Source: Winogradskyella sp. KYW1333 (GTDB lineage: Bacteria > Bacteroidota > Bacteroidia > Flavobacteriales > Flavobacteriaceae). Taken from it: a DNA stretch of 64,000 bases. The notes under the pieces were generated by a model. It worked only from the letters and a program-made list of their open reading frames with translations, did not search any database and was not told the DNA's origin. Positions 1 to 64,000 of this stretch are shown here, piece after piece. The DNA lies in NCBI RefSeq assembly GCF_003335675.1, contig NZ_QPHL01000016.1, forward strand, positions 186,001 to 250,000. The letters are read 5' to 3'. Position numbers and translations under genes: made by a program. Positions within the stretch are counted from its first letter, which is position 1. Every line of letters begins with the position of its first letter.

Positions 1-676
1 GTCTATAATAGTAGTAATATCTGTAATATTTATTTTTTATGACATCCGCATCATTTTTAAAATAAGTTATATTTTTATTTAAGATAATTAAATTTCTTTC
101 TAATTCCGTTTTATTGCAGACATGTAAAAATAATGCCTCATCCATATTATGAAGACCATAAATACAATTGAGTTGGTTGGGATCATGTATTTTAATTTGT
201 TCTCTATATTTTGGTAATATATAATCGGCCATTATTTTTTGCTCAAAAGGAAAGGGACAATTAAATCTTTTAGAATATACCTCTTTTTCTAAAGGAATGG
301 CTTTGCGATTAACAATTTTCACCCCTGTATTAACCGGATAATCCCAAGGTTTTTCGTGAAAAAGATGATAAAGTATACGGAAATCACTTAAGTCTATACA
401 GGATTCAATTGGTTGGCTTAACATTTTTGGATATATATCGGTATCTAACCAAATATACCACTCCACATTAGGGAATTTTTCTTGTGCTTTACAGAGAATT
501 AAACAGCGCCTAAAATGTAGTTCAGAAACTTCCAAAGGTACTTCTGTTTCATCGTCATAATACAATTCGTAATTATGATTTTTGCAGTATTCAATTAAGA
601 GCTTTTTAGTTAATTCTGTGAAGAAAACACCCTTCGGATAATGGCCGGAAACAATACAAATTTTGCCAGAAGTCAT
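1..676 (-). CDS. Putative glycosyltransferase (GT34/GMA12-like), C-terminus cut by window edge
   Basis: An open frame runs from an ATG at 676 to the left edge with no stop, giving about 225 residues; the C-terminus lies outside the window. It contains a WLDTD segment at residues 76-80 that looks like the metal-binding DxD motif of nucleotide-sugar transferases, an NTGVKIVNR stretch near residue 120 and a HNMDEALFL stretch near residue 180. This order (DxD, NxG, downstream D/E) resembles the GMA12/MNN10 galactosyltransferase group. No signal peptide is seen, so it probably acts in the cytoplasm on a surface glycan. It follows the prohibitin-like gene after a terminator, so it is probably transcribed separately. 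The fold class is a reasonable guess; donor and acceptor are unknown. Confidence 0.6.
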   Translation of the reverse strand, partial: MTSGKICIVSGHYPKGVFFTELTKKLLIEYCKNHNYELYYDDETEVPLEVSELHFRRCLILCKAQEKFPNVEWYIWLDTDIYPKMLSQPIESCIDLSDFRILYHLFHEKPWDYPVNTGVKIVNRKAIPLEKEVYSKRFNCPFPFEQKIMADYILPKYREQIKIHDPNQLNCIYGLHNMDEALFLHVCNKTELERNLIILNKNITYFKNDADVIKNKYYRYYYYYR

Positions 677-689
677 ATGGGTTTATTTT

Positions 690-721
690 AAAAAAAAGCC
701 GGTTATTTTCGTAAACCGACT
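690..721 (-). terminator. Rho-independent terminator after the prohibitin-like gene
   Basis: Read on the minus strand, an 8-bp stem AGTCGGTT/AACCGGCT (one G-U pair) with a 9-nt loop is followed directly by a run of seven T. It lies just past the stop at 765 and before the next minus-strand start at 676, so it separates the two genes. Confidence 0.8.
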
Positions 722-764
722 TCTAAAATATAAAACTTTCAATTAAATCATTAATTTGAACAGG

Positions 765-1580
765 CTATTGGTTACCTAAAATAATTGGCATGCCACTATC
801 GCCTGAGCCAATAACAATAACTTTACTATTATTTGATTCTGATAGTTTAATTGTAGCTTCTATACCTTTATCTTGAAGTATCTTATCTGTTAAAGATGCA
901 CTTAGAATTTTATTCGCCTCTGCTTTACCTTCTGCTTCAATAATCCTTTCTTCAGCTTGCTTGGCTGCGGAAACTAATCTAAATTCATATTCTAAAGATT
1001 CTTGCTCCTGTTTTAACTTACGCTCAATAGCTTCTTTGATTGTCGGTGGTAAAGTGACATCTCGAACTAAAACCTCATTTAATTGAACGTATTGTTTATC
1101 AAGTATTTTCTTTGTTTCCTCATAGATTTCAACCTGAATAGCATCACGCTTGGTTGAATATAAATCATCTGGTGTATAGCGTCCAATAACACTTCTAGCT
1201 GCACTACGAATCGCTGGTTGTATTACACGTTGTAAATAATTCTCTCCAATAGTTTGATGCAAATTACCTAACTGACTTTGAACTGGTTGATACCACGCAG
1301 AAGCATCAATCTGTATTTCAAGACCATTTGAAGATAACACTTTCATTTTTTCAAATAATTCTTGTTGACGTACTTCGTAAACATATACTTTATTCCAAGG
1401 TGCCACAATATGAAAGCCTTCACCTAATGGTGGTTCATCAGTAACTACACCACCACCAAATGTTTTATATAAAACACCTGATTCACCCGAACCAATTGTA
1501 ACTGCAGATTTTGCAACCACTATTATTAAAAATATTAATCCGATTAAAATCGGTAATCCAATCTTAGGTAACTTCTCCAT
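765..1580 (-). CDS. Prohibitin / SPFH-domain membrane protein
   Basis: A 271-residue protein of the prohibitin (SPFH/band 7) family. A single N-terminal hydrophobic segment (about residues 8-27) would anchor it in the inner membrane with the rest outside the cytoplasm. The SPFH domain covers about residues 30-200 (SGESGVLYKTFGGG at its start, VLVRDVTLPPTIKEAI near its end). It is followed by a charged helical region (about 185-235) rich in E, K, A and Q, typical of the coiled coil through which these proteins form large rings that stabilise membrane proteins or FtsH-type proteases. Its length is normal for bacterial prohibitin homologues. It is the last gene of the minus-strand group fabG, VWA protein, prohibitin, 13 nt after the VWA gene. 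Its partner here is unknown. Confidence 0.88.
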   Translation of the reverse strand: MEKLPKIGLPILIGLIFLIIVVAKSAVTIGSGESGVLYKTFGGGVVTDEPPLGEGFHIVAPWNKVYVYEVRQQELFEKMKVLSSNGLEIQIDASAWYQPVQSQLGNLHQTIGENYLQRVIQPAIRSAARSVIGRYTPDDLYSTKRDAIQVEIYEETKKILDKQYVQLNEVLVRDVTLPPTIKEAIERKLKQEQESLEYEFRLVSAAKQAEERIIEAEGKAEANKILSASLTDKILQDKGIEATIKLSESNNSKVIVIGSGDSGMPIILGNQ

Positions 1581-1593
1581 TTCTAACTTTTAT

Positions 1594-3627
1594 TTAAATT
1601 AAACCGTTATATTTTCTTATAAACCACTCAGCAAATAGGCATAACGCTATAAAACCAAGCAGACATTTCAAGTCTATCAAAGGTACAATATTTTTAGTGC
1701 TTTTTTGAATAGTTGAATATCTATTATCTTTTAATAATTCATCTATAAATAAGGCTGATTCTGAAGGGTAATAAACCTTACCATTTGTATTCTCAGCAAG
1801 TAAATTTAATTTACTGATATCTGCATTTAGAAACTGCTGTTCAACATTATAGTCTAATATTCTAATCTGACCTGAAAACGATATTGCTTCAGCACTATGA
1901 AAAATTCTAAAATCATACTCTCCTGCATCAATACCACTCAAGTCTACAGTATATTTTGAACCATCTAATAAAAGTGGTATTTCCCTAGATTCAGAAGTAT
2001 CATTATTTTTTAATTGAATATTCAATGAGGCTTTGGCATCAAATTCATAATTTTCATTGAAGTACTGCGCTGATATAATAACATCGTCATTTCCGTTATA
2101 AAATGATTTATAGTCCACATTTAATCTTCTTCGTTTTTTGTTGGAACTCAAGTATTGAATGAGTTTTCCAATAAAATTGTCAAAATCCGTAAAGCTTTCC
2201 GTGTCTATATATGTTTGGGCTCTCCAGCGCCAAATACCTTCGCCAACTAAAACGGCATGTTTCATATTATCAAAGGCATAGGTTGCCAACATGGCATCAC
2301 CAGTATTTATACCATTTACTGTCTTATACAAAATCACATCTGCCGGAACCAAGAAATTAAATCCGCCAAATTCTGATTTTAATGGTGGATAATCCTCAAA
2401 TGTTATGTTGTCAATTATAAATGAGTTGAAATTTCTGTTTAATTCTGGTTGAAAATCTTCAGTCTGGCTTGATATTTCCCATAAAACTTTTAAATGTGTA
2501 TTATTAATAAACTCATAATCAGTACCAGATCCAGTAATTATAAATGTATTTAAATTCTGGCGCTTTATTTCATTAAGAATTTTATTAAAGTTATTATTTG
2601 GTTGATATAATATAACTAATTGAAATTTATCTATATGAGTTAAATATTCATTAGGTTTTAAAATACTTACACTTCTCTGTTCATTACTTTCTATTGCCTT
2701 TTTAAGCACACCTAAATCCGGATGTAATTGATCGTACACTATGGCAATATTTGTCTTCTGGTCAATGATCTCAATAGCAAAATTTTTATAATTATTAATT
2801 TTGTTTTTTTCTTGACCCAACGGAACTATTTCAACCCTAAATGTTTTTATCCCTAAACTATTAGCAAGTAAGGTTGTATTAACTATTTCTGAAGTCTTAA
2901 TATTATCAAATTGAAGTTGCTTTCTAAATACAACTGAATTACCTCTCCAAATCTTTAGTTCAGAATTTACATATTCCTCACCTGTATATCTTAAAATTAT
3001 TTCTACCGGAAAACGATTCTTTAAAAATGTATACCTGTTAACGTTAAGTTGCTTAATTCTTAAATCTGAATAAACCGTTGAGTCTCCCAAAATCAAAGGA
3101 TAAACAGGTTGATTGAATACATTAGATACATAACTATAATCTAATCCAAGAGTTTGATTTCCATCTGAAATAAATACAATGGGTGCTGTTTTATTTTTAT
3201 AAATCTCTTGTAATTGTTTTAAGGCTTCTGAAATATTAGATTGCCGCTCAGAAAATGAAATACTATCAAAAACTTCTATGTTTTTTCCAAAGCTATATTG
3301 ATCGACATTAAACTGTTGCTTAATTTTTTGGTTTTCCAAAATCTTTCCAACAACTACTGAAGCTACTGAATCTTGTTCTAAATATTTAATAGATTCAGAA
3401 TTATCTAAAGCAATGACCAATGTTGGTTTTTCATTAAAATATGTAGTGGATTCAAACTTTGGATTTATCAGTAAAAGTAAAATTCCAAATGTTGCCAAAG
3501 CTCTTAAACTAAACAATACATATCTTAGGGCTCCTTTGATTTTCGATTTATATTTATACTGAAACAGCGCTAATGAAAGCGCTGCTATACCAGCAATAAT
3601 TATATATATAATCGTTTCTGTCTGCAT
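1594..3627 (-). CDS. Membrane-anchored von Willebrand factor A-like protein
   Basis: A 677-residue protein with two N-terminal membrane helices (about residues 5-25 and 35-57), then a VWA-like domain starting near residue 68. The MIDAS-type DNSES motif (D-x-S-x-S) follows LVIAL, and an SDGNQ segment lies further on. A long extracytoplasmic region follows, and a last membrane helix (about 650-670) ends in a basic tail. Such proteins in Bacteroidota resemble the BatA/BatB and glutamine-amidotransferase-like membrane group, whose exact function is not settled. It lies between fabG and the prohibitin-like gene with short gaps on both sides, so co-transcription is likely. The VWA assignment is fairly safe; the function is open. 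Confidence 0.75.
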   Translation of the reverse strand: MQTETIIYIIIAGIAALSLALFQYKYKSKIKGALRYVLFSLRALATFGILLLLINPKFESTTYFNEKPTLVIALDNSESIKYLEQDSVASVVVGKILENQKIKQQFNVDQYSFGKNIEVFDSISFSERQSNISEALKQLQEIYKNKTAPIVFISDGNQTLGLDYSYVSNVFNQPVYPLILGDSTVYSDLRIKQLNVNRYTFLKNRFPVEIILRYTGEEYVNSELKIWRGNSVVFRKQLQFDNIKTSEIVNTTLLANSLGIKTFRVEIVPLGQEKNKINNYKNFAIEIIDQKTNIAIVYDQLHPDLGVLKKAIESNEQRSVSILKPNEYLTHIDKFQLVILYQPNNNFNKILNEIKRQNLNTFIITGSGTDYEFINNTHLKVLWEISSQTEDFQPELNRNFNSFIIDNITFEDYPPLKSEFGGFNFLVPADVILYKTVNGINTGDAMLATYAFDNMKHAVLVGEGIWRWRAQTYIDTESFTDFDNFIGKLIQYLSSNKKRRRLNVDYKSFYNGNDDVIISAQYFNENYEFDAKASLNIQLKNNDTSESREIPLLLDGSKYTVDLSGIDAGEYDFRIFHSAEAISFSGQIRILDYNVEQQFLNADISKLNLLAENTNGKVYYPSESALFIDELLKDNRYSTIQKSTKNIVPLIDLKCLLGFIALCLFAEWFIRKYNGLI

Positions 3628-3666
3628 AATTGTGTAGTCATATAAATAGAAGACTACATGCCTATT

Positions 3667-4413
3667 TTAAGTTAGCATACCACCATCAACATTTAATGTT
3701 TGACCTGTAACATATGAACTTAGATCACTAGCTAGATAAACACATGCGTTTGCTATATCCTCTGGTGTTCCACCTCGTTTTAATGGTATTGCTGCGCGCC
3801 AACCTTTTACTGTTTCTTCATCGAGCCTAGCGGTCATTTCAGTTTCTATAAACCCTGGAGCTATAACATTACTTCTAATATTCCTAGAACCAAGCTCTAA
3901 TGCAACAGACTTAGAAAAACCAATAATACCAGCCTTAGAAGCCGCATAATTTGTCTGGCCAGCATTACCTTTCACTCCTACAACAGAACTCATATTTATG
4001 ATTGATCCTTTACGCTGCTTTAACATAGTACGTTGTACAGCCTTTGTCATATTAAAAACAGATTTGAGGTTTACCTCAATTACTTGGTCGAAATCCTCCT
4101 CACCCATTCGCATTAATAAATTGTCTTTTGTAATACCAGCATTATTTACCAGTATATCAATAGATCCAAATTCAGACAACACATCTTCAGCTAATTTTTG
4201 TGCTTCATCAAAACTAGCTGCATTACTTTGATAACCTTTGGCTTTGATACCTTTGTCATTTAAATCTTTTTCAAGAGTATTTGCAGCTTCTACAGATGAG
4301 CTATACGTGAAAGCCACATTTGCACCATGATCTGCAAATACCTCAGCAATACCTTTACCAATTCCTCTACTTGCACCAGTTATAATTGCGGTTTTTCCTT
4401 CTAATAGTTTCAT
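3667..4413 (-). CDS. fabG: 3-oxoacyl-[acyl-carrier-protein] reductase
   Basis: A 248-residue classical short-chain dehydrogenase, the usual size for FabG, which reduces 3-oxoacyl-ACP with NADPH in the elongation cycle of fatty acid synthesis. Visible motifs are the cofactor loop TGASRGIG (residues 12-19), NNAG (90-93), catalytic Ser142/143, and YxxxK with Tyr156 and Lys160. The C-terminal VTGQTLNVDGG motif is typical of FabG. It is the first gene of a three-gene minus-strand unit and sits downstream of a two-way terminator and a TAnnTTTG box. Fatty-acid and lipid A genes lie just upstream, which supports FabG rather than another SDR. Confidence 0.9.
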   Translation of the reverse strand: MKLLEGKTAIITGASRGIGKGIAEVFADHGANVAFTYSSSVEAANTLEKDLNDKGIKAKGYQSNAASFDEAQKLAEDVLSEFGSIDILVNNAGITKDNLLMRMGEEDFDQVIEVNLKSVFNMTKAVQRTMLKQRKGSIINMSSVVGVKGNAGQTNYAASKAGIIGFSKSVALELGSRNIRSNVIAPGFIETEMTARLDEETVKGWRAAIPLKRGGTPEDIANACVYLASDLSSYVTGQTLNVDGGMLT

Positions 4414-4459
4414 ATTAGTTTTATGATTAGTTAGTTTATAATCTATTAATTACTTCTCT

Positions 4460-4467
4460 CAAATATA
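4460..4467 (-). promoter_or_regulatory. Candidate -7 promoter box for the fabG unit
   Basis: TATATTTG on the minus strand matches the Bacteroidota -7 consensus TAnnTTTG and lies 47 nt upstream of fabG, just after the terminator that closes the sucD unit. No clear -33 TTG was seen at the expected distance. Confidence 0.35.
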
Positions 4468-4490
4468 ATAATTACAAATTACGGCGACAT

Positions 4491-4523
4491 AAAAAAACCT
4501 CACAAGATTTTGTAAGGTTTTTT
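4491..4523. terminator. Rho-independent terminator, T-runs in both directions
   Basis: A 10-bp stem (AACCTTACAA/TTGTGAGGTT read on the minus strand, one G-U pair) with a 4-nt loop is flanked by A-runs on one side and T-runs on the other. It can therefore terminate in both orientations. It ends the lpxD-to-sucD transcription unit and insulates fabG. Confidence 0.85.
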
Positions 4524-4545
4524 AACTTTTATAAATCACCGAGTT

Positions 4546-5415
4546 TTAAAGAACTTCAGCTACTTTTTTACCAATTTCAGCAGGCGAATCAACTACGTGA
4601 ATACCACATGCTCTCATAATTTTCTTTTTAGCTTGAGCTGTATCATCACTGCCTCCTACAATGGCACCAGCATGCCCCATAGTTCTTCCTGCAGGTGCAG
4701 TTTCTCCAGCTATAAAACCTACAACTGGTTTTTTGCTTCCACTTTTTTTATACCAATTAGCAGCATCTGCCTCTAACTGGCCGCCAATTTCCCCAATCAT
4801 CACAACAGCTTTAGTTTCCGGGTCCTTAATTAATAACTCCACAGCTTCTTTAGTTGTTGTCCCAATAATTGGATCACCACCTATACCAATAGCTGTAGTA
4901 ATTCCTAATCCTTGCTTTACAACCTGGTCTGCAGCCTCGTATGTTAATGTACCGGATTTAGATACAATACCCACTTTACCTTTTTTAAATACAAACCCAG
5001 GCATAATACCAACCTTAGCTTCTCCAGGTGTTATTACTCCAGGACAATTAGGACCCACTAAGCGACTACCCTTATCCTTTATGTAATCTGCAGCTTTAAT
5101 CATATCTGCAACAGGAATTCCCTCTGTAATAGTTATAATTACTTTTATGCCTGCATCTGCCGCTTCCATAATAGCATCTGCAGCAAATGCTGGTGGTACG
5201 AAAATTATTGTTGTATCTGCTCCTACTTTTTCAACCGCTTCAGAAACTGTATTAAACACAGGCCTATCTAAATGAGTTTGACCTCCTTTGCCGGGTGTAA
5301 CACCTCCAACTACATTTGTACCATACTCTATCATTTGACCAGCATGAAAAGTACCTTCACTTCCAGTAAATCCTTGAACAATAATTTTTGAATCTTTATT
5401 GACTAATACGCTCAT
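4546..5415 (-). CDS. sucD: Succinate-CoA ligase (ADP/GDP-forming), alpha subunit
   Basis: A 289-residue protein matching SucD along its whole length. It converts succinyl-CoA, phosphate and nucleoside diphosphate to succinate, CoA and NTP in the TCA cycle, as a complex with SucB. The N-terminal CoA-binding Rossmann fold starts with [17 protein letters not shown]. The active-site His that becomes phosphorylated is His248 in [20 protein letters not shown] and the KSGTLTYE segment are also typical. The gene for the beta subunit is not nearby. It has its own candidate promoter box, but it could also be the last gene of the lipid A group on the same strand. Confidence 0.95.
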
Positions 5416-5449
5416 TTAGATATTTTTTATGTTTGATTTGTTTCGAATG

Positions 5450-5457
5450 CAAAAATA
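5450..5457 (-). promoter_or_regulatory. Candidate -7 promoter box for sucD
   Basis: TATTTTTG on the minus strand fits TAnnTTTG and ends 35 nt before the sucD start, in the 70-nt space between the second lpxD and sucD. No good -33 TTG is visible, so this is tentative. Confidence 0.35.
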
Positions 5458-5485
5458 ATTCTTCTTCACATAAATGTAAAGGGAA

Positions 5486-6427
5486 TTAATTAGTATTTTT
5501 TTTGATGAATTCTAATATCTCTGGAATCTTTTTAATATAGGCCATTTCCTTAAAGAATGAACGCGCATCTTTTGCAGGCGTTCCAAAATATGTTACACCT
5601 TCAACGGTTGTTTTATTTATACCAGCTTGTGCAAATATTACTGTTCCTTTTGAAATTGTTACATCACTTTTAATACCTACTTGTCCCCAAATCGTAACAT
5701 TGTCTTCAACAACCACACAACCAGCAATACCAGTTTGCGAAGCTATTAAACACTTTTCCCCAATTACTGTGTCATGACCAATTTGAATTTGGTTATCTAA
5801 TTTTGACCCTTCACCAATAGTGGTGTCTCCAGTTACGCCTTTATCTATAGTACATAACGCCCCAATGTCTACATTATCCTCAATTATAACACGACCACCA
5901 GAAATCAATTGATCATACCCCTCAGGTCTATTTTTATAATAAAATGCTGATGCACCTAGAACAGTTCCTGCGTGTATGGTAACATTATCACCGATTATAG
6001 TTTCATCGTAAATACTTACATTAGAATGAATAACACAATTTTCACCAATTTTTACATTATTACCAATAAAACAATTTGGCTGAATAATTGTACCTTTTCC
6101 GATATCAGCATCAGTAGCTACAGCTACACTTGAAGACTTGAATGGTTTGAAATGAAGTGTAAGTTTGTTAAAATCCTTAAATGGATCATTAGATACTAAA
6201 AGCGCTTTACCCTTAGGGCACTCTATTTCTTTATTAATTAAAACTACAGTGGCTGCTGATTCTAAAGCCTTATCATAGTATTTTGGGTGATCAACAAATA
6301 CAATATCACCTGGTTCAACAACATGAATTTCATTGATACCATAAATTGGGAAGTTATCATCACCAATATATTTGCATGAAATTAAATTTGCAATCTGTTT
6401 TAAGGTATATACTTCAGGAAATTTCAT
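5486..6427 (-). CDS. LpxD-like UDP-3-O-acylglucosamine N-acyltransferase paralogue
   Basis: A 313-residue protein with the LpxD layout: an N-terminal uridine-binding-like domain (about 1-100, GINEIHVVEPGDIVFVDHP) followed by a left-handed beta-helix of hexapeptide repeats (about 105-285). The proposed catalytic His is His218 in QIGHDTVIG. It is shorter than the main LpxD at 9195-10223 and ends in a different C-terminal segment (GTPAKDARSFFKEMAY). Bacteroidota often carry such a second copy. It may acylate a different sugar nucleotide, or act with different acyl-ACPs in lipid A synthesis. It starts directly after the efp stop (adjacent, no gap), so the two are very likely translated from one message. 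Confidence 0.8.
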   Translation of the reverse strand: MKFPEVYTLKQIANLISCKYIGDDNFPIYGINEIHVVEPGDIVFVDHPKYYDKALESAATVVLINKEIECPKGKALLVSNDPFKDFNKLTLHFKPFKSSSVAVATDADIGKGTIIQPNCFIGNNVKIGENCVIHSNVSIYDETIIGDNVTIHAGTVLGASAFYYKNRPEGYDQLISGGRVIIEDNVDIGALCTIDKGVTGDTTIGEGSKLDNQIQIGHDTVIGEKCLIASQTGIAGCVVVEDNVTIWGQVGIKSDVTISKGTVIFAQAGINKTTVEGVTYFGTPAKDARSFFKEMAYIKKIPEILEFIKKNTN

Positions 6428-6994
6428 TTATTCCTTTATACGTTCTTTATAAGTGCCTTTTGCGGTTTCAATTTTTATTTTATCACCTTCATTAATAAAC
6501 AATGGAACATTAACTTTTGCACCAGTTTCAACAGTAGCTGGCTTAGTTGCATTAGTTGCAGTATTACCTTTAACTCCCGGCTCTGTGTGCGTTACTTCTA
6601 AAACTACACTTGCAGGCATATCTACAGATAGTGGCATGTCATCTTCCGTATTTATTAAAACAGTAACAATCTCACCTTCTTTCATTAAATCTGGTCTGTC
6701 TAAAGCGTTTTCAGTTAATTGAATCTGAGAGTAATCCGATTCATTCATAAAATGATAATATTCACCATCATTATATAAATACTGAAATTTATGAGTTTCA
6801 ACACGTACATCATCAATTTTGTGACCAGCCGAAAATGTATTATCTATTACTTTTCCAGTTGTAACACTTTTAAGTTTGGTTCTCACAAAAGCAGGACCTT
6901 TACCGGGTTTCACATGTAAAAATTCAATGATTTTATATATATCGTGATTGTATTTAATACATAATCCATTTCGAATATCTGATGTACTTGCCAT
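6428..6994 (-). CDS. efp: Translation elongation factor P
   Basis: A 188-residue protein with the three-domain EF-P architecture. It relieves ribosome stalling at polyproline stretches by entering the E site. The N-terminal KOW-like domain holds the conserved loop KPGKGPAF with Lys32 at the tip, the position that is modified in many bacteria. The C-terminal S1-like domain ends with GDKIKIETAKGTYKERIKE. Length is standard. It sits inside a lipid A operon between lpxA (21 nt upstream) and the second lpxD (no gap), an arrangement recurrent in Flavobacteriia to my knowledge. No modification enzyme such as EpmA was seen nearby. Confidence 0.95.
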   Translation of the reverse strand: MASTSDIRNGLCIKYNHDIYKIIEFLHVKPGKGPAFVRTKLKSVTTGKVIDNTFSAGHKIDDVRVETHKFQYLYNDGEYYHFMNESDYSQIQLTENALDRPDLMKEGEIVTVLINTEDDMPLSVDMPASVVLEVTHTEPGVKGNTATNATKPATVETGAKVNVPLFINEGDKIKIETAKGTYKERIKE

Positions 6995-7014
6995 ATTGTA
7001 GTTATGTTATTTTA

Positions 7015-7800
7015 TTAATTTGATTTAAAATACCCTTTCATTATACCTCTGTGTGAATTCTTAATAAATTGAAGAATTTCATCGCGCTCAGGTGTGGCTT
7101 CCATTTCTGCTTCGATAATTTCTGAAGCTTGAGTATTATTGTAGTTTTTCTGATAAAGTATTCTAAAAATATTCTGAATTTCTCTAATCTTCTCAGTACT
7201 AAATCCTCTGCGTCTTAACCCAACAGAATTGATACCCACATACGATAATGGTTCTCTTGCAGCCTTAACAAAAGGTGGTACATCTTTTCTTACCAATGAT
7301 CCACCAGTTACAAAAGCATGGTTGCCTATTGAACAGAATTGATGTACTGCAGTCATACCTGCCAATACGACATGATCCCCTACGTTTATATGCCCGGCCA
7401 AAGTACTATTGTTTGAAAAGATACAATTGTTACCCACAACACAATCATGAGCAATATGACAATAAGCCATTATAAGACAATTATCACCAATAACAGTCTT
7501 CATTTTATCAGTTGTTCCACGATTAATGGTAACACATTCTCTAATTGTTACATTGTCACCTATTTCAACAGTAGTATCTTCATCATTATATTTTAAATCT
7601 TGAGGTACGGCTGATATGACAGCTCCAGGAAAAATATTACAATTCTTTCCAATTCTTGCACCCTCCATGATAGTAACATTACTACCAATCCAAGTCCCTT
7701 CACCTATTTTTACATTATTGTAAATAGTTGTAAACGGCTCTATCACAACGTTTTTAGCAATTTTTGCTCCTGGATGTACGTATGCTAGTGGTTGATTCAT
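7015..7800 (-). CDS. lpxA: UDP-N-acetylglucosamine acyltransferase
   Basis: A 261-residue left-handed beta-helix protein that carries out the first step of lipid A synthesis, moving a 3-hydroxyacyl chain from ACP to UDP-GlcNAc in the cytoplasm. Hexapeptide repeats fill residues 1-190. The conserved AYCHIAHDC segment contains the probable catalytic base His118. The helical C-terminus (about 195-261) is typical of LpxA, including GLRRRGFS. It follows lpxC-fabZ with a 1-nt gap, so the two are translationally linked. Confidence 0.93.
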   Translation of the reverse strand: MNQPLAYVHPGAKIAKNVVIEPFTTIYNNVKIGEGTWIGSNVTIMEGARIGKNCNIFPGAVISAVPQDLKYNDEDTTVEIGDNVTIRECVTINRGTTDKMKTVIGDNCLIMAYCHIAHDCVVGNNCIFSNNSTLAGHINVGDHVVLAGMTAVHQFCSIGNHAFVTGGSLVRKDVPPFVKAAREPLSYVGINSVGLRRRGFSTEKIREIQNIFRILYQKNYNNTQASEIIEAEMEATPERDEILQFIKNSHRGIMKGYFKSN

Positions 7801-7801
7801 T

Positions 7802-9208
7802 TTATTTTACTTTAGAAATTTGGGCCATTAATTCAGCTTCAGCACATAATTTTCCATTTGCATATGCATAACCTTGCATATGGCATATGCCTCTTCTTAT
7901 AGGAGTTATCAAGGAACACTTAAAAATTAATGTGTCACCAGGTACAACTTTTTGTTTAAACTTTACATTATCCATTTTCATAAAGAACGTTAAATAATTC
8001 TCAGGATCAGGAACTGTACTTAAAACCAATATTCCTCCAGTCTGTGCCATCGCTTCGACAATTAATACTCCTGGCATAACAGGTGCGCCAGGAAAATGAC
8101 CTTTGAAGAATTCTTCATTCATAGTTACGTTCTTCATACCGATAACATAATTATCGGTTAGCTCATAAACCTTATCTAGCAATAAAAAAGGCTGTCTATG
8201 TGGCAACATATTCATGATTTGATTTACATCCATGAGTGGAGGTGAATTCAAATCAACTTGAGGTACATTGTTACGCCTTTCATTCTTAATCAATTTAGAA
8301 ATCTTCTTTGCAAATTGCGTATTCACAAAGTGACCAGGTTTGTTAGCAATTACCTTACCCCTAATTTTTGTTCCAATTAAGGCCAAATCTCCAACAACAT
8401 CCAGCAATTTATGACGAGCTGCTTCATTAGGATAATGAAGCGTTAGATTATCTAATATACCATTAGGTTTAACAGCTATACTATCTTTTTTAAAGGCGAC
8501 TTTTAGCCTCTCCATTGTTTCAGCTGACAATTTTTTATCAACATAAACAATTGCATTGTTAAGATCACCCCCTTTTATTAAACCATGTTCAAGCAACATT
8601 TCGAGCTCGTGTAAAAAGCTGAATGTTCTAGCATTAGCTATTTCTCCTTTAAAATCAGATACATCATTCATGGTTGCATTTTGTGTACCTAATACTTTGG
8701 TGCCAAAATCTACCATAGTTGTAACTTGATAGGTTTTTGATGGCATTAAAATGATTTCACTACCCGATTCTTCGTCTGAATAAGAAACTACTTGCTTTAC
8801 TTCATACACTTCTCTAACGGCTTCTTGCTCAACAATTCCGGCTTTTTCAATAGCCTCTACAAAAAACTTTGATGAACCGTCCATAATTGGTGGTTCTGAA
8901 GCGTTAAGCTCTATAATTGCATTATCAATATCTAGACCTACCAATGTTGCTAAAACATGCTCGCAAGTTTGGATTGTTACTCCATTTTTTTCAAGACAAG
9001 TTCCTCTTTGGGTATTTGTAACATAGTTGGCGTCGGCTTCTATTTTCGGGCTCCCTTCTAAATCCACACGCTCAAAAATAAATCCAGAATTCTCAAGACC
9101 AGGTTTAAAAACTAATTTAACATCAGTACCTGTATGTAAGCCAACACCCTCCAGTGTTACTTCCTTTTTAATGGTCTTTTGTTTTGTTTCAGTTTTAATT
9201 ATTGCCAT
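7802..9208 (-). CDS. lpxC-fabZ: Bifunctional UDP-3-O-acyl-GlcNAc deacetylase / 3-hydroxyacyl-ACP dehydratase
   Basis: A 468-residue fusion. Residues 1 to about 310 are LpxC, the zinc-dependent committed step of lipid A synthesis; GVGLHTG near the start and the metal-binding HKLLD segment are visible. Residues from about 320 to the end are FabZ, the hot-dog dehydratase of fatty acid elongation, with catalytic His371 in [10 protein letters not shown] and Glu385 in VEAMAQ. The fusion is a known feature of Bacteroidota and ties the balance between lipid A and fatty acids to one polypeptide. It overlaps the end of lpxD by 14 nt, which indicates translational coupling. Confidence 0.95.
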
Positions 9209-10223
9209 TGACTTTCTTTTCTAAATCGTTTATATTTTTTACAATCTTTGGCAGGTTCTTAAAGTATACATATGATTTATTGTAATCACCATATGTTAAA
9301 GCTGGTGATCCTTGTAATACTTCGTTATCCTTTACATGTCTTCCAATACCAGATTGTGCCTGAATTTTTACATTATTACCAATAGTAATATGCCCAACAA
9401 TACCAACTTGACCACCTATCTGACAATTCTCTCCAATTTTTGTAGAACCAGCTACACCAGTTTGTGCGGCTATAACAGTGTTTTTTCCTATTTCTACGTT
9501 GTGTGCTATTTGGATTTGATTGTCTAATTTTACGCCTCTTCGAATGACCGTAGACCCTAAAGTCGCTCTATCAATCGTGGTTCCGGCTCCTACATCAACG
9601 AAATCCTCTAAAATAACATTACCTATTTGCGGAACCTTTGAATATTCTCCCTTTTCATTTGGTGCGAAACCAAAACCATCGGCACCAATTATTGCACCAG
9701 AGTTAATTACACAATTCTTACCAATAATACACTCAGAGTATATTTTGCCACCGGAAAAGACTATAGAATTATCACTAATTGTAACATTATCACCTACATA
9801 TGCACTAGGATAAATCTTTACATTATCACCTAATTTTACGTTATCACCTATGTATGCAAACGCTCCAACATAACAATTATCACCCAACATCGCTGAGTCA
9901 GAAATATGACTCGGCTGTTCTACTCCAGCCTTATTAAGTTTAATTTGGTTGTAATACTCTAATAGCTTGGTAAATGCGCCATAAGCGTCATCTACCTTAA
10001 TTAGGGTTGTTGAAAGATCTTCTTCTGTCTCAAAATCAGCATTAACAATAGTAATTGAAGCCTTTGTTGAATATATGAAGGGTTTATATTTTGGGTTTGC
10101 TAAAAAAGTAAGCGTCCCTTCTTTTCCCTCTTCAATCTTTGCAAGTTCTGAAACTTCCACAGTTGGGTTCCCAACCACTTCGCCTTCTAAAATACCTGCT
10201 ATTTGTTCTGCTGTGAATTTCAA
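9195..10223 (-). CDS. lpxD: UDP-3-O-(3-hydroxyacyl)glucosamine N-acyltransferase
   Basis: A 342-residue protein of normal LpxD length. It adds the second 3-hydroxyacyl chain to the deacetylated sugar nucleotide in lipid A synthesis. The N-terminal domain (about 1-100, [16 protein letters not shown]) binds the uridine moiety. Hexapeptide repeats follow (about 105-310), with the probable catalytic His241 in QIAHNVEIG and the adjacent AAQTGVAGS. The C-terminal helices end in [10 protein letters not shown]. It is first in the minus-strand lipid A unit lpxD, lpxC-fabZ, lpxA, efp, lpxD2, and has a TAnnTTTG box 29 nt upstream. Confidence 0.93.
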
Positions 10224-10251
10224 TTAATTGATATTATTTGCTGGTTTTCCG

Positions 10252-10259
10252 CAAAAATA
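10252..10259 (-). promoter_or_regulatory. Candidate -7 promoter box for the lipid A operon
   Basis: TATTTTTG on the minus strand matches TAnnTTTG and ends 29 nt before the lpxD start, in the 47-nt gap behind the HD-domain gene. The -33 element is not obvious. Confidence 0.4.
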
Positions 10260-10270
10260 GAAAAAATGTA

Positions 10271-11515
10271 TCACATTCTCTCCTTAGGATAGCACATATA
10301 ATGTTTCGTAACCGGTTTACTTAGTGCTTTAAGGTTAAGCTGGTCTGATGCTTTTACAATATCTTTAATTTTTCCGTTCTTATATAGTACATCTATGTTC
10401 TCCTTTTTTTGTTGATATGCTTGGTTAGTTATCTTACCCTGAAACACAAAATAATCTGCCTCCAATTCAGAGATTTTATATCGATTCATTAAATCATGCT
10501 TATGCTCAACTAACTCTGAAACTTTAATACTTTTATTTTTTATTTGGATTCTTAATAAATCCCTGTTTATGATCATATCACATAGATTACTAAGCACAAA
10601 ATCATTATGATATTGCCATTCCTTTATTGCGGAGATAATATCATAATCATCAAGTTTGGCAAAAACTTGCAAGGTAGAATCCTCAAAATTAGATTTATTA
10701 ATTTCTAAACTTAAGAAATGATTAAGGGCATCACTGCAAGACAATTCTTCTCCATCTAAGACTAATTCCTTGGCTCGTTTCAATATTCTAGTTAATAATT
10801 GTTCTGCCACCAAACCAGTTTTATGCAAATACACTTGCCAATACATAAAGCGTCTGGCTATTAAAAACTTTTCAACACTATAAATACCTTTTTCTTCAAT
10901 AACCAGGTGGTCATCTACTACATTAAGCATTGTAATTAATCGTTCACTATTTATGTTTCCTTCTGCCACGCCTGTATAGAAACTATCTCGTTTCAAATAA
11001 TCAGCTCTATCCATATCCAGCTGGCTAGAAATTAGTTGACACATAAATTTCCGAGAGTACTTTCCTTTAAAAATTGAGATGGCTAAAGTTAAACTTCCGT
11101 TAAACTCTTCATTTAACGCCTCCATAAAATAAAGTGATATTTCTTCATGGGTAATGTCTGTCACGAGGCTATGTTCCATAGCATGAGAAAAAGGCCCATG
11201 ACCAATATCATGCAATAAAATGGCAATTAATAATCCATTCTCTTCATCTTCCGCAATACTAACTCCCTTAAAACGAAGCACATTTATCGCTTGTTGCATC
11301 AAATGCATGCTACCCAACGCATGATGAAAACGAGTGTGATGTGCTCCCGGATAAACCAAATAAGACAGTCCCATTTGCGTAATTCGTCTTAACCTTTGGA
11401 AGTATTTATGCTCTATTAAGTCAAAAATTAAAGAATTTGGAATAGTAATAAATCCGTAAATTGGATCGTTAAATATTTTGAGCTTATTCTTGATAGGCAA
11501 AATGTTTAAAATCAT
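10271..11515 (-). CDS. HD-domain phosphohydrolase (dGTPase/SamHD1-like)
   Basis: A 414-residue HD-superfamily protein. The metal-binding residues are visible as RFHHALGSMH (His64), LLHDIGHGPFSH (His102, Asp103, His106) and AMEH (His111 region), with a later DMDRADYLKRD segment that is typical of SamHD1- and dGTPase-like hydrolases. Homologues hydrolyse dNTPs or other nucleotides; the substrate here is not known. It is divergent from porX with 26 nt between the two start codons, so its promoter region must overlap the porX start. It precedes the lipid A operon on the same strand, but has no evident role in it. Confidence 0.85.
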   Translation of the reverse strand: MILNILPIKNKLKIFNDPIYGFITIPNSLIFDLIEHKYFQRLRRITQMGLSYLVYPGAHHTRFHHALGSMHLMQQAINVLRFKGVSIAEDEENGLLIAILLHDIGHGPFSHAMEHSLVTDITHEEISLYFMEALNEEFNGSLTLAISIFKGKYSRKFMCQLISSQLDMDRADYLKRDSFYTGVAEGNINSERLITMLNVVDDHLVIEEKGIYSVEKFLIARRFMYWQVYLHKTGLVAEQLLTRILKRAKELVLDGEELSCSDALNHFLSLEINKSNFEDSTLQVFAKLDDYDIISAIKEWQYHNDFVLSNLCDMIINRDLLRIQIKNKSIKVSELVEHKHDLMNRYKISELEADYFVFQGKITNQAYQQKKENIDVLYKNGKIKDIVKASDQLNLKALSKPVTKHYMCYPKERM

Positions 11516-11526
11516 TAATTAAGAAA

Positions 11527-11534
11527 CAAATATA
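11527..11534 (-). promoter_or_regulatory. Candidate -7 promoter box for the HD-domain gene
   Basis: TATATTTG on the minus strand lies 12 nt before the HD gene start and 8 nt before the divergent porX start, so upstream promoter contacts would fall inside porX coding sequence. Confidence 0.35.
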
Positions 11535-11541
11535 CACCAAC

Positions 11542-13089
11542 ATGATTAATATTCTTTGGGTTGACGATGAAATAGATTTACTTAAACCACATATACTTTT
11601 TTTAAAACAGAAACAATATGATGTTACTACTTGTCAGAGTGGTACAGAGGCACTCGAAATTATTGACGATACTAATTTTGATATCGTTTTCCTTGATGAA
11701 AATATGCCAGGTTTAACAGGGTTGGAAACATTAAACGAAATTAAAGAACGTCGTGCCAATCTCCCTGTTGTAATGATTACAAAAAGTGAAGAAGAATATA
11801 TAATGGAGGAAGCAATTGGTAGTAAAATTGCAGATTACTTAATTAAGCCAGTCAACCCAAATCAAATCTTATTGAGTTTAAAGAAGAATTTGGATCACTC
11901 GCGTTTAATTTCTGAGAAGACTACATCTAACTATCAGCAAGAGTTTAGAAAAATTGCTATGGATTTATCTATGGTGAATTCTTATGAAGAGTGGATAGAA
12001 CTATACCAAAAACTACTTTATTGGGAGTTACAACTTGAAGATATTGAAGATATTGGTATGACCGATATTTTAGAATCTCAAAAAAATGAAGCAAATTCTC
12101 AGTTTGGGAAGTTTATTGAAAAAAATTATTCAGATTGGTTTAAACCAAATACAGATGCACCAATAATGTCTCACACATTATTTAGGTATAAAGTGGTCCC
12201 AGAATTAAGTGACAAACAACCAACACTTATGGTTGTTATCGATAATTTGCGATATGATCAATGGAAGGCCTTTGAACCTATTGTCAACAATTATTATAAG
12301 AAAGCCTCAGAGTTACCGTTCTTCAGTATTTTACCAACTGCAACCCAATATGCACGAAATGCTATTTTTTCAGGGCTAATGCCCGAAGATATGGAAAAAT
12401 TGTATCCTCAATATTGGAAAAACGACACGGACGAAGGTGGTAAAAACATGTACGAGAATGAATTTTTAAGAGAGCAAATAAAACGGTTGGGGCTAAATCA
12501 CCTTAAATACGAATATCATAAGATTACTAATCTAAAATCAGGTAAGAAATTAGTAGAGAATTTCAGGTCATTAAAAGACAATGATCTTACCGTTATTGTC
12601 TACAATTTTGTAGATATGCTTTCTCATTCTAAAACAGAAATGGAGGTAGTCAAGGAATTAGCTTCAAATGATAAAGCCTACAGATCACTCACTGTAAGTT
12701 GGTTTAAAAATTCGCCATTGCTAGAAATGATTCAACTTTCTCAACAACTTGGATTCAAATTGATTTTGACAACTGATCATGGTACCATAAATGTAAAAGC
12801 ACCATCTAAAGTTATTGGAGATAGAGATACAAGTTTGAACCTTCGTTACAAAACTGGCCGAAGCCTAACTTATCAAGATAAAGATGTCTTAGCAATAAAA
12901 GATCCAAAAAGCATTCATTTGCCTGCATTAACAATGAGTAGTTCATTTATTTTTGCAAAAGGTGATATGTTTTTAGCATATCCTAACAACTTTAACCACT
13001 ATGTGAGTTATTACAGAAATACATACCAACATGGAGGCGTTTCTCTAGAAGAAATGATTATTCCGTTTGTAGTGTTAGACCCTAAATAA
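11542..13089 (+). CDS. porX: Type IX secretion regulator PorX (response regulator with PglZ/alkaline-phosphatase-like domain)
   Basis: A 515-residue protein. Residues 1-120 form a CheY-like receiver with acidic Asp8/Asp9, phospho-acceptor Asp52 (VFLDENMPG), Thr80 and Lys102 (YLIKPVNPN). Residues from about 200 to the end form an alkaline-phosphatase-superfamily PglZ domain, with VVIDNLRYDQW and LTTDHGTIN supplying metal ligands and LPTATQYARNAIFSG as the likely nucleophile region. In Porphyromonas and Flavobacterium PorX works with the sensor kinase PorY to control type IX secretion and gliding genes. The sensor is not in this window. A T9SS substrate is encoded at 21248-25186. Confidence 0.93.
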   Translation: MINILWVDDEIDLLKPHILFLKQKQYDVTTCQSGTEALEIIDDTNFDIVFLDENMPGLTGLETLNEIKERRANLPVVMITKSEEEYIMEEAIGSKIADYLIKPVNPNQILLSLKKNLDHSRLISEKTTSNYQQEFRKIAMDLSMVNSYEEWIELYQKLLYWELQLEDIEDIGMTDILESQKNEANSQFGKFIEKNYSDWFKPNTDAPIMSHTLFRYKVVPELSDKQPTLMVVIDNLRYDQWKAFEPIVNNYYKKASELPFFSILPTATQYARNAIFSGLMPEDMEKLYPQYWKNDTDEGGKNMYENEFLREQIKRLGLNHLKYEYHKITNLKSGKKLVENFRSLKDNDLTVIVYNFVDMLSHSKTEMEVVKELASNDKAYRSLTVSWFKNSPLLEMIQLSQQLGFKLILTTDHGTINVKAPSKVIGDRDTSLNLRYKTGRSLTYQDKDVLAIKDPKSIHLPALTMSSSFIFAKGDMFLAYPNNFNHYVSYYRNTYQHGGVSLEEMIIPFVVLDPK

Positions 13090-13159
13090 ATCCGTAAAAA
13101 GCATAAATATCCGATGAAATACACTTTTTTCTAGGATTTCTAAATATTTATACCTATAA

Positions 13160-13651
13160 TTGTGCTCAATAAAATGTCCAACAACATTGAATAATATTGA
13201 ATTCACATATCATATAGAAAATATCAACTCCATTGCAGAACAGATTTTGGCACATTTGGATTCTAAAATTGTTTTGTTTTATGGAAATATGGGTGCTGGT
13301 AAAACGACATTGATTAACGCGATGCTTAAAGCAATGCAAAGTACTGATGAAGCTACCAGCCCAACATTTTCAATTGTTAATGAATATCAATTGCCAGAAG
13401 ATAAGATTTATCACTTTGATTTTTACAGAATTGAATCGATTGAAGAAGCCTACAATTTTGGTATAGAAGATTATCTATCTTCAGATCATTGGATATTTAT
13501 GGAATGGCCAGAACGTATCTCAGAATTATTACCAGAAAACGCTCAAACCATTACTATTAGTATATTAGAAGACAGTCAACGATCCCTCAAATTGACCATA
13601 AATAAAGAAAGTTTAACCGAAAATAACGCCATGACAGTACCAAAATTTTGA
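13160..13651 (+). CDS. tsaE: tRNA threonylcarbamoyladenosine biosynthesis ATPase TsaE
   Basis: The P-loop GNMGAGKTTLI and the TSPTFSIVNEY and HFDFYRIES segments identify TsaE, the ATPase that drives the TsaB/TsaD complex making t6A37 in ANN-decoding tRNAs. The frame has no in-frame ATG before the conserved region. It opens with TTG at 13160, and another TTG at 13187 is possible. An ATG at 13173 is out of frame and stops after six codons. The start is therefore uncertain, while the reading frame from about residue 14 is secure. It follows porX and precedes alanine dehydrogenase, a familiar flavobacterial order. Confidence 0.88.
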   Translation: MCSIKCPTTLNNIEFTYHIENINSIAEQILAHLDSKIVLFYGNMGAGKTTLINAMLKAMQSTDEATSPTFSIVNEYQLPEDKIYHFDFYRIESIEEAYNFGIEDYLSSDHWIFMEWPERISELLPENAQTITISILEDSQRSLKLTINKESLTENNAMTVPKF

Positions 13652-13770
13652 TTAAATTTTGAAAACATTACTCTTAGATGAGCAAGTTCGTTACGGAAAA
13701 ACCGTAATTGAAACCGCAATTTTTCTTGGAATTTAACATTACTCCATTTTCAGGGCAGAAGGTCCTAGTT

Positions 13771-13778
13771 TAGTTTTG
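13771..13778 (+). promoter_or_regulatory. Candidate -7 promoter box for the 47-residue peptide gene
   Basis: TAGTTTTG fits TAnnTTTG and lies 30 nt upstream of the ATG at 13809. No convincing -33 TTG was found. Confidence 0.4.
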
Positions 13779-13808
13779 TAGTAATTAATTAATTAAATCC
13801 TAGAAATT

Positions 13809-13952
13809 ATGAAAACTAAAAAACTAGTTTTAGCGATTGCAATCTTCGGAGGAATGTTATTTACTGTTCAGGCAGCTAACATTATTGACATAGATGAGCA
13901 AGTTACGACACAAGTTGACAAAAGAAAGCTTAAAGTTCCACCAGCAGGATAA
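13809..13952 (+). CDS. Small secreted peptide, 47 residues (unrecognised)
   Basis: An ATG-started frame of 47 codons. The first 22 residues look like a classical signal peptide: a MKTKK basic start, a hydrophobic core LVLAIAIFGGMLFT, then VQAA before a likely cleavage site. The mature part would be only about 25 residues, acidic first (IIDIDEQ) then basic and proline-containing (VDKRKLKVPPAG). I do not recognise a named family, but the signal peptide, candidate promoter and placement suggest a real gene. Its last 59 nt overlap the start of the next gene in another frame. Function unknown. Confidence 0.6.
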   Translation: MKTKKLVLAIAIFGGMLFTVQAANIIDIDEQVTTQVDKRKLKVPPAG

Positions 13953-14448
13953 AAAGTCCTACAATAGGAAAATTTTAACAGGGAGTATAGTTGCAACCAT
14001 TGTTGCAGCTACTCCCTTTTTGTTTTATTTATATGAATATGTTCCAGACACACAGGAATGGGATACAATATTTGGCAAATATTATAGTGTAGAATACGGA
14101 AGCGCGAATGTAGCTATGTGGGTTCTGGCAATGAAATTTGTTCCTCTTTTACTTTCCTTTATTTGGTTTTTTACATGTAAGCATTGGTGGTATCATGCCC
14201 TTTTAGTTCCAATTGCAATGTTTTCTTATCAATGTATTGTTTCACTAAATTTTGACGCAAGATATTTAGATGTGGCTGATATTATTTGGTTTGTTCCAAT
14301 AATGGCTATCATTTTCCCGTCCATCTATTTAATAAGAGCAAAAATGTTTGATAAAATAAATGACCATGATAAGACCATGGAAGAGCTTGAAGAGGAGTTT
14401 ATGTTTAAACCTAAAACCTTCTGGGGGAAAATCAGTCAATACTTTTAG
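13894..14448 (+). CDS. Hypothetical four-helix membrane protein
   Basis: A 184-residue protein with a basic N-terminus (MSKLRHKLTKESLKFH) and four hydrophobic segments, at about residues 30-48, 72-92, 98-115 and 128-148. It ends in a charged cytoplasmic tail rich in acidic residues (EELEEEF). The third segment region contains FFTCKHWWYH. The ATG at 13894 lies inside the preceding 47-residue peptide gene, giving a 59-nt out-of-frame overlap. The only downstream alternative near the start is TTG at codon 8, also in the overlap. I do not recognise the family. A small inner-membrane protein is all that can be said. Confidence 0.7.
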   Translation: MSKLRHKLTKESLKFHQQDKKSYNRKILTGSIVATIVAATPFLFYLYEYVPDTQEWDTIFGKYYSVEYGSANVAMWVLAMKFVPLLLSFIWFFTCKHWWYHALLVPIAMFSYQCIVSLNFDARYLDVADIIWFVPIMAIIFPSIYLIRAKMFDKINDHDKTMEELEEEFMFKPKTFWGKISQYF

Positions 14449-14554
14449 TAATATTAATACGTAAGACTTATCTAAATCTATTGAGATTAAAAATTAACTA
14501 CATTTAAGACAGTTTCATTATCTTGCAGAAGAGATATCAATATAACTAACTTAA

Positions 14555-15754
14555 ATGAGTAAGTCATTAACGCCGTTTACCAAAGCTCAATTACTACCAC
14601 AAGAAGAGACTTTAGAAATACTAAAACAAAAAGGAGAATTGTTTATAGGCATACCTAAGGAAACACATTTCCAGGAAAAAAGGGTTTGCTTAACTCCTGA
14701 TGCAATATCTGCTTTAACAGCTAATGGCCATAGAGTTTTATTAGAGTCTGGTGCTGGTGAAGGTGCTAAATTTAAAGATAAAGACTATAGTGAAGCTGGC
14801 GCAGAAGTAACTAAGGATAAATCTAAAGTCTACTCCTGCCCTATTATATTAAAAGTTGAACCACCTGCTCTTGATGAAATAGAATTGATTAACCCTCAAA
14901 CTATTTTAATTTCCGCACTTCAAATAAAAACTCAGAGTAAGTCATATTTTGAGGCTCTTGCTAAAAAAAGGATTACAGCTCTTGCATTTGAATTTATTAA
15001 AGATGAAGATGGAGCCTATCCTGCAGTACGATCACTGAGTGAGATAGCTGGAACAGCTTCTATATTAGTTGCTTCAGAGTTATTATCTAACGTGAATGGT
15101 GGCAATGGGTTAATGATGGGTAATATAAATGGTGTTCCCCCAACGGAAGTCGTTATTCTTGGTGCTGGTACGGTTGGAGAATTCGCTGCACGTTCTGCTA
15201 TTGGTTTAGGAGCCAATGTAAAAATATTCGATAGTTCTATAACTAAACTTAGATGTATTCAGACTAATTTAGGTAGAAATGTGTATACGTCTACCATGCA
15301 ACCTAAGAATTTATTAAAGGCCTTAAAGCGATGCGATGTGGCAATAGGTGCTGTTAGGGGAAGTAATAGATCTCCTGTTGTAGTTACTGAAACAATGGTT
15401 AATCATATGAAAAATGGATCTGTTATCATCGATGTTAGTATTGATATGGGCGGATGCTTTGAAACAAGTGAGGTGACTACGCACGATCATCCAACGTTTG
15501 AACATAATGGTGTAATTCATTATTGTGTACCTAATATTCCTGCTCGATATTCTAGAACAGCCTCAGTTTCAATCAGTAATATTTTTACACCTTACCTATT
15601 ACAAATTGGTGAATATGGTGGATTAGAAAATGCCCTAAGATTTGATAGAGGATTAAAAAATGGATTGTACCTTTATCACGGAATTTTAACGAATAAATCA
15701 GTTGCAGATTGGTTTGGTTTAAATTATAATGATGCCAATCTTCTCATATTTTAA
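14555..15754 (+). CDS. ald: Alanine dehydrogenase
   Basis: A 399-residue protein of the alanine dehydrogenase/transhydrogenase family. It interconverts L-alanine with pyruvate and ammonia using NAD. The N-terminal catalytic domain opens with IGIPKETHFQEKRV, and ALAFEFIKDEDGAYPAVRS lies in the substrate region. The Rossmann loop is GAGTVGEFAARSAIGLGA, followed by an acidic residue (KIFD). The N-terminus is about 30 residues longer than in Bacillus Ald, as is common in Flavobacteriia. The DUF4258-like gene follows 12 nt later and is probably co-transcribed. Confidence 0.92.
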   Translation: MSKSLTPFTKAQLLPQEETLEILKQKGELFIGIPKETHFQEKRVCLTPDAISALTANGHRVLLESGAGEGAKFKDKDYSEAGAEVTKDKSKVYSCPIILKVEPPALDEIELINPQTILISALQIKTQSKSYFEALAKKRITALAFEFIKDEDGAYPAVRSLSEIAGTASILVASELLSNVNGGNGLMMGNINGVPPTEVVILGAGTVGEFAARSAIGLGANVKIFDSSITKLRCIQTNLGRNVYTSTMQPKNLLKALKRCDVAIGAVRGSNRSPVVVTETMVNHMKNGSVIIDVSIDMGGCFETSEVTTHDHPTFEHNGVIHYCVPNIPARYSRTASVSISNIFTPYLLQIGEYGGLENALRFDRGLKNGLYLYHGILTNKSVADWFGLNYNDANLLIF

Positions 15755-15766
15755 TCCAAATATTTA

Positions 15767-16144
15767 ATGAAATTTGTACAGCGCTTAGGATATTATCTTG
15801 GTGGTTTTGCCATAGGAATAATACTGCTAATGTTTTTTTTAAATGGTAAGAAAGCATCTTGTGATTATGGTCCTAATGCACGTACGGTTAAGAATATTAG
15901 CTCAAAGACTATAAGTTATTCTAAAAAAGCGCAATTATTCATGAATAATAATGGATTAGATACCACAGTGGTTAAAAATTTAATTAAATATGGTGACGTT
16001 GATTTCACCAATAGTAATACCGAATTGGATTCGTGCAAAATATATCAAATCGATAATGTTTATAAAGAAAGACAAATTCAGTTGTCTATAGAAAACTGCT
16101 TTTCAATTTCCAAAATATTAGATATGAACTACATTAACGAATAA
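15767..16144 (+). CDS. DUF4258-like membrane-anchored protein
   Basis: A 125-residue protein with one N-terminal membrane helix (about 8-26) followed by a small globular domain (SCDYGPNARTVKNISSKTISYS, then GDVDFTNSN and IENCFSISKILDM). From memory, such proteins next to alanine dehydrogenase in Flavobacteriaceae are annotated DUF4258. Function is unknown. The two Cys residues around C31 and C104 might pair outside the cytoplasm. It is 12 nt downstream of ald. Confidence 0.65.
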   Translation: MKFVQRLGYYLGGFAIGIILLMFFLNGKKASCDYGPNARTVKNISSKTISYSKKAQLFMNNNGLDTTVVKNLIKYGDVDFTNSNTELDSCKIYQIDNVYKERQIQLSIENCFSISKILDMNYINE

Positions 16145-16225
16145 AATTACATTTTCATAGTATAATTATTAATACTATCAATTAAATTTTAATCTTTGGT
16201 TTTTAAACTTAAATCTACCTATTAA

Positions 16226-17254
16226 ATGAAAATACTGGTTACTGGTGCCGCTGGTTTTATTGGCTTTTTTACTTCAAGAGTTTTAGCAGAGAAGGGTCAT
16301 GATGTTATTGGACTAGATAACATTAATGATTATTATGATATTAACCTTAAATATTCAAGACTTAAAGAATTAGGAATCAAGAGGGAATACGCAGAGGAGT
16401 TTAATAAATTATCATCGAGTGATAAACTCAATTTTTCTTTTGTTAGAATGAATTTGGAAGATCGTGAAGGCCTACCTAAATTATTTGAAAATGAAAAATT
16501 TGATGTAGTCTGTAATCTTGCCGCCCAAGCAGGTGTTAGATATAGCTTAGAAAATCCAAATACATATGTAGATTCAAATTTGGTTGGATTTGTAAATGTT
16601 TTGGAATGCTGTAGGCATAATAATATTAAACATTTAGTTTATGCTAGTAGTTCTAGCGTTTATGGCCTAAACGAGAAAATTCCTTTTTCAACAGATGATA
16701 ATGTAGACCATCCAATAAGTCTTTATGCAGCTACTAAAAAGAGTAATGAGTTAATGGCACATACTTATAGTCATTTGTTTAATATCCCAACAACAGGGCT
16801 TAGATTTTTTACAGTATATGGACCTTGGGGAAGACCAGATATGGCTATGTTCCTATTTACTGATGCTATAATAAATGATAGTCCAATAAAGGTTTTTAAT
16901 CATGGTAAAATGGAAAGAGACTTCACTTATGTTGATGATATTGTTGAAGGTATACTCAGAATTTGTGAAAATTCAACTAAGCCACGTTTAAAGAATAGTT
17001 CACCCTACAAGGTATACAATATAGGCAATAATAACTCGGTAAAGTTGATGGATTTTATTGAAGAAATTGAATATAACTTAAAAAAGGTTGCGAAGAAAGA
17101 AATGTTACCTATACAACCTGGTGATGTAGAAAAAACATGGGCTAACGTTAATGAGTTGATAAAAGATTATGATTATCAACCAAATACCTCAATAAAAGAA
17201 GGTGTAAAATCCTTTATCGATTGGTTTAAAAATTATTATAGTAAAAATAATTAA
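16226..17254 (+). CDS. UDP-glucuronate 4-epimerase-like NAD-dependent epimerase
   Basis: A 342-residue extended short-chain dehydrogenase. The NAD loop is TGAAGFIG (residues 6-13), and DNINDYYDINLKYSRL is the signature of CapI/LspL-type UDP-glucuronate 4-epimerases. The catalytic set is visible as ASSSSVYG and YAATKKSNE. It would turn UDP-glucuronate into UDP-galacturonate in the cytoplasm. It opens the exopolysaccharide locus directly before UDP-glucose dehydrogenase, which would supply its substrate. Length is typical for the family. Confidence 0.87.
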   Translation: MKILVTGAAGFIGFFTSRVLAEKGHDVIGLDNINDYYDINLKYSRLKELGIKREYAEEFNKLSSSDKLNFSFVRMNLEDREGLPKLFENEKFDVVCNLAAQAGVRYSLENPNTYVDSNLVGFVNVLECCRHNNIKHLVYASSSSVYGLNEKIPFSTDDNVDHPISLYAATKKSNELMAHTYSHLFNIPTTGLRFFTVYGPWGRPDMAMFLFTDAIINDSPIKVFNHGKMERDFTYVDDIVEGILRICENSTKPRLKNSSPYKVYNIGNNNSVKLMDFIEEIEYNLKKVAKKEMLPIQPGDVEKTWANVNELIKDYDYQPNTSIKEGVKSFIDWFKNYYSKNN

Positions 17255-17374
17255 TTACGTATTTGATTTTTATCGTTAAAAAGATACGTTAATATAAAAA
17301 TTTATAAAAATTAGAAAATTTCATTCACATTTGCTGGAATTAAAAATTAACCCAAGTCAAATTAGCTAGAAACT

Positions 17375-18754
17375 ATGAAGATAAATAAAATTTGTTGCAT
17401 CGGTGCAGGATATGTAGGTGGTCCTACTATGGCCGTTATTGCCAAAAAAAATCCAAATATACAAGTTACAATCGTAGACATTAACCAAGAGAGAATAGAC
17501 TCTTGGAATGATGATGACGTTTCGAAGCTTCCAATCTACGAACCTGGATTGGCAGAAATCGTAGAAGAAACTAGGGGTAAAAATTTACATTTTTCTACAG
17601 AAATTGATAAAGCAATTGATGAAGCTGAAATAGTATTTATTTCTGTAAATACCCCAACAAAAACTTATGGTAAGGGAAAAGGTATGGCCGCAGACCTAAA
17701 GTATGTTGAATTATGTGCAAGAAATATTGCAAATGTTGCAAAAACTGATAAAATAGTAGTCGAAAAATCTACCTTACCAGTCAGAACAGCTCATGCTATT
17801 AAGAGTATTTTAGATAATACTGGAAGTGATGTTAAATTTGATATACTGTCTAACCCAGAATTTTTAGCTGAAGGTACGGCAATACAAGACCTTTTAGCTC
17901 CTGACAGAGTTTTAATTGGTGGTGAGTCTGAAGATGCAATTGAAGCCTTAGCAAATATTTACGGAAGTTGGGTGCCTCAAGAACAAATTCTGAGAACAAA
18001 TGTTTGGTCTTCAGAATTATCTAAATTAACAGCAAATGCTTTCCTAGCTCAACGTATATCGTCAATAAATGCAATTTCTGAACTATGTGAACATACAGAA
18101 GCTAATGTTAATGAAGTGGCAAGAGCTATTGGAATGGACTCAAGAATTGGGCCTAAATTTTTAAATGCATCTATTGGTTTTGGAGGGTCATGTTTCCAAA
18201 AAGACATTCTAAATCTTGTATATATCGCAAGAAGCTATGGTTTAAATGAGGTCGCAGATTATTGGGAACAAGTAATTATTTTAAATGATCATCAAAAAAG
18301 AAGATTTTCGGATAATCTAATCAGCACTTTATATAACACCGTTTCTGGTAAAAAAATTGCAATGTTGGGTTGGGCTTTTAAAAAAGACACCAATGATACT
18401 CGTGAATCTGCAGCTATTTATGTGGCAGATCATTTATTAAATGAGCGAGCAAATATTGCTGTATTTGACCCTAAGGTCCCTAAAGGGAAAGTTTACACGG
18501 ATTTAGATTATCTTAACACACGGTCAGAGAAAGAAAATGAAGAACTTGTCGAAGTTTATGATAACCCTTATGATACAGTAAAAGATGCTCATGCTATCGC
18601 AATAATGACGGAGTGGGACGAGTTTAAAACTTATGATTGGTCTAAGATTTATAATCTTATGAAAAAGCCTGCATTTATTTTTGATGGGAGAAATATCTTA
18701 GATGAAAATAAATTGACCACCATTGGTTTTAAATATGCTGGAATTGGCAAGTAA
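17375..18754 (+). CDS. ugd: UDP-glucose 6-dehydrogenase (eukaryote-like class)
   Basis: A 459-residue protein. It oxidises UDP-glucose twice to UDP-glucuronate with NAD. The N-terminal Rossmann fold starts with [17 protein letters not shown], the catalytic Cys is Cys273 in [10 protein letters not shown], and [14 protein letters not shown] marks the UDP-binding domain. The long form and the [16 protein letters not shown] segment resemble animal and plant enzymes more than the shorter Gram-negative form. With the preceding epimerase it would provide both UDP-GlcA and UDP-GalA for the polymer made by this locus. Confidence 0.93.
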
Positions 18755-18867
18755 GACCTAATAAGTATCTATATTTACCTTTTATGTGTTTATAAATAGT
18801 TTTTGTTGCGTTTCAATTCACCAACCAAAAAAAAGTTGAATCTTAATCAACTAATCTAATATCTGCA

Positions 18868-19959
18868 ATGACAAAAAAGAAAATTGCCTTTGTAATTGGT
18901 GCCTTAACAGCAGGAGGTGCGGAGCGAGTTATTTCGACACTCAGTAACGAATTTATTTCTGACTTTAACGTTACAATCATAACATTTAGAAAGACTGAAC
19001 CATTTTACCGATTAGACCATGCTGTAACAGTAATTTCTTGTTTTGATGAGATTAGCCAGCCAAACTCTTTCTTGGAGTCTATAAAACTTAATTACAAAAT
19101 TTACAAGCGTATTACTCAAATAGTTAAAGATCTTAATATAGATTTACTCATAGGTTTTATCACTCAGGCAAATATTAAAACTGTTTTAGCAGCAAAAAAA
19201 AACAAAATACCATGTATTATAAGCGAAAGAAGTGACCCTTTTAAAAGTGATATTCCTCGTTTCTGGTTGATTTTAAGAAAGTTAATTTACCCAAGAGCCA
19301 ATTCTATTGTGGTTCAGACGAAAAAGGTAAAGGAAATTTACCAGAAAATGTTAAATCACGAAAATATAGTTGTTGTACCCAACCCAATTTCTACAGATTT
19401 CACTGAATTGGCTACAAGTGAAGTAAAAAAAGAAAAAATAATATTATCTGTTGGTCGTTTGAATAATGATAAGCGTCATGATTTGTTAATAAAAGCGTTT
19501 AAAACTCTTAGTCCTAAAGACTGGAAAGTTTTAATTATTGGCTTTGGGTCTAATAAGAGTAAATTACAAAAACTTATCAATGATTTAGATTTATCTCATC
19601 AAATTGAAATAAAATCAAACATAAAAAATATCGAAGATTATTATAGAAGGGCCTCCTTATTTATTTTTACCTCCAGAGCTGAAGGATTCCCGAATGTATT
19701 GTTAGAGGCAATGTACTTTAAGTTGCCATGTATTTCAACAGACTGTAATTATGGCCCATCAGATATCATAACAAATGGTCAGGATGGTTTTTTAATTCCA
19801 GTTGACAATCAAAGTAGATTAGTCGCAAAAATGGATCAGGTTATAAAGGATGAGGACTTAAGAACAATAATTTCTCAAAATGGACATAAAACCGCTTTAA
19901 AATATAAAAGTAAAATCGTGACTCGTATGTGGAAAAATATTATCTCAAAACATATTTAA
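18868..19959 (+). CDS. Glycosyltransferase family 4
   Basis: A 363-residue GT-B fold enzyme. The N-terminal acceptor domain starts with FVIGALTAGGAERV, the glycine-rich GGAER motif of GT4 enzymes. The C-terminal donor domain contains ILSVGRLNNDKRHDLLIKA and the E(x7)E motif within EGFPNVLLEAM, which binds the nucleotide sugar. It probably adds one sugar of the repeat unit at the cytoplasmic membrane face. Donor and linkage cannot be read from sequence. It is one of several GT4 genes in the locus. Confidence 0.85.
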   Translation: MTKKKIAFVIGALTAGGAERVISTLSNEFISDFNVTIITFRKTEPFYRLDHAVTVISCFDEISQPNSFLESIKLNYKIYKRITQIVKDLNIDLLIGFITQANIKTVLAAKKNKIPCIISERSDPFKSDIPRFWLILRKLIYPRANSIVVQTKKVKEIYQKMLNHENIVVVPNPISTDFTELATSEVKKEKIILSVGRLNNDKRHDLLIKAFKTLSPKDWKVLIIGFGSNKSKLQKLINDLDLSHQIEIKSNIKNIEDYYRRASLFIFTSRAEGFPNVLLEAMYFKLPCISTDCNYGPSDIITNGQDGFLIPVDNQSRLVAKMDQVIKDEDLRTIISQNGHKTALKYKSKIVTRMWKNIISKHI

Positions 19960-20080
19960 ACTTAAATAAATTTATTGAAGAAATATTGTTATTTATATTT
20001 ATAGCTACCATTCCGAATGGAATTGCATATCATATATTTATTTTATTCATCAATAAATCCAAATAGAAATACAATTATAA

Positions 20081-21205
20081 GTGAGAATTTTAAAGTACAT
20101 CACACTAGGCCTGGTTCTACTTAACATACCATCTATTGTATTAGTTGTTTTTGGCGTAGGATTTGGAGCTTTAATGAGTTATTTTACTATTTTATCTCTA
20201 GCACTATATTATTTTTTTGAGAAAAAGACATCTCCAAATTGGTTTCTCTTAATTATTTCTCTTTTATATTTAATGATTAGTGGATTGCAATATGTAGGAT
20301 TGACTTCCCAATTTTTTATGGACATCATAAAATTCTTAATCTTTTTAATAAGCGCTTATGAACTTGTTAAAAACACTAATATTGCTGAATTTAACCTATT
20401 TCTTCTTTTGGGAGCTATTACAATACCATTAGAAGCAATACTCTTCACAAGTGATTTTGGGAGATATGCCGGTTTTTACATTAACGCAAATGTGGCAGGG
20501 TTTATTTGCATTACAGGTTATGCATCGACTTATGGTTTAAAAAATGTAGGAACAAAATTAATTGGACAATTCTTATTCACTCTTGCAGGTTTATTAACCT
20601 TTTCTAGAACCTTTATTGTTATTTGGTTAGTAATTAATTTAATCTCTCTAAAAATAAATATTAGAAATATTAGAATTTTTGGACTGGGTTTCTTAATTGT
20701 TGGATCATTGTTTTTTATAGATGAAATGGTTGGATTAAATAATCCGCGTTTCGAACAACTGAGAAGCATATTGAATAATGAAGAAGTATCTACAGAAGAT
20801 TTGAATGCCGATTCAAGATCTGACACATGGGCACTCTTTTATGATCAAATTTTAGATTCTCCACTTATAGGGAATGGTTACGGGTCATTTTCTGGAAAAG
20901 AGGGTTATGATATGGGAGTTCACAACTCGTATCTTATGATACTTGGAGAAGCCGGAATTATCCCCTTCGTATTATTTGTGGCTTATATTGGATATTTGTT
21001 AGCTATGAGCCTACTTTATTTTAAAAAAAAACCGAATTTAATTATGCAAGCTATTGCCTTATCTCTTTTTTTAATGGCCAATCATAATTTCTTCGGGTTT
21101 TATTTTGTTTCATTTGCTGCGATGTGGATTCAATATCAAATACATTTGTGTAAACAAGATGAACAAAATGAAATTGAAAATATAGAAGAAATATTAATCA
21201 ACTAG
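20081..21205 (+). CDS. O-antigen ligase/polymerase family membrane protein (Wzy candidate)
   Basis: A 374-residue protein with about ten predicted membrane helices. It carries a Wzy_C/O-antigen-ligase-type segment (SRSDTWALFYDQILDSPLIGNGYGSFSG, then GVHNSYLMILGEAG), where RSDTW and the H in HNS are characteristic. It would polymerise lipid-linked repeat units on the periplasmic side. The frame begins with GTG at 20081; no in-frame ATG is close. It is followed by a convergent large gene on the other strand. Ligase and polymerase cannot be told apart by sequence, but in a Wzx/Wza/Wzc locus polymerase is the better guess. Confidence 0.8.
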   Translation: MRILKYITLGLVLLNIPSIVLVVFGVGFGALMSYFTILSLALYYFFEKKTSPNWFLLIISLLYLMISGLQYVGLTSQFFMDIIKFLIFLISAYELVKNTNIAEFNLFLLLGAITIPLEAILFTSDFGRYAGFYINANVAGFICITGYASTYGLKNVGTKLIGQFLFTLAGLLTFSRTFIVIWLVINLISLKINIRNIRIFGLGFLIVGSLFFIDEMVGLNNPRFEQLRSILNNEEVSTEDLNADSRSDTWALFYDQILDSPLIGNGYGSFSGKEGYDMGVHNSYLMILGEAGIIPFVLFVAYIGYLLAMSLLYFKKKPNLIMQAIALSLFLMANHNFFGFYFVSFAAMWIQYQIHLCKQDEQNEIENIEEILIN

Positions 21206-21247
21206 TTACATAAAAGAACCATTGTTATATTAACAGTTAACCATTCA

Positions 21248-24200
21248 TTATAAATTCCTTACAATTAACTTTTTAGTTAATTCACTACCATTAATAGTCA
21301 AAAGCTTAATAAAGTATATTCCACTAGACAATGTTCTTAAATCTATCCTAGAATTAATTTCTAATAACTGGTTTACATTTTCTATTCTTTTCTGCCTTAC
21401 AATTCTCCCAGCAAAATCATAAATTAAAACTAAAACATCAGTAACATTCGATTCTTCTTTTAATCTAATATTTACATAATTGCTGGCAGGATTAGGGTAA
21501 ACATTAAAAGAAGTAATTCCTGATTGTGTTTCATCATCTGGTCCTACTGTGTTTTCATTACATTGGCCTTGTACTGATACCCTAACAGTTGCTTCATCAA
21601 AATCTAGTGCATTAAATACTGTAACGGTATAATCTGTAGTTATTAATGGAGAAACTTGAATGGATTGGGTAGTTTCACCAGTACTCCATAAAAATTCGTC
21701 ACCACCGGTCGCTGTTAAAGTTGCCACTTCATTTAAACAAATACTAATATCTTCACCAGCATAGGCTTGAACTGGTTCAAAAACATTTACCGTAACTTGT
21801 TTTTCATCATAGCAATCATTGATATAACCTCGAACCTCATAAGTTGTTGTTGCATTAGGACTCACAGCAATATTTGGTTGCGTAGCACCATTATTCCATT
21901 CGTAATAATTGGCACCCGTGGCTGATAATGTAATAAAATCACCATTAAGTATGTCTACGCTATCACCATTAACAATTACAACGTTTGGATTTGGATCCAC
22001 AAAAACTGTGACATCATCTGAATCTTCTTGGATTCCACTTGAGATAGTTACAGAATATGTTGTTGTTGAAACCGGGTTTACAATTATACTTTGAGTCGTT
22101 TCTCCTGTACTCCATAGGTAAGTATCTCCAACTCCTGCAGATAGTGTGACCTCATCGCCACTGCCTTCGCAAATTGACTGATCATCTCCTGCATTAGCCT
22201 GAAAAACCTGTTCAACAGCAACCGTAACTTGGGCTTGTACATCACATACACCATTTGTTCCGATTACTGTATAGGTTTCAGTAGTATTAGGACTTACCGT
22301 AATCGAACTGGTTGTTTCTCCTGTACTCCATAAATAAGTATTTGCTCCTTCAGCTGTAAGTACTGCACTTTCTCCTGAAACAATCGTAACATCTTCTGAA
22401 ATATTTAAATTTGGTATAGCATCTACAAAAACTGTGACATCATCTGAATCTTCTTGGATTCCACTTGAGATAGTTACAGAATATGTTGTTGTTGAAACCG
22501 GGTTTACAATTATACTTTGAGTCGTTTCTCCTGTACTCCAAAGGTAAGTATCTCCAACTCCTGCAGATAGTGTGACCTCATCGCCACTACCTTCGCAAAT
22601 TGACTGATCATCTCCTGCATTAGCCTGAAAGACCTGTTCAACAGTAACGGTAACTTGGGCTTGTACCTCACATACATCATTTGTTCCGGTTACTGTGTAG
22701 GTTTCAGTAGTATTAGGGCTTACTGTAATCGAACTAGTTGTTTCTCCCGTACTCCATAAATAAGTATTTGCTCCTTCAACTGTAAGTACTGTACTTTCTC
22801 CTGTAACTATCGTAACATCATCCGAAATATTTAAATTCGGTATCGCTTCCACAAAAACTGTGACTTCATCTGAATCTTCTTGGATTCCACTTGAGATAGT
22901 TACAGAATATGTTGTGGTGGATGTAGGACTAACGTTTATACTCTGTGTAGTCTCACCAGTACTCCATAAGTAGGAATCACCATCTCCTGCTGTTAATGTT
23001 ACAATTTCACCACTACCCTCGCAAATAGATTGATTTCCTCCTGCACTAGCAATAAAAATTTCCTCTATTGTAACGGTAACCTGTGATTGAACCTCACACG
23101 CTCCATTAAATCCAGAAACTGTATATGTAGTTGTTTCAGTTGGACTAACTGTTATGTTACTAGTTGTTTCACCTGTACTCCATAAATAAGTATTTGCACC
23201 TTCAATTGTAAGTATTGCAGTTTCTCCTGAAACAATCGTAACATCTTCTGAAATATTTAAATTTGGTATAGCATCTACAAAAACTGTAACTTCATCGGTA
23301 TCTTCTTGATTTCCATCAGATACGGTTACGGTATACGTTGTACTTTCTAATGGACTAACCTCTATCGTCGGTGTTGTTTCTCCATTATTCCATAAAAAAT
23401 TTGTTCCACCAGATGCAGAGAGCGTAACAGAATCTCCTACACAAATGGTTTGGTCTTCACCAGCTTCTGCATTCAGAGGTACAGGAATAACAGTTATAAG
23501 TGAGGTATCCGTGAAACCACCGTCATTTGATGTAAATCTAATTTCAACAATTCCCTCTGAATTACCAACTACTGTTCCACTTGAATTAACTGTGGCTATA
23601 GATTCATTTTCTGAAGTCCATAGACCATTCTGATCTGTAGTATTTGCAGGTGTAAATTGTACATCCAAATCTAAAATTTCCGACACATTCAAAGTAACCA
23701 CATCTGGATTTATATCTATCCCTGTGGCCTCTACGTTTCCCAAAGAAGCACCATCGACTTGGTTCAGATATTCTTCTATCCATGTATAGCCACTAGGCGC
23801 CAAATCATTATGAGTTTGACCATCTGGAATATTTAAATCATACCATACTTCAGGTATGTGATCTGATTTTAGAGGATTATAAAAATTGACAGGTCTAGTA
23901 TTATTAATAGTTTGTATTGGTAAATTTAATGTGCTATTCCTAGGTTCTTCAGCATCTAAATCAATCCCATTAACAAATTCCATATCATACGTATCTCTGT
24001 AGAATCCTACAGTTCCATCATCTTTAATATATTGAGAAGCACCAACTAAAGGCAAAAGATTATTTTTGAGCTCGCTGTTAGGAAGTATATCAAATTCACG
24101 TCCTTGAAAAGGAAGACTATTATCTAGAAACCAATCCGTGGGAAGTGGTTCAAAATTAACTTGAAATCTCGTCCATGCAACACTTTCGTCAGTATCAAAT

Positions 24201-25186
24201 CCTTCTGGAACAGAATAATTTCCCCTTGGTTCATCTTGTAAAAAATTATTTTGATTATAAATCTGTGGCATTGATGTTGAATTATTGTTATAACCACACC
24301 AAAGTAACTTATTTGTTGTATTTACACCAGCTTGATAATAGTTTTCAATATGATTTAGTTTATAATCCCAATGATCCATTCTTATCAATCTATTTGACCA
24401 ATTATGGATAAGATTATTAACAACATCAACTTTTATAGCGCTACCACCTTTAAAAGGTACTCGCCATCCCACATTGTAATAGGCATTTCTAATTACTGTA
24501 TAACTTCCATCTTCTTGTTGAACAGGTCCCTCAGGCGAAGAGTTTCCAATAATTAATGAATATGAGCATTGGCCCCATAAATTATTCGATATTGTATGTG
24601 ATGAAAGACCACCTGTTTCTCTTGAGGCAACCGAAACAGCCGTTGAATTACTTACATGTGAAAACGAACAATGATCAATAATAGTATCATCTCCACGCCC
24701 TACATGTAATGAACCAGAATAACCACCAGAATTTCTAAATTTCATATATCGAACTATCACAGAGGGTAATCCTGACATAATAATTCTATTACCTGTAACA
24801 GTGATACCGCCTTCCGGAGCGGATTGACCAGCCAGATAAATAGATCCTGTGTAACCTCCTTCATCACCAGGCAAATTACTACATCTAATCCAATCTTGTA
24901 ATTCAATAACGCCGCTTACATCAAAAACAATTGTTCTATCAAGGCCTTTGTTCATTTCATTTTGAATAGCCCAACGTAATGTTCCTATGTCATCTCGACT
25001 GCCATCAGCAAGACTAGTTACATGCAAAACTACTCCTCCACTCGCACCTACAGAATAAGCGGCCGCACCATAAGCACTTGGAAACGCTGGTTGCTGACTA
25101 TGAGAACTTGATATATTAAAAATTGAAAATAATAAAATGAAAGCATAAATATTTATGACTTGAAGTAAGTTCCTGAAAATTGTCAT
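21248..25186 (-). CDS. Secreted pectate-lyase-like protein with Ig-like repeats and T9SS sorting domain
   Basis: A 1312-residue protein. A signal peptide (about 1-30) is followed by a parallel beta-helix domain like PL1 pectate lyases (about 32-470: FPSAYGAAAYSVGASGG, RTIVFDVSGVIEL, IIDHCSFSH). Then come one BIG2-like domain (about 490-570), several SPRB/PKD-like repeats with the signature YLWSTGETT (about 575-1190), and a type IX C-terminal sorting domain (about 1225-1312: FNVYPNPASNYVNI, SSGIYFIKL). It should be exported by the type IX system and anchored or released at the cell surface, acting on a polyuronate. It is the only gene on the minus strand inside the capsule locus. Whether the catalytic residues are complete was not established. 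Confidence 0.82.
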   Translation of the reverse strand: MTIFRNLLQVINIYAFILLFSIFNISSSHSQQPAFPSAYGAAAYSVGASGGVVLHVTSLADGSRDDIGTLRWAIQNEMNKGLDRTIVFDVSGVIELQDWIRCSNLPGDEGGYTGSIYLAGQSAPEGGITVTGNRIIMSGLPSVIVRYMKFRNSGGYSGSLHVGRGDDTIIDHCSFSHVSNSTAVSVASRETGGLSSHTISNNLWGQCSYSLIIGNSSPEGPVQQEDGSYTVIRNAYYNVGWRVPFKGGSAIKVDVVNNLIHNWSNRLIRMDHWDYKLNHIENYYQAGVNTTNKLLWCGYNNNSTSMPQIYNQNNFLQDEPRGNYSVPEGFDTDESVAWTRFQVNFEPLPTDWFLDNSLPFQGREFDILPNSELKNNLLPLVGASQYIKDDGTVGFYRDTYDMEFVNGIDLDAEEPRNSTLNLPIQTINNTRPVNFYNPLKSDHIPEVWYDLNIPDGQTHNDLAPSGYTWIEEYLNQVDGASLGNVEATGIDINPDVVTLNVSEILDLDVQFTPANTTDQNGLWTSENESIATVNSSGTVVGNSEGIVEIRFTSNDGGFTDTSLITVIPVPLNAEAGEDQTICVGDSVTLSASGGTNFLWNNGETTPTIEVSPLESTTYTVTVSDGNQEDTDEVTVFVDAIPNLNISEDVTIVSGETAILTIEGANTYLWSTGETTSNITVSPTETTTYTVSGFNGACEVQSQVTVTIEEIFIASAGGNQSICEGSGEIVTLTAGDGDSYLWSTGETTQSINVSPTSTTTYSVTISSGIQEDSDEVTVFVEAIPNLNISDDVTIVTGESTVLTVEGANTYLWSTGETTSSITVSPNTTETYTVTGTNDVCEVQAQVTVTVEQVFQANAGDDQSICEGSGDEVTLSAGVGDTYLWSTGETTQSIIVNPVSTTTYSVTISSGIQEDSDDVTVFVDAIPNLNISEDVTIVSGESAVLTAEGANTYLWSTGETTSSITVSPNTTETYTVIGTNGVCDVQAQVTVAVEQVFQANAGDDQSICEGSGDEVTLSAGVGDTYLWSTGETTQSIIVNPVSTTTYSVTISSGIQEDSDDVTVFVDPNPNVVIVNGDSVDILNGDFITLSATGANYYEWNNGATQPNIAVSPNATTTYEVRGYINDCYDEKQVTVNVFEPVQAYAGEDISICLNEVATLTATGGDEFLWSTGETTQSIQVSPLITTDYTVTVFNALDFDEATVRVSVQGQCNENTVGPDDETQSGITSFNVYPNPASNYVNIRLKEESNVTDVLVLIYDFAGRIVRQKRIENVNQLLEINSRIDLRTLSSGIYFIKLLTINGSELTKKLIVRNL
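21999..23276. repeat. Three tandem 426-bp coding repeats
   Basis: The same sequence begins at 21999, 22425 and 22851, and a divergent partial copy starts at 23277; the spacing is 426 bp (142 codons) each time. The copies at 21999 and 22425 differ at only about three positions in the first 200 bp; the third is more diverged. The unit encodes two Ig-like modules of the pectate-lyase-like protein. Confidence 0.92.
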
Positions 25187-25709
25187 TTTTTCTGTTTAAA
25201 TAGATTTGGGTGTGCAATATATTTAAAATATAGCTATAATACATTTTTTTTCGTTATAACGTATTTATTTGTAGGAATTTTCATTTGTAATATTATTTTT
25301 AAATTATATATTAAAACATACGTCGATAATACTGGATTGGATTACCCATAATATTTAAGAGCTAAAAATATTTTCTTACAATTAAATAGTCACAAATGAT
25401 TAATAGTCTATTGATAAACTAATTTGTATTCGTTAAAAAGGTTGACTAATCATGAAGTTCTAATTATTTCGAAGTAACGGTCAGTTCTGACTAATAGTTT
25501 AGGAATGTGTCCTTTTTGCCGTGTTTTCAAGTATATTAACACAGAAATTATAATTAATAACATCCATTTTTTATAATTGCTTTGATTTTTAATGAATTTT
25601 TAAAATAAGATGCTAATTTTAGCCTGTGGATTTAAAGTCCATACTGTATTTTATTACCAATACAAATTATAATAAAATCTTTAATTACAAGCCAATAAAA
25701 CAGTTATAA
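25187..25709. other. AT-rich intergenic region, no gene seen
   Basis: This 523-bp space separates the divergent starts of the lyase-like gene (25186, minus) and the flippase gene (25710, plus). It is dense in stops in all frames. A 10-bp palindrome CGTTATAACG lies at 25252-25261. No clear TAnnTTTG promoter box or gene remnant was recognised, though promoters for both neighbours must lie here or further upstream. Confidence 0.6.
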
Positions 25710-27254
25710 ATGGCAAGAGTCTCCAAATCATTAAAGAATGCGAAAGTTGGTGTATTTTTTTTTATACTTTCAATTTTTGTACAGTTCTTTTCAAGGAAAA
25801 TCTTTTTAGAAAATTTAGGGGATGAATTTATTGGCTTAGAAACAACTCTAAGAAGTATACTTAGCTTTTTAAACTTGGCCGAATTAGGAATTGGTACTGC
25901 AATAGGTTTTACACTCTACAAACCAATTTTTGACGAGAACCATGATGAAATAAATAAAATAATTGCTCTCTTAGGTGTTCTTTATAGAAGAATTGGTTAC
26001 ATCATATTTGGTGTAGGATTTATAATTTCTCTATTTTTTCCTTTAATATTTGCTGATACACCTTTCTCTTTGACAATCATTTATTATGTGTTTTATTCAC
26101 TATTGATATCCGTTCTTTTAAGCTATTTTGTTAATTATCATATTAGTCTTTTAGGTGCAGATCAAAAAGGTTACATAGTGCAACAGTATTTTCAAACATT
26201 TACTATAACGCGTGTAATTTTGCAGTTTATCGTAGCTTTATATTACAAGAACTTTTTTGTCTATATCACATTAGAGCTTGTTTTCAGCATAATTTACAGT
26301 GTTGTAGTACGTTATAAAATTAAGCAAGAATATCCTTGGCTTGTTATAAATTCGGCACAAAAAACAGAAATCATTAAAGAGTACCCTCAGGTGATCACAA
26401 AAATCAAACAGGTATTCTTCCATAAGTTGAGTGCATTTGTGAAAAATGGTACTGACAACCTTTTGATTTATGCCCTTATTAATCTTCAAAGTGTAGCTTT
26501 TTTCGGCAATTATCAACTAATATTTATGAAACTTATCGGTCTAGTAAAGATGGCATTTGCCGGTACTGGATCTGCCGTGGGTAATTTAATTGCAGAAAAC
26601 GATGAAAAGAACATAAATAAGGTGTTGTGGGAGTTAATCTCAATTCAGTTTTTTATCGCTGGGTTCTTCAGTTTAGTTATATATCATACAATGGATGCTT
26701 TCGTCTTATTGTGGTTAGGAGAAAAATATATATTATCCCATACCATATTACTATTAATGATAGCCAATTTCTTTATGATACAAATAAGTTCGCCAATTGA
26801 ACGATTCAAAAATGCATATGGATTATATTCTGATACTTGGGCCGCTATGACTGAGGCAGTTATTAACTTGGTAATATCGTTTATTTTTGGCAAATTATTA
26901 GGTATAGCTGGTATAGTTCTGGGTACAGTCGTAAGTATGTTTTTTATAGTTGTTCTATGGAAACCTTACTTTTTATACAAAAGAGGATTTAAAAAAAGTG
27001 TACTGCATTATTGGAAAGGTTTATTACCAATGATAATAGTGTTTATAGCAACAATATTTTTTATTTATATTATAAAAGATTATTTTTATTATAATTCAGA
27101 TAATATAACTCTTATCAATTGGATTATATACGCGATTCAAGTCACTATCGTGGTAACTATTGTCTATGGTACTATGCTTTACTTGTTTGTGCCAGGATTT
27201 AAAGACTTTTGCATTAGAGTAAAAACATTAGTTTTAAGTAAAATACAAAAATAG
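25710..27254 (+). CDS. Polysaccharide flippase of the MOP/Wzx type
   Basis: A 514-residue polytopic protein with about 12-14 predicted membrane helices spread over the whole length. The N-terminal region (FFSRKIFLENLGDEFIGLETTLRSILSFLNLAELGIGTAIGF) is typical of Wzx/sugar-isomerase-type translocases of Bacteroidota. It would flip undecaprenyl-linked repeat units to the periplasm for the polymerase at 20081-21205. It is the first plus-strand gene after the inverted lyase gene and begins a run of co-directional genes. Confidence 0.82.
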   Translation: MARVSKSLKNAKVGVFFFILSIFVQFFSRKIFLENLGDEFIGLETTLRSILSFLNLAELGIGTAIGFTLYKPIFDENHDEINKIIALLGVLYRRIGYIIFGVGFIISLFFPLIFADTPFSLTIIYYVFYSLLISVLLSYFVNYHISLLGADQKGYIVQQYFQTFTITRVILQFIVALYYKNFFVYITLELVFSIIYSVVVRYKIKQEYPWLVINSAQKTEIIKEYPQVITKIKQVFFHKLSAFVKNGTDNLLIYALINLQSVAFFGNYQLIFMKLIGLVKMAFAGTGSAVGNLIAENDEKNINKVLWELISIQFFIAGFFSLVIYHTMDAFVLLWLGEKYILSHTILLLMIANFFMIQISSPIERFKNAYGLYSDTWAAMTEAVINLVISFIFGKLLGIAGIVLGTVVSMFFIVVLWKPYFLYKRGFKKSVLHYWKGLLPMIIVFIATIFFIYIIKDYFYYNSDNITLINWIIYAIQVTIVVTIVYGTMLYLFVPGFKDFCIRVKTLVLSKIQK

Positions 27255-27314
27255 GACGAATTAATGTATATTTTCACAACATTCAAAATTTATAATACTT
27301 ACCATACCAGCTAA

Positions 27315-27896
27315 ATGATTAAGTCTAAAGTCGATTATAAATATTATTTAGAAAGAGATAGAATTGCCCTAAACGCTAAACCAAAAAATCTAGAGGATAA
27401 AGTAATTGGTGTAATTTCACCAAATCCTATTTATACTTTTCAAAAAAGTATGCGAAAGTTAGAATATTATTCCAATTGTAAGAATAAAGGTTTAAATAAG
27501 CTATATACAGCATATCTTAAATATAAGTTCAAAAAAATATCGATAAAGCTTGGTTTTTCAATACCTATTAATGTTTTTGGTCCTGGATTATCAATTGTAC
27601 ATTATGGTACTATAGTCATTAATAGAAACACCAATATTGGCGCTAATTGCAGAATCCATGCTTCCGTAAATATTGGGGCTTCTGGTGGTAAACCTGAGGC
27701 ACCACAGTTAGGTGACAATATTTATATAGCGCCAGGTGCTAAAATCTATGGGGATATTACTATTGCAAGTAATACCGCAATTGGCGCAAATGCCGTTGTA
27801 AATAAATCTTTTGAAAAAGAAAACACAGTAATAGCAGGAATACCAGCAAAAGTTATTGGAGATGTAGATATTAGCCAAATCATAAAACATTTATAG
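27315..27896 (+). CDS. Left-handed beta-helix acetyltransferase (serine acetyltransferase-like)
   Basis: A 193-residue hexapeptide-repeat protein. Repeats cover about residues 95-180 (INRNTNIGANCRIHASVNIG, DNIYIAPGAKIYGDI), and a VIAGIPAKVIG end is typical of CysE/WcaF-like acyltransferases. The catalytic His is probably within IVHYGTIVI. Here it would O- or N-acetylate a sugar of the repeat unit with acetyl-CoA rather than serve cysteine synthesis, because of its place in the locus. Its stop is immediately followed by the next ATG (no gap), showing operon structure. Confidence 0.8.
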   Translation: MIKSKVDYKYYLERDRIALNAKPKNLEDKVIGVISPNPIYTFQKSMRKLEYYSNCKNKGLNKLYTAYLKYKFKKISIKLGFSIPINVFGPGLSIVHYGTIVINRNTNIGANCRIHASVNIGASGGKPEAPQLGDNIYIAPGAKIYGDITIASNTAIGANAVVNKSFEKENTVIAGIPAKVIGDVDISQIIKHL

Positions 27897-28865
27897 ATGT
27901 ATCAAAACCAAGATAAAATAAGTTTTAAATTAAGGCGATTAATTTCAAATATTTTTAGAAACTCTAATTTTAGCTACTCAATTTTGAGACCTTTTTATAA
28001 AATCTATGAATTTGGACTAAGACTTATTCCAGATGAAATATTAATAAAAAGAAGTTTTAAAAAACATATGGGTTATCTTCTAGACCTAGATAATCCAAAA
28101 ACTTTAAATGAAAAAATAAACTGGCTTAAACTCTATAATAGAAATGATATTCAATCTGTTTTAGCAGATAAATTTAAAGTTAGAGAATACGTAAAAAACA
28201 AAGTAGGCGATAAATATCTAATTCCGCTTTTGTTTAATACAACAAATGCTAAAGATTTGGTTTCTGAAAATTTTCCTGAGTCAAATTTTATTATTAAAAC
28301 AAACCATAATAGTTCTGGTGGTCTAATTGTCAGAGACAAGTCCGAAGTAAACTGGAAAAAAGCTCAAAAAAGATTTAAGCGTTTACTAAATGAAAACCAT
28401 TATTACAGCACTGTAGAATGGCATTACAAGAACATAGAACCTCAAATTATTGCTGAGCAATTGTTAACCCATGACGATGGCAGTATTCCTGAAGATATTA
28501 AATTACATTGTTTTAATGGTAAGGTCGCTTTTATAATGATTGACTTTGATAGGTTTGGTAAATTAAGAACACGAAATCTCTATGATCCAGATTGGAATTT
28601 AATAGAATGCAATTGGGGAAGGCCATATGGAAGAAAAATGAACAAGCCTTCAAACCTTGATGAAATGATAGCTGTTGCTGAAAAACTGGCTAGTGATTTT
28701 GTTTACCTTAGAGTTGATCTATATTTGATTAAATCTCAAATCTATTTTGGTGAACTTACGTTTTATCATGCATCAGGTTTACAAGCTTTTTATAAAAAAG
28801 AATGTGACCAAAAGTTTGGAGATATGTTAGACATATCATCTCTTAAAAAAATAAAACTCACCTAA
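27897..28865 (+). CDS. TupA-like ATP-grasp protein
   Basis: A 322-residue protein matching the TupA-like ATP-grasp family: the LDNPKTLNEKINWLKLYNR segment near residue 65, ADKFKVREYVK, FIIKTNHNSSGG (nucleotide-binding loop) and IIAEQLL followed by DIKLHCFNGKV. TupA takes part in teichuronopeptide synthesis in alkaliphilic Bacillus, so family members are thought to ligate amino acids or peptides to uronic-acid glycans, though some are annotated glycosyltransferases. It starts right after the acetyltransferase stop and ends 3 nt before the next GT4 gene. Function here is inferred, not shown. Confidence 0.78.
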   Translation: MYQNQDKISFKLRRLISNIFRNSNFSYSILRPFYKIYEFGLRLIPDEILIKRSFKKHMGYLLDLDNPKTLNEKINWLKLYNRNDIQSVLADKFKVREYVKNKVGDKYLIPLLFNTTNAKDLVSENFPESNFIIKTNHNSSGGLIVRDKSEVNWKKAQKRFKRLLNENHYYSTVEWHYKNIEPQIIAEQLLTHDDGSIPEDIKLHCFNGKVAFIMIDFDRFGKLRTRNLYDPDWNLIECNWGRPYGRKMNKPSNLDEMIAVAEKLASDFVYLRVDLYLIKSQIYFGELTFYHASGLQAFYKKECDQKFGDMLDISSLKKIKLT

Positions 28866-28868
28866 ATC

Positions 28869-29948
28869 ATGGAAAAAATTAAAGTTTTTTTTGTTGTCCC
28901 AACGTTATATGGTGGTGGAGCAGAAAGAGTTATTTCATATATACCGCAATTTATTGATAAATATAAATTTGATGTAGAATTAATTGTAATAGGATTTGAG
29001 AAAGACAGTACCTATTCAGTTTCTGGGATTCCTGTAAGGTTTTTAAATAAAAAGAGAGTACTAAATTCTATTTTACAATTAGTTCAAATTTTCTCAAAAG
29101 AAAAGCCAAAAATTGTTTTAAGCACATTGTCACATCTTAATGTGGTAATGGGTCTAATCTCTTTACTTTTTCCAAAAACTAAATTTATAGGTAGATATAC
29201 TATAGTAAGCCAAAATGAAATAGCCTTAAAGGATAAGAATGAAAGCTTTTCAAAAAAAATTACTCAAAAAATCTTTAGAATAAGTACAAACTTATTAGAT
29301 ATTGTTTTATGCCAATCAATAGATATGTATAACGATATGCAAATTAATAACTATAAAGTATCTAAATATAAACTTAGAGTAATTAATAATCCTATGAGAA
29401 GTGATTTTGAATTAAAACCTGAACGTTCTAACGATGAAAAAGTAGTGAAATTTATAACTGTAGCGCGTTTAGTACCAATGAAAGGACACGAAAGAATATT
29501 AAGAGCAATATCAACTTTAAGTTACCCATACATCTATTATATAGTAGGTGATGGAAAAGAAAAAGAAAAAATTTTTAGTATTGTAAATGAATTAGGAATA
29601 CAAGAAAAAATAATTCATGTTCCTTACACAGCTGAAGTATCAAAATATCTTTCGCAGTGTAGCTTTTACTTACAAGGCTCTTATGCAGAAGGGTTTCCAA
29701 ATTGTCTTATAGAAAGCTGTGCGGTTGGGACACCAGTAATAGCATTTAATGCACCAGGCGGTTTAAATGAAATCATCGAAGAGAGTGTTAACGGCTTCTT
29801 AGTAGAAAATGAAAAAGAATTCATTGAAAAACTTAATCATAAGCAAAAATGGTACCCAGAAAAGGTAAGAGAATCTGTTTACAAAAAATTTAATTTAGAT
29901 AAAATTATTAAGGATTATGAAAACTTGTTTTTTGAAATTCTAGAATAA
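28869..29948 (+). CDS. Glycosyltransferase family 4
   Basis: A 359-residue GT-B enzyme. The start VVPTLYGGGAERVIS has the GGAERV motif. The donor domain has VARLVPMKGHERILRA and the E(x7)E motif in EGFPNCLIESC. It likely transfers a sugar onto the lipid-linked repeat unit at the cytoplasmic face. It is 3 nt downstream of the TupA-like gene, so they are co-expressed. Specificity is unknown. Confidence 0.84.
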   Translation: MEKIKVFFVVPTLYGGGAERVISYIPQFIDKYKFDVELIVIGFEKDSTYSVSGIPVRFLNKKRVLNSILQLVQIFSKEKPKIVLSTLSHLNVVMGLISLLFPKTKFIGRYTIVSQNEIALKDKNESFSKKITQKIFRISTNLLDIVLCQSIDMYNDMQINNYKVSKYKLRVINNPMRSDFELKPERSNDEKVVKFITVARLVPMKGHERILRAISTLSYPYIYYIVGDGKEKEKIFSIVNELGIQEKIIHVPYTAEVSKYLSQCSFYLQGSYAEGFPNCLIESCAVGTPVIAFNAPGGLNEIIEESVNGFLVENEKEFIEKLNHKQKWYPEKVRESVYKKFNLDKIIKDYENLFFEILE

Positions 29949-29985
29949 TTCAAATTAGCATCATTAACCTTTGTACAACTTAAAA

Positions 29986-31044
29986 ATGAAAACAATAAAA
30001 CAAACTGCCAAAATCATGCTCCAAAAAGGTCAAGATTATTTATATCACAGAGAGCAAAATACAGAGGCATGGCGAATGATGAAACTTACCGAGAGTTATA
30101 AAGGCAAGCTCTCTAAAAAAAACAGGGTAATGTGTAAAGAGTACGCTTTAGACGTATTTGGACACAAAAAATATGCACCGTGGTTAATGTCTTATTGCTC
30201 ATATTCAAATGAGTTTAAAGAAGGTTGGATTCCAGACAATTATTATGGTCAATATGTTGTGCCATTATATAAAGGTGATTATGGTAAAATATGTGACCGA
30301 GCAATAACGATTAACGAACTTTTAAAAGATAAGTATTCTTCAGACCTTGGGTATTTTATAAACGGTTTATTATTCAGTCATAAAAAAGAAGTAATAGATG
30401 CTAAAAATTTTAAGAAGATTCTTTTTGAAAGTGAGGATCGAATTGTTTTTAAAATAGAAAACTCTTTACAAGGTAAAGGCGTCTTTTTTTATGATCAAAA
30501 CTCATTTAATATAGAAAAAATTAAAAAACTTGGTAATGGTGTATTTCAGAAATTTATAATTCAGCATTCATTTTTTAATCAGTTTAATAAATCCGCACTA
30601 GCAACGATTAGATTAACCTCTGTACTTAAAGATGACGGAAGCGTTGAAGTTAGAGCAGGCTATTTTAGGTTTGGACGGGATGGAGATTCTCATGTAATTT
30701 CATCCAGTCAAATGCGAATACCGATAGACATTAAAAATGGTTGTTTGTGGGACACTCACCTAGCCTTTTATCCAAAAAGCGAGTTTACTAAAAAATTGCC
30801 TGATAATGATATTGATTATCCTGGAATGAAATTACCTTCTTTTTATCATTGTATATCGGAAATTAAGAGATTACATGCTCTTATCCCTTATATAAGATGT
30901 ATTGGTTGGGATATAATCGTAGATGAAAATAATAATATGAGGGTTATAGAATTAAATGGAGGACATAATGGTATTACCTTTAATGAAATGGTACAAGGGC
31001 CATGCTTTAAAGATTTAGGTTGGGAAAAATTAAGAAATACTTAA
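29986..31044 (+). CDS. Sugar-transfer-associated ATP-grasp protein
   Basis: The ATG at 29986 (MKTIKQTAKIML) is chosen over a TTG five codons upstream at 29971; the product is then 352 residues. It resembles the ATP-grasp family found in polysaccharide loci (sugar-transfer-associated type): RIVFKIENSLQGKGVFFYD is the glycine-containing nucleotide loop, TIRLTSVLKDDG follows, and GWDIIVDENNNMRVIELNGGHNG carries the metal-binding D/E/N set near the C-terminus. Such enzymes are expected to form an amide or similar bond between a carboxylate and an amine. With the TupA-like protein it suggests amino-acid decoration of the polymer. Confidence 0.78.
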   Translation: MKTIKQTAKIMLQKGQDYLYHREQNTEAWRMMKLTESYKGKLSKKNRVMCKEYALDVFGHKKYAPWLMSYCSYSNEFKEGWIPDNYYGQYVVPLYKGDYGKICDRAITINELLKDKYSSDLGYFINGLLFSHKKEVIDAKNFKKILFESEDRIVFKIENSLQGKGVFFYDQNSFNIEKIKKLGNGVFQKFIIQHSFFNQFNKSALATIRLTSVLKDDGSVEVRAGYFRFGRDGDSHVISSSQMRIPIDIKNGCLWDTHLAFYPKSEFTKKLPDNDIDYPGMKLPSFYHCISEIKRLHALIPYIRCIGWDIIVDENNNMRVIELNGGHNGITFNEMVQGPCFKDLGWEKLRNT

Positions 31045-31124
31045 AAAACAAAATCAAATTAAGCTATTAAACACAAAAACCGTTCATAAAGTCGAAGAAA
31101 TAAACATTAAATGCTGTTAACTAT

Positions 31125-31132
31125 TATATTTG
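31125..31132 (+). promoter_or_regulatory. Candidate -7 promoter box in the capsule locus
   Basis: TATATTTG fits TAnnTTTG in the 225-bp gap between the ATP-grasp gene and the next GT4 gene, 137 nt before that start. An internal promoter is possible; the -33 element is unclear. Confidence 0.25.
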
Positions 31133-31269
31133 GCTCAGAAAGAAAAATTAGTTGAATTTAAACTCAATAATCTACCTACTAATCATTAAGGTTTATAAGT
31201 TGTTAAAATTAATTAATATTATTACACTAAAGTTATTCCTTTTTATTTCTAGTGTTTAATAAAATAGAA

Positions 31270-32421
31270 ATGGCCCCAAAGACCAAAAAAAATATTTCAA
31301 TTCTCAGTATTTCTCTGGCTAGTGGTGGTGCAGAAAAAGTAATTAGCTTACTTTTAAAAGAGTTAAGACACGATTATAATGTTACTCTAGTTTTATTTCA
31401 TAAAGTTTTCCATTTCTCAGTTCCAGAAGGTATTGAAATTTTCGCCATGAGCGAGAATTTACCCAATAGACCATTTTACAAAAAGATTTTTGACTCCATC
31501 CTATTTATTATCAAGTATTATCGGTTTGTCAAAAAAAATAATGTAGAAATATCTATCTCCTTTTTAGCATTTCCGAATTTAATCAATGGTATTGTTGCAA
31601 CTTTCAATAAAAATGTAAAAACAATCATTAGCGAAAGAGGGTTTCCGTCAGATAATGTGACTAGTAGGTTGTCTTTTTATATTTCTAAACTCTTCTATCC
31701 CATTTTTTACAATAAATGTGACAAATTATTTTCAAATTCAGTTTATATAAATAATGATTTAAAAGATAACTTTGGTGTTAAAATTCCTATGGAAGTTATT
31801 TATAATCCGATTGAATTGCCCATTAAAACTATTAAACCTGAACAGTTAAATATTGAAACAAAAAAACTTAAACTTATTACAGCAGGTACAATAAACAAAA
31901 GAAAGAACCAAATAATGATTATTAGGGCTATATCTGAATCTAATTTAGAATATAATTTTTCAATTATGGGTGATGGAGATTTGAAAGAATATTTAAAACA
32001 AGCAATTATCCAAAGAAAATTAAATGACCAAATAGCTTTAAAAGGCAAAGTAAAAAATGTAAATGAATTTTTATTAAATAATCAGTGTTTTGTATTGTCT
32101 TCATTTACAGAAGGATTCCCAAATGCATTAATAGAAGCTATGGCCATTGGTTTACCTTGTGTATCTACAAATTGCTTATCAGGTCCATTGGAACTTTTAA
32201 ATGAAAACGATCCAATACAAATAAATGATGGTGATTTCTATATTGGAAAATATGGCCTACTCGTTAACAATGATGATCATATCGGCTTGAGCAAAGCTCT
32301 AGATTTCTATCATAATAACCCATCAGAACGAGAACGCTTTAGTAGCCTAGGTATGAAAAGGGCGAAAGCTTATGAGCTTAAAACAATCTACAATCAATTT
32401 AAACAATTTATTAAATGTTAA
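31270..32421 (+). CDS. Glycosyltransferase family 4
   Basis: A GT-B enzyme of 383 residues from the ATG at 31270; an in-frame GTG at 31252 would add six residues. The N-terminus ILSISLASGGAEKVIS has the GGAEK motif, the donor domain contains ITAGTINKRKNQIMIIRA, and EGFPNALIEAM carries the E(x7)E motif. It resembles the GT4 enzymes at 18868 and 28869 and probably adds another sugar of the repeat. It follows a 225-bp gap after the ATP-grasp gene and is 6 nt before the asparagine-synthase-like gene. Confidence 0.84.
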   Translation: MAPKTKKNISILSISLASGGAEKVISLLLKELRHDYNVTLVLFHKVFHFSVPEGIEIFAMSENLPNRPFYKKIFDSILFIIKYYRFVKKNNVEISISFLAFPNLINGIVATFNKNVKTIISERGFPSDNVTSRLSFYISKLFYPIFYNKCDKLFSNSVYINNDLKDNFGVKIPMEVIYNPIELPIKTIKPEQLNIETKKLKLITAGTINKRKNQIMIIRAISESNLEYNFSIMGDGDLKEYLKQAIIQRKLNDQIALKGKVKNVNEFLLNNQCFVLSSFTEGFPNALIEAMAIGLPCVSTNCLSGPLELLNENDPIQINDGDFYIGKYGLLVNNDDHIGLSKALDFYHNNPSERERFSSLGMKRAKAYELKTIYNQFKQFIKC

Positions 32422-32427
32422 AAGTGT

Positions 32428-34335
32428 ATGTGCGGAATTAATGGATTTATAGATTTTAATTCTTCTAAAAAGGATAAGGTAGTTTCTTTTTTAAACAATA
32501 TGAATCAGTTGATATTTCATCGTGGTCCAGATGAGAATGGGATTTTCGCAGAATATTCAGATTCATGCTCAGTTGGTATGGGTATGAGAAGGCTTTCAAT
32601 AATAGATTTATCATCTGGACAACAGCCCATTTATTCAGATGATGAAAAGATAGTTATTGTGTTCAATGGAGAAATATATAACTACAAAATTCTAAAATCT
32701 AAACTTGAGGCAGAGGGTGTTAAGTTTAATACATCAAGTGATACAGAAGTCATACTTAAAGCTTATGAAAAACATGGCATAGAATCGTTTAAATGGCTTG
32801 ATGGAATGTATGGTTTTAGTATATATGATAAAAGAATAAATAAAATTTTCATTGCTAGAGACTTTTTTGGTGAAAAGCCCTTGTATTATGCAATGATAGA
32901 TAATAAATTTATTTGGGCATCTGAATTAAAATCTATTATCAAGACCTGTAAATCCAAACCAGCGATTTCAAAAAAAGGATTGAATCTTTTTTTTAGATTA
33001 ACATACGTACCAGCACCTCATACAATTTATGAAGGTATTTTTAAATTAGAAGCCAATCATTTTATAACATACGATTTAGAAAAACAAGATTATAAGATTG
33101 AAAAGATCAATAGCGAACCAGAACCTAAAGAATCTGATATCTCCTTTGATGATGCTAGGAAGAAAACAAAGGAATTGGTTTATAACAGTGTTGATAGTAG
33201 ATCAATTGCAGATGTTGGTCTGGGCACATTCTTATCTGGCGGTGTAGATTCTTCAATTATTTCGTTATGTCTTTCAAGAGCAACAGAAAGAAAGATTGAC
33301 ACATTTTCCATAGGTTTTAAAAAAGCCTCATACGATGAAACGGATAAGTCAAGAGTAGTTGCCAAAATGCTAGATAGTAATCATCATGAATTTATTATTG
33401 ATGAGGATGATTTAAAAAATAACATTCATGAGATTTTGGTAAATTTTGACGAACCATTTTCTGATTCTGCGGCACTTCCCACTCACCTACTTTCTGAAAA
33501 AACAAGAGAACATGTCACAGTTGCATTAACAGGTGATGGTGGCGACGAAGTTTTTGGAGGATATAATAAATATTATGTGGGAAAAATGAATAGGAAGTAC
33601 ACTAAAGTTGTTCCAAAAGCATTACATAATTTTATTTTAAATCTGAGTAAGAAACTATTAGTAGACAAAGACGATAAACGTGGTAAAAAGTTTCAAATAA
33701 ATAAGCTACTCAATGCAATTAACTATGAAGGTGAGTTTTATTGGGACATTATATCTTTAGCCAATACAAGCCGTCAATTATCAGAAATAATGCTTCCAGA
33801 ATATTTTGACAAAAATATATTTAAGGAATATAAGAATGTATTAGGTAATAAAAATATTAAAACACTTACAGACTTCAGGCTGGTAGATAAGATTTTAAGC
33901 CTTGAAGGAGGTATGCTAGCTAAGGTAGACCGCACAAGCATGTTAACGAGTTTAGAATGTAGAGCACCTTTCCTTAATAGAGAAATCTGGGAGTTTACCA
34001 ATACACTACCAGAAAAATACTTAATGGATGGATGGAATAAAAAGTATATTCTAAAAGAAGCTTTTCGTGACGATTTTCCAGAAAATTTTCTTGAAAAAAG
34101 TAAAAGTGGATTTGGTTCACCAACTGGAGATTGGTTAAGACAAAGTTTAAGAAAAGAGCTAGAGGGGTATATCGATCCTAACATGTTAAGGGAACAAGGT
34201 ATCTTTAACAGAGATGAAATAACAAAAATAGTAACTGATCATCTGAATAGTAAGAAGGATAGTACATTTAGAGTTTGGTCCTACTATTGTTTTCAAAAGT
34301 GGTATAAGTTCAATTATTTAAATGGTGAAGCATAA
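32428..34335 (+). CDS. Asparagine synthase-like glutamine-hydrolysing amidotransferase
   Basis: A 635-residue protein of the AsnB family. Cys2 in MCGINGF is the nucleophile of the N-terminal glutaminase domain (about 1-200, HRGPDENG, IVFNGEIYN). The synthase domain has the PP-loop LSGGVDSS and LTGDGGDEVFGGY. AsnB-type enzymes in polysaccharide loci can amidate the carboxyl of a uronic acid instead of aspartate (for example WbpS-type proteins in Pseudomonas O-antigen clusters). Its position between two glycosyltransferases favours that role, but true asparagine synthesis cannot be excluded from sequence. Confidence 0.87.
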   Translation: MCGINGFIDFNSSKKDKVVSFLNNMNQLIFHRGPDENGIFAEYSDSCSVGMGMRRLSIIDLSSGQQPIYSDDEKIVIVFNGEIYNYKILKSKLEAEGVKFNTSSDTEVILKAYEKHGIESFKWLDGMYGFSIYDKRINKIFIARDFFGEKPLYYAMIDNKFIWASELKSIIKTCKSKPAISKKGLNLFFRLTYVPAPHTIYEGIFKLEANHFITYDLEKQDYKIEKINSEPEPKESDISFDDARKKTKELVYNSVDSRSIADVGLGTFLSGGVDSSIISLCLSRATERKIDTFSIGFKKASYDETDKSRVVAKMLDSNHHEFIIDEDDLKNNIHEILVNFDEPFSDSAALPTHLLSEKTREHVTVALTGDGGDEVFGGYNKYYVGKMNRKYTKVVPKALHNFILNLSKKLLVDKDDKRGKKFQINKLLNAINYEGEFYWDIISLANTSRQLSEIMLPEYFDKNIFKEYKNVLGNKNIKTLTDFRLVDKILSLEGGMLAKVDRTSMLTSLECRAPFLNREIWEFTNTLPEKYLMDGWNKKYILKEAFRDDFPENFLEKSKSGFGSPTGDWLRQSLRKELEGYIDPNMLREQGIFNRDEITKIVTDHLNSKKDSTFRVWSYYCFQKWYKFNYLNGEA

Positions 34336-34337
34336 AA

Positions 34338-35471
34338 ATGAAAAAGAAAAGAATATTAATAGTTGCTTCTTTATCTCAATCACTTATTAATTTTAGAGGG
34401 GATTTTATCAAAAGTCTAATACATTCTGGTTATGACGTTTATGCCTTAGCACCTAGGCATCTTGATAAAGTTAAGGATAAATTAATTGAATTTGGCGCAA
34501 AACCTCTTGATTTTAATTTAAATAGAACCGGTTTAAATCCAATTAAGGATATACAAACCATTAGAGAATTGAAATCAATTATGAAGGATAATAAAATTGA
34601 TTTAGTATTTCCTTACACCGTAAAACCAGTAATTTACAGTTCAATAGCAGCAAATCAATTGGGCATACCTGTTATCTCTTTAATAACAGGTTTGGGATTT
34701 GCTTTTACAGGTTTGACGAGAAAAGCAAGAGTATTGCAACAACTTAATGAAACCTTATACAAGTTATCTATAAGAAAGAATAAAATTGTAGTATTTCAGA
34801 ATCGTGATGATTATCAATTATTTTTGGATAGAAAGATTCTTAAGAAAAATAACAAAGTTGCATTTGTTAGCGGTTCTGGTGTAAACCTAAATCAATTTAA
34901 GTTCAGAAAAAATAAAATTGATTCTAACAAAATTAGTTTTTTACTAGTTTCGAGATTGATTAAAGAAAAGGGAATTGCTCTATTTTTGAATGCTGCAAAA
35001 GTTCTAAAAGAAAAATATCCTGAATCTGAATATCATGTAATTGGTGCCACCGATAAATCTCCATCTTCTATTAAGGAGGAAGAATTAAAAAATTTACATG
35101 AACAAGGTATAATAGTGTATTATGGTAAACAAAACAACATACCCGAACACTTGTACAATCGTGATGTATTTGTATTACCCACTTATTATCGGGAAGGTGT
35201 ACCCAGATCCATATTAGAAGCGCTTTCAGTTGGATTACCAATTATTACAACTTATACTCCAGGATGTAAAGAAACAGTAAAAAAAGATTACAACGGTATT
35301 TTAATTAAGCCTCAAAATATAGACGCTTTAATCAATGCAATGGAGTACTTTCTAATTAATAGCGATAAGATTGAAGAAATGGGTATAAACAGCAGAAATT
35401 ATGCTGAAGAACGCTTTGATGTAAATATTGTTAACAGCGATATTATTGAACTTATTTCAAAAGAAATTTAA
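34338..35471 (+). CDS. Glycosyltransferase family 4 (PglA-like)
   Basis: A 377-residue GT-B enzyme. The N-terminus (ILIVASLSQSLINFRGDFIKSLI, later GLGFAFTG) matches the PglA/N-acetylgalactosaminyl-transferase-like branch of GT4. The donor domain carries LLVSRLIKEKGIALFLNAA and EGVPRSILEAL for nucleotide-sugar binding. This branch often adds the second sugar to an undecaprenyl-linked bacillosamine or FucNAc-type residue, which fits the PglE/PglF-like genes downstream. It starts 2 nt after asnB-like. Confidence 0.83.
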   Translation: MKKKRILIVASLSQSLINFRGDFIKSLIHSGYDVYALAPRHLDKVKDKLIEFGAKPLDFNLNRTGLNPIKDIQTIRELKSIMKDNKIDLVFPYTVKPVIYSSIAANQLGIPVISLITGLGFAFTGLTRKARVLQQLNETLYKLSIRKNKIVVFQNRDDYQLFLDRKILKKNNKVAFVSGSGVNLNQFKFRKNKIDSNKISFLLVSRLIKEKGIALFLNAAKVLKEKYPESEYHVIGATDKSPSSIKEEELKNLHEQGIIVYYGKQNNIPEHLYNRDVFVLPTYYREGVPRSILEALSVGLPIITTYTPGCKETVKKDYNGILIKPQNIDALINAMEYFLINSDKIEEMGINSRNYAEERFDVNIVNSDIIELISKEI

Positions 35472-35779
35472 TTATCAACAGTTTGTGCAAACGTCTTATT
35501 TTTGGTAAAGAAATATTAGGTTTATTTTATTCTGAAAATTCATAAGAACCACAAACACAAAAGTCCTAATCAACCTATTATAATAATTTGATTTTAATCT
35601 ATAAATACAGTTCTAAATATATATATAACGTTTAAAACGAACATTTTATCGTATTAATTACTTTAGATTTAAACTTTATATCAATAGAAACTATATTCGC
35701 CTTATTATATTAATAATTAATTAGGTCCCAAACACCTATAATTTAAACTTTATCAAGTTTATAGCTTAATAAATAACCT
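35472..35779. other. AT-rich gap where PglC/PglD-like genes might be expected
   Basis: This 308-bp gap between the PglA-like transferase and the aminotransferase has stops in every frame and no recognisable remnant of a sugar transferase or acetyltransferase. A TATTTTTG box lies at 35497-35504 and an imperfect palindrome GTTTGTGCAAAC at 35481-35492. A promoter for the aminotransferase-to-Wzc genes may lie here. Confidence 0.4.
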
Positions 35780-36907
35780 ATGAATAAAAAAATATGGTTG
35801 TCTTCACCACATATGAGTGGTAAAGAACAATTCTACATTAAAGAAGCATTCGAAGCAAACTGGGTAGCGCCTCTCGGACCAAACGTGAATGGTTTTGAAA
35901 ACGAACTTGAAGCCTATTTAGGACGAGATATGAATGTAGCTGCGCTCGCTTCTGGAACGTCTGCTTTACACTTAGGTTTAATATTATTAGGAGTTAAAAA
36001 TGGAGACGAAGTTATTTGTCAAAGTAAAACTTTTTCTGCCTCTGCAAATCCAATTACCTATTTAGGTGCTATTCCAATTTTTGTTGATAGTGAAAAAGAC
36101 ACTTGGAATTTATGTCCCGAACAATTAGAATTAGCAGTTAAAGATAGAATTTCAAAAGGTAAAAAACCTAAAGCAATTATTGCAGTTCACCTATATGGAA
36201 TGCCATATAAAGTTGATGAAATAAGGGAAGTTGCTGACAAATATGAAATACCAATTTTAGAAGATAGTGCTGAATCTTTAGGAAGTACATACAAGGGTGT
36301 TAAATGTGGTACTTTTGGCGATATCGCTATTTTGTCTTTCAACGGCAATAAAATTATTACCACTTCAGGAGGAGGTGCATTAGTTACAAACTCTAAGGCC
36401 GTGAAAGATAAAGCCGTTTTTCTCTCAACGCAAGCTAGAGATAACGCTCCACATTACCAACATTCTGAGATAGGTTATAATTATAGGATGTCAAATATTG
36501 TTGCTGGTATTGGGAGAGGTCAAATGACCATATTAGATAACCATGTAAAACAAAGACGTTTAAATCATATGTTTTATATGAATGCTTTTGATGGAATTGA
36601 GGAAATTAGGTTTTTGGAAGAACCATCTCAGATGTATTCTAATCGTTGGTTAACAACTATTCAATTACCTTCATATTCAATACGCGAAGGACTTAGAGAA
36701 TTTTTACTTAAAGATAATATTGAGTCAAGACCTCTTTGGAAACCAATGCACTTACAACCTATTTTTAAGGATTCTCCTGCATTTATAAATGGAATATCAG
36801 AAGACTTATTTAAAAAAGGTCTATGTTTACCTAGTGGTTCCAATTTAACCGAAGATGATTTAAACAGGGTAATTTTAGGAATAAAAACGTATTTTACAAA
36901 ATGCTAA
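35780..36907 (+). CDS. DegT/DnrJ/EryC1/StrS-family sugar aminotransferase (PglE-like)
   Basis: A 375-residue PLP-dependent aminotransferase. The active-site Lys is Lys191 in LSFNGNKIITTSGGG. GTSALHLGL (about 59-67) and EDSAESLGS (161-169) form the cofactor pocket. The sequence is of the PglE type, which aminates the C4-keto sugar produced by a PglF-type dehydratase. That dehydratase is encoded next, and the two genes overlap by 7 nt. Product is likely a UDP-4-amino-4,6-dideoxy sugar. Confidence 0.88.
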   Translation: MNKKIWLSSPHMSGKEQFYIKEAFEANWVAPLGPNVNGFENELEAYLGRDMNVAALASGTSALHLGLILLGVKNGDEVICQSKTFSASANPITYLGAIPIFVDSEKDTWNLCPEQLELAVKDRISKGKKPKAIIAVHLYGMPYKVDEIREVADKYEIPILEDSAESLGSTYKGVKCGTFGDIAILSFNGNKIITTSGGGALVTNSKAVKDKAVFLSTQARDNAPHYQHSEIGYNYRMSNIVAGIGRGQMTILDNHVKQRRLNHMFYMNAFDGIEEIRFLEEPSQMYSNRWLTTIQLPSYSIREGLREFLLKDNIESRPLWKPMHLQPIFKDSPAFINGISEDLFKKGLCLPSGSNLTEDDLNRVILGIKTYFTKC

Positions 36908-38805
36908 ATAATTTTTTAAATAAAATATCCCAAAAATATGCTTCTAAATGGCTTGTTTTGCTATTTGATATTTGTATAGTAATTAGCGCATTTTTTATTG
37001 CATATTTTATTAGGTTTAATTTTAAACTTGACTTTAGTTTAACAACACTTCTTGAACAAATTCCGTATGTGGCCATCGCAGCTGCAATCAGTTTTATTTC
37101 CGTTGGGTCCCACGAGGGAGTTGTTAGATTCACAGGATTCAAGGATATTGTCAATATTGTAATTGGCGCTAATATTCTCGCAACAATTCTAATTGGTCTT
37201 ACCTTTTTGAGTAGAAAAATAAGTGTTGTTGATAGTTTATTCAATATATCAGGTTCTATTGTTTACATTCATTTATTATTGAATATTTTATTTTTAATAG
37301 GTTCTAAACTTTTTATTAAATCAGTATATAACTATATTAAACAAGATTTAAATTCAATTTCTAATGTATTAATATTTGGAGCTGGCAGTTCTGGAATGCT
37401 CACATATGATGCTATTATTAATGATACTAAAAACACACTTCAGGTCGTTGGATTTATTGATGATGACGAAAGAAAAATTGGGAAGAAAATCGATCTCGTC
37501 AAGGTTTATAATTTATTATCAATAGATGAAACTTTTATTGAAAAAAATAATGTCGAGGATGTAATAATATCCATTCAAAATATAGAGCCTACAAGGTTAC
37601 TTCAGATTACCGGTAATCTTTTTGGTTTAGGGTTAAAAGTAAAAATTGTACCTCCAGTACAAAATTGGATTGATGGAGATCTCAGTGTTGGCCAAATTAA
37701 AGAGGTTAAAATTGAAGACCTTTTGGGACGAGAGCCTATAAATATTAAGAATCCTGATTTAGAAGAGCAATATGACAATAAAGTTGTACTTATTACAGGA
37801 GCTGCTGGATCAATAGGTAGTGAAATATGTCGAAAAGTAAGTTTATATAACTACAAAAAATTAATACTTGTTGATAATGCTGAATCAGCACTATATGACA
37901 TTCAACAAGAATTTAGACAAGTAGGCCTTCAAAATATAGAGACTGTTGTTGCAGATGTAAGAAACAGAGCGCGAATAGATCAAATATTTAACCAATATAA
38001 ACCAAAAATTGTTTTTCATGCTGCAGCCTACAAGCATGTACCACTGATGGAAAACAACCCATTTGAAGCTGTAAATGTAAATATTGCGGGTACAAAAAAC
38101 GTTGCTGATATTTCTGTAAAACATAGCGTTGATAAGTTTGTTCTTATTTCAACCGACAAAGCTGTGAATCCTACTAATGTAATGGGGGCTACTAAAAGAA
38201 TTGCTGAATTGTATATTACATGTTTAAAGGGTAAAGGTCATACTAAGTTTATAACAACTAGGTTTGGTAATGTTCTAGGCTCTAATGGTTCAGTGATTCC
38301 TTTATTCAAAAAACAAATTGAAAAAGGTGGCCCATTAACCGTAACACATAAAGAAATAACACGCTATTTTATGACTATTCCAGAGGCTTGTCAATTAGTA
38401 TTAGAGGCAGCTGCAATGGGGAATGGTGGTGAAATATATGTTTTTGATATGGGAGAGCCTATCAAAATATTTAATTTAGCTACTAATATGATTGTATTGT
38501 CTGGTCTTAGATACCCAGAAGATATTGATATAAAAATTACAGGCTTGAGACCAGGCGAAAAGATATATGAAGAATTATTGGCTGATGGAGAAAACACTAA
38601 AAAAACATATCATGAAAAAATTATGATTGCGAAGTCTAGAAGAGTTGATATTGAATCAGTTGAAAGAAATATTAATAAGTTATCCAATATCAATACCTTA
38701 GCGCAACCTCTGGAAATCGTTTCAGCTATAAAATCACTAATACCTGAGTATATTTCTAACAATTCAACATTTGAAGTGTTAGATGATAAAAATGCTATCA
38801 ATTAA
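36901..38805 (+). CDS. UDP-N-acetylglucosamine 4,6-dehydratase, membrane form (PglF/WbpM-like)
   Basis: A 634-residue protein. Four N-terminal membrane helices (about 15-130) are followed by a CoA-binding-like Rossmann domain (about 145-270) and an extended SDR catalytic domain (about 285-600). The SDR domain starts with VLITGAAGSIGSEI and contains FHAAAYKHVPLMENNP, STDKAVNPTNVMGATKR (Met in place of the usual catalytic Tyr, as in WbpM/PglF) and TTRFGNVLGSNGSV. It makes UDP-4-keto-6-deoxy sugars at the inner membrane. It overlaps the aminotransferase gene and precedes wza by 18 nt. Confidence 0.9.
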   Translation: MLNNFLNKISQKYASKWLVLLFDICIVISAFFIAYFIRFNFKLDFSLTTLLEQIPYVAIAAAISFISVGSHEGVVRFTGFKDIVNIVIGANILATILIGLTFLSRKISVVDSLFNISGSIVYIHLLLNILFLIGSKLFIKSVYNYIKQDLNSISNVLIFGAGSSGMLTYDAIINDTKNTLQVVGFIDDDERKIGKKIDLVKVYNLLSIDETFIEKNNVEDVIISIQNIEPTRLLQITGNLFGLGLKVKIVPPVQNWIDGDLSVGQIKEVKIEDLLGREPINIKNPDLEEQYDNKVVLITGAAGSIGSEICRKVSLYNYKKLILVDNAESALYDIQQEFRQVGLQNIETVVADVRNRARIDQIFNQYKPKIVFHAAAYKHVPLMENNPFEAVNVNIAGTKNVADISVKHSVDKFVLISTDKAVNPTNVMGATKRIAELYITCLKGKGHTKFITTRFGNVLGSNGSVIPLFKKQIEKGGPLTVTHKEITRYFMTIPEACQLVLEAAAMGNGGEIYVFDMGEPIKIFNLATNMIVLSGLRYPEDIDIKITGLRPGEKIYEELLADGENTKKTYHEKIMIAKSRRVDIESVERNINKLSNINTLAQPLEIVSAIKSLIPEYISNNSTFEVLDDKNAIN

Positions 38806-38823
38806 CCAATTAGAATAATAAAA

Positions 38824-39606
38824 ATGAAAAATCATTATTTAGTAATTTCAATCATATCAATTATTTTTATTACTTCTTGTGCATCAAGAAAGAACCTTGT
38901 CTACTTTCAAGACGAACCATTAGAAGCTGGTTTACTCGTCTCTGAACCTGAACAACTGGTTTATAAACCAGATGATATTTTAACTATTAATGTGTCAGCA
39001 CTCGATCCTGATACAGTAAGACCCTTTAACTTACCTGTAGTTGCTAACAACACCAATGTTGGACTTAATGCACAGGCACAACTACAAGTTCAATCTTATT
39101 TAGTTGATTACGACGGTAATATTCAATTTCCGGTTTTGGGTGCTTTAAAGGTTGAAGGTTTAACTAGAACTGAGCTAACTTCACTATTAACCGAAAAAAT
39201 TAGTGCTTATGCTAATGATCCTATTGTTAATGTTAGACTTGCAAACTTTACAATTACAATTATAGGTGAAGTTTCTAGACCAGGTACATTTACAATTCAG
39301 GATGAAAGAATTACCTTATTAGAAGCATTAGGTATGGCAAATGATTTGACAATCTACGGGGCAAGAAAAAATGTTCTAATTATTAGAGAAGTTGAAGGAA
39401 AAAAGAAATTCGCTACAATTGATCTAACGTCAATAAATACGGTGAACTCTCCTGTTTATTATTTACAACAAAATGATGTAATTTATGTTGAACCAAATCG
39501 AGCCCGAATAAGATCTTCTAACTATAATCAAAACAATAATGTTTTGATTGCAGCAATCGGAACGTTAACTACAATTGTTGCTATTTATTTAGCAAATTCG
39601 AACTAG
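38824..39606 (+). CDS. Polysaccharide export outer-membrane lipoprotein (Wza-like)
   Basis: A 260-residue protein. A lipoprotein signal ends at Cys19 (ITSC). The polysaccharide export domain follows (about 45-150, YKPDDILTINVSAL, YDGNIQFPVLGALKV), then one SLBB domain (about 155-225, ITIIGEVSRPGTF, LTIYGARKNV), and a C-terminal hydrophobic helix (about 240-258) that could form the outer-membrane part of the pore. It is the export channel partner of the Wzc-like protein 69 nt downstream. Confidence 0.92.
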   Translation: MKNHYLVISIISIIFITSCASRKNLVYFQDEPLEAGLLVSEPEQLVYKPDDILTINVSALDPDTVRPFNLPVVANNTNVGLNAQAQLQVQSYLVDYDGNIQFPVLGALKVEGLTRTELTSLLTEKISAYANDPIVNVRLANFTITIIGEVSRPGTFTIQDERITLLEALGMANDLTIYGARKNVLIIREVEGKKKFATIDLTSINTVNSPVYYLQQNDVIYVEPNRARIRSSNYNQNNNVLIAAIGTLTTIVAIYLANSN

Positions 39607-39674
39607 TATTTAAACTGATAGATAAGATCTCCTTAATATAGTATAATAATAAAAGGAATATAATTTAAAACTTT

Positions 39675-42032
39675 ATGAAATCTAAATCAGTAAGAAAAGA
39701 AATTTCTGAGATATTACAACTATATATATCATACTGGAAATGGATATTATTTTGTGTAATAATTGCAATTTTATTGGGTTTTACTTATTTAAGATATGCA
39801 ACCTATGAGTATAGTGCAACAGCAACTATAAAATTACAGGAAGAAGATCAGGCTGCAAAATTACCAAGTTTAGAAGATGTTACCAAATCAGGTTTTTTCT
39901 CCCAAGGTTCAGACAAAATAAAGGATGAAATAAAAATAATTCAGTCTAGAACGTTAGCAGAAAACGTTATCAAAGCTTTAAACTTAAATATTAGTTATTT
40001 TACAGCAGGTAAAATAAAAACAAACGAAATTTATAAATATCCACCAGTAAAAATTAATTTTTTTGAAAGTGATTCATTAATTTATACTGTCAATAAAGCA
40101 ATCTATATTAGAATAATATCAGATTCAGAATTTTTATTGTTTAAAGATGACGGAAAATCTCTTTATGATAAAGATGATTCTGAAGGCAAACTCCATACTT
40201 TTGGTGATAAAATTGATTCAGATTTTGGAGGTTATGTCTTACTTCCAAATTTTGAAACTGGTAAGGCGAAAAAAATGGATCTTAAGATAACAATTCGTCC
40301 TTTAAATAAATTAGTACCTGTATACAATAAATCGGTCACTATCGCAGTTGAAAAAGGATCAAGTGTGATCAAATTAGATGTAAAACAAACAGTTGCTCAG
40401 AAGGCGGTAGACTATTTAAATCAACTTATTAAAGAATACAATAAAGATGTGCTACTTGACAAAGAAGAAATCGTCAAAGTTACCTCTGATTTTATAAATA
40501 AACGGCTCGAACAAGTATCTGAGGAATTGGGTGAAGTTGAATCAAATGCCGAACTTATACAACAACAAAACAATCTTACTGCGTTAGGAGCACAAACAGA
40601 TTTGAATTTACAAACTAGAAAACAACTTGATAACCAGATTGCTACGACATCTACAAATATTCAAATGATTTCTTATTTACAAGATGAAATCGTTGACGAA
40701 AATAAAATAAGCGATTTATTGCCAGCCAATATTGGTATTGGTGATGCTAGTACGGCTCAGATTATAAAAAGCCATAATGAGCTTGTTGCCCAGCGAGATA
40801 GAATTTTAAAAAATGCTGATGAAAAAAATCCGGTTGTTATCTCATTGAACAATCAAATAAATACATTAAAAACAAACCTTCAAAACTCATTAGAGAGTAT
40901 AAAGGAAACATCTAAACTTACACTTAAAAATTTAAATAATGAAAGTAGACGTGTTAGTGGTCAATTATACTCAGCACCTACAAAAGAAAGGAAATTTAGA
41001 TCAATTCAGAGGCAAAAAGACATTAAAGAATCGTTATTTCTATATCTATTAGAAAAACGAGAAGAATCAGCAATTCGATTAGGAATGTATTCTCCTAACG
41101 CCAAAATTGTTGATGAGGCTTTTTCTTCATTTAAACCAGTCTCACCAACTGCTGTTATTATTTATTTGGCATCTATAATATTTGGTTTAATAATTCCTAT
41201 TGGAATTATATTTATTATCGATTTGCTGGACAACAAGATATATAGTAAGGATGATTTAACTAATATTCTCGATATTCCATATTTAGGTGATATCCCTAAA
41301 ACTTCGAAAAAAGTAAAGCTGATAAAAAAGGTTGATTATTCATCAAAAGCAGAATCTTTTAGAATAATCCGATCCAATATAGATTTTTTATTAAAAACTG
41401 TCGATAATAGAGCCAAGAAACTTTTCGTGACATCAACTAAAGCTCAAGAAGGCAAATCACATACCACTACAAATTTGGCTAGTTCCATTTCATTTTCAAA
41501 GAAGAAAGTTCTATTAATTGAGATGGATATTAGAGTGCCTAAAATACTTAAGTATTTAGGAATTAAAGATAAGCATGAAAAAGGATTGTCAGATTATATT
41601 ATTGATAATTCTCTTACACCTGGCCAAGTAATAATTAATCACCCACAAAATCACTTTTTTGATATTTTACCATCGGGAACAATTCCACCAAACCCTTCAG
41701 AGCTACTCATGAGTAAAAGAGTTGCAGAAATCATTGCCTATGCTGAGAAAAAATACGATTATATCGTTGTGGATACCTCTGCTGTAGGTTTAGTAAGTGA
41801 TACACTTTTAATTTCAGAATTTGCTGATATGTTTATTTATGTTGTAAGTGCTGATAACGTGGATAAAAGACAGCTTGTTAATGTTGCGCAACCTCTTTAT
41901 GACAAAAATCGATTGCCAAATTTGGTGCTACTTTTAAATGGAGTAAAGAAAGGTAAAAAAGGTTACGGATATGGATATGGCTATGGATACGGAAGTTCAC
42001 CGACCAAAAAGAAAAAGTGGTATCGCTTTTGA
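39675..42032 (+). CDS. Polysaccharide co-polymerase / BY-kinase (Wzc-like)
   Basis: A 785-residue protein. A Wzz domain has its first membrane helix at about 20-38 and its second at about 490-512, with a long coiled-coil periplasmic part in between. The cytoplasmic tyrosine autokinase (about 560-760) has a Walker A variant KAQEGKSHTTT and Walker A' LLIEMDIRVPK. The tail GYGYGYGYGYG before SSPTKKKKWYRF is the autophosphorylated tyrosine cluster. It sets polymer length and connects synthesis to the Wza pore. It ends the capsule locus and converges on putA with 25 nt between the stops. Confidence 0.92.
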   Translation: MKSKSVRKEISEILQLYISYWKWILFCVIIAILLGFTYLRYATYEYSATATIKLQEEDQAAKLPSLEDVTKSGFFSQGSDKIKDEIKIIQSRTLAENVIKALNLNISYFTAGKIKTNEIYKYPPVKINFFESDSLIYTVNKAIYIRIISDSEFLLFKDDGKSLYDKDDSEGKLHTFGDKIDSDFGGYVLLPNFETGKAKKMDLKITIRPLNKLVPVYNKSVTIAVEKGSSVIKLDVKQTVAQKAVDYLNQLIKEYNKDVLLDKEEIVKVTSDFINKRLEQVSEELGEVESNAELIQQQNNLTALGAQTDLNLQTRKQLDNQIATTSTNIQMISYLQDEIVDENKISDLLPANIGIGDASTAQIIKSHNELVAQRDRILKNADEKNPVVISLNNQINTLKTNLQNSLESIKETSKLTLKNLNNESRRVSGQLYSAPTKERKFRSIQRQKDIKESLFLYLLEKREESAIRLGMYSPNAKIVDEAFSSFKPVSPTAVIIYLASIIFGLIIPIGIIFIIDLLDNKIYSKDDLTNILDIPYLGDIPKTSKKVKLIKKVDYSSKAESFRIIRSNIDFLLKTVDNRAKKLFVTSTKAQEGKSHTTTNLASSISFSKKKVLLIEMDIRVPKILKYLGIKDKHEKGLSDYIIDNSLTPGQVIINHPQNHFFDILPSGTIPPNPSELLMSKRVAEIIAYAEKKYDYIVVDTSAVGLVSDTLLISEFADMFIYVVSADNVDKRQLVNVAQPLYDKNRLPNLVLLLNGVKKGKKGYGYGYGYGYGSSPTKKKKWYRF

Positions 42033-42057
42033 AAAAATTAATATTATTAAAATTAAT

Positions 42058-43230
42058 TTAGATTTTCCTTCTTTTCCTCTCCGTTTTTAAAAGTTCTAAC
42101 TCTCTGTTGGTTTGCCCAGCAACAGAAGTATTTTCCTCAGCCCTTCTGATAAGGTAAGGCATTACGTCTTTTACTGGTCCAAAAGGAATATACTTCGCTA
42201 CATTATAACCTTGTGATGCTAGATTAAAACTTATATGATCACTCATACCATATAATTGCCCAAACCATACATTGTTATCATTTTTATCAATGCTATAGTT
42301 TTCCATTAACTCCATAGCCAAATAGCTACTCTCCTCATTATGCGTTCCAATAAAAATTGATATGTCCCAAAGATTATTTAAAATATAAGTCAAGGTATTA
42401 TCAAAAATTTCATCTGTTGCATTCTTATTTTCACAAATTGGTGATTTGTAACCAAACTCCTCTGCCCTATTCCTTTCCTTTTCCATATATGCACCACGGA
42501 CAATTTTCATTCCTATTTTAAAGCCTTCTGATTTAGCCCTCTCGTGCAAGGATTTTAAATAGTCTAGCCTATCCCATCGATAACATTGTAAAGTATTATA
42601 AACTATCGCTCTATCCTTGTTATATAGACGCATCATTTCTTCAACGAGCTCATCTGCTGCGTCTTGCATCCAACTTTCTTCTGCATCAATTAACACTTCA
42701 ACATCTTTTTCCTTTGCAAATGCACAAACTGCTTTGAATCTCTCAACAATTCTATTCCATTCTTCTTTTTCAGTATCAGTGAGCTGTTTACCTTCAGTTA
42801 TTTTTTGATATAACTTAAATCTTCCAAAGCCTGTGGGCTTAAATACAACTATAGGAATAGCTTCACGTTCATCACAAAACTGTACAATTTTTAATATCTT
42901 TTTTACAGCATTATCAAACTGTTCTTCAGTTTCTTTTCCTTCAACCGAATAGTCTAAAACTGAACTTACGCCCTTTGCGTACAAATTATCAATAACAGGC
43001 AAACAATCTTCTTCATTAACACCACCACAGAAGTGATCAAACACAGTAGATCTTATTAATCCTTCGACTGGCAAATTTGCTTTTAACGCAAAATTAGTTG
43101 CCGCAGTACCTATTTTCACCAACGGTTGTGAAGAAATCATTTTAAACAAAAAATAGGCACGTTCTAATTCAGAATCTGATTTTAAAACAAATGCAGTTTC
43201 TGTATTTTCAAATAATGTACGATCTTTCAT
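42058..43230 (-). CDS. putA: Proline dehydrogenase
   Basis: A 390-residue single-domain proline dehydrogenase. It oxidises proline to pyrroline-5-carboxylate using FAD. Conserved parts include FDHFCGGVNEEDC, MKIVRGAYMEKER, GTHNEES and the C-terminal substrate-binding YLIRRAEENTS motif. It lacks the aldehyde dehydrogenase half of the large E. coli PutA, so a separate P5C dehydrogenase is needed, and none is in view. It is divergent from aroB with about 97 nt between starts, and has a TAnnTTTG box 23 nt upstream. Confidence 0.92.
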   Translation of the reverse strand: MKDRTLFENTETAFVLKSDSELERAYFLFKMISSQPLVKIGTAATNFALKANLPVEGLIRSTVFDHFCGGVNEEDCLPVIDNLYAKGVSSVLDYSVEGKETEEQFDNAVKKILKIVQFCDEREAIPIVVFKPTGFGRFKLYQKITEGKQLTDTEKEEWNRIVERFKAVCAFAKEKDVEVLIDAEESWMQDAADELVEEMMRLYNKDRAIVYNTLQCYRWDRLDYLKSLHERAKSEGFKIGMKIVRGAYMEKERNRAEEFGYKSPICENKNATDEIFDNTLTYILNNLWDISIFIGTHNEESSYLAMELMENYSIDKNDNNVWFGQLYGMSDHISFNLASQGYNVAKYIPFGPVKDVMPYLIRRAEENTSVAGQTNRELELLKTERKRRKI

Positions 43231-43252
43231 TTGTTTCTAGAGTATATTATTA

Positions 43253-43260
43253 CAAATATA
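43253..43260 (-). promoter_or_regulatory. Candidate -7 promoter box for proline dehydrogenase
   Basis: TATATTTG on the minus strand matches TAnnTTTG and lies 23 nt before the putA start in the putA-aroB intergenic space. No -33 TTG seen. Confidence 0.4.
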
Positions 43261-43327
43261 TTTATAATAGCATTAATTTTTTCTAAAATCTGAGTATTTT
43301 CGCAACCTCAAATTGATACTTTTCAAA

Positions 43328-44401
43328 ATGAAATCTATCCCGACTAAAAGTGCAGTTGTTTATTTTAATTCTGATGTATATATAGAGTTAAATAGGCACA
43401 TTAAAAATACTAATCCGTCAAGTATTTTTATTCTTGTTGACACCAATACTCACAACTATTGTCTACCACAAGTTCTATCAAAATTAGAGTCAAATAATAT
43501 TGTAGTAGAAGTTATGGAAATACCCGAAGGAGAGGAGCATAAAACAATTGATATTTGTACAGGTGTGTGGGAAGCACTCTCTGAATACAATGCTGACCGT
43601 AAAAGTTTAATGATCAATTTGGGAGGTGGTGTTGTTACTGATTTAGGCGGATTTGTTGCGAGTACCTATATGAGAGGCATTGATTATATAAATGTGCCTA
43701 CTTCCCTATTAGCTATGGTTGATGCATCAGTTGGTGGTAAAACAGGTGTGGATTTAGGTTCTCTTAAAAATCAGATTGGTGTTATTAGTGAAGGAAGTAT
43801 GGTATTAATTGACACTTCGTTCCTAGATACACTACCCCAAAATCATATGATTTCTGGTTATGCGGAAATGATTAAACATGGTTTAATCACAGATAAGAAC
43901 TATTGGGATACTTTGACCCAACTTGAAAAATTAGATATATCAGATTTAGATCAGCTCATATACGATTCAGTGGTTATTAAGAATAATATAGTCTCTGAGG
44001 ATCCTACAGAAAAAGGATTGAGAAAAATATTAAATTTTGGACATACCTTAGGCCATGCAATAGAAAGTTATTTCTTGCAAAATGCTGATAAAACCCCATT
44101 ACTGCATGGCGAGGCAATTGCCATAGGCATGCTACTAGAAACTTACCTATCTACTATAGTTTGTGGAATGTCTTTAGATGAGCTGGCTAATATAACTGAA
44201 GGTATATTAAAATCATTTCAGAAGGTTAAAATAAACCATCAAGATCTGGAAGTTATCATTAGGTTGTTAAAGCATGACAAAAAGAATAGTCATGGTAAAG
44301 TTAAGTTTGTATTACTTAATGCCATTGGCAAACCAACAATAGATTGCGAGGTAAGTAATGATCTTATTTTTGAAGCATTCGATTATTATAACAATCTATA
44401 A
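43328..44401 (+). CDS. aroB: 3-dehydroquinate synthase
   Basis: Starting at the ATG at 43328 (MKSIPTKSAVVYF) rather than the TTG five codons upstream, the protein has 357 residues. It converts DAHP to 3-dehydroquinate in the shikimate pathway, using NAD and a divalent metal. The NAD-binding NLGGGVVTDLGGFVAS, the DASVGGKTGVDL segment and metal-ligand regions GYAEMIKHGLI and FGHTLGHAIE are all present. It converges on the DinB pseudogene with its stop overlapping the pseudogene end. Confidence 0.94.
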   Translation: MKSIPTKSAVVYFNSDVYIELNRHIKNTNPSSIFILVDTNTHNYCLPQVLSKLESNNIVVEVMEIPEGEEHKTIDICTGVWEALSEYNADRKSLMINLGGGVVTDLGGFVASTYMRGIDYINVPTSLLAMVDASVGGKTGVDLGSLKNQIGVISEGSMVLIDTSFLDTLPQNHMISGYAEMIKHGLITDKNYWDTLTQLEKLDISDLDQLIYDSVVIKNNIVSEDPTEKGLRKILNFGHTLGHAIESYFLQNADKTPLLHGEAIAIGMLLETYLSTIVCGMSLDELANITEGILKSFQKVKINHQDLEVIIRLLKHDKKNSHGKVKFVLLNAIGKPTIDCEVSNDLIFEAFDYYNNL

Positions 44402-44908
44402 ATATCGCTCTCTAATAATTGAAATATGGTGGTTTTCATGTCCTATAATTATATAACCAATTGCTCTAGCAGAAATGTTTGAACCGCTAGCCTCACCTAT
44501 TAACTCCAATTATACAGACCTTAAATTTGAATAAAGTGTAATCGTACTATTACGGACAGTCTTAATATTCATCAATTAAGCTATACGTATATTTTTTATT
44601 GGTGTCAACACTAATAAAAAATTCATCTTGATCGAATCCTGCCATTGGAGTTTAATCCTTTCTAAAGATTCTTAATGCTCGATAACTAAAAATTAATTCT
44701 ACATCTATGATATGGAGCAAAATATCCAATATACTCCACTTATTTTCTACATATGTAACAAATGCTTCTCTTGCCAAATGGATCCAAAGAACTCTGCAAA
44801 AGAAATTAAGTTTTTTTGTCCATTAACAATATCCCAGGCAGATATTTTATCTTTGTATTGTTTATAATGTGGGTTATATTCTTAAGTATTTAAGAAATTC
44901 TCATTCAT
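44397..44908 (-). pseudogene. Decayed DinB-family (DinB_2) gene
   Basis: No open frame exists, but joining minus-strand frames recovers a DinB-like protein. It begins MNENFLNT, stop, EYNPHYKQYKDK, then GSIWQEKHLLHM (44908 to about 44753). It continues in a shifted frame as VENKWSILDILLHIIDVE (44748 on), SYRALRI, stop, then TPMAGFDQDEFF and ending SLIDEY, stop. A last shifted frame gives IKTVRNSTITLY, stop, LELIGEASGSN and GHENHHISIIRERYL. The metal-binding His set (LLHIID, GHENHH) can still be seen. At least two frameshifts and three in-frame stops are present, so the gene is dead. The ancestral enzyme class is metal-dependent, of uncertain substrate. Confidence 0.87.
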
Positions 44909-44916
44909 AGCTTTAA

Positions 44917-44949
44917 ATAAAAAAAACCCTCAGTGAAAGTAACTAAGGG
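44917..44949 (-). terminator. Rho-independent terminator after the Lrp/AsnC gene
   Basis: On the minus strand, an 8-bp stem CCCTTAGT/ACTGAGGG (one G-U pair) with a 7-nt loop is followed by eight T. It lies 24 nt past the stop of the Lrp-type regulator and directly before the DinB pseudogene. Confidence 0.88.
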
Positions 44950-44972
44950 CTTCTTTTGATTCAACTTATTTA

Positions 44973-45452
44973 TTATAACTCATTAAAAATTGTGTGCATC
45001 AATCGTTTTTTATCATTGATACTTTCTTCTAATGAGATCATTGTTTCTGTTCTATAAACGCCATCAATATCATCTAGCATGAAAATAATTTCTTTTGCAT
45101 GCATTGTATCTTTAGCTCTGATTTTACAGAAAATATTAAACTTTCCTGTTGTTATATGGGCAACAGTAACATATGGAATACTCTCTATTCGTTCTAAAAC
45201 AAATTTTGTTTGTGACGTATTCTGTAAAAATACACCTACATATGCAATAAAAGAGTAACCAAGCTTTTTATAATCTAAAGTTAGTGACGAACCCTTAATA
45301 ATCCCTGCTTCCTCCATTTTCTTTACTCTGACATGAACAGTACCCGCCGAAATCAATAATTTTTTCGCGATATCCGTAAATGGGATACGAGTATTATCAA
45401 TTAACATATCGAGGATTTGGTGGTCTATTTCATCTAACTTAAACTTTGCCAT
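44973..45452 (-). CDS. Lrp/AsnC-family transcriptional regulator
   Basis: A 159-residue protein of normal family size. The N-terminal winged helix-turn-helix (about 5-55) reads LDEIDHQILDMLIDNTRIPFTDIAKKL and SAGTVHVRVKKMEEAGII. The C-terminal RAM ligand-binding domain (about 65-145) includes AYVGVFLQN and MISLEESI. Members respond to amino acids or other small metabolites and form octamers. The target genes are unknown. It ends in a strong terminator and has a TAnnTTTG box just upstream. Confidence 0.92.
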   Translation of the reverse strand: MAKFKLDEIDHQILDMLIDNTRIPFTDIAKKLLISAGTVHVRVKKMEEAGIIKGSSLTLDYKKLGYSFIAYVGVFLQNTSQTKFVLERIESIPYVTVAHITTGKFNIFCKIRAKDTMHAKEIIFMLDDIDGVYRTETMISLEESINDKKRLMHTIFNEL

Positions 45453-45477
45453 AATTATATATTTTTTAAACTATATG

Positions 45478-45485
45478 CAAAAATA
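45478..45485 (-). promoter_or_regulatory. Candidate -7 promoter box for the Lrp/AsnC gene
   Basis: TATTTTTG on the minus strand, 26 nt before the start at 45452, with a TTTG about 15 nt further upstream that could serve as a -33 element at short spacing. Confidence 0.4.
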
Positions 45486-45526
45486 AAGCATTTTCATTAA
45501 CAAATAACCATTAAAAGTGAATTATT

Positions 45527-46672
45527 TTAAGGTTTTAGTGCTGTTTTAGCATTTTTTATTAGAACGAAATCGATTTCGCGAGCAACTTCCAACGGAATTT
45601 TATCAACAGATTTTATGATTTCCCCTTCGGCATCATATTCCTTATGACCAAAATATTCATCCAGATTTGAAATGACTTCAATTTTAGGTTTAAATATTAA
45701 TTTCTCATTATTCAAGACCTCTTCATATTGAATAGCTATATCAACTATCATTTCGTCTTCAGGAATAATTTTAGCATTTCTAATTATTATATCATAAAAT
45801 GATTTTGTGTTTTCTGGAATTTTAAAATAATCTTTAGCGTTCAAAATATTGATTCCGTTAGCGATAACAGATAGGCCTGTTAATAAAGAAATAAATACTG
45901 ATTCACGAATTTCCTCACGATTGTAATCATTATTTATATGTCCAGCTTCGTAAAGGACAGTTGGAATCCCTAAACTTTGAAACGTATCACCAACACAGTT
46001 AAGATCAAATCTATCATCATACCTTGCAATAGATTCTGGTATTAAATCTTGAAGAGCTTCATTTATGCTAGAAATTATAGACATCGCCTTTTCTCTATTA
46101 ACCGTAATTGAACGTTTTTCATCCTGAGATGGGGAAAGAAATGACATTGAAGCTGATTTGCCTGTATCACCAACTCCATAAATTGTGCGTTGCCCATGTA
46201 AATTAAGACAATAATCAGGCCTAAAATCATTAAATACGCTTCTTAACACCTTACTTTCAGGTTGAGATAATTCTTGGGCATCTCTATTTAAATCAACCTT
46301 ATTTGCATTTAATCTTGTATAGTACTGAGAACCATCTGGGTTTAAAATAGGAATAATGTATAGTGTACAATTATCAAGTATGTTTTTTGACAACTCATTA
46401 TTAGACTCAAATAAATTCAAACAGTCAAATAATGCCTTGGTGGTTGTGGATTCATTACCATGCATTTGAGACCACATTAATATCTTGATTGATCCATGAC
46501 CAACTTTCATCCCATAAATTGGTCTGTTTTCAACCGAATTACCAATTACCTCAACCTTAATTTTTTTTAATTTTTTAAAACACTTTTCAATGTCTTTGTT
46601 AGTTATATATCGACCAAAAAGAAGAGGTTCTTTTATACTAGAATAATCCCTTAAAATTCGTTTTATATTCAT
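45527..46672 (-). CDS. M14-family zinc carboxypeptidase
   Basis: A 381-residue protein with the M14 zinc site: His71 and Glu74 (MHGNEST) and His159 (LNLHGQ), substrate-binding Arg130 (DLNRD) and catalytic Glu242 (LYEAGH). No signal peptide or membrane segment is visible at the N-terminus (MNIKRILRDY), so it would act in the cytoplasm on small peptides or a peptide-like metabolite. It is divergent from an XRE regulator, and a palindrome TTTACATTTGTAAA lies 40 nt before its start, so regulation by that protein is likely. Confidence 0.86.
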   Translation of the reverse strand: MNIKRILRDYSSIKEPLLFGRYITNKDIEKCFKKLKKIKVEVIGNSVENRPIYGMKVGHGSIKILMWSQMHGNESTTTKALFDCLNLFESNNELSKNILDNCTLYIIPILNPDGSQYYTRLNANKVDLNRDAQELSQPESKVLRSVFNDFRPDYCLNLHGQRTIYGVGDTGKSASMSFLSPSQDEKRSITVNREKAMSIISSINEALQDLIPESIARYDDRFDLNCVGDTFQSLGIPTVLYEAGHINNDYNREEIRESVFISLLTGLSVIANGINILNAKDYFKIPENTKSFYDIIIRNAKIIPEDEMIVDIAIQYEEVLNNEKLIFKPKIEVISNLDEYFGHKEYDAEGEIIKSVDKIPLEVAREIDFVLIKNAKTALKP

Positions 46673-46691
46673 TTGTTTATTTAAGCAATAA

Positions 46692-46699
46692 CAAATGTA
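46692..46699 (-). promoter_or_regulatory. Candidate -7 promoter box for the M14 peptidase gene
   Basis: TACATTTG on the minus strand fits TAnnTTTG and ends 20 nt before the start at 46672. Operator-like site A (46712-46725) lies just upstream of it, in the -20 to -35 zone, where a bound repressor would block RNA polymerase. Confidence 0.42.
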
Positions 46700-46711
46700 A
46701 TCTTTTAATAT

Positions 46712-46725
46712 TTTACATTTGTAAA
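46712..46725. promoter_or_regulatory. Operator-like palindrome A (TTTACA-TT-TGTAAA)
   Basis: A perfect 6-bp inverted repeat with a 2-bp spacer, placed between the M14 peptidase and XRE genes and close to the peptidase promoter box. The same half site recurs at three more places up to the XRE start. Confidence 0.55.
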
Positions 46726-46887
46726 CTATATATTTATACTACATTTTACAATTCTATACAAAAAACCAGAGCATTTCTAATTTTAGACTATAATGCATTG
46801 AAAATAATTCAAAGTGTTAATATTTATTATTATAAAATATTATATATCAGTATATTATATTTATAAAATGAAGTATTTATTTAAGTA

Positions 46888-46904
46888 ATTTACAATATGT
46901 AAAT
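46888..46904. promoter_or_regulatory. Operator-like palindrome B (ATTTACA-ATA-TGTAAAT)
   Basis: A perfect 7-bp inverted repeat with a 3-bp spacer, sharing the TTTACA/TGTAAA half sites of site A, 71 nt before the XRE start codon. Confidence 0.5.
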
Positions 46905-46932
46905 AATTAATTACAGAAACACTATACAATTG

Positions 46933-46946
46933 TTTACATTTGTAAC
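46933..46946. promoter_or_regulatory. Operator-like site C overlapping the XRE promoter box
   Basis: TTTACA-TT-TGTAAC is an imperfect copy of site A (5 of 6 positions pair). It contains TACATTTG (46935-46942), a TAnnTTTG -7 box 33 nt before the XRE start, so binding here would repress that gene directly. Confidence 0.5.
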
Positions 46947-46965
46947 GTTATAATAGTGACAAACC

Positions 46966-46985
46966 TTGTTTACAATGATAAACAA
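46966..46985. promoter_or_regulatory. Operator-like inverted repeat D across the XRE start codon
   Basis: TTGTTTA and TAAACAA form a perfect 7-bp inverted repeat with a 6-bp spacer (CAATGA) that contains the ATG at 46975. It could be a fourth operator or an mRNA hairpin that hides the start. Confidence 0.45.
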
Positions 46986-47343
46986 TAGAGAATTTACAAA
47001 TAGATTACAAAGAATCATTGATTTCCATGACGAAACAGCATCAAGTTTTGCTGAGAAAATTGGAGTTCAAAGATCGAGCATATCACATATTCTTTCTGGC
47101 AGAAATAAACCAAGTTTAGACTTTGTCATGAAAGTACTGCACACCTATCCAGATGTCGAGCTTTATTGGTTATTAAATGGAAAGGGAAATTTTCCAAAAA
47201 ACAATAGTAAAGATGTTCCTAAAATAGTTAATGATGAAACCAGTAATGGAAAAACTGCACAAGTTGACACAAATCTTGATCAAGGAATTGAGAAAATAGT
47301 TATTTTTTACAAGGATGGCACTTTCAAAAGTTACAATCCTTAA
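46975..47343 (+). CDS. XRE-family helix-turn-helix transcriptional regulator
   Basis: From the ATG at 46975 (a TTG three codons upstream is less likely) the protein has 122 residues. An N-terminal HTH domain (about 5-65) reads FAEKIGVQRSSISHILSGRNKPSLDFVMKVL, followed by VELYWLLNGKGNF, typical of phage-repressor-like regulators common in Bacteroidota. The tail (about 75-122) is polar and ends in KIVIFYKDGTFKSYNP, possibly an oligomerisation part. Four palindromic sites lie upstream, one on its own promoter box and one on its start codon, so autorepression is likely; the divergent M14 peptidase gene is the obvious second target. Confidence 0.85.
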   Translation: MINNREFTNRLQRIIDFHDETASSFAEKIGVQRSSISHILSGRNKPSLDFVMKVLHTYPDVELYWLLNGKGNFPKNNSKDVPKIVNDETSNGKTAQVDTNLDQGIEKIVIFYKDGTFKSYNP

Positions 47344-47361
47344 TTTACAATGCTGATTTAG

Positions 47362-47369
47362 TATTTTTG
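47362..47369 (+). promoter_or_regulatory. Candidate -7 promoter box for the lipoprotein gene
   Basis: TATTTTTG fits TAnnTTTG, only 8 nt before the ATG at 47378, implying a nearly leaderless message if used. A TTTACAA half site like those of the XRE operators lies just upstream (47344-47350). Confidence 0.3.
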
Positions 47370-47377
47370 TAATTAAG

Positions 47378-47764
47378 ATGAAAAGACTATCCTACACCTT
47401 TATTTGTCTCTTATTTATTAGTTGCTATAATATAAGTAGAAACTGTAGTGATTATAAAACTGGTAAATTTGAATTTAAATATACTATCGACGGACTAGAA
47501 AAAACCGGTCAATTTGTACGGACGCTATACTATAATATTGATTATTATGATGGTGTTGTTGATACCTCAACGGTAAGGTGGATAAATGAATGTGAGTTTA
47601 TTTTAAAAAAAATAAACCCAAAATCAAATGCTGATAAGGACGCAATTCATATGAAAATCTTATCAACAACAGACAGTTCATATACATTTGAGTATAAATT
47701 GGCAGTAAAAAAACCTAATAGACCACAGCGTGTTGAAAAAGGTATCGCAAAAAGAATAGAATAA
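47378..47764 (+). CDS. Small lipoprotein (often mis-named DNA topoisomerase IV in Flavobacteriia)
   Basis: A 128-residue protein. The lipoprotein signal ends in LFISC (Cys16). The mature domain includes NCSDYKTGKFEFKYTI, DTSTVRWINECEFILKKINPK and HMKILSTTDSSYTFEYKL, a short beta-rich region. From memory, close relatives in Flavobacteriaceae carry the label DNA topoisomerase IV, probably because of nearness to parC/parE; nothing in the sequence is topoisomerase-like. Function unknown. It ends 4 nt before terC. Confidence 0.72.
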   Translation: MKRLSYTFICLLFISCYNISRNCSDYKTGKFEFKYTIDGLEKTGQFVRTLYYNIDYYDGVVDTSTVRWINECEFILKKINPKSNADKDAIHMKILSTTDSSYTFEYKLAVKKPNRPQRVEKGIAKRIE

Positions 47765-47768
47765 GCAT

Positions 47769-48557
47769 ATGTTAGAATTCCTCCTTACATCAGATGCCAT
47801 AATGGCCCTTTTAACATTGACATTTCTTGAAATTATTTTAGGGATAGACAATATTGTGTTTATTTCTATTGCAGCTAATAAACTACCAGAACATCAAAGA
47901 AATAAAGCGACCAATATTGGTCTTGTTTTAGCCATGTTGCAAAGAGTTATTTTACTATTCTTTGTCTCATTTTTAATTGGGCTAAGTGAACCCTTTTATA
48001 CTATAGAAAATGAATGGCTAAAGATGGCAATAAGCTGGCAAGCACTTATTTTGTTTGCAGGTGGATTATTTTTGATTTATAAAAGTACATCAGAAATTAG
48101 AGAAAAGGTTGAAACGCCTAGTCATGACGAAGAAGGAGTCAGATCTAAGATAATTAAATCTTTGTCTCAAGCTATTACACAAATCTTAATTATTGATTTT
48201 ATATTCTCCGTAGACTCAATTCTTACAGCTGTTGGAATGACTAATGGTCTTCACCCTAATCATAATTATACATTAGTTTTAATGATTATTGCAGTAGTGA
48301 TTTCTATTATTGTTATGATTGGATTTGCGAATCCAATACGCAAGTTCATTGACAAACACCCAAGTATGCAAGTTCTGGGCTTAGCATTTTTGATACTAAT
48401 TGGCTTTATGCTTATTACAGAATCTGCGCACCTCTCTCATACTGAGTTCTTCGGCGCATCAGTTGGTGCGATACCTAAAGGTTATCTATATTTTGCAATA
48501 GCATTTTCATTATTTGTAGAATTCTTAAATTACAGAACTACAAAAAACAAACGTTAA
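47769..48557 (+). CDS. TerC-family integral membrane protein
   Basis: A 262-residue protein with about seven membrane helices. The TerC signatures are visible: FLEIILGIDNIVFISI near residue 20 and IDFIFSVDSILTAVGMT near residue 150, each with acidic residues inside the membrane that bind metal. Members export manganese or metallate exoenzymes; which applies here is not known. It lies directly behind the small lipoprotein gene. Confidence 0.92.
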   Translation: MLEFLLTSDAIMALLTLTFLEIILGIDNIVFISIAANKLPEHQRNKATNIGLVLAMLQRVILLFFVSFLIGLSEPFYTIENEWLKMAISWQALILFAGGLFLIYKSTSEIREKVETPSHDEEGVRSKIIKSLSQAITQILIIDFIFSVDSILTAVGMTNGLHPNHNYTLVLMIIAVVISIIVMIGFANPIRKFIDKHPSMQVLGLAFLILIGFMLITESAHLSHTEFFGASVGAIPKGYLYFAIAFSLFVEFLNYRTTKNKR

Positions 48558-48707
48558 AGTACGAAAACAAAGAGATGGCTTAGTTGTATAACGTTTATTT
48601 TAGGCAACTCAACTAAAATTTTACAACATATTAGGGTGTGAAAAATACGATTGCTATTTTTCGATGGTTAAATATTCAATATCCCAACTCTATAAAACCT
48701 TCATTTA

Positions 48708-50117
48708 ATGCTATTTAACTCGATTGAATACCTCATTTTTCTGCCAATAGTATTCATTGTCTATTGGTTACTAAAATCAAATTATAAGTACCAAAATATA
48801 TTATTGCTTATATCTAGCTATGTATTTTACGGCTGGTGGGATTACAGATTTTTATCCTTAATTATTTTTAGTTCTTTTATTGATTATTTTGTTGGTAAAA
48901 AAATTGAAAAAGCAAATGGAAAGGAAAACAAAAAACGATGGTTATTAGTGAGCTTATGCTCAAATCTTGGATTATTAGCCATTTTCAAATACTACAATTT
49001 CTTCGCAGATTCCTTTGCAAGTACCATGTCAACACTCGGCTGGGAGGTCAATGATTTGACTTTAAATATTATTTTACCTGTTGGAATAAGTTTCTATACC
49101 TTCCAAACTTTAAGTTACAGCATTGATATTTATCGAGAAAAAATTAAATCTTGTAAAGATATTATTGCGTTTTTTACTTTTGTTAGTCTATTTCCGCAAT
49201 TAGTTGCCGGACCAATTGAAAGAGCATCTAATTTAATACCACAAATAGAGAAAAGAAGATCACTAAATTCGACTTTAGTAAAAACAGGGATATTTCAAAT
49301 TTTTATAGGACTATTCAGAAAAGTAGCAATTGCTGATAATTTAGGAGTCTATGTAGATGCAGCTTATGCTAACCATGAAATAAACAATGGTTCAACCTTA
49401 TTAATAGCTACCATTTTCTATGCTTTTCAAATTTATTTTGACTTTTCAGGGTATTCAGATATCGCCATTGGAAGTGCAAAACTGTTTGGGTTTAAATTTA
49501 ACAGAAACTTCAATCTTCCATATTTTTCTAAAACTTTAACAGAATTTTGGAGAAAGTGGCATATGTCACTCTCTTACTGGTTAAGAGATTATCTTTACAT
49601 ATCTCTAGGAGGAAATAGAAAGGGGGAAATATTAACCTACAGAAATTTATTATTGACAATGCTTTTAGGTGGACTATGGCATGGAAGTTCCTGGAATTTT
49701 ATAATTTGGGGTGGTATACATGGACTTTTTTTAAGTTTTGAAAAGTTTACATTTTCAAAATTAAAAATCAACACATTTAATGCTTTTGGATTTCTCTACA
49801 CTTTTATAGTTGTACTTATAGCGTGGGTGTTTTTTAGGGCTGTTGATTTAAATACAGCTATCAATATTCTAGGCAAATGGATTTCTTTAGAATTTGGGCC
49901 AATTTTTATTGGTGATATAAATGCTTTTGTAAATGGTCTATTACTTGCAGTTACAGGGATATTGATAGACCTGAAAATATTTAGTTCAAAGACACCTTTA
50001 GAAGACTATGGAACAAAGTTTTCCACAATTCGCCTATCTGTAGTTGTTTCTGTTATTATATTAATAATATGCTTATTCTATTCCACTGCGGAGAATTTCA
50101 TTTATTTTCAATTCTAA
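48708..50117 (+). CDS. MBOAT-family O-acyltransferase (AlgI/DltB-like)
   Basis: A 469-residue membrane protein with ten or more helices. It begins MLFNSIEYLIFLPIVFIVYW, the usual AlgI/PatA-type start. The conserved TEFWRKWHMSLSYWLRDYLYI and the active-site His in GGLWHGSSWNF are present. It would move an acetyl or other acyl group across the inner membrane to modify an extracellular glycan. The next gene, 1 nt later, encodes an SGNH-type partner, as in other two-part acylation systems. Confidence 0.92.
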   Translation: MLFNSIEYLIFLPIVFIVYWLLKSNYKYQNILLLISSYVFYGWWDYRFLSLIIFSSFIDYFVGKKIEKANGKENKKRWLLVSLCSNLGLLAIFKYYNFFADSFASTMSTLGWEVNDLTLNIILPVGISFYTFQTLSYSIDIYREKIKSCKDIIAFFTFVSLFPQLVAGPIERASNLIPQIEKRRSLNSTLVKTGIFQIFIGLFRKVAIADNLGVYVDAAYANHEINNGSTLLIATIFYAFQIYFDFSGYSDIAIGSAKLFGFKFNRNFNLPYFSKTLTEFWRKWHMSLSYWLRDYLYISLGGNRKGEILTYRNLLLTMLLGGLWHGSSWNFIIWGGIHGLFLSFEKFTFSKLKINTFNAFGFLYTFIVVLIAWVFFRAVDLNTAINILGKWISLEFGPIFIGDINAFVNGLLLAVTGILIDLKIFSSKTPLEDYGTKFSTIRLSVVVSVIILIICLFYSTAENFIYFQF

Positions 50118-50118
50118 T

Positions 50119-51057
50119 ATGGACTCAAAAACAACAAAAAAGCTAATAAAAATTGTATTACTAGTTTTAGTGATAAGCTACACTCTTGATAAACTTATTT
50201 TTTTTGGATTAAATACCATAAGTGATAAAGTAATGACAGGCCAATCTATAGGAAAGTTAAATCAATTTCTATTAGTTAAAGATTCCGTCGATATTTTAGT
50301 ATTTGGTAATTCAAGAGCTAATCATCATGTAGATATGAATCTATTCGGCAAAAAGAGCTATAACATGGGGATGGATGGAACTGGAATTGCCTACAGTAGT
50401 ACATTGATAAATACTCTATCTAAGGACAAAGAGCAACTTGTAATTGTCCACATTGATACTAAAGATTTTTTTAGTAAGAACTATAATGGTAAGGATATAA
50501 ATGGTTTAAAGACTAAATTTAACCGTAACGTTTATATCACAGATGTTTTAAATAAATCCAATCAGATTCCTTTTTTTCAAAACATATATTACAGCATTAA
50601 TTACAATGGTAAAATTATAGGAATTATCAAAAATTTTATTAGACCAGGCTATAATTTTCTTGAATATAATGGTTATGACCCATTACTAGTTCGTGATGAT
50701 CAAAAAGAAATAAGAGATTTAATACTTGCTCAGAAAAACACCGTAGATTGTGAATCTATTAATGAAATAAATTCAATAGCTCTCAGCTATTTACAATCTA
50801 TCAAGGATTTTGTAGAAAATTCAAATAAGGAATTCATATTTGTTACAAGTCCAACATTCAATGACCCATGTGAGAAAGACAATAAATTATTGGCTAAGAC
50901 GCTAAGGGAATTAGGTTTAACATATTTGGATAGATCTAATTTATTTGCCAATAAAAATGATAACGACTTATGGAAAGACAAGACACATCTGTCTAAAAAA
51001 GGCGCAGAATCATTTTCTATTAATTTAAAAAAAGAACTTCAAAAAGTTATTAACTAA
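50119..51057 (+). CDS. SGNH-hydrolase-like partner of the MBOAT acyltransferase
   Basis: A 312-residue protein with one N-terminal membrane helix (about 8-25) that would place the rest outside the cytoplasm. The block I motif appears as VFGNSRANHH with the nucleophile Ser. A DxxH-like end is visible in DKTHLSKKGAE. This arrangement resembles AlgJ/AlgX or DltD-type acyl transfer proteins that take the acyl group from the MBOAT protein to a polysaccharide. Its stop overlaps the parC stop by 4 nt on the opposite strand. The family is fairly clear; the acceptor is unknown. Confidence 0.75.
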   Translation: MDSKTTKKLIKIVLLVLVISYTLDKLIFFGLNTISDKVMTGQSIGKLNQFLLVKDSVDILVFGNSRANHHVDMNLFGKKSYNMGMDGTGIAYSSTLINTLSKDKEQLVIVHIDTKDFFSKNYNGKDINGLKTKFNRNVYITDVLNKSNQIPFFQNIYYSINYNGKIIGIIKNFIRPGYNFLEYNGYDPLLVRDDQKEIRDLILAQKNTVDCESINEINSIALSYLQSIKDFVENSNKEFIFVTSPTFNDPCEKDNKLLAKTLRELGLTYLDRSNLFANKNDNDLWKDKTHLSKKGAESFSINLKKELQKVIN

Positions 51058-53747
51058 AACAATGAGGCTTGACCTGAATCATCAATATCCGGATCAGAGT
51101 CATCTAAAGGGTTATTCAGTTCTGTTGTGGTATTAACTGCATCTTCTGAAGCTACCATATTTTCAGATGGTTTAGGTTCAACCATTTGTTCGTCTACAAC
51201 TTCTAATTCGTCAGCATGAACCTCCTCTGGTGCTTCATATGGTAAAGGATTCAATAAATTTATCTGGTTTATCTTTTCCTTAGTTAATTGATTTCCAAGT
51301 GCGTTTATACCTTTAACAGCGATAAATTCTTCAAGGTTTACTTCTAAATTTGGCTTTCTATCCTTACCTCTCTCTTTTGTGAATTCAACCTCAGCCATCG
51401 GCCTCCAATCTGTCGAAACTATTTCTAATTGTGAGTTTGGGTGTTCTGAAATAAAAGATTCTTCCTTTCCTTCATTTTCAATTAAAAAGCGTTTTACGTA
51501 ATATCTTTCCTTTTGACCATCATAATAGATTGCAGATACTGGTTTTTTAGGTATCCATTTTTCCAATACTATCATATCATTATCAAAATGAGTTGTTAGT
51601 TCTGGGATTATTGTTTTTACAATACCTGATTGAGTAGCAATTAATAAACGATCTTCACCTCTAAATTCTCCGATTAGCTCTCCTCTACCATCAACATTTA
51701 ATCGTTGCACTGTATCATCAAACCAAATCTTACGAGGCTTTAATGTAGAAACTCCTTTTTCCTTTAGTTCAATACGTTTAATCGAATATTTTGTAACCTG
51801 GTTACCTTTAGAAGCTCTACCCTTAATTAGGATATCCGCAAAGTCTAAATCCCACTTCAATTTTTTAATGCTGCCTACTTGTCTTAACATTACCGTCACA
51901 ACTTCTGCTTCTCCATTTGGATTTGCTGAGAAATACCATACAATAGAATTTTTATTGCCATTGGTTAGATCATATTCTCTATCTCTAGTAATACTGGTAA
52001 CAGCAAATCGCTTAACGTATGACGGACCGCCTTTTCCATCACGATAAATCATATTATAAATAGTACGCTTATCTTTTTTCTTAAATACAGCAACATGAAT
52101 AATGTTTTTGCCAACAAACGTTTTGGAGTCTACTTTTGTAACCATCATTTTACCTTCTTTTGTAAAAACAATGATATCATCAATATCACTACAATCACAG
52201 ACATACTCGTCTCGGCGTAATGAGGTACCAACGAAACCTTCTTCTCTAATTACATAAAGCTTTGTATTGCGAATAACAACTTTAGTTGCATCTACATCAG
52301 CAAAAATGCGTATTTCAGTTTTACGCTCTTTACCTTCTCCATAATCTTTCTTCAATCTTTCAAAATAGGCTATTGAATAATCGATAAGATTAACCAGATG
52401 ATGTTTTACTTCTGCGATTTGATCTTCTAAAGCATCTATTTTTTGCTGAGCCTTATCAATGTCAAACTTAGAAATACGCTTAATTCTAATTTCAGTTAAT
52501 CGCGCAATATCTTCTTCGGTGACAGCTCTTTTTAAATGTTTGACATGAGGTTTTAACCCCTTATCTATCGCACTAATAACCCCTTCCCATGTTTCCTCTT
52601 CCTCAATATCACGATAAATACGGTTTTCAATAAAAATACGTTCTAAAGATGCAAAATGCCATTGCTCCTCAAACTCTCCAAGTTTTATTTCTAATTCTTG
52701 TTTTAAAAGTTGAACCGTATTATCTGTTGAACGACGTAACATTTCGGTTACACCAACAAAAAATGGCTTATTGTCTTCAATAACGCAACCTAAAGGCGAA
52801 ATTGAGGTTTCACAATTGGTGAAAGCATATAAGGCATCTATGGTTTTGTCTGGCGACAATCCTGATGGTAAATGAATGAGAATTTCTACCTCAGCAGCTG
52901 TATTGTCCTCTATTCGCTTAATTTTTATTTTGCCTTTATCATTGGCTTTTAAAATAGAGTCGATAAGCGATGATGTCGTCGTACCAAAAGGAATTTCAGA
53001 AATCACTAAAGTATTTTTATTGAGTTGTGAAATCTTAGCTCTCACCCTAACCTTTCCACCGCGCAATCCATCATTATAATTAGAAAAATCTGCTATACCT
53101 GCAGTTGGGAAATCTGGTAAAATTGTGAATCGCTTACCTTTTAAATGTTTTACCGAAGCATCGATTAATTCAATAAAATTATGAGGTAATATTTTTGTGG
53201 ATAATCCTACGGCAATACCTTCTCCTCCTTGCGCCAACAAGAGCGGAAACATAACAGGAAGGTTTATCGGTTCTTTCCGCCTACCATCGTAAGATGCTTG
53301 CCATTCTGTGATTTTAGGATTATAAACAACATCCAATGCAAACTTAGACAGCCTTGCTTCAATATATCTTGAAGCCGCTGCTCTATCACCAGTAAGAATA
53401 TTTCCCCAGTTTCCCTGTGTATCTATTAACAAGTCTTTCTGACCTATCTGCACCATGGCATCTGCTATACTGGCATCTCCATGAGGATGGTATTGCATAG
53501 TATGACCAACAATATTTGCAACTTTATTATAGCGACCATCATCCAGGTCTTTCATGGAATGCATTATACGGCGCTGAACTGGCTTAAATCCATCTTCAAT
53601 TGCAGGGACAGCTCGCTCTAATATTACATAAGAAGCATAATCTAAAAACCAATCCTTATACATACCAGTAACTCTGGTAATGGTTTCTTGAGGCTCCTGA
53701 TTTTCTTCGCTATTAATGTTTTCTAATTCTTCGTATTCTTCTGACAT
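51054..53747 (-). CDS. parC: DNA topoisomerase IV subunit A
   Basis: An 897-residue type IIA topoisomerase subunit that breaks and rejoins DNA to unlink daughter chromosomes. The catalytic Tyr is Tyr128 (DRAAASRYIEARLS), and the preceding QYHPHGDASIADAMV is the quinolone-pocket region. The C-terminal part (about 510-830) holds degenerate beta-pinwheel blades, followed by an acidic tail (DDSDPDIDDSGQ). It is 31 nt downstream of parE on the same strand, supporting ParC rather than GyrA, because gyrA usually lies apart in this phylum. Confidence 0.92.
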   Translation of the reverse strand: MSEEYEELENINSEENQEPQETITRVTGMYKDWFLDYASYVILERAVPAIEDGFKPVQRRIMHSMKDLDDGRYNKVANIVGHTMQYHPHGDASIADAMVQIGQKDLLIDTQGNWGNILTGDRAAASRYIEARLSKFALDVVYNPKITEWQASYDGRRKEPINLPVMFPLLLAQGGEGIAVGLSTKILPHNFIELIDASVKHLKGKRFTILPDFPTAGIADFSNYNDGLRGGKVRVRAKISQLNKNTLVISEIPFGTTTSSLIDSILKANDKGKIKIKRIEDNTAAEVEILIHLPSGLSPDKTIDALYAFTNCETSISPLGCVIEDNKPFFVGVTEMLRRSTDNTVQLLKQELEIKLGEFEEQWHFASLERIFIENRIYRDIEEEETWEGVISAIDKGLKPHVKHLKRAVTEEDIARLTEIRIKRISKFDIDKAQQKIDALEDQIAEVKHHLVNLIDYSIAYFERLKKDYGEGKERKTEIRIFADVDATKVVIRNTKLYVIREEGFVGTSLRRDEYVCDCSDIDDIIVFTKEGKMMVTKVDSKTFVGKNIIHVAVFKKKDKRTIYNMIYRDGKGGPSYVKRFAVTSITRDREYDLTNGNKNSIVWYFSANPNGEAEVVTVMLRQVGSIKKLKWDLDFADILIKGRASKGNQVTKYSIKRIELKEKGVSTLKPRKIWFDDTVQRLNVDGRGELIGEFRGEDRLLIATQSGIVKTIIPELTTHFDNDMIVLEKWIPKKPVSAIYYDGQKERYYVKRFLIENEGKEESFISEHPNSQLEIVSTDWRPMAEVEFTKERGKDRKPNLEVNLEEFIAVKGINALGNQLTKEKINQINLLNPLPYEAPEEVHADELEVVDEQMVEPKPSENMVASEDAVNTTTELNNPLDDSDPDIDDSGQASLF

Positions 53748-53778
53748 AAGTCTTACTTCACAACTTTATAATGGAAAT

Positions 53779-55632
53779 TTATTCTTCGACAACGTCTAAT
53801 TCTACCTTAAGGTTTTCTATAATGAATTCTTGTCTTGTAGGCGTGTTTTTACCCATGTAAAATGATAAGAGTTCCTCAATTGACATATCCTTATCTAACA
53901 TCACAGGATCTAAGCGTATATCCTCACCAATGAAATGCTTAAATTCATTAGGAGATATTTCACCTAATCCTTTAAATCGAGTTATTTCTGGTTTCGGTTT
54001 TAGTTTTTCTAATGCATTTCTTCGCTCTTCCTCACTATAGCAATAAATTGTTTCTTTCTTATTTCTTACTCTAAAAAGTGGTGTCTGCAATATATAAAGA
54101 TGTCCTTCCTTAATCAATTCAGGGAAAAATTGTAAAAAGAATGTAATCAATAACAGTCTAATGTGCATACCATCAACATCAGCATCTGTAGCAATTACAA
54201 TATTATTGTAACGCAAATCCTCGATTGATTCCTCAATATTTAGCGCGGCCTGAAGTAAATTAAACTCCTCATTTTCATAAACAATCTTTTTACTTAAACC
54301 ATAGGAATTTAAAGGCTTACCTTTTAAACTAAAAACGGCTTGAGTATTAACATCCCTTGATTTTGTAATACTACCTGAAGCAGAATCTCCTTCTGTTATA
54401 AACAAGGTAGTCTCTAAGTTTCTTTCATTTTTTGTGTCGCCAAAATGTACACGGCAATCTCTTAATTTCTTATTATGTAAACTTGCTTTTTTAGCACGTT
54501 CCTTAGCTAATTTTCTTATGCCGGATAATTCCTTTCTTTCTTTTTCTGCCTGAAGAATTTTCCTTTGAATTTTCTCTGCTACTTCTGAATTCTTATGTAG
54601 GTAATTATCTAAATTACGCTTTACAAAATCATTGATATAAGTTCTTACAGTAGGAAGGTCTCCTCCCATATCTGTAGAGCCTAACTTAGTTTTGGTCTGA
54701 CTCTCAAAAACAGGCTCCATCACTTTAATAGCTATTGCAGCCACAACTGACTTTCTTATATCTGAAGCATCATAGTTCTTACCATAATATTCCCTAATGG
54801 TCTTGACTATTGCTTCTCTAAATGCTAATAGATGCGTACCGCCTTGTGTTGTGTTTTGTCCATTAACAAATGAATGGTACTCTTCACTATACTGAGTTTT
54901 ACTATGGGTAATTGCAACCTCTATATCATTTCCTCTTAAGTGAATTATTGGATACAGTAAATCTGATTCTGAAATGTTCTCAGACAATAAATCTTTAAGA
55001 CCGTTCTCAGAATAGAACTTTTCACCATTAAATACAATTGTAAGACCTGGATTTAGGTATACGTAGTTTTTAAGCATTTTAACTACGTATTCACTTCTAT
55101 ACTTATAATTTTTAAAAATGCCACTATCTGGCACAAAAGAAACTTTTGTCCCCTTTCTACGTGATGTCTCATCAAGCATTTCTTGGTTGGTTAGGTTCCC
55201 CTGCTCAAACTCTGCAGATGCCGATTTATTATCACGTGTAGATTCTACCCTAAAATAAGTAGATAAAGCATTTACTGCCTTTGTCCCAACACCATTTAAA
55301 CCTACTGATTTTTTGAAGGCCTTCGTGTCGTATTTACCACCTGTATTCATCTTTGACACAACATCAACGACTTTTCCAAGTGGAATACCTCGACCATAGT
55401 CCCTTACAGTAACACGTTCTCCCTGGATAGAAATTTCTATGGTTTTACCAGCACCCATAACAAACTCGTCAATAGAGTTGTCTAACACCTCTTTGAGAAG
55501 AATATAAATACCGTCATCTGGAGAAGATCCATCACCTAATTTCCCGATATACATACCAGGTCTCATTCTGATATGTTCTTTCCAATCGAGTGAACGAATA
55601 TTCTCTTCAGTATAGTTAGACTGTGCTGCCAT
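53779..55632 (-). CDS. parE: DNA topoisomerase IV subunit B
   Basis: A 617-residue protein. The GHKL ATPase domain has [27 protein letters not shown] and the [13 protein letters not shown] lid. The transducer follows, and the TOPRIM domain has EGDSASG and [15 protein letters not shown] with the Mg-binding acidic set. The ending [18 protein letters not shown] is compact. It supplies ATP-driven strand capture for ParC, encoded next. Confidence 0.93.
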
Positions 55633-55721
55633 AAATCTTAGGACGAAAATTTTTGATAGGACGCTAATATAAGACTATACCTTATAAAATGAAATATGGA
55701 TTTACTAAAGTAATTAACAAT

Positions 55722-55753
55722 AAAAAAGCCAATGTTGTTGAGAACCTTGGCCA
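55722..55753 (-). terminator. Rho-independent terminator after ychF
   Basis: On the minus strand GCCAA and TTGGC pair with an inner GTT/AAC helix and a small bulge, followed by a run of six T. It lies 27 nt past the ychF stop and 90 nt before the parE start. Confidence 0.7.
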
Positions 55754-55779
55754 CTATTTCGAAAAGTTTGATTGTTATT

Positions 55780-56874
55780 CTAAACATTAAACAAGAAATG
55801 CATTACATCACCATCTTTCACAATGTAATTCTTTCCTTCTACTCGCATTTTTCCTGCTTCTTTCACCTTGGCTTCACTTCCATAACTGACATAATCGTCA
55901 TAAGAGATAACTTCTGCCCTAATAAATCCTTTCTCAAAATCTGTGTGAATGACTCCTGCTGCTTGTGGTGCAGTAGAACCAACAGTAACCGTCCAAGCTC
56001 TAACTTCTTTAACACCTGCAGTAAAATAGGTTTGTTGATTTAATAGCTTATAAGCTGATCTTATTAATTTTGCCGAACCCGGCTCATCTAAACCAATATC
56101 TACCAAAAACATTTGTCGTTCTTCGTAATCATCTAATTCATTAATATCTGCTTCAGTACCCACAGCTAAAACCAAAACTTCTGCATTTTCGTCTTTTACT
56201 GCCTCAGAAACTTTATCAACATAATTATTTCCTGTTGATGCTGAAGCTTCATCTACATTACATACATACATTACAGGTTTATCCGTAATAAATTGCAATG
56301 GCTTAACATATTCTGCATAATCTTCATCTGAAAATTCAATAACTCTAACGGATATACCAGATTCTAAATTTTCTTTGATTTTTAAAAGTACAGCCTCCTC
56401 CGCTTGAGCTTCTTTATTACCAGTTTTCGCTGCACGCTTTACTTTATCAAGCTTTTTTTCAGCAGTCTCTAAATCTTTCAACTGCAATTCCATATCTATG
56501 GTTTCTTTATCTCTAATTGGATCTATTGAACCATCAACATGAATAATGTTATCGTTATCAAAACAACGTAACACATGAAGAATTGCATCTGTTTCTCTAA
56601 TATTTGCCAAGAACTGATTACCCAATCCCTCTCCTTTACTAGCACCTTTCACTAAACCGGCAATATCAACTATTTCTACTGTAGCAGGTACAACTTTTTC
56701 CGGGTTAACCAACTCTTCTAATTTTGCCAACCTTGGATCGGGTACATTCACAACACCAATATTTGGCTCTATGGTACAAAAAGGAAAATTTGCGCTTTGT
56801 GCTTTAGCGTTAGACAAACAGTTAAATAAGGTTGATTTCCCAACGTTTGGTAATCCTACAATTCCAGCTTTCAT
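55780..56874 (-). CDS. ychF: Redox-regulated ribosome-binding ATPase YchF
   Basis: A 364-residue Obg-family NTPase of standard length. The P-loop is GLPNVGKS (residues 7-14), Switch I lies in [13 protein letters not shown], and Switch II is [20 protein letters not shown]. The usual NKxD specificity motif is replaced by NVDE ([10 protein letters not shown]), which gives YchF its ATP preference. The C-terminal TGS domain ends in [12 protein letters not shown]. It binds the 70S ribosome and affects oxidative-stress responses. It is followed by a terminator. Confidence 0.95.
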
Positions 56875-56895
56875 GTATTAATTATTTTGCGAGTG

Positions 56896-56903
56896 CAAAA
56901 ATA
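56896..56903 (-). promoter_or_regulatory. Candidate -7 promoter box for ychF
   Basis: TATTTTTG on the minus strand matches TAnnTTTG and ends 22 nt before the ychF start. No clear -33 TTG. Confidence 0.4.
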
Positions 56904-57109
56904 AGTATTTAAGCGAATAATTACAGAGAAATGATTTTGAAAATAGTTTTTGAAAATTTCTTTGACGTTTACGGTCTCTACTACAAGTATTTGCCAGAGT
57001 TAGCATTCAATTTGTCAAGTTTACCAAAAAGTATTGGAATATTTTATCAACTATTAGTAAAAAATACCAAGTGCTAACTTGGGATTTAATCATATTATAG
57101 TATTAATTT

Positions 57110-57463
57110 TTAATCTTCTGGATGCATAAATCGTTGCTTACCGAGTAATTCATCTGCCGTTTCCACAACATCTTCATCTGGCACACAACAGTCTACTGGA
57201 CAAACTGCTGCACATTGTGGTTCTTCATGAAAGCCCATACACTCAGTACATTTATCAGGAGCTATATAATAAACTTCATCGCTAATTGGTTGTTGCGTTT
57301 CATCTGCATCCACAGTCTTACCATTTGGTAATACTATTTTACCTTCTAAACTAGTACCATCTGAATATCGCCAATCATCAGCCCCTTCGTAAATAGCAGT
57401 ATTTGGGCATTCTGGCTCACAAGCACCACAATTAATACATTCATCTGTAATTATAATTGCCAT
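57110..57463 (-). CDS. 4Fe-4S dicluster ferredoxin
   Basis: Taken from the ATG at 57463 ([13 protein letters not shown]), which fits the ferredoxin N-terminus exactly; the frame is open for 24 more codons upstream, but those residues are unlike the family and cross the promoter region. The product has 117 residues. The first cluster motif is [12 protein letters not shown], and the second begins [13 protein letters not shown] and ends [10 protein letters not shown], with an insertion between them. It carries electrons for an unidentified partner. It is divergent from the acyl-CoA reductase gene. Confidence 0.9.
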
Positions 57464-57481
57464 AATCGATTTTCTTTTCCT

Positions 57482-57489
57482 TAATTTTG
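57482..57489 (+). promoter_or_regulatory. Candidate -7 promoter box for the acyl-CoA reductase gene
   Basis: TAATTTTG matches TAnnTTTG, 44 nt before the ATG at 57534. It lies only 6 nt from the minus-strand box for ferredoxin (57496-57503), making a compact divergent promoter. Confidence 0.4.
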
Positions 57490-57495
57490 CAGGTG

Positions 57496-57503
57496 CAAAA
57501 ATA
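57496..57503 (-). promoter_or_regulatory. Candidate promoter for ferredoxin
   Basis: TATTTTTG on the minus strand is preceded, 20 nt further upstream, by TTTG, which matches both parts of the Bacteroidota TTG/TAnnTTTG promoter. It is 32 nt before the chosen ferredoxin start. Confidence 0.5.
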
Positions 57504-57533
57504 AAGCCAAAAAGACTTTTTACCAAACACTGC

Positions 57534-58592
57534 ATGGATTTACAACAAAGAATTAACGCTTTTGCAAAATTAGGATTGTTTTTGGGTCAGTTTACCACTA
57601 AGGGTATCGACAAAAATGACGATATTAAAGAAAACGATTTGTTTTTTGATGGCTTTAAACATCAAATAAAAATAGCTGAAGAAAATAATGGTTGGTTCTC
57701 AAAAACTAATATTCTATTCTCGTTAGAGTCTTGGTCTAATGCATTGATTATGTGCAATATTAATAAATGGTTGGAGAAGTATAACTTTAATGAAGTTAAT
57801 GAGCAAACCATAGCAATAATAATGGCAGGAAATATCCCTTTGGTAGGATTTCATGACTTTATTTCCGTTCTAATTACGGGTCATGATATTTTGGTAAAGC
57901 AATCTTCAAATGACAAACATCTTCTACCTTTTTTAGCAAAATATCTCGAAATTATAGAACCAGGCTTTAAGGGTAAAATAAAGTTCACTGAAGATAAATT
58001 GTCACATTTTGATGCAGTCATTGCTACTGGTAGCAACAACACGGCACGTTATTTTGAATACTATTTTAAGAATAAACCATCTATCATAAGAAAAAACAGA
58101 AACTCTGTTGCCGTTTTATCTGGTGATGAGTCTAAGGAGGAATTAGAAGCGCTCTCAGATGATATTTTTAGATATTACGGTCTGGGTTGCCGAAATGTTT
58201 CAAAATTATTTGTACCAAAAGATTATGATTTCGATGCTTTCTTCAATGGAGTTTACAAATGGCATCCAATAATTCACGAAACCAAATATGTTAATAACTA
58301 TGATTACAATAAGGCAGTATATTTAATGAGTGAATTTGATATGCTTGAAAATGGATTCTTAATGTTAAAAGAAGATAAAAGTTATTCTTCACCAATTGCA
58401 ACTGTTTTTTATGAATATTATGAAACCCCGAAGCAATTAAAGGAAAAGTTGCTTTCAAACAGAGACAATATTCAGTGTATTGTAACTAGAGGAGATTTTG
58501 AGAACAAAATAGCTTTTGGAAAAACTCAAAACCCACAATTATGGGATTATGCGGACAATATTGATACTGTTGAATTCCTGTTAAAAAGATAG
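57534..58592 (+). CDS. Acyl-CoA reductase (LuxC-like)
   Basis: A 352-residue protein of the LuxC-type acyl-CoA reductase family, which reduces fatty acyl-CoA or acyl-protein thioesters to aldehydes with NADPH. The likely catalytic Cys is in [15 protein letters not shown]. An [15 protein letters not shown] motif near residue 90 and a [13 protein letters not shown] segment form the cofactor region. It is common in Flavobacteriaceae next to ferredoxin and serC; its physiological acyl substrate is unknown. It starts on the opposite strand 70 nt from ferredoxin and is followed by serC. Confidence 0.82.
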
Positions 58593-58664
58593 TCTAAAAA
58601 TTATCAATTTCGTAATGCTTTTTAGTCAATTAATTAGCATTTTTGTACGTTTAAAAATAATATC

Positions 58665-59726
58665 ATGAAAAAACATAATTTTAGCGCAGGTCCTTGTGTA
58701 TTACCTAAGTCAGTAATGGAAAAAGCAGCGGAAGCTGTTGTTAACTTTGACGACGGTTTATCTCTAATTGAAATATCTCATAGGAGCAAACCTTTTGTTG
58801 ATGTAATGGAAAAAGCAAGATCTCTTGCTTTAGAATTATTGGGATTAGAAGGTAAAGGCTACAAGGCTTTATTTCTTCAAGGTGGTGCCAGTACACAATT
58901 TTTAATGGTTGCTCTAAATTTACTTGAAAAAAGAGCTGGTTATTTAAATACAGGTACTTGGTCAGACAAAGCAATTAAGGAGGCAAAAATTTATGATGAC
59001 ATTTATGAGGTTGCAACATCGAAAAATGCAGGATATAATTATATTCCTAAAGGATATGATATTCCTGAAGATTATGATTATTTTCACTGTACATCCAACA
59101 ATACAATCTTTGGAACTCAAATAAAAAAATTCCCTAATTCACCAATTCCAATGGTGTGCGATATGAGTAGTGATATTTTTTCACGTCAACTAGATTTTAC
59201 TCAATTTGATATTATATACGCTGGTGCACAGAAAAATATGGGTCCAGCTGGCACAACATTAGTTGTTGTAAAAGAAGATGTTTTAGGAAAAGTATCGAGA
59301 AAAATACCATCTATGATGGATTACAAAATACATATTGGAAAAGGAAGTATGTTTAATACGCCTCCAGTATTTGCAGTATATGTGTCAATGCTTACAATGC
59401 AATGGCTAAAAGATCTTGGCGGTATAAAAACCATTGAAGATGAAAATGATAAAAAGGCACGATTGATATATTCTGAAATTGATTTAAACCCATTATTTAA
59501 AGGGTATTCAGTCAAGGAAGACCGATCAATAATGAATGCAACCTTCACTTTAGAAAATGAGAATTTAAAAGAAACATTTGATGCTATGTGGAAAGAAGCA
59601 GGTATTAATGGATTGAATGGTCATAGAAGTGTTGGAGGCTATAGAGCTTCAATGTACAATGCCTTAACTTTAGATAGCGTAAAGGCACTTGTTGAGGTAA
59701 TGAGCGAACTAGAGCGTAAAGCTTAA
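58665..59726 (+). CDS. serC: Phosphoserine aminotransferase
   Basis: A 353-residue class V PLP aminotransferase that converts 3-phosphohydroxypyruvate and glutamate to phosphoserine in serine synthesis. HNFSAGPCVLPKSVM at the N-terminus, LFLQGGASTQFLMV, CDMSSDIFSR and the PLP Lys in YAGAQKNMGPAG are typical. It precedes serA with a 25-nt gap, giving two of the three serine pathway enzymes in one unit. A weak CATTTTTG box lies near 58639. Confidence 0.95.
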   Translation: MKKHNFSAGPCVLPKSVMEKAAEAVVNFDDGLSLIEISHRSKPFVDVMEKARSLALELLGLEGKGYKALFLQGGASTQFLMVALNLLEKRAGYLNTGTWSDKAIKEAKIYDDIYEVATSKNAGYNYIPKGYDIPEDYDYFHCTSNNTIFGTQIKKFPNSPIPMVCDMSSDIFSRQLDFTQFDIIYAGAQKNMGPAGTTLVVVKEDVLGKVSRKIPSMMDYKIHIGKGSMFNTPPVFAVYVSMLTMQWLKDLGGIKTIEDENDKKARLIYSEIDLNPLFKGYSVKEDRSIMNATFTLENENLKETFDAMWKEAGINGLNGHRSVGGYRASMYNALTLDSVKALVEVMSELERKA

Positions 59727-59751
59727 TTAAATAACCTATATAAAAATTATA

Positions 59752-60702
59752 ATGAAAGTATTAGCAAATGATGGTGTTTCTCAGAGTGGTATTAGCGCTT
59801 TGGAGTCTGCTGGGTATGAGGTATTGACAACTACAGTTGCACAAGTGCAACTACAAAACTATATAAATGAAAATGACATTTCAGTTCTACTTGTGCGAAG
59901 TGCAACTAAGGTTAGAAAAGATATCATTGATAATTGTCCAGGTCTAAAAATTATTGGTCGTGGTGGTGTTGGAATGGACAATATTGATGTAGAATATGCT
60001 AGAGAAAAAGGAATTCACGTTATAAACACACCTGCAGCCTCCTCACATTCTGTTGCAGAACTAGTATTTGGTCATTTTTACGGATTAGCTAGATATCTTC
60101 ACAACTCAAACCGCGATATGCCTCTTGAAGGGGATAAAAATTTTAAGAGTCTTAAAAAGGCTTATGCTAAAGGAAAAGAGTTAAAAGGCAAAACGTTAGG
60201 TGTCATTGGCTTTGGACGCATAGGACAAGCCACTGCTAAAATTGGCTTAGGGGCTGGAATGAAAGTTGTTGCATTTGATCCATTTATTGAAGAAGTAAAT
60301 TTAGAACTAGAGTTCTTTGATGGGCAAAAGGTAAATTTCGATATAAAGACAGTTTCTAAGGAAGAGGTTTTAAAAAAGGCGGATTTTATAACATTACACG
60401 TACCTGCACAAAAAGATTATGTAATAGATGAATCGGATTTCAATCAAATGAAAGATGGTGTAATCATAGCAAACGCTGCTCGTGGTGGTGTTGTTAATGA
60501 AGTGGCTCTGGTTAAAGCAATTGAAAGCGGTAAGGTAGCTCGTGCAGCATTAGACGTTTTTGAAAAAGAACCACAACCTGAAGTACAATTATTAATGAAC
60601 TCTTCATTATCGCTAACGCCTCACACAGGTGCTGCAACTAATGAAGCGCAAGACAGAATCGGTGTAGAATTGGCAGATCAGATTATTAGTATTCTAGGTT
60701 AA
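59752..60702 (+). CDS. serA: D-3-phosphoglycerate dehydrogenase (short form)
   Basis: A 316-residue 2-hydroxyacid dehydrogenase. The NAD loop is GVIGFGRIGQATAKIGLGAGM, and the catalytic region has NAARGGVVNE and a His in LTPHTGAATNE. It lacks the ACT domain found in the longer E. coli enzyme, so feedback control by serine through that domain is absent. The neighbour serC makes phosphoglycerate dehydrogenase the best call among D-2-hydroxyacid dehydrogenases. A strong terminator follows. Confidence 0.92.
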   Translation: MKVLANDGVSQSGISALESAGYEVLTTTVAQVQLQNYINENDISVLLVRSATKVRKDIIDNCPGLKIIGRGGVGMDNIDVEYAREKGIHVINTPAASSHSVAELVFGHFYGLARYLHNSNRDMPLEGDKNFKSLKKAYAKGKELKGKTLGVIGFGRIGQATAKIGLGAGMKVVAFDPFIEEVNLELEFFDGQKVNFDIKTVSKEEVLKKADFITLHVPAQKDYVIDESDFNQMKDGVIIANAARGGVVNEVALVKAIESGKVARAALDVFEKEPQPEVQLLMNSSLSLTPHTGAATNEAQDRIGVELADQIISILG

Positions 60703-60736
60703 TTGCTAATTAATTGTGACTTTCCCATTACAAATG

Positions 60737-60764
60737 AGTCCTAATATATGTTGGGACTTTTTTT
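60737..60764 (+). terminator. Rho-independent terminator after serA
   Basis: AGTCCTAA and TTGGGACT pair (one G-U) around a 6-nt loop, followed by seven T. It lies 35 nt past the serA stop. Confidence 0.88.
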
Positions 60765-60808
60765 GTACCCTCAAGTTAAATTATTAAAGGTAAAAAAATA
60801 AAAAAAAT

Positions 60809-61021
60809 TCAGGAATTCTAGACTTATCAAGCAGTGACCTTGGAAAAACAATTATCACTGGTGTTTCAAGTACTAAAGGAAATGAACAAAGTTTCTTAGA
60901 AAGCATTTTAGATGCAGATGTTGATGGTAGCGTTATCGATGATGTTGCTGGCATGGTTTTAGGCGGAAGCAAGAAAAAAGGTGGTCTTGGTGGTTTACTA
61001 GGAGGACTTTTAGGGAAATAA
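60809..61021 (+). pseudogene. DUF937-family gene remnant with lost start codon and internal deletion
   Basis: The frame from 60809 reads SGILDLSSSDLGKTIITGVS, then SFLESILDADVDGSVIDDV and GGSKKKGGLGGLLGGLLGK to the TAA at 61019. Full DUF937 proteins start MSGILDL and have more than 100 residues between these two blocks, so a large in-frame part is missing. The expected ATG before TCAGGA is replaced by AAT, consistent with loss of one G from the start codon, and a TAA lies six codons upstream in frame. It sits after serA, where Flavobacteriaceae often carry a full DUF937 gene, as I recall. It is probably not translated. Confidence 0.8.
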
Positions 61022-61046
61022 ACTTCTCTATATTAAAAATTTATAA

Positions 61047-61074
61047 AACAGCTCAATATGGGCTGTTTTTTATT
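61047..61074 (+). terminator. Rho-independent terminator after the DUF937 remnant
   Basis: AACAGCTC and GGGCTGTT pair (one G-U) around a 5-nt loop and are followed by a T-run. It sits 26 nt past the remnant stop and seems to have survived gene decay. Confidence 0.82.
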
Positions 61075-61215
61075 TTATACACTATGTGAAACAAAATATT
61101 CACTAAGTAAATATTGTGTAATACTAATTGGTTATTGTTTATGGTTCTAAGATCTAGGTCATTTGTGATGTTAAAAAGCAAATAATTAATACTAAAATTA
61201 ATACCTTTAAATACT

Positions 61216-61653
61216 ATGAAAAAGATACTACCAATTATCATTGTTATTGCATTAATTGTCAGTTGTAAATCATACAACAACACCCAAATAATAAATCATG
61301 ATTCTGAAGATGCACTTGTTAAAACCGATACGGTTTCAATTAGTAGTAATGAAACTGACTATGAAATAATAATTATTGAACCAGGATTTTATAATTGGCT
61401 GTTAAGCAAAGCAAGACCCCGTGGTTTTCATTCTCAACAATACCTAGAAACTAGAAATCAACTTTTAGTTCAATCATGGAATCAAAGAAACCTTCAACCT
61501 CAAGTTTATGACCCTAATTTATATGAGTTAAGAATTGATTATGATAATCTTACTGATTATGGATATGAGGTCAATTATTTACTTTATAACTATTTTATCT
61601 ACTTTCAGTTAAAATATAATCAGCGTCTCACATCATTTGTTCCCAGAATTTGA
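61216..61653 (+). CDS. Small lipoprotein, DUF6146-like
   Basis: A 145-residue protein. The lipoprotein signal ends at Cys17 (IVSCKS). The mature domain contains IEPGFYNWLLSKARPRGFHS, LVQSWNQRN, and YGYEVNYLLYNYFIYFQLKYNQRL, rich in Tyr and Trp. This matches, from memory, the DUF6146 family of flavobacterial lipoproteins; function is unknown. It is followed 27 nt later by a DUF6787-like gene. Confidence 0.7.
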   Translation: MKKILPIIIVIALIVSCKSYNNTQIINHDSEDALVKTDTVSISSNETDYEIIIIEPGFYNWLLSKARPRGFHSQQYLETRNQLLVQSWNQRNLQPQVYDPNLYELRIDYDNLTDYGYEVNYLLYNYFIYFQLKYNQRLTSFVPRI

Positions 61654-61655
61654 CT

Positions 61656-61663
61656 TAATTTTG
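61656..61663 (+). promoter_or_regulatory. Candidate -7 promoter box for the DUF6787-like gene
   Basis: TAATTTTG matches TAnnTTTG and lies 17 nt before the ATG at 61681, right after the DUF6146-like stop. Confidence 0.4.
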
Positions 61664-61680
61664 CATCGCAAAAATGAGAT

Positions 61681-62175
61681 ATGAAAAATTTTAAAGAAAA
61701 ATGGGAGATTCAACAGAATTGGCAGTTGATTTTTCCATTTTTTGGTTTAATAGGTTTAATATATTCAGGATATAAAATAGCGAATGTTCTTTTAGCCGAA
61801 TGCCATATCATAGTTGAGGTTTTGGCAACAATTCAAATATCTTACCTATTATTAAAAATTACTTTATTTCTCTTTAAAAAATTAGAAAAGAAATGGATAC
61901 TCAATTATAAATGGGAAATGATCCGAGTATTCATAGTTTTTGCTGTTACTGGTTCATCTTCTATGTTAGTTGGAAGACCAATTATAAAGCTATTGGGAAT
62001 TACTAAAGAAAACTTAAACCCTGTCCTCTACTGGATATTATTTATTATTATTGGGCTCATAATTTATCAGATTCTTTTGGTTACCTTTGGCTGGTTGTTC
62101 GGTCAGTTTAAGTTTTTCTGGGAATTTGAAAAGAAAATGCTTAGACGATTTGGATTAAGACGATTTATAGATTGA
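61681..62175 (+). CDS. DUF6787-like membrane protein
   Basis: A 164-residue protein with four hydrophobic segments (about 16-34, 42-62, 78-98, 118-142). The conserved-looking parts are KWEIQQNWQLIFPF at the N-terminus, VTGSSSMLVGRPIIKLLGI in the middle and FFWEFEKKMLRRFG at the basic C-terminus. From memory it fits the DUF6787 family of Bacteroidota. Function unknown. Its TGA stop overlaps the TTG start of the next gene (TTGA). Confidence 0.7.
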   Translation: MKNFKEKWEIQQNWQLIFPFFGLIGLIYSGYKIANVLLAECHIIVEVLATIQISYLLLKITLFLFKKLEKKWILNYKWEMIRVFIVFAVTGSSSMLVGRPIIKLLGITKENLNPVLYWILFIIIGLIIYQILLVTFGWLFGQFKFFWEFEKKMLRRFGLRRFID

Positions 62176-62513
62176 ATAAAAAAGCTTTAATAACGACAAT
62201 TTTTAAAACACTAGCTATAGTGTTGGTATGCGCTGTATTATTCCCATCAGTAGTAAAGCTTTCACATGTCTATAATCATCATGAACATTTTGTTTGTACT
62301 GATGATGTAGATCATTCAACGCACTTACATCAAATAGATATTGATTGTGAGTTTTATAAGTTTAAATTAAATAATCATTTTTACGCAGAATTAGCATATT
62401 CAAACAATACCTCACATGAAATATATAATAAGACAAACTTGTCTTATTATATATTTTTAAGAACACATCAGCAACATACTTCACATTTAAGAGGTCCACC
62501 TCACACAGTGTAA
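62172..62513 (+). CDS. His-rich periplasmic protein
   Basis: A 113-residue protein starting with TTG at 62172, which overlaps the DUF6787-like stop as TTGA, so translation is probably coupled. A hydrophobic segment at about 8-28 acts as signal or anchor. The rest holds His clusters (YNHHEHF, DHSTHLHQ, THQQHTSHLRG), two Cys (CTDD, DCEF) and FYKFKLNNHF. Such composition suggests metal binding outside the cytoplasm. It precedes the TonB-dependent receptor by 80 nt, so the two may handle the same metal or chelate. A 38-bp inverted repeat lies in its 3' part. Confidence 0.7.
   Translation: MNKKALITTIFKTLAIVLVCAVLFPSVVKLSHVYNHHEHFVCTDDVDHSTHLHQIDIDCEFYKFKLNNHFYAELAYSNNTSHEIYNKTNLSYYIFLRTHQQHTSHLRGPPHTV
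62419..62456. repeat. 18-bp perfect inverted repeat with 2-nt centre
   Basis: The arm at 62419-62436 and its reverse complement at 62439-62456 match at all 18 positions around the centre AC; the core reads AAGACAAACTTGTCTT. It lies in the coding sequence for residues about 83-95 of the His-rich protein and is followed by TT. As RNA it would form a long AU-rich hairpin about 137 nt before the receptor start. Confidence 0.85.
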
Positions 62514-62541
62514 TCAATCATACCAGATAATCACTAAATTC

Positions 62542-62569
62542 AAACAAGATTAAAAAATAAGTCTTGTTT
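62542..62569 (+). promoter_or_regulatory. Hairpin upstream of the TonB receptor (terminator or leader element)
   Basis: AAACAAGATT and AGTCTTGTTT can form a 10-bp stem (one G-U) with an 8-nt loop, 24 nt before the receptor ATG at 62593. No long T-run follows directly, so it is not a clear terminator. It shares the ACAAG/CTTGT core with the larger inverted repeat at 62419-62456. Confidence 0.45.
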
Positions 62570-62592
62570 AATTAATATAAATTTTTTCAATA

Positions 62593-64000
62593 ATGAAATA
62601 CTACGTACTTATAGTACTTTTGGTATTTATGTGTTTTGGATTTGCTCAAAAATGCGATGACGTATTTTTAGGGGAATTAAGGGATTTTCACGACAATACA
62701 CCACTTAATGGAGCTACAGTATTTATTAAAAACTTAAATAAATATGTTGCCTCAGATGAAAGAGGAAAATTTAAAATTGAAAATCTGTGCAAAGGAGAAC
62801 TTATTCTTGTAATATCTCATATTGGATGTGAAACAAAAAGAATAACATTCAATATTGATGGAGATATGTTTCAAAACATTGCTTTAGAACATCATATAGA
62901 GGAATTAAATGAAGTTTCTATTGCGGCAACTGTTGAAAGAAAAGAAACAAAAACATCTCAAGAAACAATTATAAAATCAGAAACGCTCAAACGCTATAGT
63001 AATCTAAGCGTAGGAGATGCCCTTAAAGAGGTACCAGGAGTTTCATCTATTAATACTGGAAGTACTATTGTTAAACCAATGATTAATGGATTGCATAGTA
63101 GTAGGGTTTTGATAATGAATAATGGCGTACGATTACAAGACCAAGAATGGGGTATTGAACATGCGCCAAATATTGATGTAAATATTGCAAATCAAATTTC
63201 TGTTATAAAAGGGTCTGGCGCATTGGCTTACGGTGGCGATGCCGTTGGAGGTGTAGTTGTGATAAATCCAAAACGGATAATTCGTTTGGATACAATTTAT
63301 GGCCGCACTTTAATTGGTGGTCAAACTAACGGTCGTGGTTATAATATAACTTCAACTCTAAATAAAAACTTTAGTTCAGGATGGTTTGCTGAAATCCAAG
63401 GATCTTCTAAAAGAAATGGAGATTTGAAAGCTCCAAACTATACTTTAACTAATACAGGTTTGGATTCAAAAGGTGTTTCTGCTCGTTTTGGTAAGTTAAA
63501 TTTTGAGTCTGGTTTTGAAATATACTACAGTTTTTTAGATAATGAAATCGGTATTCTAGGTGCTTCTCATATTGGTAGTGTTTTTGATTTAGAAAGAGCT
63601 ATTAATTCGGGGCAACCATTTTTGGTTGAGGATTTTAGTTATGAGATCAATGCTCCTAAACAAGAAATAACGCATCATTTAGCTAAGCTTAATTATTATA
63701 AAAGGTATAAAAATTTTGGCAGGCTTAAACTACAGTATGATTATCAACATAACCAACGTCTTGAATTTGATGTTAGAATTGGTGATAGGAGAGAAATTCC
63801 CGCTATTGATTTAACCCTACAAACGCATTCCATTTTGGCAGATGTGAATTTAGATTCTAATTTAGATAGAAAAATAAATTTTGGAGTTATAGGGCGATTT
63901 CAAGATAATTTTGCTAACCCAGATACTGGAGTGAGACGTTTAATTCCTGATTATAACAAGTATGATTTTGGTATTTATACTACTGTAGAATATGTGGTCA
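62593..64000 (+). CDS. TonB-dependent receptor, 5' part (cut by window edge)
   Basis: About 469 residues are visible, and the C-terminus lies outside the window. A signal peptide (1-18, ending GFAQ) is followed by a carboxypeptidase-regulatory-like beta domain (about 25-105, FLGELRDFHDNTPLNGATV, DERGKFKIENL). The plug domain comes next (about 115-235: VGDALKEVPGVSSINTGS, KPMINGLHSSRVLIMNNGVR, GALAYGGDAVGGVVVI), and then the beta-barrel begins. It takes up an unknown ligand through the outer membrane with TonB energy. The His-rich protein just upstream hints at a metal or metal chelate, and the plug (HSSRVLIMNNG) resembles those of metal-type receptors. Confidence 0.92.
   Translation, partial: MKYYVLIVLLVFMCFGFAQKCDDVFLGELRDFHDNTPLNGATVFIKNLNKYVASDERGKFKIENLCKGELILVISHIGCETKRITFNIDGDMFQNIALEHHIEELNEVSIAATVERKETKTSQETIIKSETLKRYSNLSVGDALKEVPGVSSINTGSTIVKPMINGLHSSRVLIMNNGVRLQDQEWGIEHAPNIDVNIANQISVIKGSGALAYGGDAVGGVVVINPKRIIRLDTIYGRTLIGGQTNGRGYNITSTLNKNFSSGWFAEIQGSSKRNGDLKAPNYTLTNTGLDSKGVSARFGKLNFESGFEIYYSFLDNEIGILGASHIGSVFDLERAINSGQPFLVEDFSYEINAPKQEITHHLAKLNYYKRYKNFGRLKLQYDYQHNQRLEFDVRIGDRREIPAIDLTLQTHSILADVNLDSNLDRKINFGVIGRFQDNFANPDTGVRRLIPDYNKYDFGIYTTVEYVV

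What the first reader, a model, noticed from the sequence alone, without database searches (positions are those of the whole stretch)
16226..42032. Capsule locus that combines uronate synthesis with two ATP-grasp ligases and an AsnB-like amidotransferase
The sequence shows UDP-glucose dehydrogenase and a UDP-glucuronate 4-epimerase at one end and, further in, a TupA-like ATP-grasp protein (27897-28865), a sugar-transfer ATP-grasp protein (29986-31044) and an AsnB-like protein (32428-34335). TupA is known from teichuronopeptide, a glucuronate-peptide polymer, and AsnB-like enzymes in some O-antigen loci amidate uronic acids. Together they suggest a surface polymer whose uronate carboxyls carry amides or amino acids, which I do not know as a described flavobacterial capsule type. 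The link between the genes is inference.
Basis: partly seen in the sequence, partly recalled or inferred. Interest (0 to 1): 0.62.

Follow-up and report, generated by a model that had tools for sequence, protein, structure and literature searches.

The report
Capsule locus with amide-forming enzymes
A marine bacterium related to Winogradskyella carries a gene set for a surface sugar coat that most likely has some of its acidic sugars capped with amides or amines; two of the three enzyme types have tested relatives that do this, but the coat itself has not been examined.

Summary
All named genes are present: UDP-glucose dehydrogenase, an SDR epimerase, a TupA-type ATP-grasp, a sugar-transfer-associated ATP-grasp and an AsnB-like protein, in a capsule-type locus. 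The AsnB-like protein is not the cell's asparagine synthetase: it scores and looks like the uronamide enzyme WbqG, and all 17 genomes examined have genes for another asparagine route. A TupA-like domain is a reported glucuronate amidoligase in Campylobacter. The second ATP-grasp stays untested. A new regularity: glycosyltransferase GT4b sits beside TupA, the second ATP-grasp or a second AsnB in 13 of 17 unselected loci, against 21 of 118 for other GT4-like genes, though not significantly in the AsnB-selected set. Unrelated amide-forming enzymes may trade places at one step. All three kinds occur together in 4 of 55 loci. Substrates and polymer are untested.

The parts
16226..17254 (+). gla: SDR-family UDP-uronate 4-epimerase-like protein
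   Evidence: Pfam Epimerase; nearest solved proteins 5u4q (432 bits, deposited as dTDP-glucose 4,6-dehydratase) and 6zl6/6zla (168 bits). That 6zla is a UDP-GlcA 4-epimerase is recalled; the specificity is inferred
17375..18754 (+). ugd: UDP-glucose 6-dehydrogenase
   Evidence: 600 bits to 5w4x, UDP-glucose 6-dehydrogenase
18868..19959 (+). GT4a glycosyltransferase
20081..21205 (+). Wzy-like polymerase
   Evidence: Wzy_C 1e-10
25710..27254 (+). Wzx-like flippase (inferred)
   Evidence: no Pfam or NCBIfam hit; 514 aa, hydrophobic by eye; homologues in several relatives' loci
27315..27896 (+). serine-acetyltransferase-like hexapeptide acetyltransferase
   Evidence: Pfam Hexapep; closest NCBIfam models below their cut-offs
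27897..28865 (+). TupA-type ATP-grasp ligase
   Evidence: ATPgrasp_TupA 6e-55; AF2 model pLDDT 85.8; D-Ala-D-Ala ligase, LysX/ArgX and RimK folds
28869..29948 (+). GT4b glycosyltransferase; homologues often lie beside an amide-forming enzyme
29986..31044 (+). sugar-transfer-associated ATP-grasp (ATPgrasp_ST)
   Evidence: PF14397 9e-21; K161, K169, D314, E327, N329 among the residues invariant in 5 sequences
31252..32421 (+). GT4c glycosyltransferase, directly upstream of AsnB
   Evidence: closest NCBIfam model PglJ, below its cut-off
32428..34335 (+). AsnB-like glutamine-dependent amidotransferase, WbqG-like
34338..35471 (+). GT4d glycosyltransferase, directly downstream of AsnB
35780..36907 (+). 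PglE/LegC-type sugar aminotransferase
   Evidence: 1o61 and 4ztc, 316 and 314 bits; that these are C. jejuni PglE is recalled
36901..38805 (+). PglF-type UDP-GlcNAc 4,6-dehydratase
   Evidence: 5bju WlaL, 318 bits; WlaL=PglF is recalled
38824..39606 (+). Wza-type export protein
   Evidence: Poly_export 2e-16
39675..42032 (+). Wzc-type co-polymerase and tyrosine autokinase
   Evidence: Wzz 1e-11; eps_fam 133 bits over cut-off 108

Best explanation
This is a Wzx/Wzy-type capsule (or O-chain) locus whose repeat contains uronic acids with amidated carboxyls. Ugd makes UDP-GlcA and the SDR probably turns part of it into UDP-GalA. PglF and the aminotransferase make a UDP-4-amino-4,6-dideoxy-GlcNAc. 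Four GT4 enzymes build the repeat on the lipid carrier. AsnB, with glutamine and ATP, turns one uronate carboxyl into a primary amide, as WbqG is reported to do. TupA, and probably the second ATP-grasp, activate a uronate carboxyl with ATP and join it to an amine (amino acid, amino alcohol or their phosphate), probably on the lipid-linked chain next to the step run by GT4b, as Cj1438 does in Campylobacter. Shown here: the genes, families, intact motifs, TupA fold, separation of AsnB from asparagine synthetase, and the neighbourhood counts. Inferred: every substrate, the amine, the order of steps and the final structure.
For: Families and positions. AsnB: NCBIfam score order (TIGR03108 490, TIGR01536 443, TIGR03104 343, PRK09431 287 bits) is that of WbqG (528, 460, 364, 268) and not that of the genome's own true AsnB (PRK09431 951, TIGR01536 475, TIGR03108 252). 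Tree of 40 rows: 18-row clade at 100/100, the two true synthetases on a branch of 4.23 at 100/100. Motifs EPFSDSAAL / GDGGDE / KSGF resemble WbqG EPFADSSQL / GDAGDE / KKGF, not TTIRAST / GEGSDE / KEQF. Asparagine supply: 10 of 17 genomes have the E. coli-type AsnB, 2 of 17 have AsnA, one of them alone, and exactly the 6 without either have GatB. TupA: fold; TupA-like GlcA amidoligase in PMC11800379 (passages). Uronamide precedents WbqG and PGN_1234 in PMC7468200 (passages). TupA loci with a linked dehydrogenase 9 of 9, others 25 of 42, p=0.021; ATPgrasp_ST loci with TupA 5 of 7, others 5 of 48, p=0.0013. GT4b beside TupA, ATPgrasp_ST or an AsnB in 13 of 17 unselected loci, 21 of 118 for GT4a plus other GT4-like genes, p=2.5e-6; within-locus permutation p=0.0017.
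Against: AsnB loci lack a linked UDP-sugar dehydrogenase in 8 of 12 unselected loci, and loci with any of the three enzyme kinds had one in 16 of 27 against 18 of 24 without (p=0.37). All 19 genomes checked have one elsewhere, but one with AsnB (G021, 90% complete) showed only a TviB-like one (58% to TviB). With window-type Ugd alone the TupA link is 7 of 9 against 22 of 42, p=0.27. WbqG joins the AsnB clade only with weak support (81/50). In the AsnB-selected set the GT4b rule is not significant (7 of 13 against 6 of 19, p=0.28; within-locus permutation p=0.985). All p-values ignore relatedness, and one search ran ten tests. No TupA or ATPgrasp_ST sequence of proven function was compared directly. 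Foldseek TM-scores for TupA are modest (0.32-0.44 by query length in the rows shown). The ATPgrasp_ST model failed (pLDDT 45).
Confidence: 0.55

Rival explanations
1. The ATP-grasp enzymes attach an amino acid or hydroxy acid to the free amine of the 4-amino-6-deoxy sugar made by PglF and the aminotransferase, not to a uronate.
For: The window locus makes a 4-amino sugar, and no clear PglD was recognised: the only acetyltransferase is serine-acetyltransferase-like and gives 35.5 bits to the NeuD/PglD model against a cut-off of 160.8. In relatives a PylC-like ATP-grasp (families, from G061) is common: 24 of 63 loci at 300 bits or more, with a PglC within 3 kb in 19 of the 24. The window locus has neither.
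Against: TupA does not stand in for the PylC-like enzyme: 6 of 10 TupA loci have both. The tested TupA-like domain works on GlcA. TupA goes with linked UDP-sugar dehydrogenases (9 of 9). The window genome has a PylC-like gene at another place (L061).
Confidence: 0.2
2. AsnB amidates a carboxyl that is not a uronate from this locus, or makes another amide or amidine in the conserved GT4c-AsnB-GT4d part.
For: AsnB stays in loci without any linked dehydrogenase (8 of 12); 3 of these 8 carry FucNAc-type genes instead (G045, G061, G125; families from G061, homologues).
Against: All 19 genomes checked have a UDP-sugar dehydrogenase elsewhere. In 15 of 16 testable AsnB-selected genomes, the window's included, one lies within 26 kb on the AsnB contig. 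WbqG-like motifs.
Confidence: 0.2
3. The AsnB-like protein is an ordinary asparagine synthetase that happens to lie in the locus.
For: TIGR01536 (asparagine synthase) is over its cut-off, 443 against 267 bits; WbqG is too (460), so this does not discriminate.
Against: Own genome has a 67%-identical E. coli-type AsnB; tree, motifs and asparagine-supply pattern.
Confidence: 0.04
4. The locus makes a teichuronopeptide-like copolymer with peptides on glucuronate.
For: TupA family name, and Ugd in the same locus.
Against: No peptide-polymerising gene was recognised in the Pfam and NCBIfam scans; the tested TupA-like enzyme adds one small amine.
Confidence: 0.06

Closest known systems
E. coli O121 WbqG / P. 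gingivalis PGN_1234 (WbpS) / P. aeruginosa O6 WbpS
   Same: AsnB-like class II amidotransferase in a polysaccharide locus; WbqG lies beside GT4 genes and has the same score order and similar motifs. PMC7468200 (passages) reports WbqG and PGN_1234 as required for a uronamide and WbpS as proposed for it
   Different: 34% identity to WbqG, a clade of its own, Ugd rather than TviB in the window locus; PGN_1234 and WbpS sequences were not compared
Campylobacter jejuni Cj1438 C-terminal TupA-like amidoligase (HS:2 capsule)
   Same: TupA-like ATP-grasp in a capsule locus with a glycosyltransferase partner; PMC11800379 (passages)
   Different: Stand-alone protein beside a GT4, not fused to a GT2; amine unknown; sequences not compared here
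Bacillus TupA / teichuronopeptide
   Same: Pfam family ATPgrasp_TupA and glucuronate supply
   Different: No evidence for a peptide polymer; Gram-negative Wzx/Wzy-type locus. Role of Bacillus TupA recalled
Microbulbifer capsule of GalNAcA amidated with D-Ala, and other marine amidated uronates
   Same: The proposed chemistry (PMC3210612, passages)
   Different: Other bacteria; genes not compared

Membership tests
WbpS/WbqG-type uronamide amidotransferase | Catalytic Cys glutaminase domain plus SGGxDS PP-loop | tested here: met
WbpS/WbqG-type uronamide amidotransferase | Profile scores and active-site motifs like WbqG rather than E. coli AsnB | tested here: met
   other AsnB-like rows share part of the motifs
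WbpS/WbqG-type uronamide amidotransferase | Same clade as WbqG to the exclusion of others | tested here: inconclusive
   81/50 support; 34% identity
WbpS/WbqG-type uronamide amidotransferase | Linked uronate-forming dehydrogenase as a rule of the window's AsnB clade | tested here: not met
   4 of 12 unselected loci; AsnB-selected genomes 15 of 16; the window itself has one
WbpS/WbqG-type uronamide amidotransferase | Makes a uronamide | not testable with these tools
   needs assay or polymer structure
TIGR03108 XrtA amidotransferase (equivalog) | Score over 816.9 bits | tested here: not met
   489.8 bits; WbqG also fails, 528.5
Asparagine synthetase (E. coli AsnB type) | Branches with AsnB, TTxRAST and KEQF motifs, PRK09431 over 499 bits | tested here: not met
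TupA-like ATP-grasp (PF14305) | Over Pfam cut-off and ATP-grasp fold | tested here: met
   186.8 bits against 25; (Z 13.4, 207 aligned, rmsd 3.8 to a Ddl)
Cj1438C-type uronate amidoligase | ATP-dependent amide bond at the C6 carboxyl of GlcA | not testable with these tools
   needs assay
Sugar-transfer-associated ATP-grasp (PF14397) | Over Pfam cut-off | tested here: met
   74.7 bits against 31.4
Sugar-transfer-associated ATP-grasp (PF14397) | ATP-grasp fold | tested here: inconclusive
   model pLDDT 45; no significant PDB relative by sequence
Wzx/Wzy-dependent capsule | Wzx, Wzy, Wza, Wzc present | tested here: inconclusive
   Wzy, Wza and Wzc by profile; Wzx only by size, hydrophobicity and position

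The most novel reading that the evidence does not exclude
Bacteria of this family swap unrelated amide-forming enzymes (TupA ATP-grasp, ATPgrasp_ST, a second AsnB) at one fixed assembly step beside glycosyltransferase GT4b, so that the repeat gets different carboxyl caps while the backbone enzymes stay. ATPgrasp_ST would then be a further, so far untested, family of uronate amidoligases, and some capsules (the window among them) would carry several different carboxyl amides.
Probability: 0.25. Interest if true: 0.6.

Novelty: new variant of a known kind. Interest (0 to 1): 0.42.

Why it matters
If right, it gives a function to the ATPgrasp_ST family, extends the recent Campylobacter TupA result to free-living marine bacteria, and predicts from gene content which flavobacterial capsules lose negative charge through amides, which bears on phage adsorption and on enzymes that degrade them. 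It also shows that an AsnB annotation in such loci should not be read as asparagine synthesis.

Tried and rejected
Rejected: AsnB as housekeeping asparagine synthetase. Rejected: the ATP-grasps as glycosyltransferases (for TupA; alone for ATPgrasp_ST). Weakened: uronate synthesis as a constant partner of this AsnB clade.

Led nowhere: a DNA search for relatives of the window's AsnB gene in E. coli genomes (one chance match); AlphaFold model of ATPgrasp_ST; profile comparison of the two ATP-grasp families (probability 0.1%, 5 and 7 sequences only, so not informative); PDB sequence searches for TupA (nothing at E up to 1) and ATPgrasp_ST (only a ribosomal protein at E 0.32 and 0.02, taken as chance); paper searches of little use. 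The paper that first reports the Campylobacter amidoligase is not held; I know it only through PMC11800379.

Rows dropped: of 80 PglF hits in 120 family genomes I used the window and 62 with at least 50% identity, and left out 17 weaker ones; 8 of the 62 had under 18 kb upstream, which leaves 55 loci with the window, 51 of them with 33 kb or more. Of 120 planned stretches I asked for 116; of the other four only one (1.4 kb of G033) exists by the contig lengths. In the glycosyltransferase count one locus (G151) was dropped as I took it for the genome of L017 (100% identical AsnB and dehydrogenase), and the 17 AsnB-selected loci were counted apart. GT4c and GT4d were not used in the control because they flank AsnB itself. 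The GT4b idea arose from the AsnB-selected loci and was then counted in the unselected ones, the window included in both numerator and denominator.

Full report
What is there. The window lies in contig 8 of a 2.8-Mb genome. Its nearest named relatives by AsnB are Winogradskyella (W. alexanderae 80%, W. eckloniae 78%). Downstream, the aminotransferase (best solved relatives 1o61/4ztc) and the 634-aa dehydratase (best solved relative WlaL) indicate a UDP-4-amino-4,6-dideoxy-GlcNAc; Wza and Wzc close the locus. Near relatives share the frame: the alanine-dehydrogenase-type gene, gla and ugd upstream in 4 of the 5 relatives whose upstream part I fetched (G001, G002, G012, G014; G003 has gla and a more distant ugd), and the proline-dehydrogenase-type gene downstream in L012, L013 and L026, with aroB in L012. 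The window has no PglC between GT4d and the aminotransferase; 12 of the 17 AsnB-selected loci have a PglC-type frame, and the window's genome has Bac_transf genes elsewhere.

AsnB-like protein. It is 29% identical to E. coli AsnB (149 bits) and 34% to WbqG of E. coli O121 (336 bits), while another gene of the same genome is 67% identical to E. coli AsnB. I took WbqG to be the asnB-annotated gene between wzy and two GT4 genes in the O121 O-antigen cluster. In a 40-row tree the locus clade (18 rows, 100/100) is well apart from the true synthetases. Deep joins with WbqG are weak, so I do not claim it is a WbqG orthologue. Score order over four NCBIfam models is that of WbqG and not that of the genome's true AsnB. 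Motifs resemble WbqG, but several other AsnB-like rows share parts of them, so they exclude E. coli-type AsnB rather than prove a uronate substrate. WbqG and PGN_1234 are reported as required for a uronamide (PMC7468200, passages read).

Is it needed for asparagine? Of 17 genomes with this AsnB (the window and 16 relatives), 10 have the E. coli-type AsnB, 2 have AsnA, one of them besides AsnB, and 6 have GatB, exactly the 6 with neither. By gene content every one of the 17 has another route.

TupA-type protein. Its model (7 sequences, pLDDT 85.8) matches carboxylate-amine ligases of the ATP-grasp fold: Ddl, LysX/ArgX, PsnB, RimK (best E 1.8e-7, TM-scores modest); best VIA Z 13.4 with 207 residues aligned at 3.8 A to a Ddl. 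The C-terminal TupA-like domain of Campylobacter Cj1438 forms the amide at C6 of GlcA with serinol-P or ethanolamine-P, and the next glycosyltransferase needs the amidated acceptor (PMC11800379, passages).

ATPgrasp_ST. Pfam assigns it well over the cut-off, and many residues are invariant in five near relatives, but the model failed and no significant solved relative was found by sequence. In a 120-genome family sample PF14397 gave matches over 70 bits in 18 genomes, the window's included; I take the many weaker rows for other ATP-grasp proteins. Its function is inference.

Unselected sample. To avoid choosing loci by AsnB I anchored on the PglF-type gene: 80 of 120 family genomes matched, 62 plus the window were taken, 55 had at least 18 kb upstream and 51 at least 33 kb. 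Ten tests were run. Co-occurrence (55 loci): ATPgrasp_ST with TupA 5 of 7 against 5 of 48 (p=0.0013); TupA with AsnB 6 of 10 against 17 of 45 (p=0.29); ATPgrasp_ST with AsnB 4 of 7 against 19 of 48 (p=0.44); first with second AsnB kind 3 of 14 against 8 of 41 (p=1). All three enzyme kinds together: 4 of 55 (G029, G093, G148 and the window). The 19 of the 55 loci whose fetched upstream stretch held no dehydrogenase (two of them cut short) lie in genomes that all have one elsewhere; G021 only a TviB-like one. In the AsnB-selected set a dehydrogenase lies within 26 kb on the AsnB contig in 15 of 16 testable genomes. So the link is a trait of near relatives, not of the clade. These tests ignore phylogeny and multiple testing. 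The TviB-like dehydrogenases compared (from L017 and L024) are 60% identical to O121 TviB.

An exchange at one step. In the 17 AsnB-selected loci 13 have a GT4b homologue of at least 40% identity; beside it lie TupA (L012, L023), TupA and ATPgrasp_ST (L019), ATPgrasp_ST (L025), an AsnB (L015, L021, L027) or none of these (6). In the 54 unselected loci GT4b homologues have one of these beside them in 13 of 17, against 21 of 118 for GT4a plus other GT4-like genes (p=2.5e-6); drawing random GT4-like genes from the same loci gives a mean of 7.6 and p=0.0017. The AsnB beside GT4b is of the second, L094-like kind in all 8 unselected loci concerned. In the AsnB-selected set it is 7 of 13 against 6 of 19 (p=0.28), and the permutation is against it (p=0.985), as there the GT4c and GT4d homologues are all beside an amide enzyme. 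Many loci are kin, so the strength is overstated. The simplest reading is that different amide-forming enzymes act on the residue that GT4b adds or accepts.

Rival tested in part. If TupA acylated the 4-amino sugar in place of the PylC-like ATP-grasp (24 of 63 loci at 300 bits or more; PglC within 3 kb in 19 of these; families), the two should exclude each other; instead 6 of 10 TupA loci have both.

Verdict. The locus is real, and two of the three enzyme types have tested relatives that amidate uronates. The general AsnB-uronate link is not borne out at locus level. I rate it a new variant of a known kind. That no flavobacterial capsule of this type is in print I cannot claim: the searches were narrow, and of PMC3210612 I read passages only.

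Noticed in passing
L259:196-4934 (genome G013); matching frames in G004, G006, G008, G010, G015: In L259 an amidase gene (GatA size, 466 aa) is followed by a 1112-aa gene that joins GatB (residues 17-476) to an aspartyl-tRNA-synthetase-like part (OB fold, class II D/K/N synthetase, GAD insert). GatB and GAD hits in frames of 1117-1124 aa occur in all 6 of 17 genomes that lack AsnA and E. coli-type AsnB, and each of these 6 also has a separate GAD frame of 585-626 aa, the size of an AspRS (10 of the 17 genomes examined). It looks like a covalently fused asparagine transamidosome. A paper search (three papers listed, none opened) showed no title on it.
   Followed up: partly
window 21248-25186 (-): A 1312-aa protein with a Big_2 domain and a type IX sorting tail lies on the opposite strand inside the capsule locus; a frame of at least 40% identity is in 13 of 71 loci examined, in 12 of them on the strand opposite to the anchor gene.
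   Followed up: partly
L060:12350-17119 (own genome C8, about 337-342 kb): Three ATPgrasp_ST genes lie among 213/214-aa genes with weak, below-cut-off GNAT matches; the context was not worked out.
   Followed up: no
L061:9129-16837 (own genome C8, about 29-37 kb): A second place with an ATPgrasp_ST gene, a PglC-type transferase, a PylC-like ATP-grasp and two weaker PylC-like genes.
   Followed up: no
L013:13707-14705 and similar genes in other loci: A FemAB-like protein (PF02388 33 bits) has relatives in 19 of 63 loci (20 frames), with a PglC within 3 kb in 16 of them; perhaps an aminoacyl transfer to the amino sugar.
   Followed up: partly
window 35472-35779: No PglC between GT4d and the aminotransferase; in L012 the place is also empty, whereas 12 of 17 AsnB-selected loci have a PglC-type frame.
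   Followed up: partly
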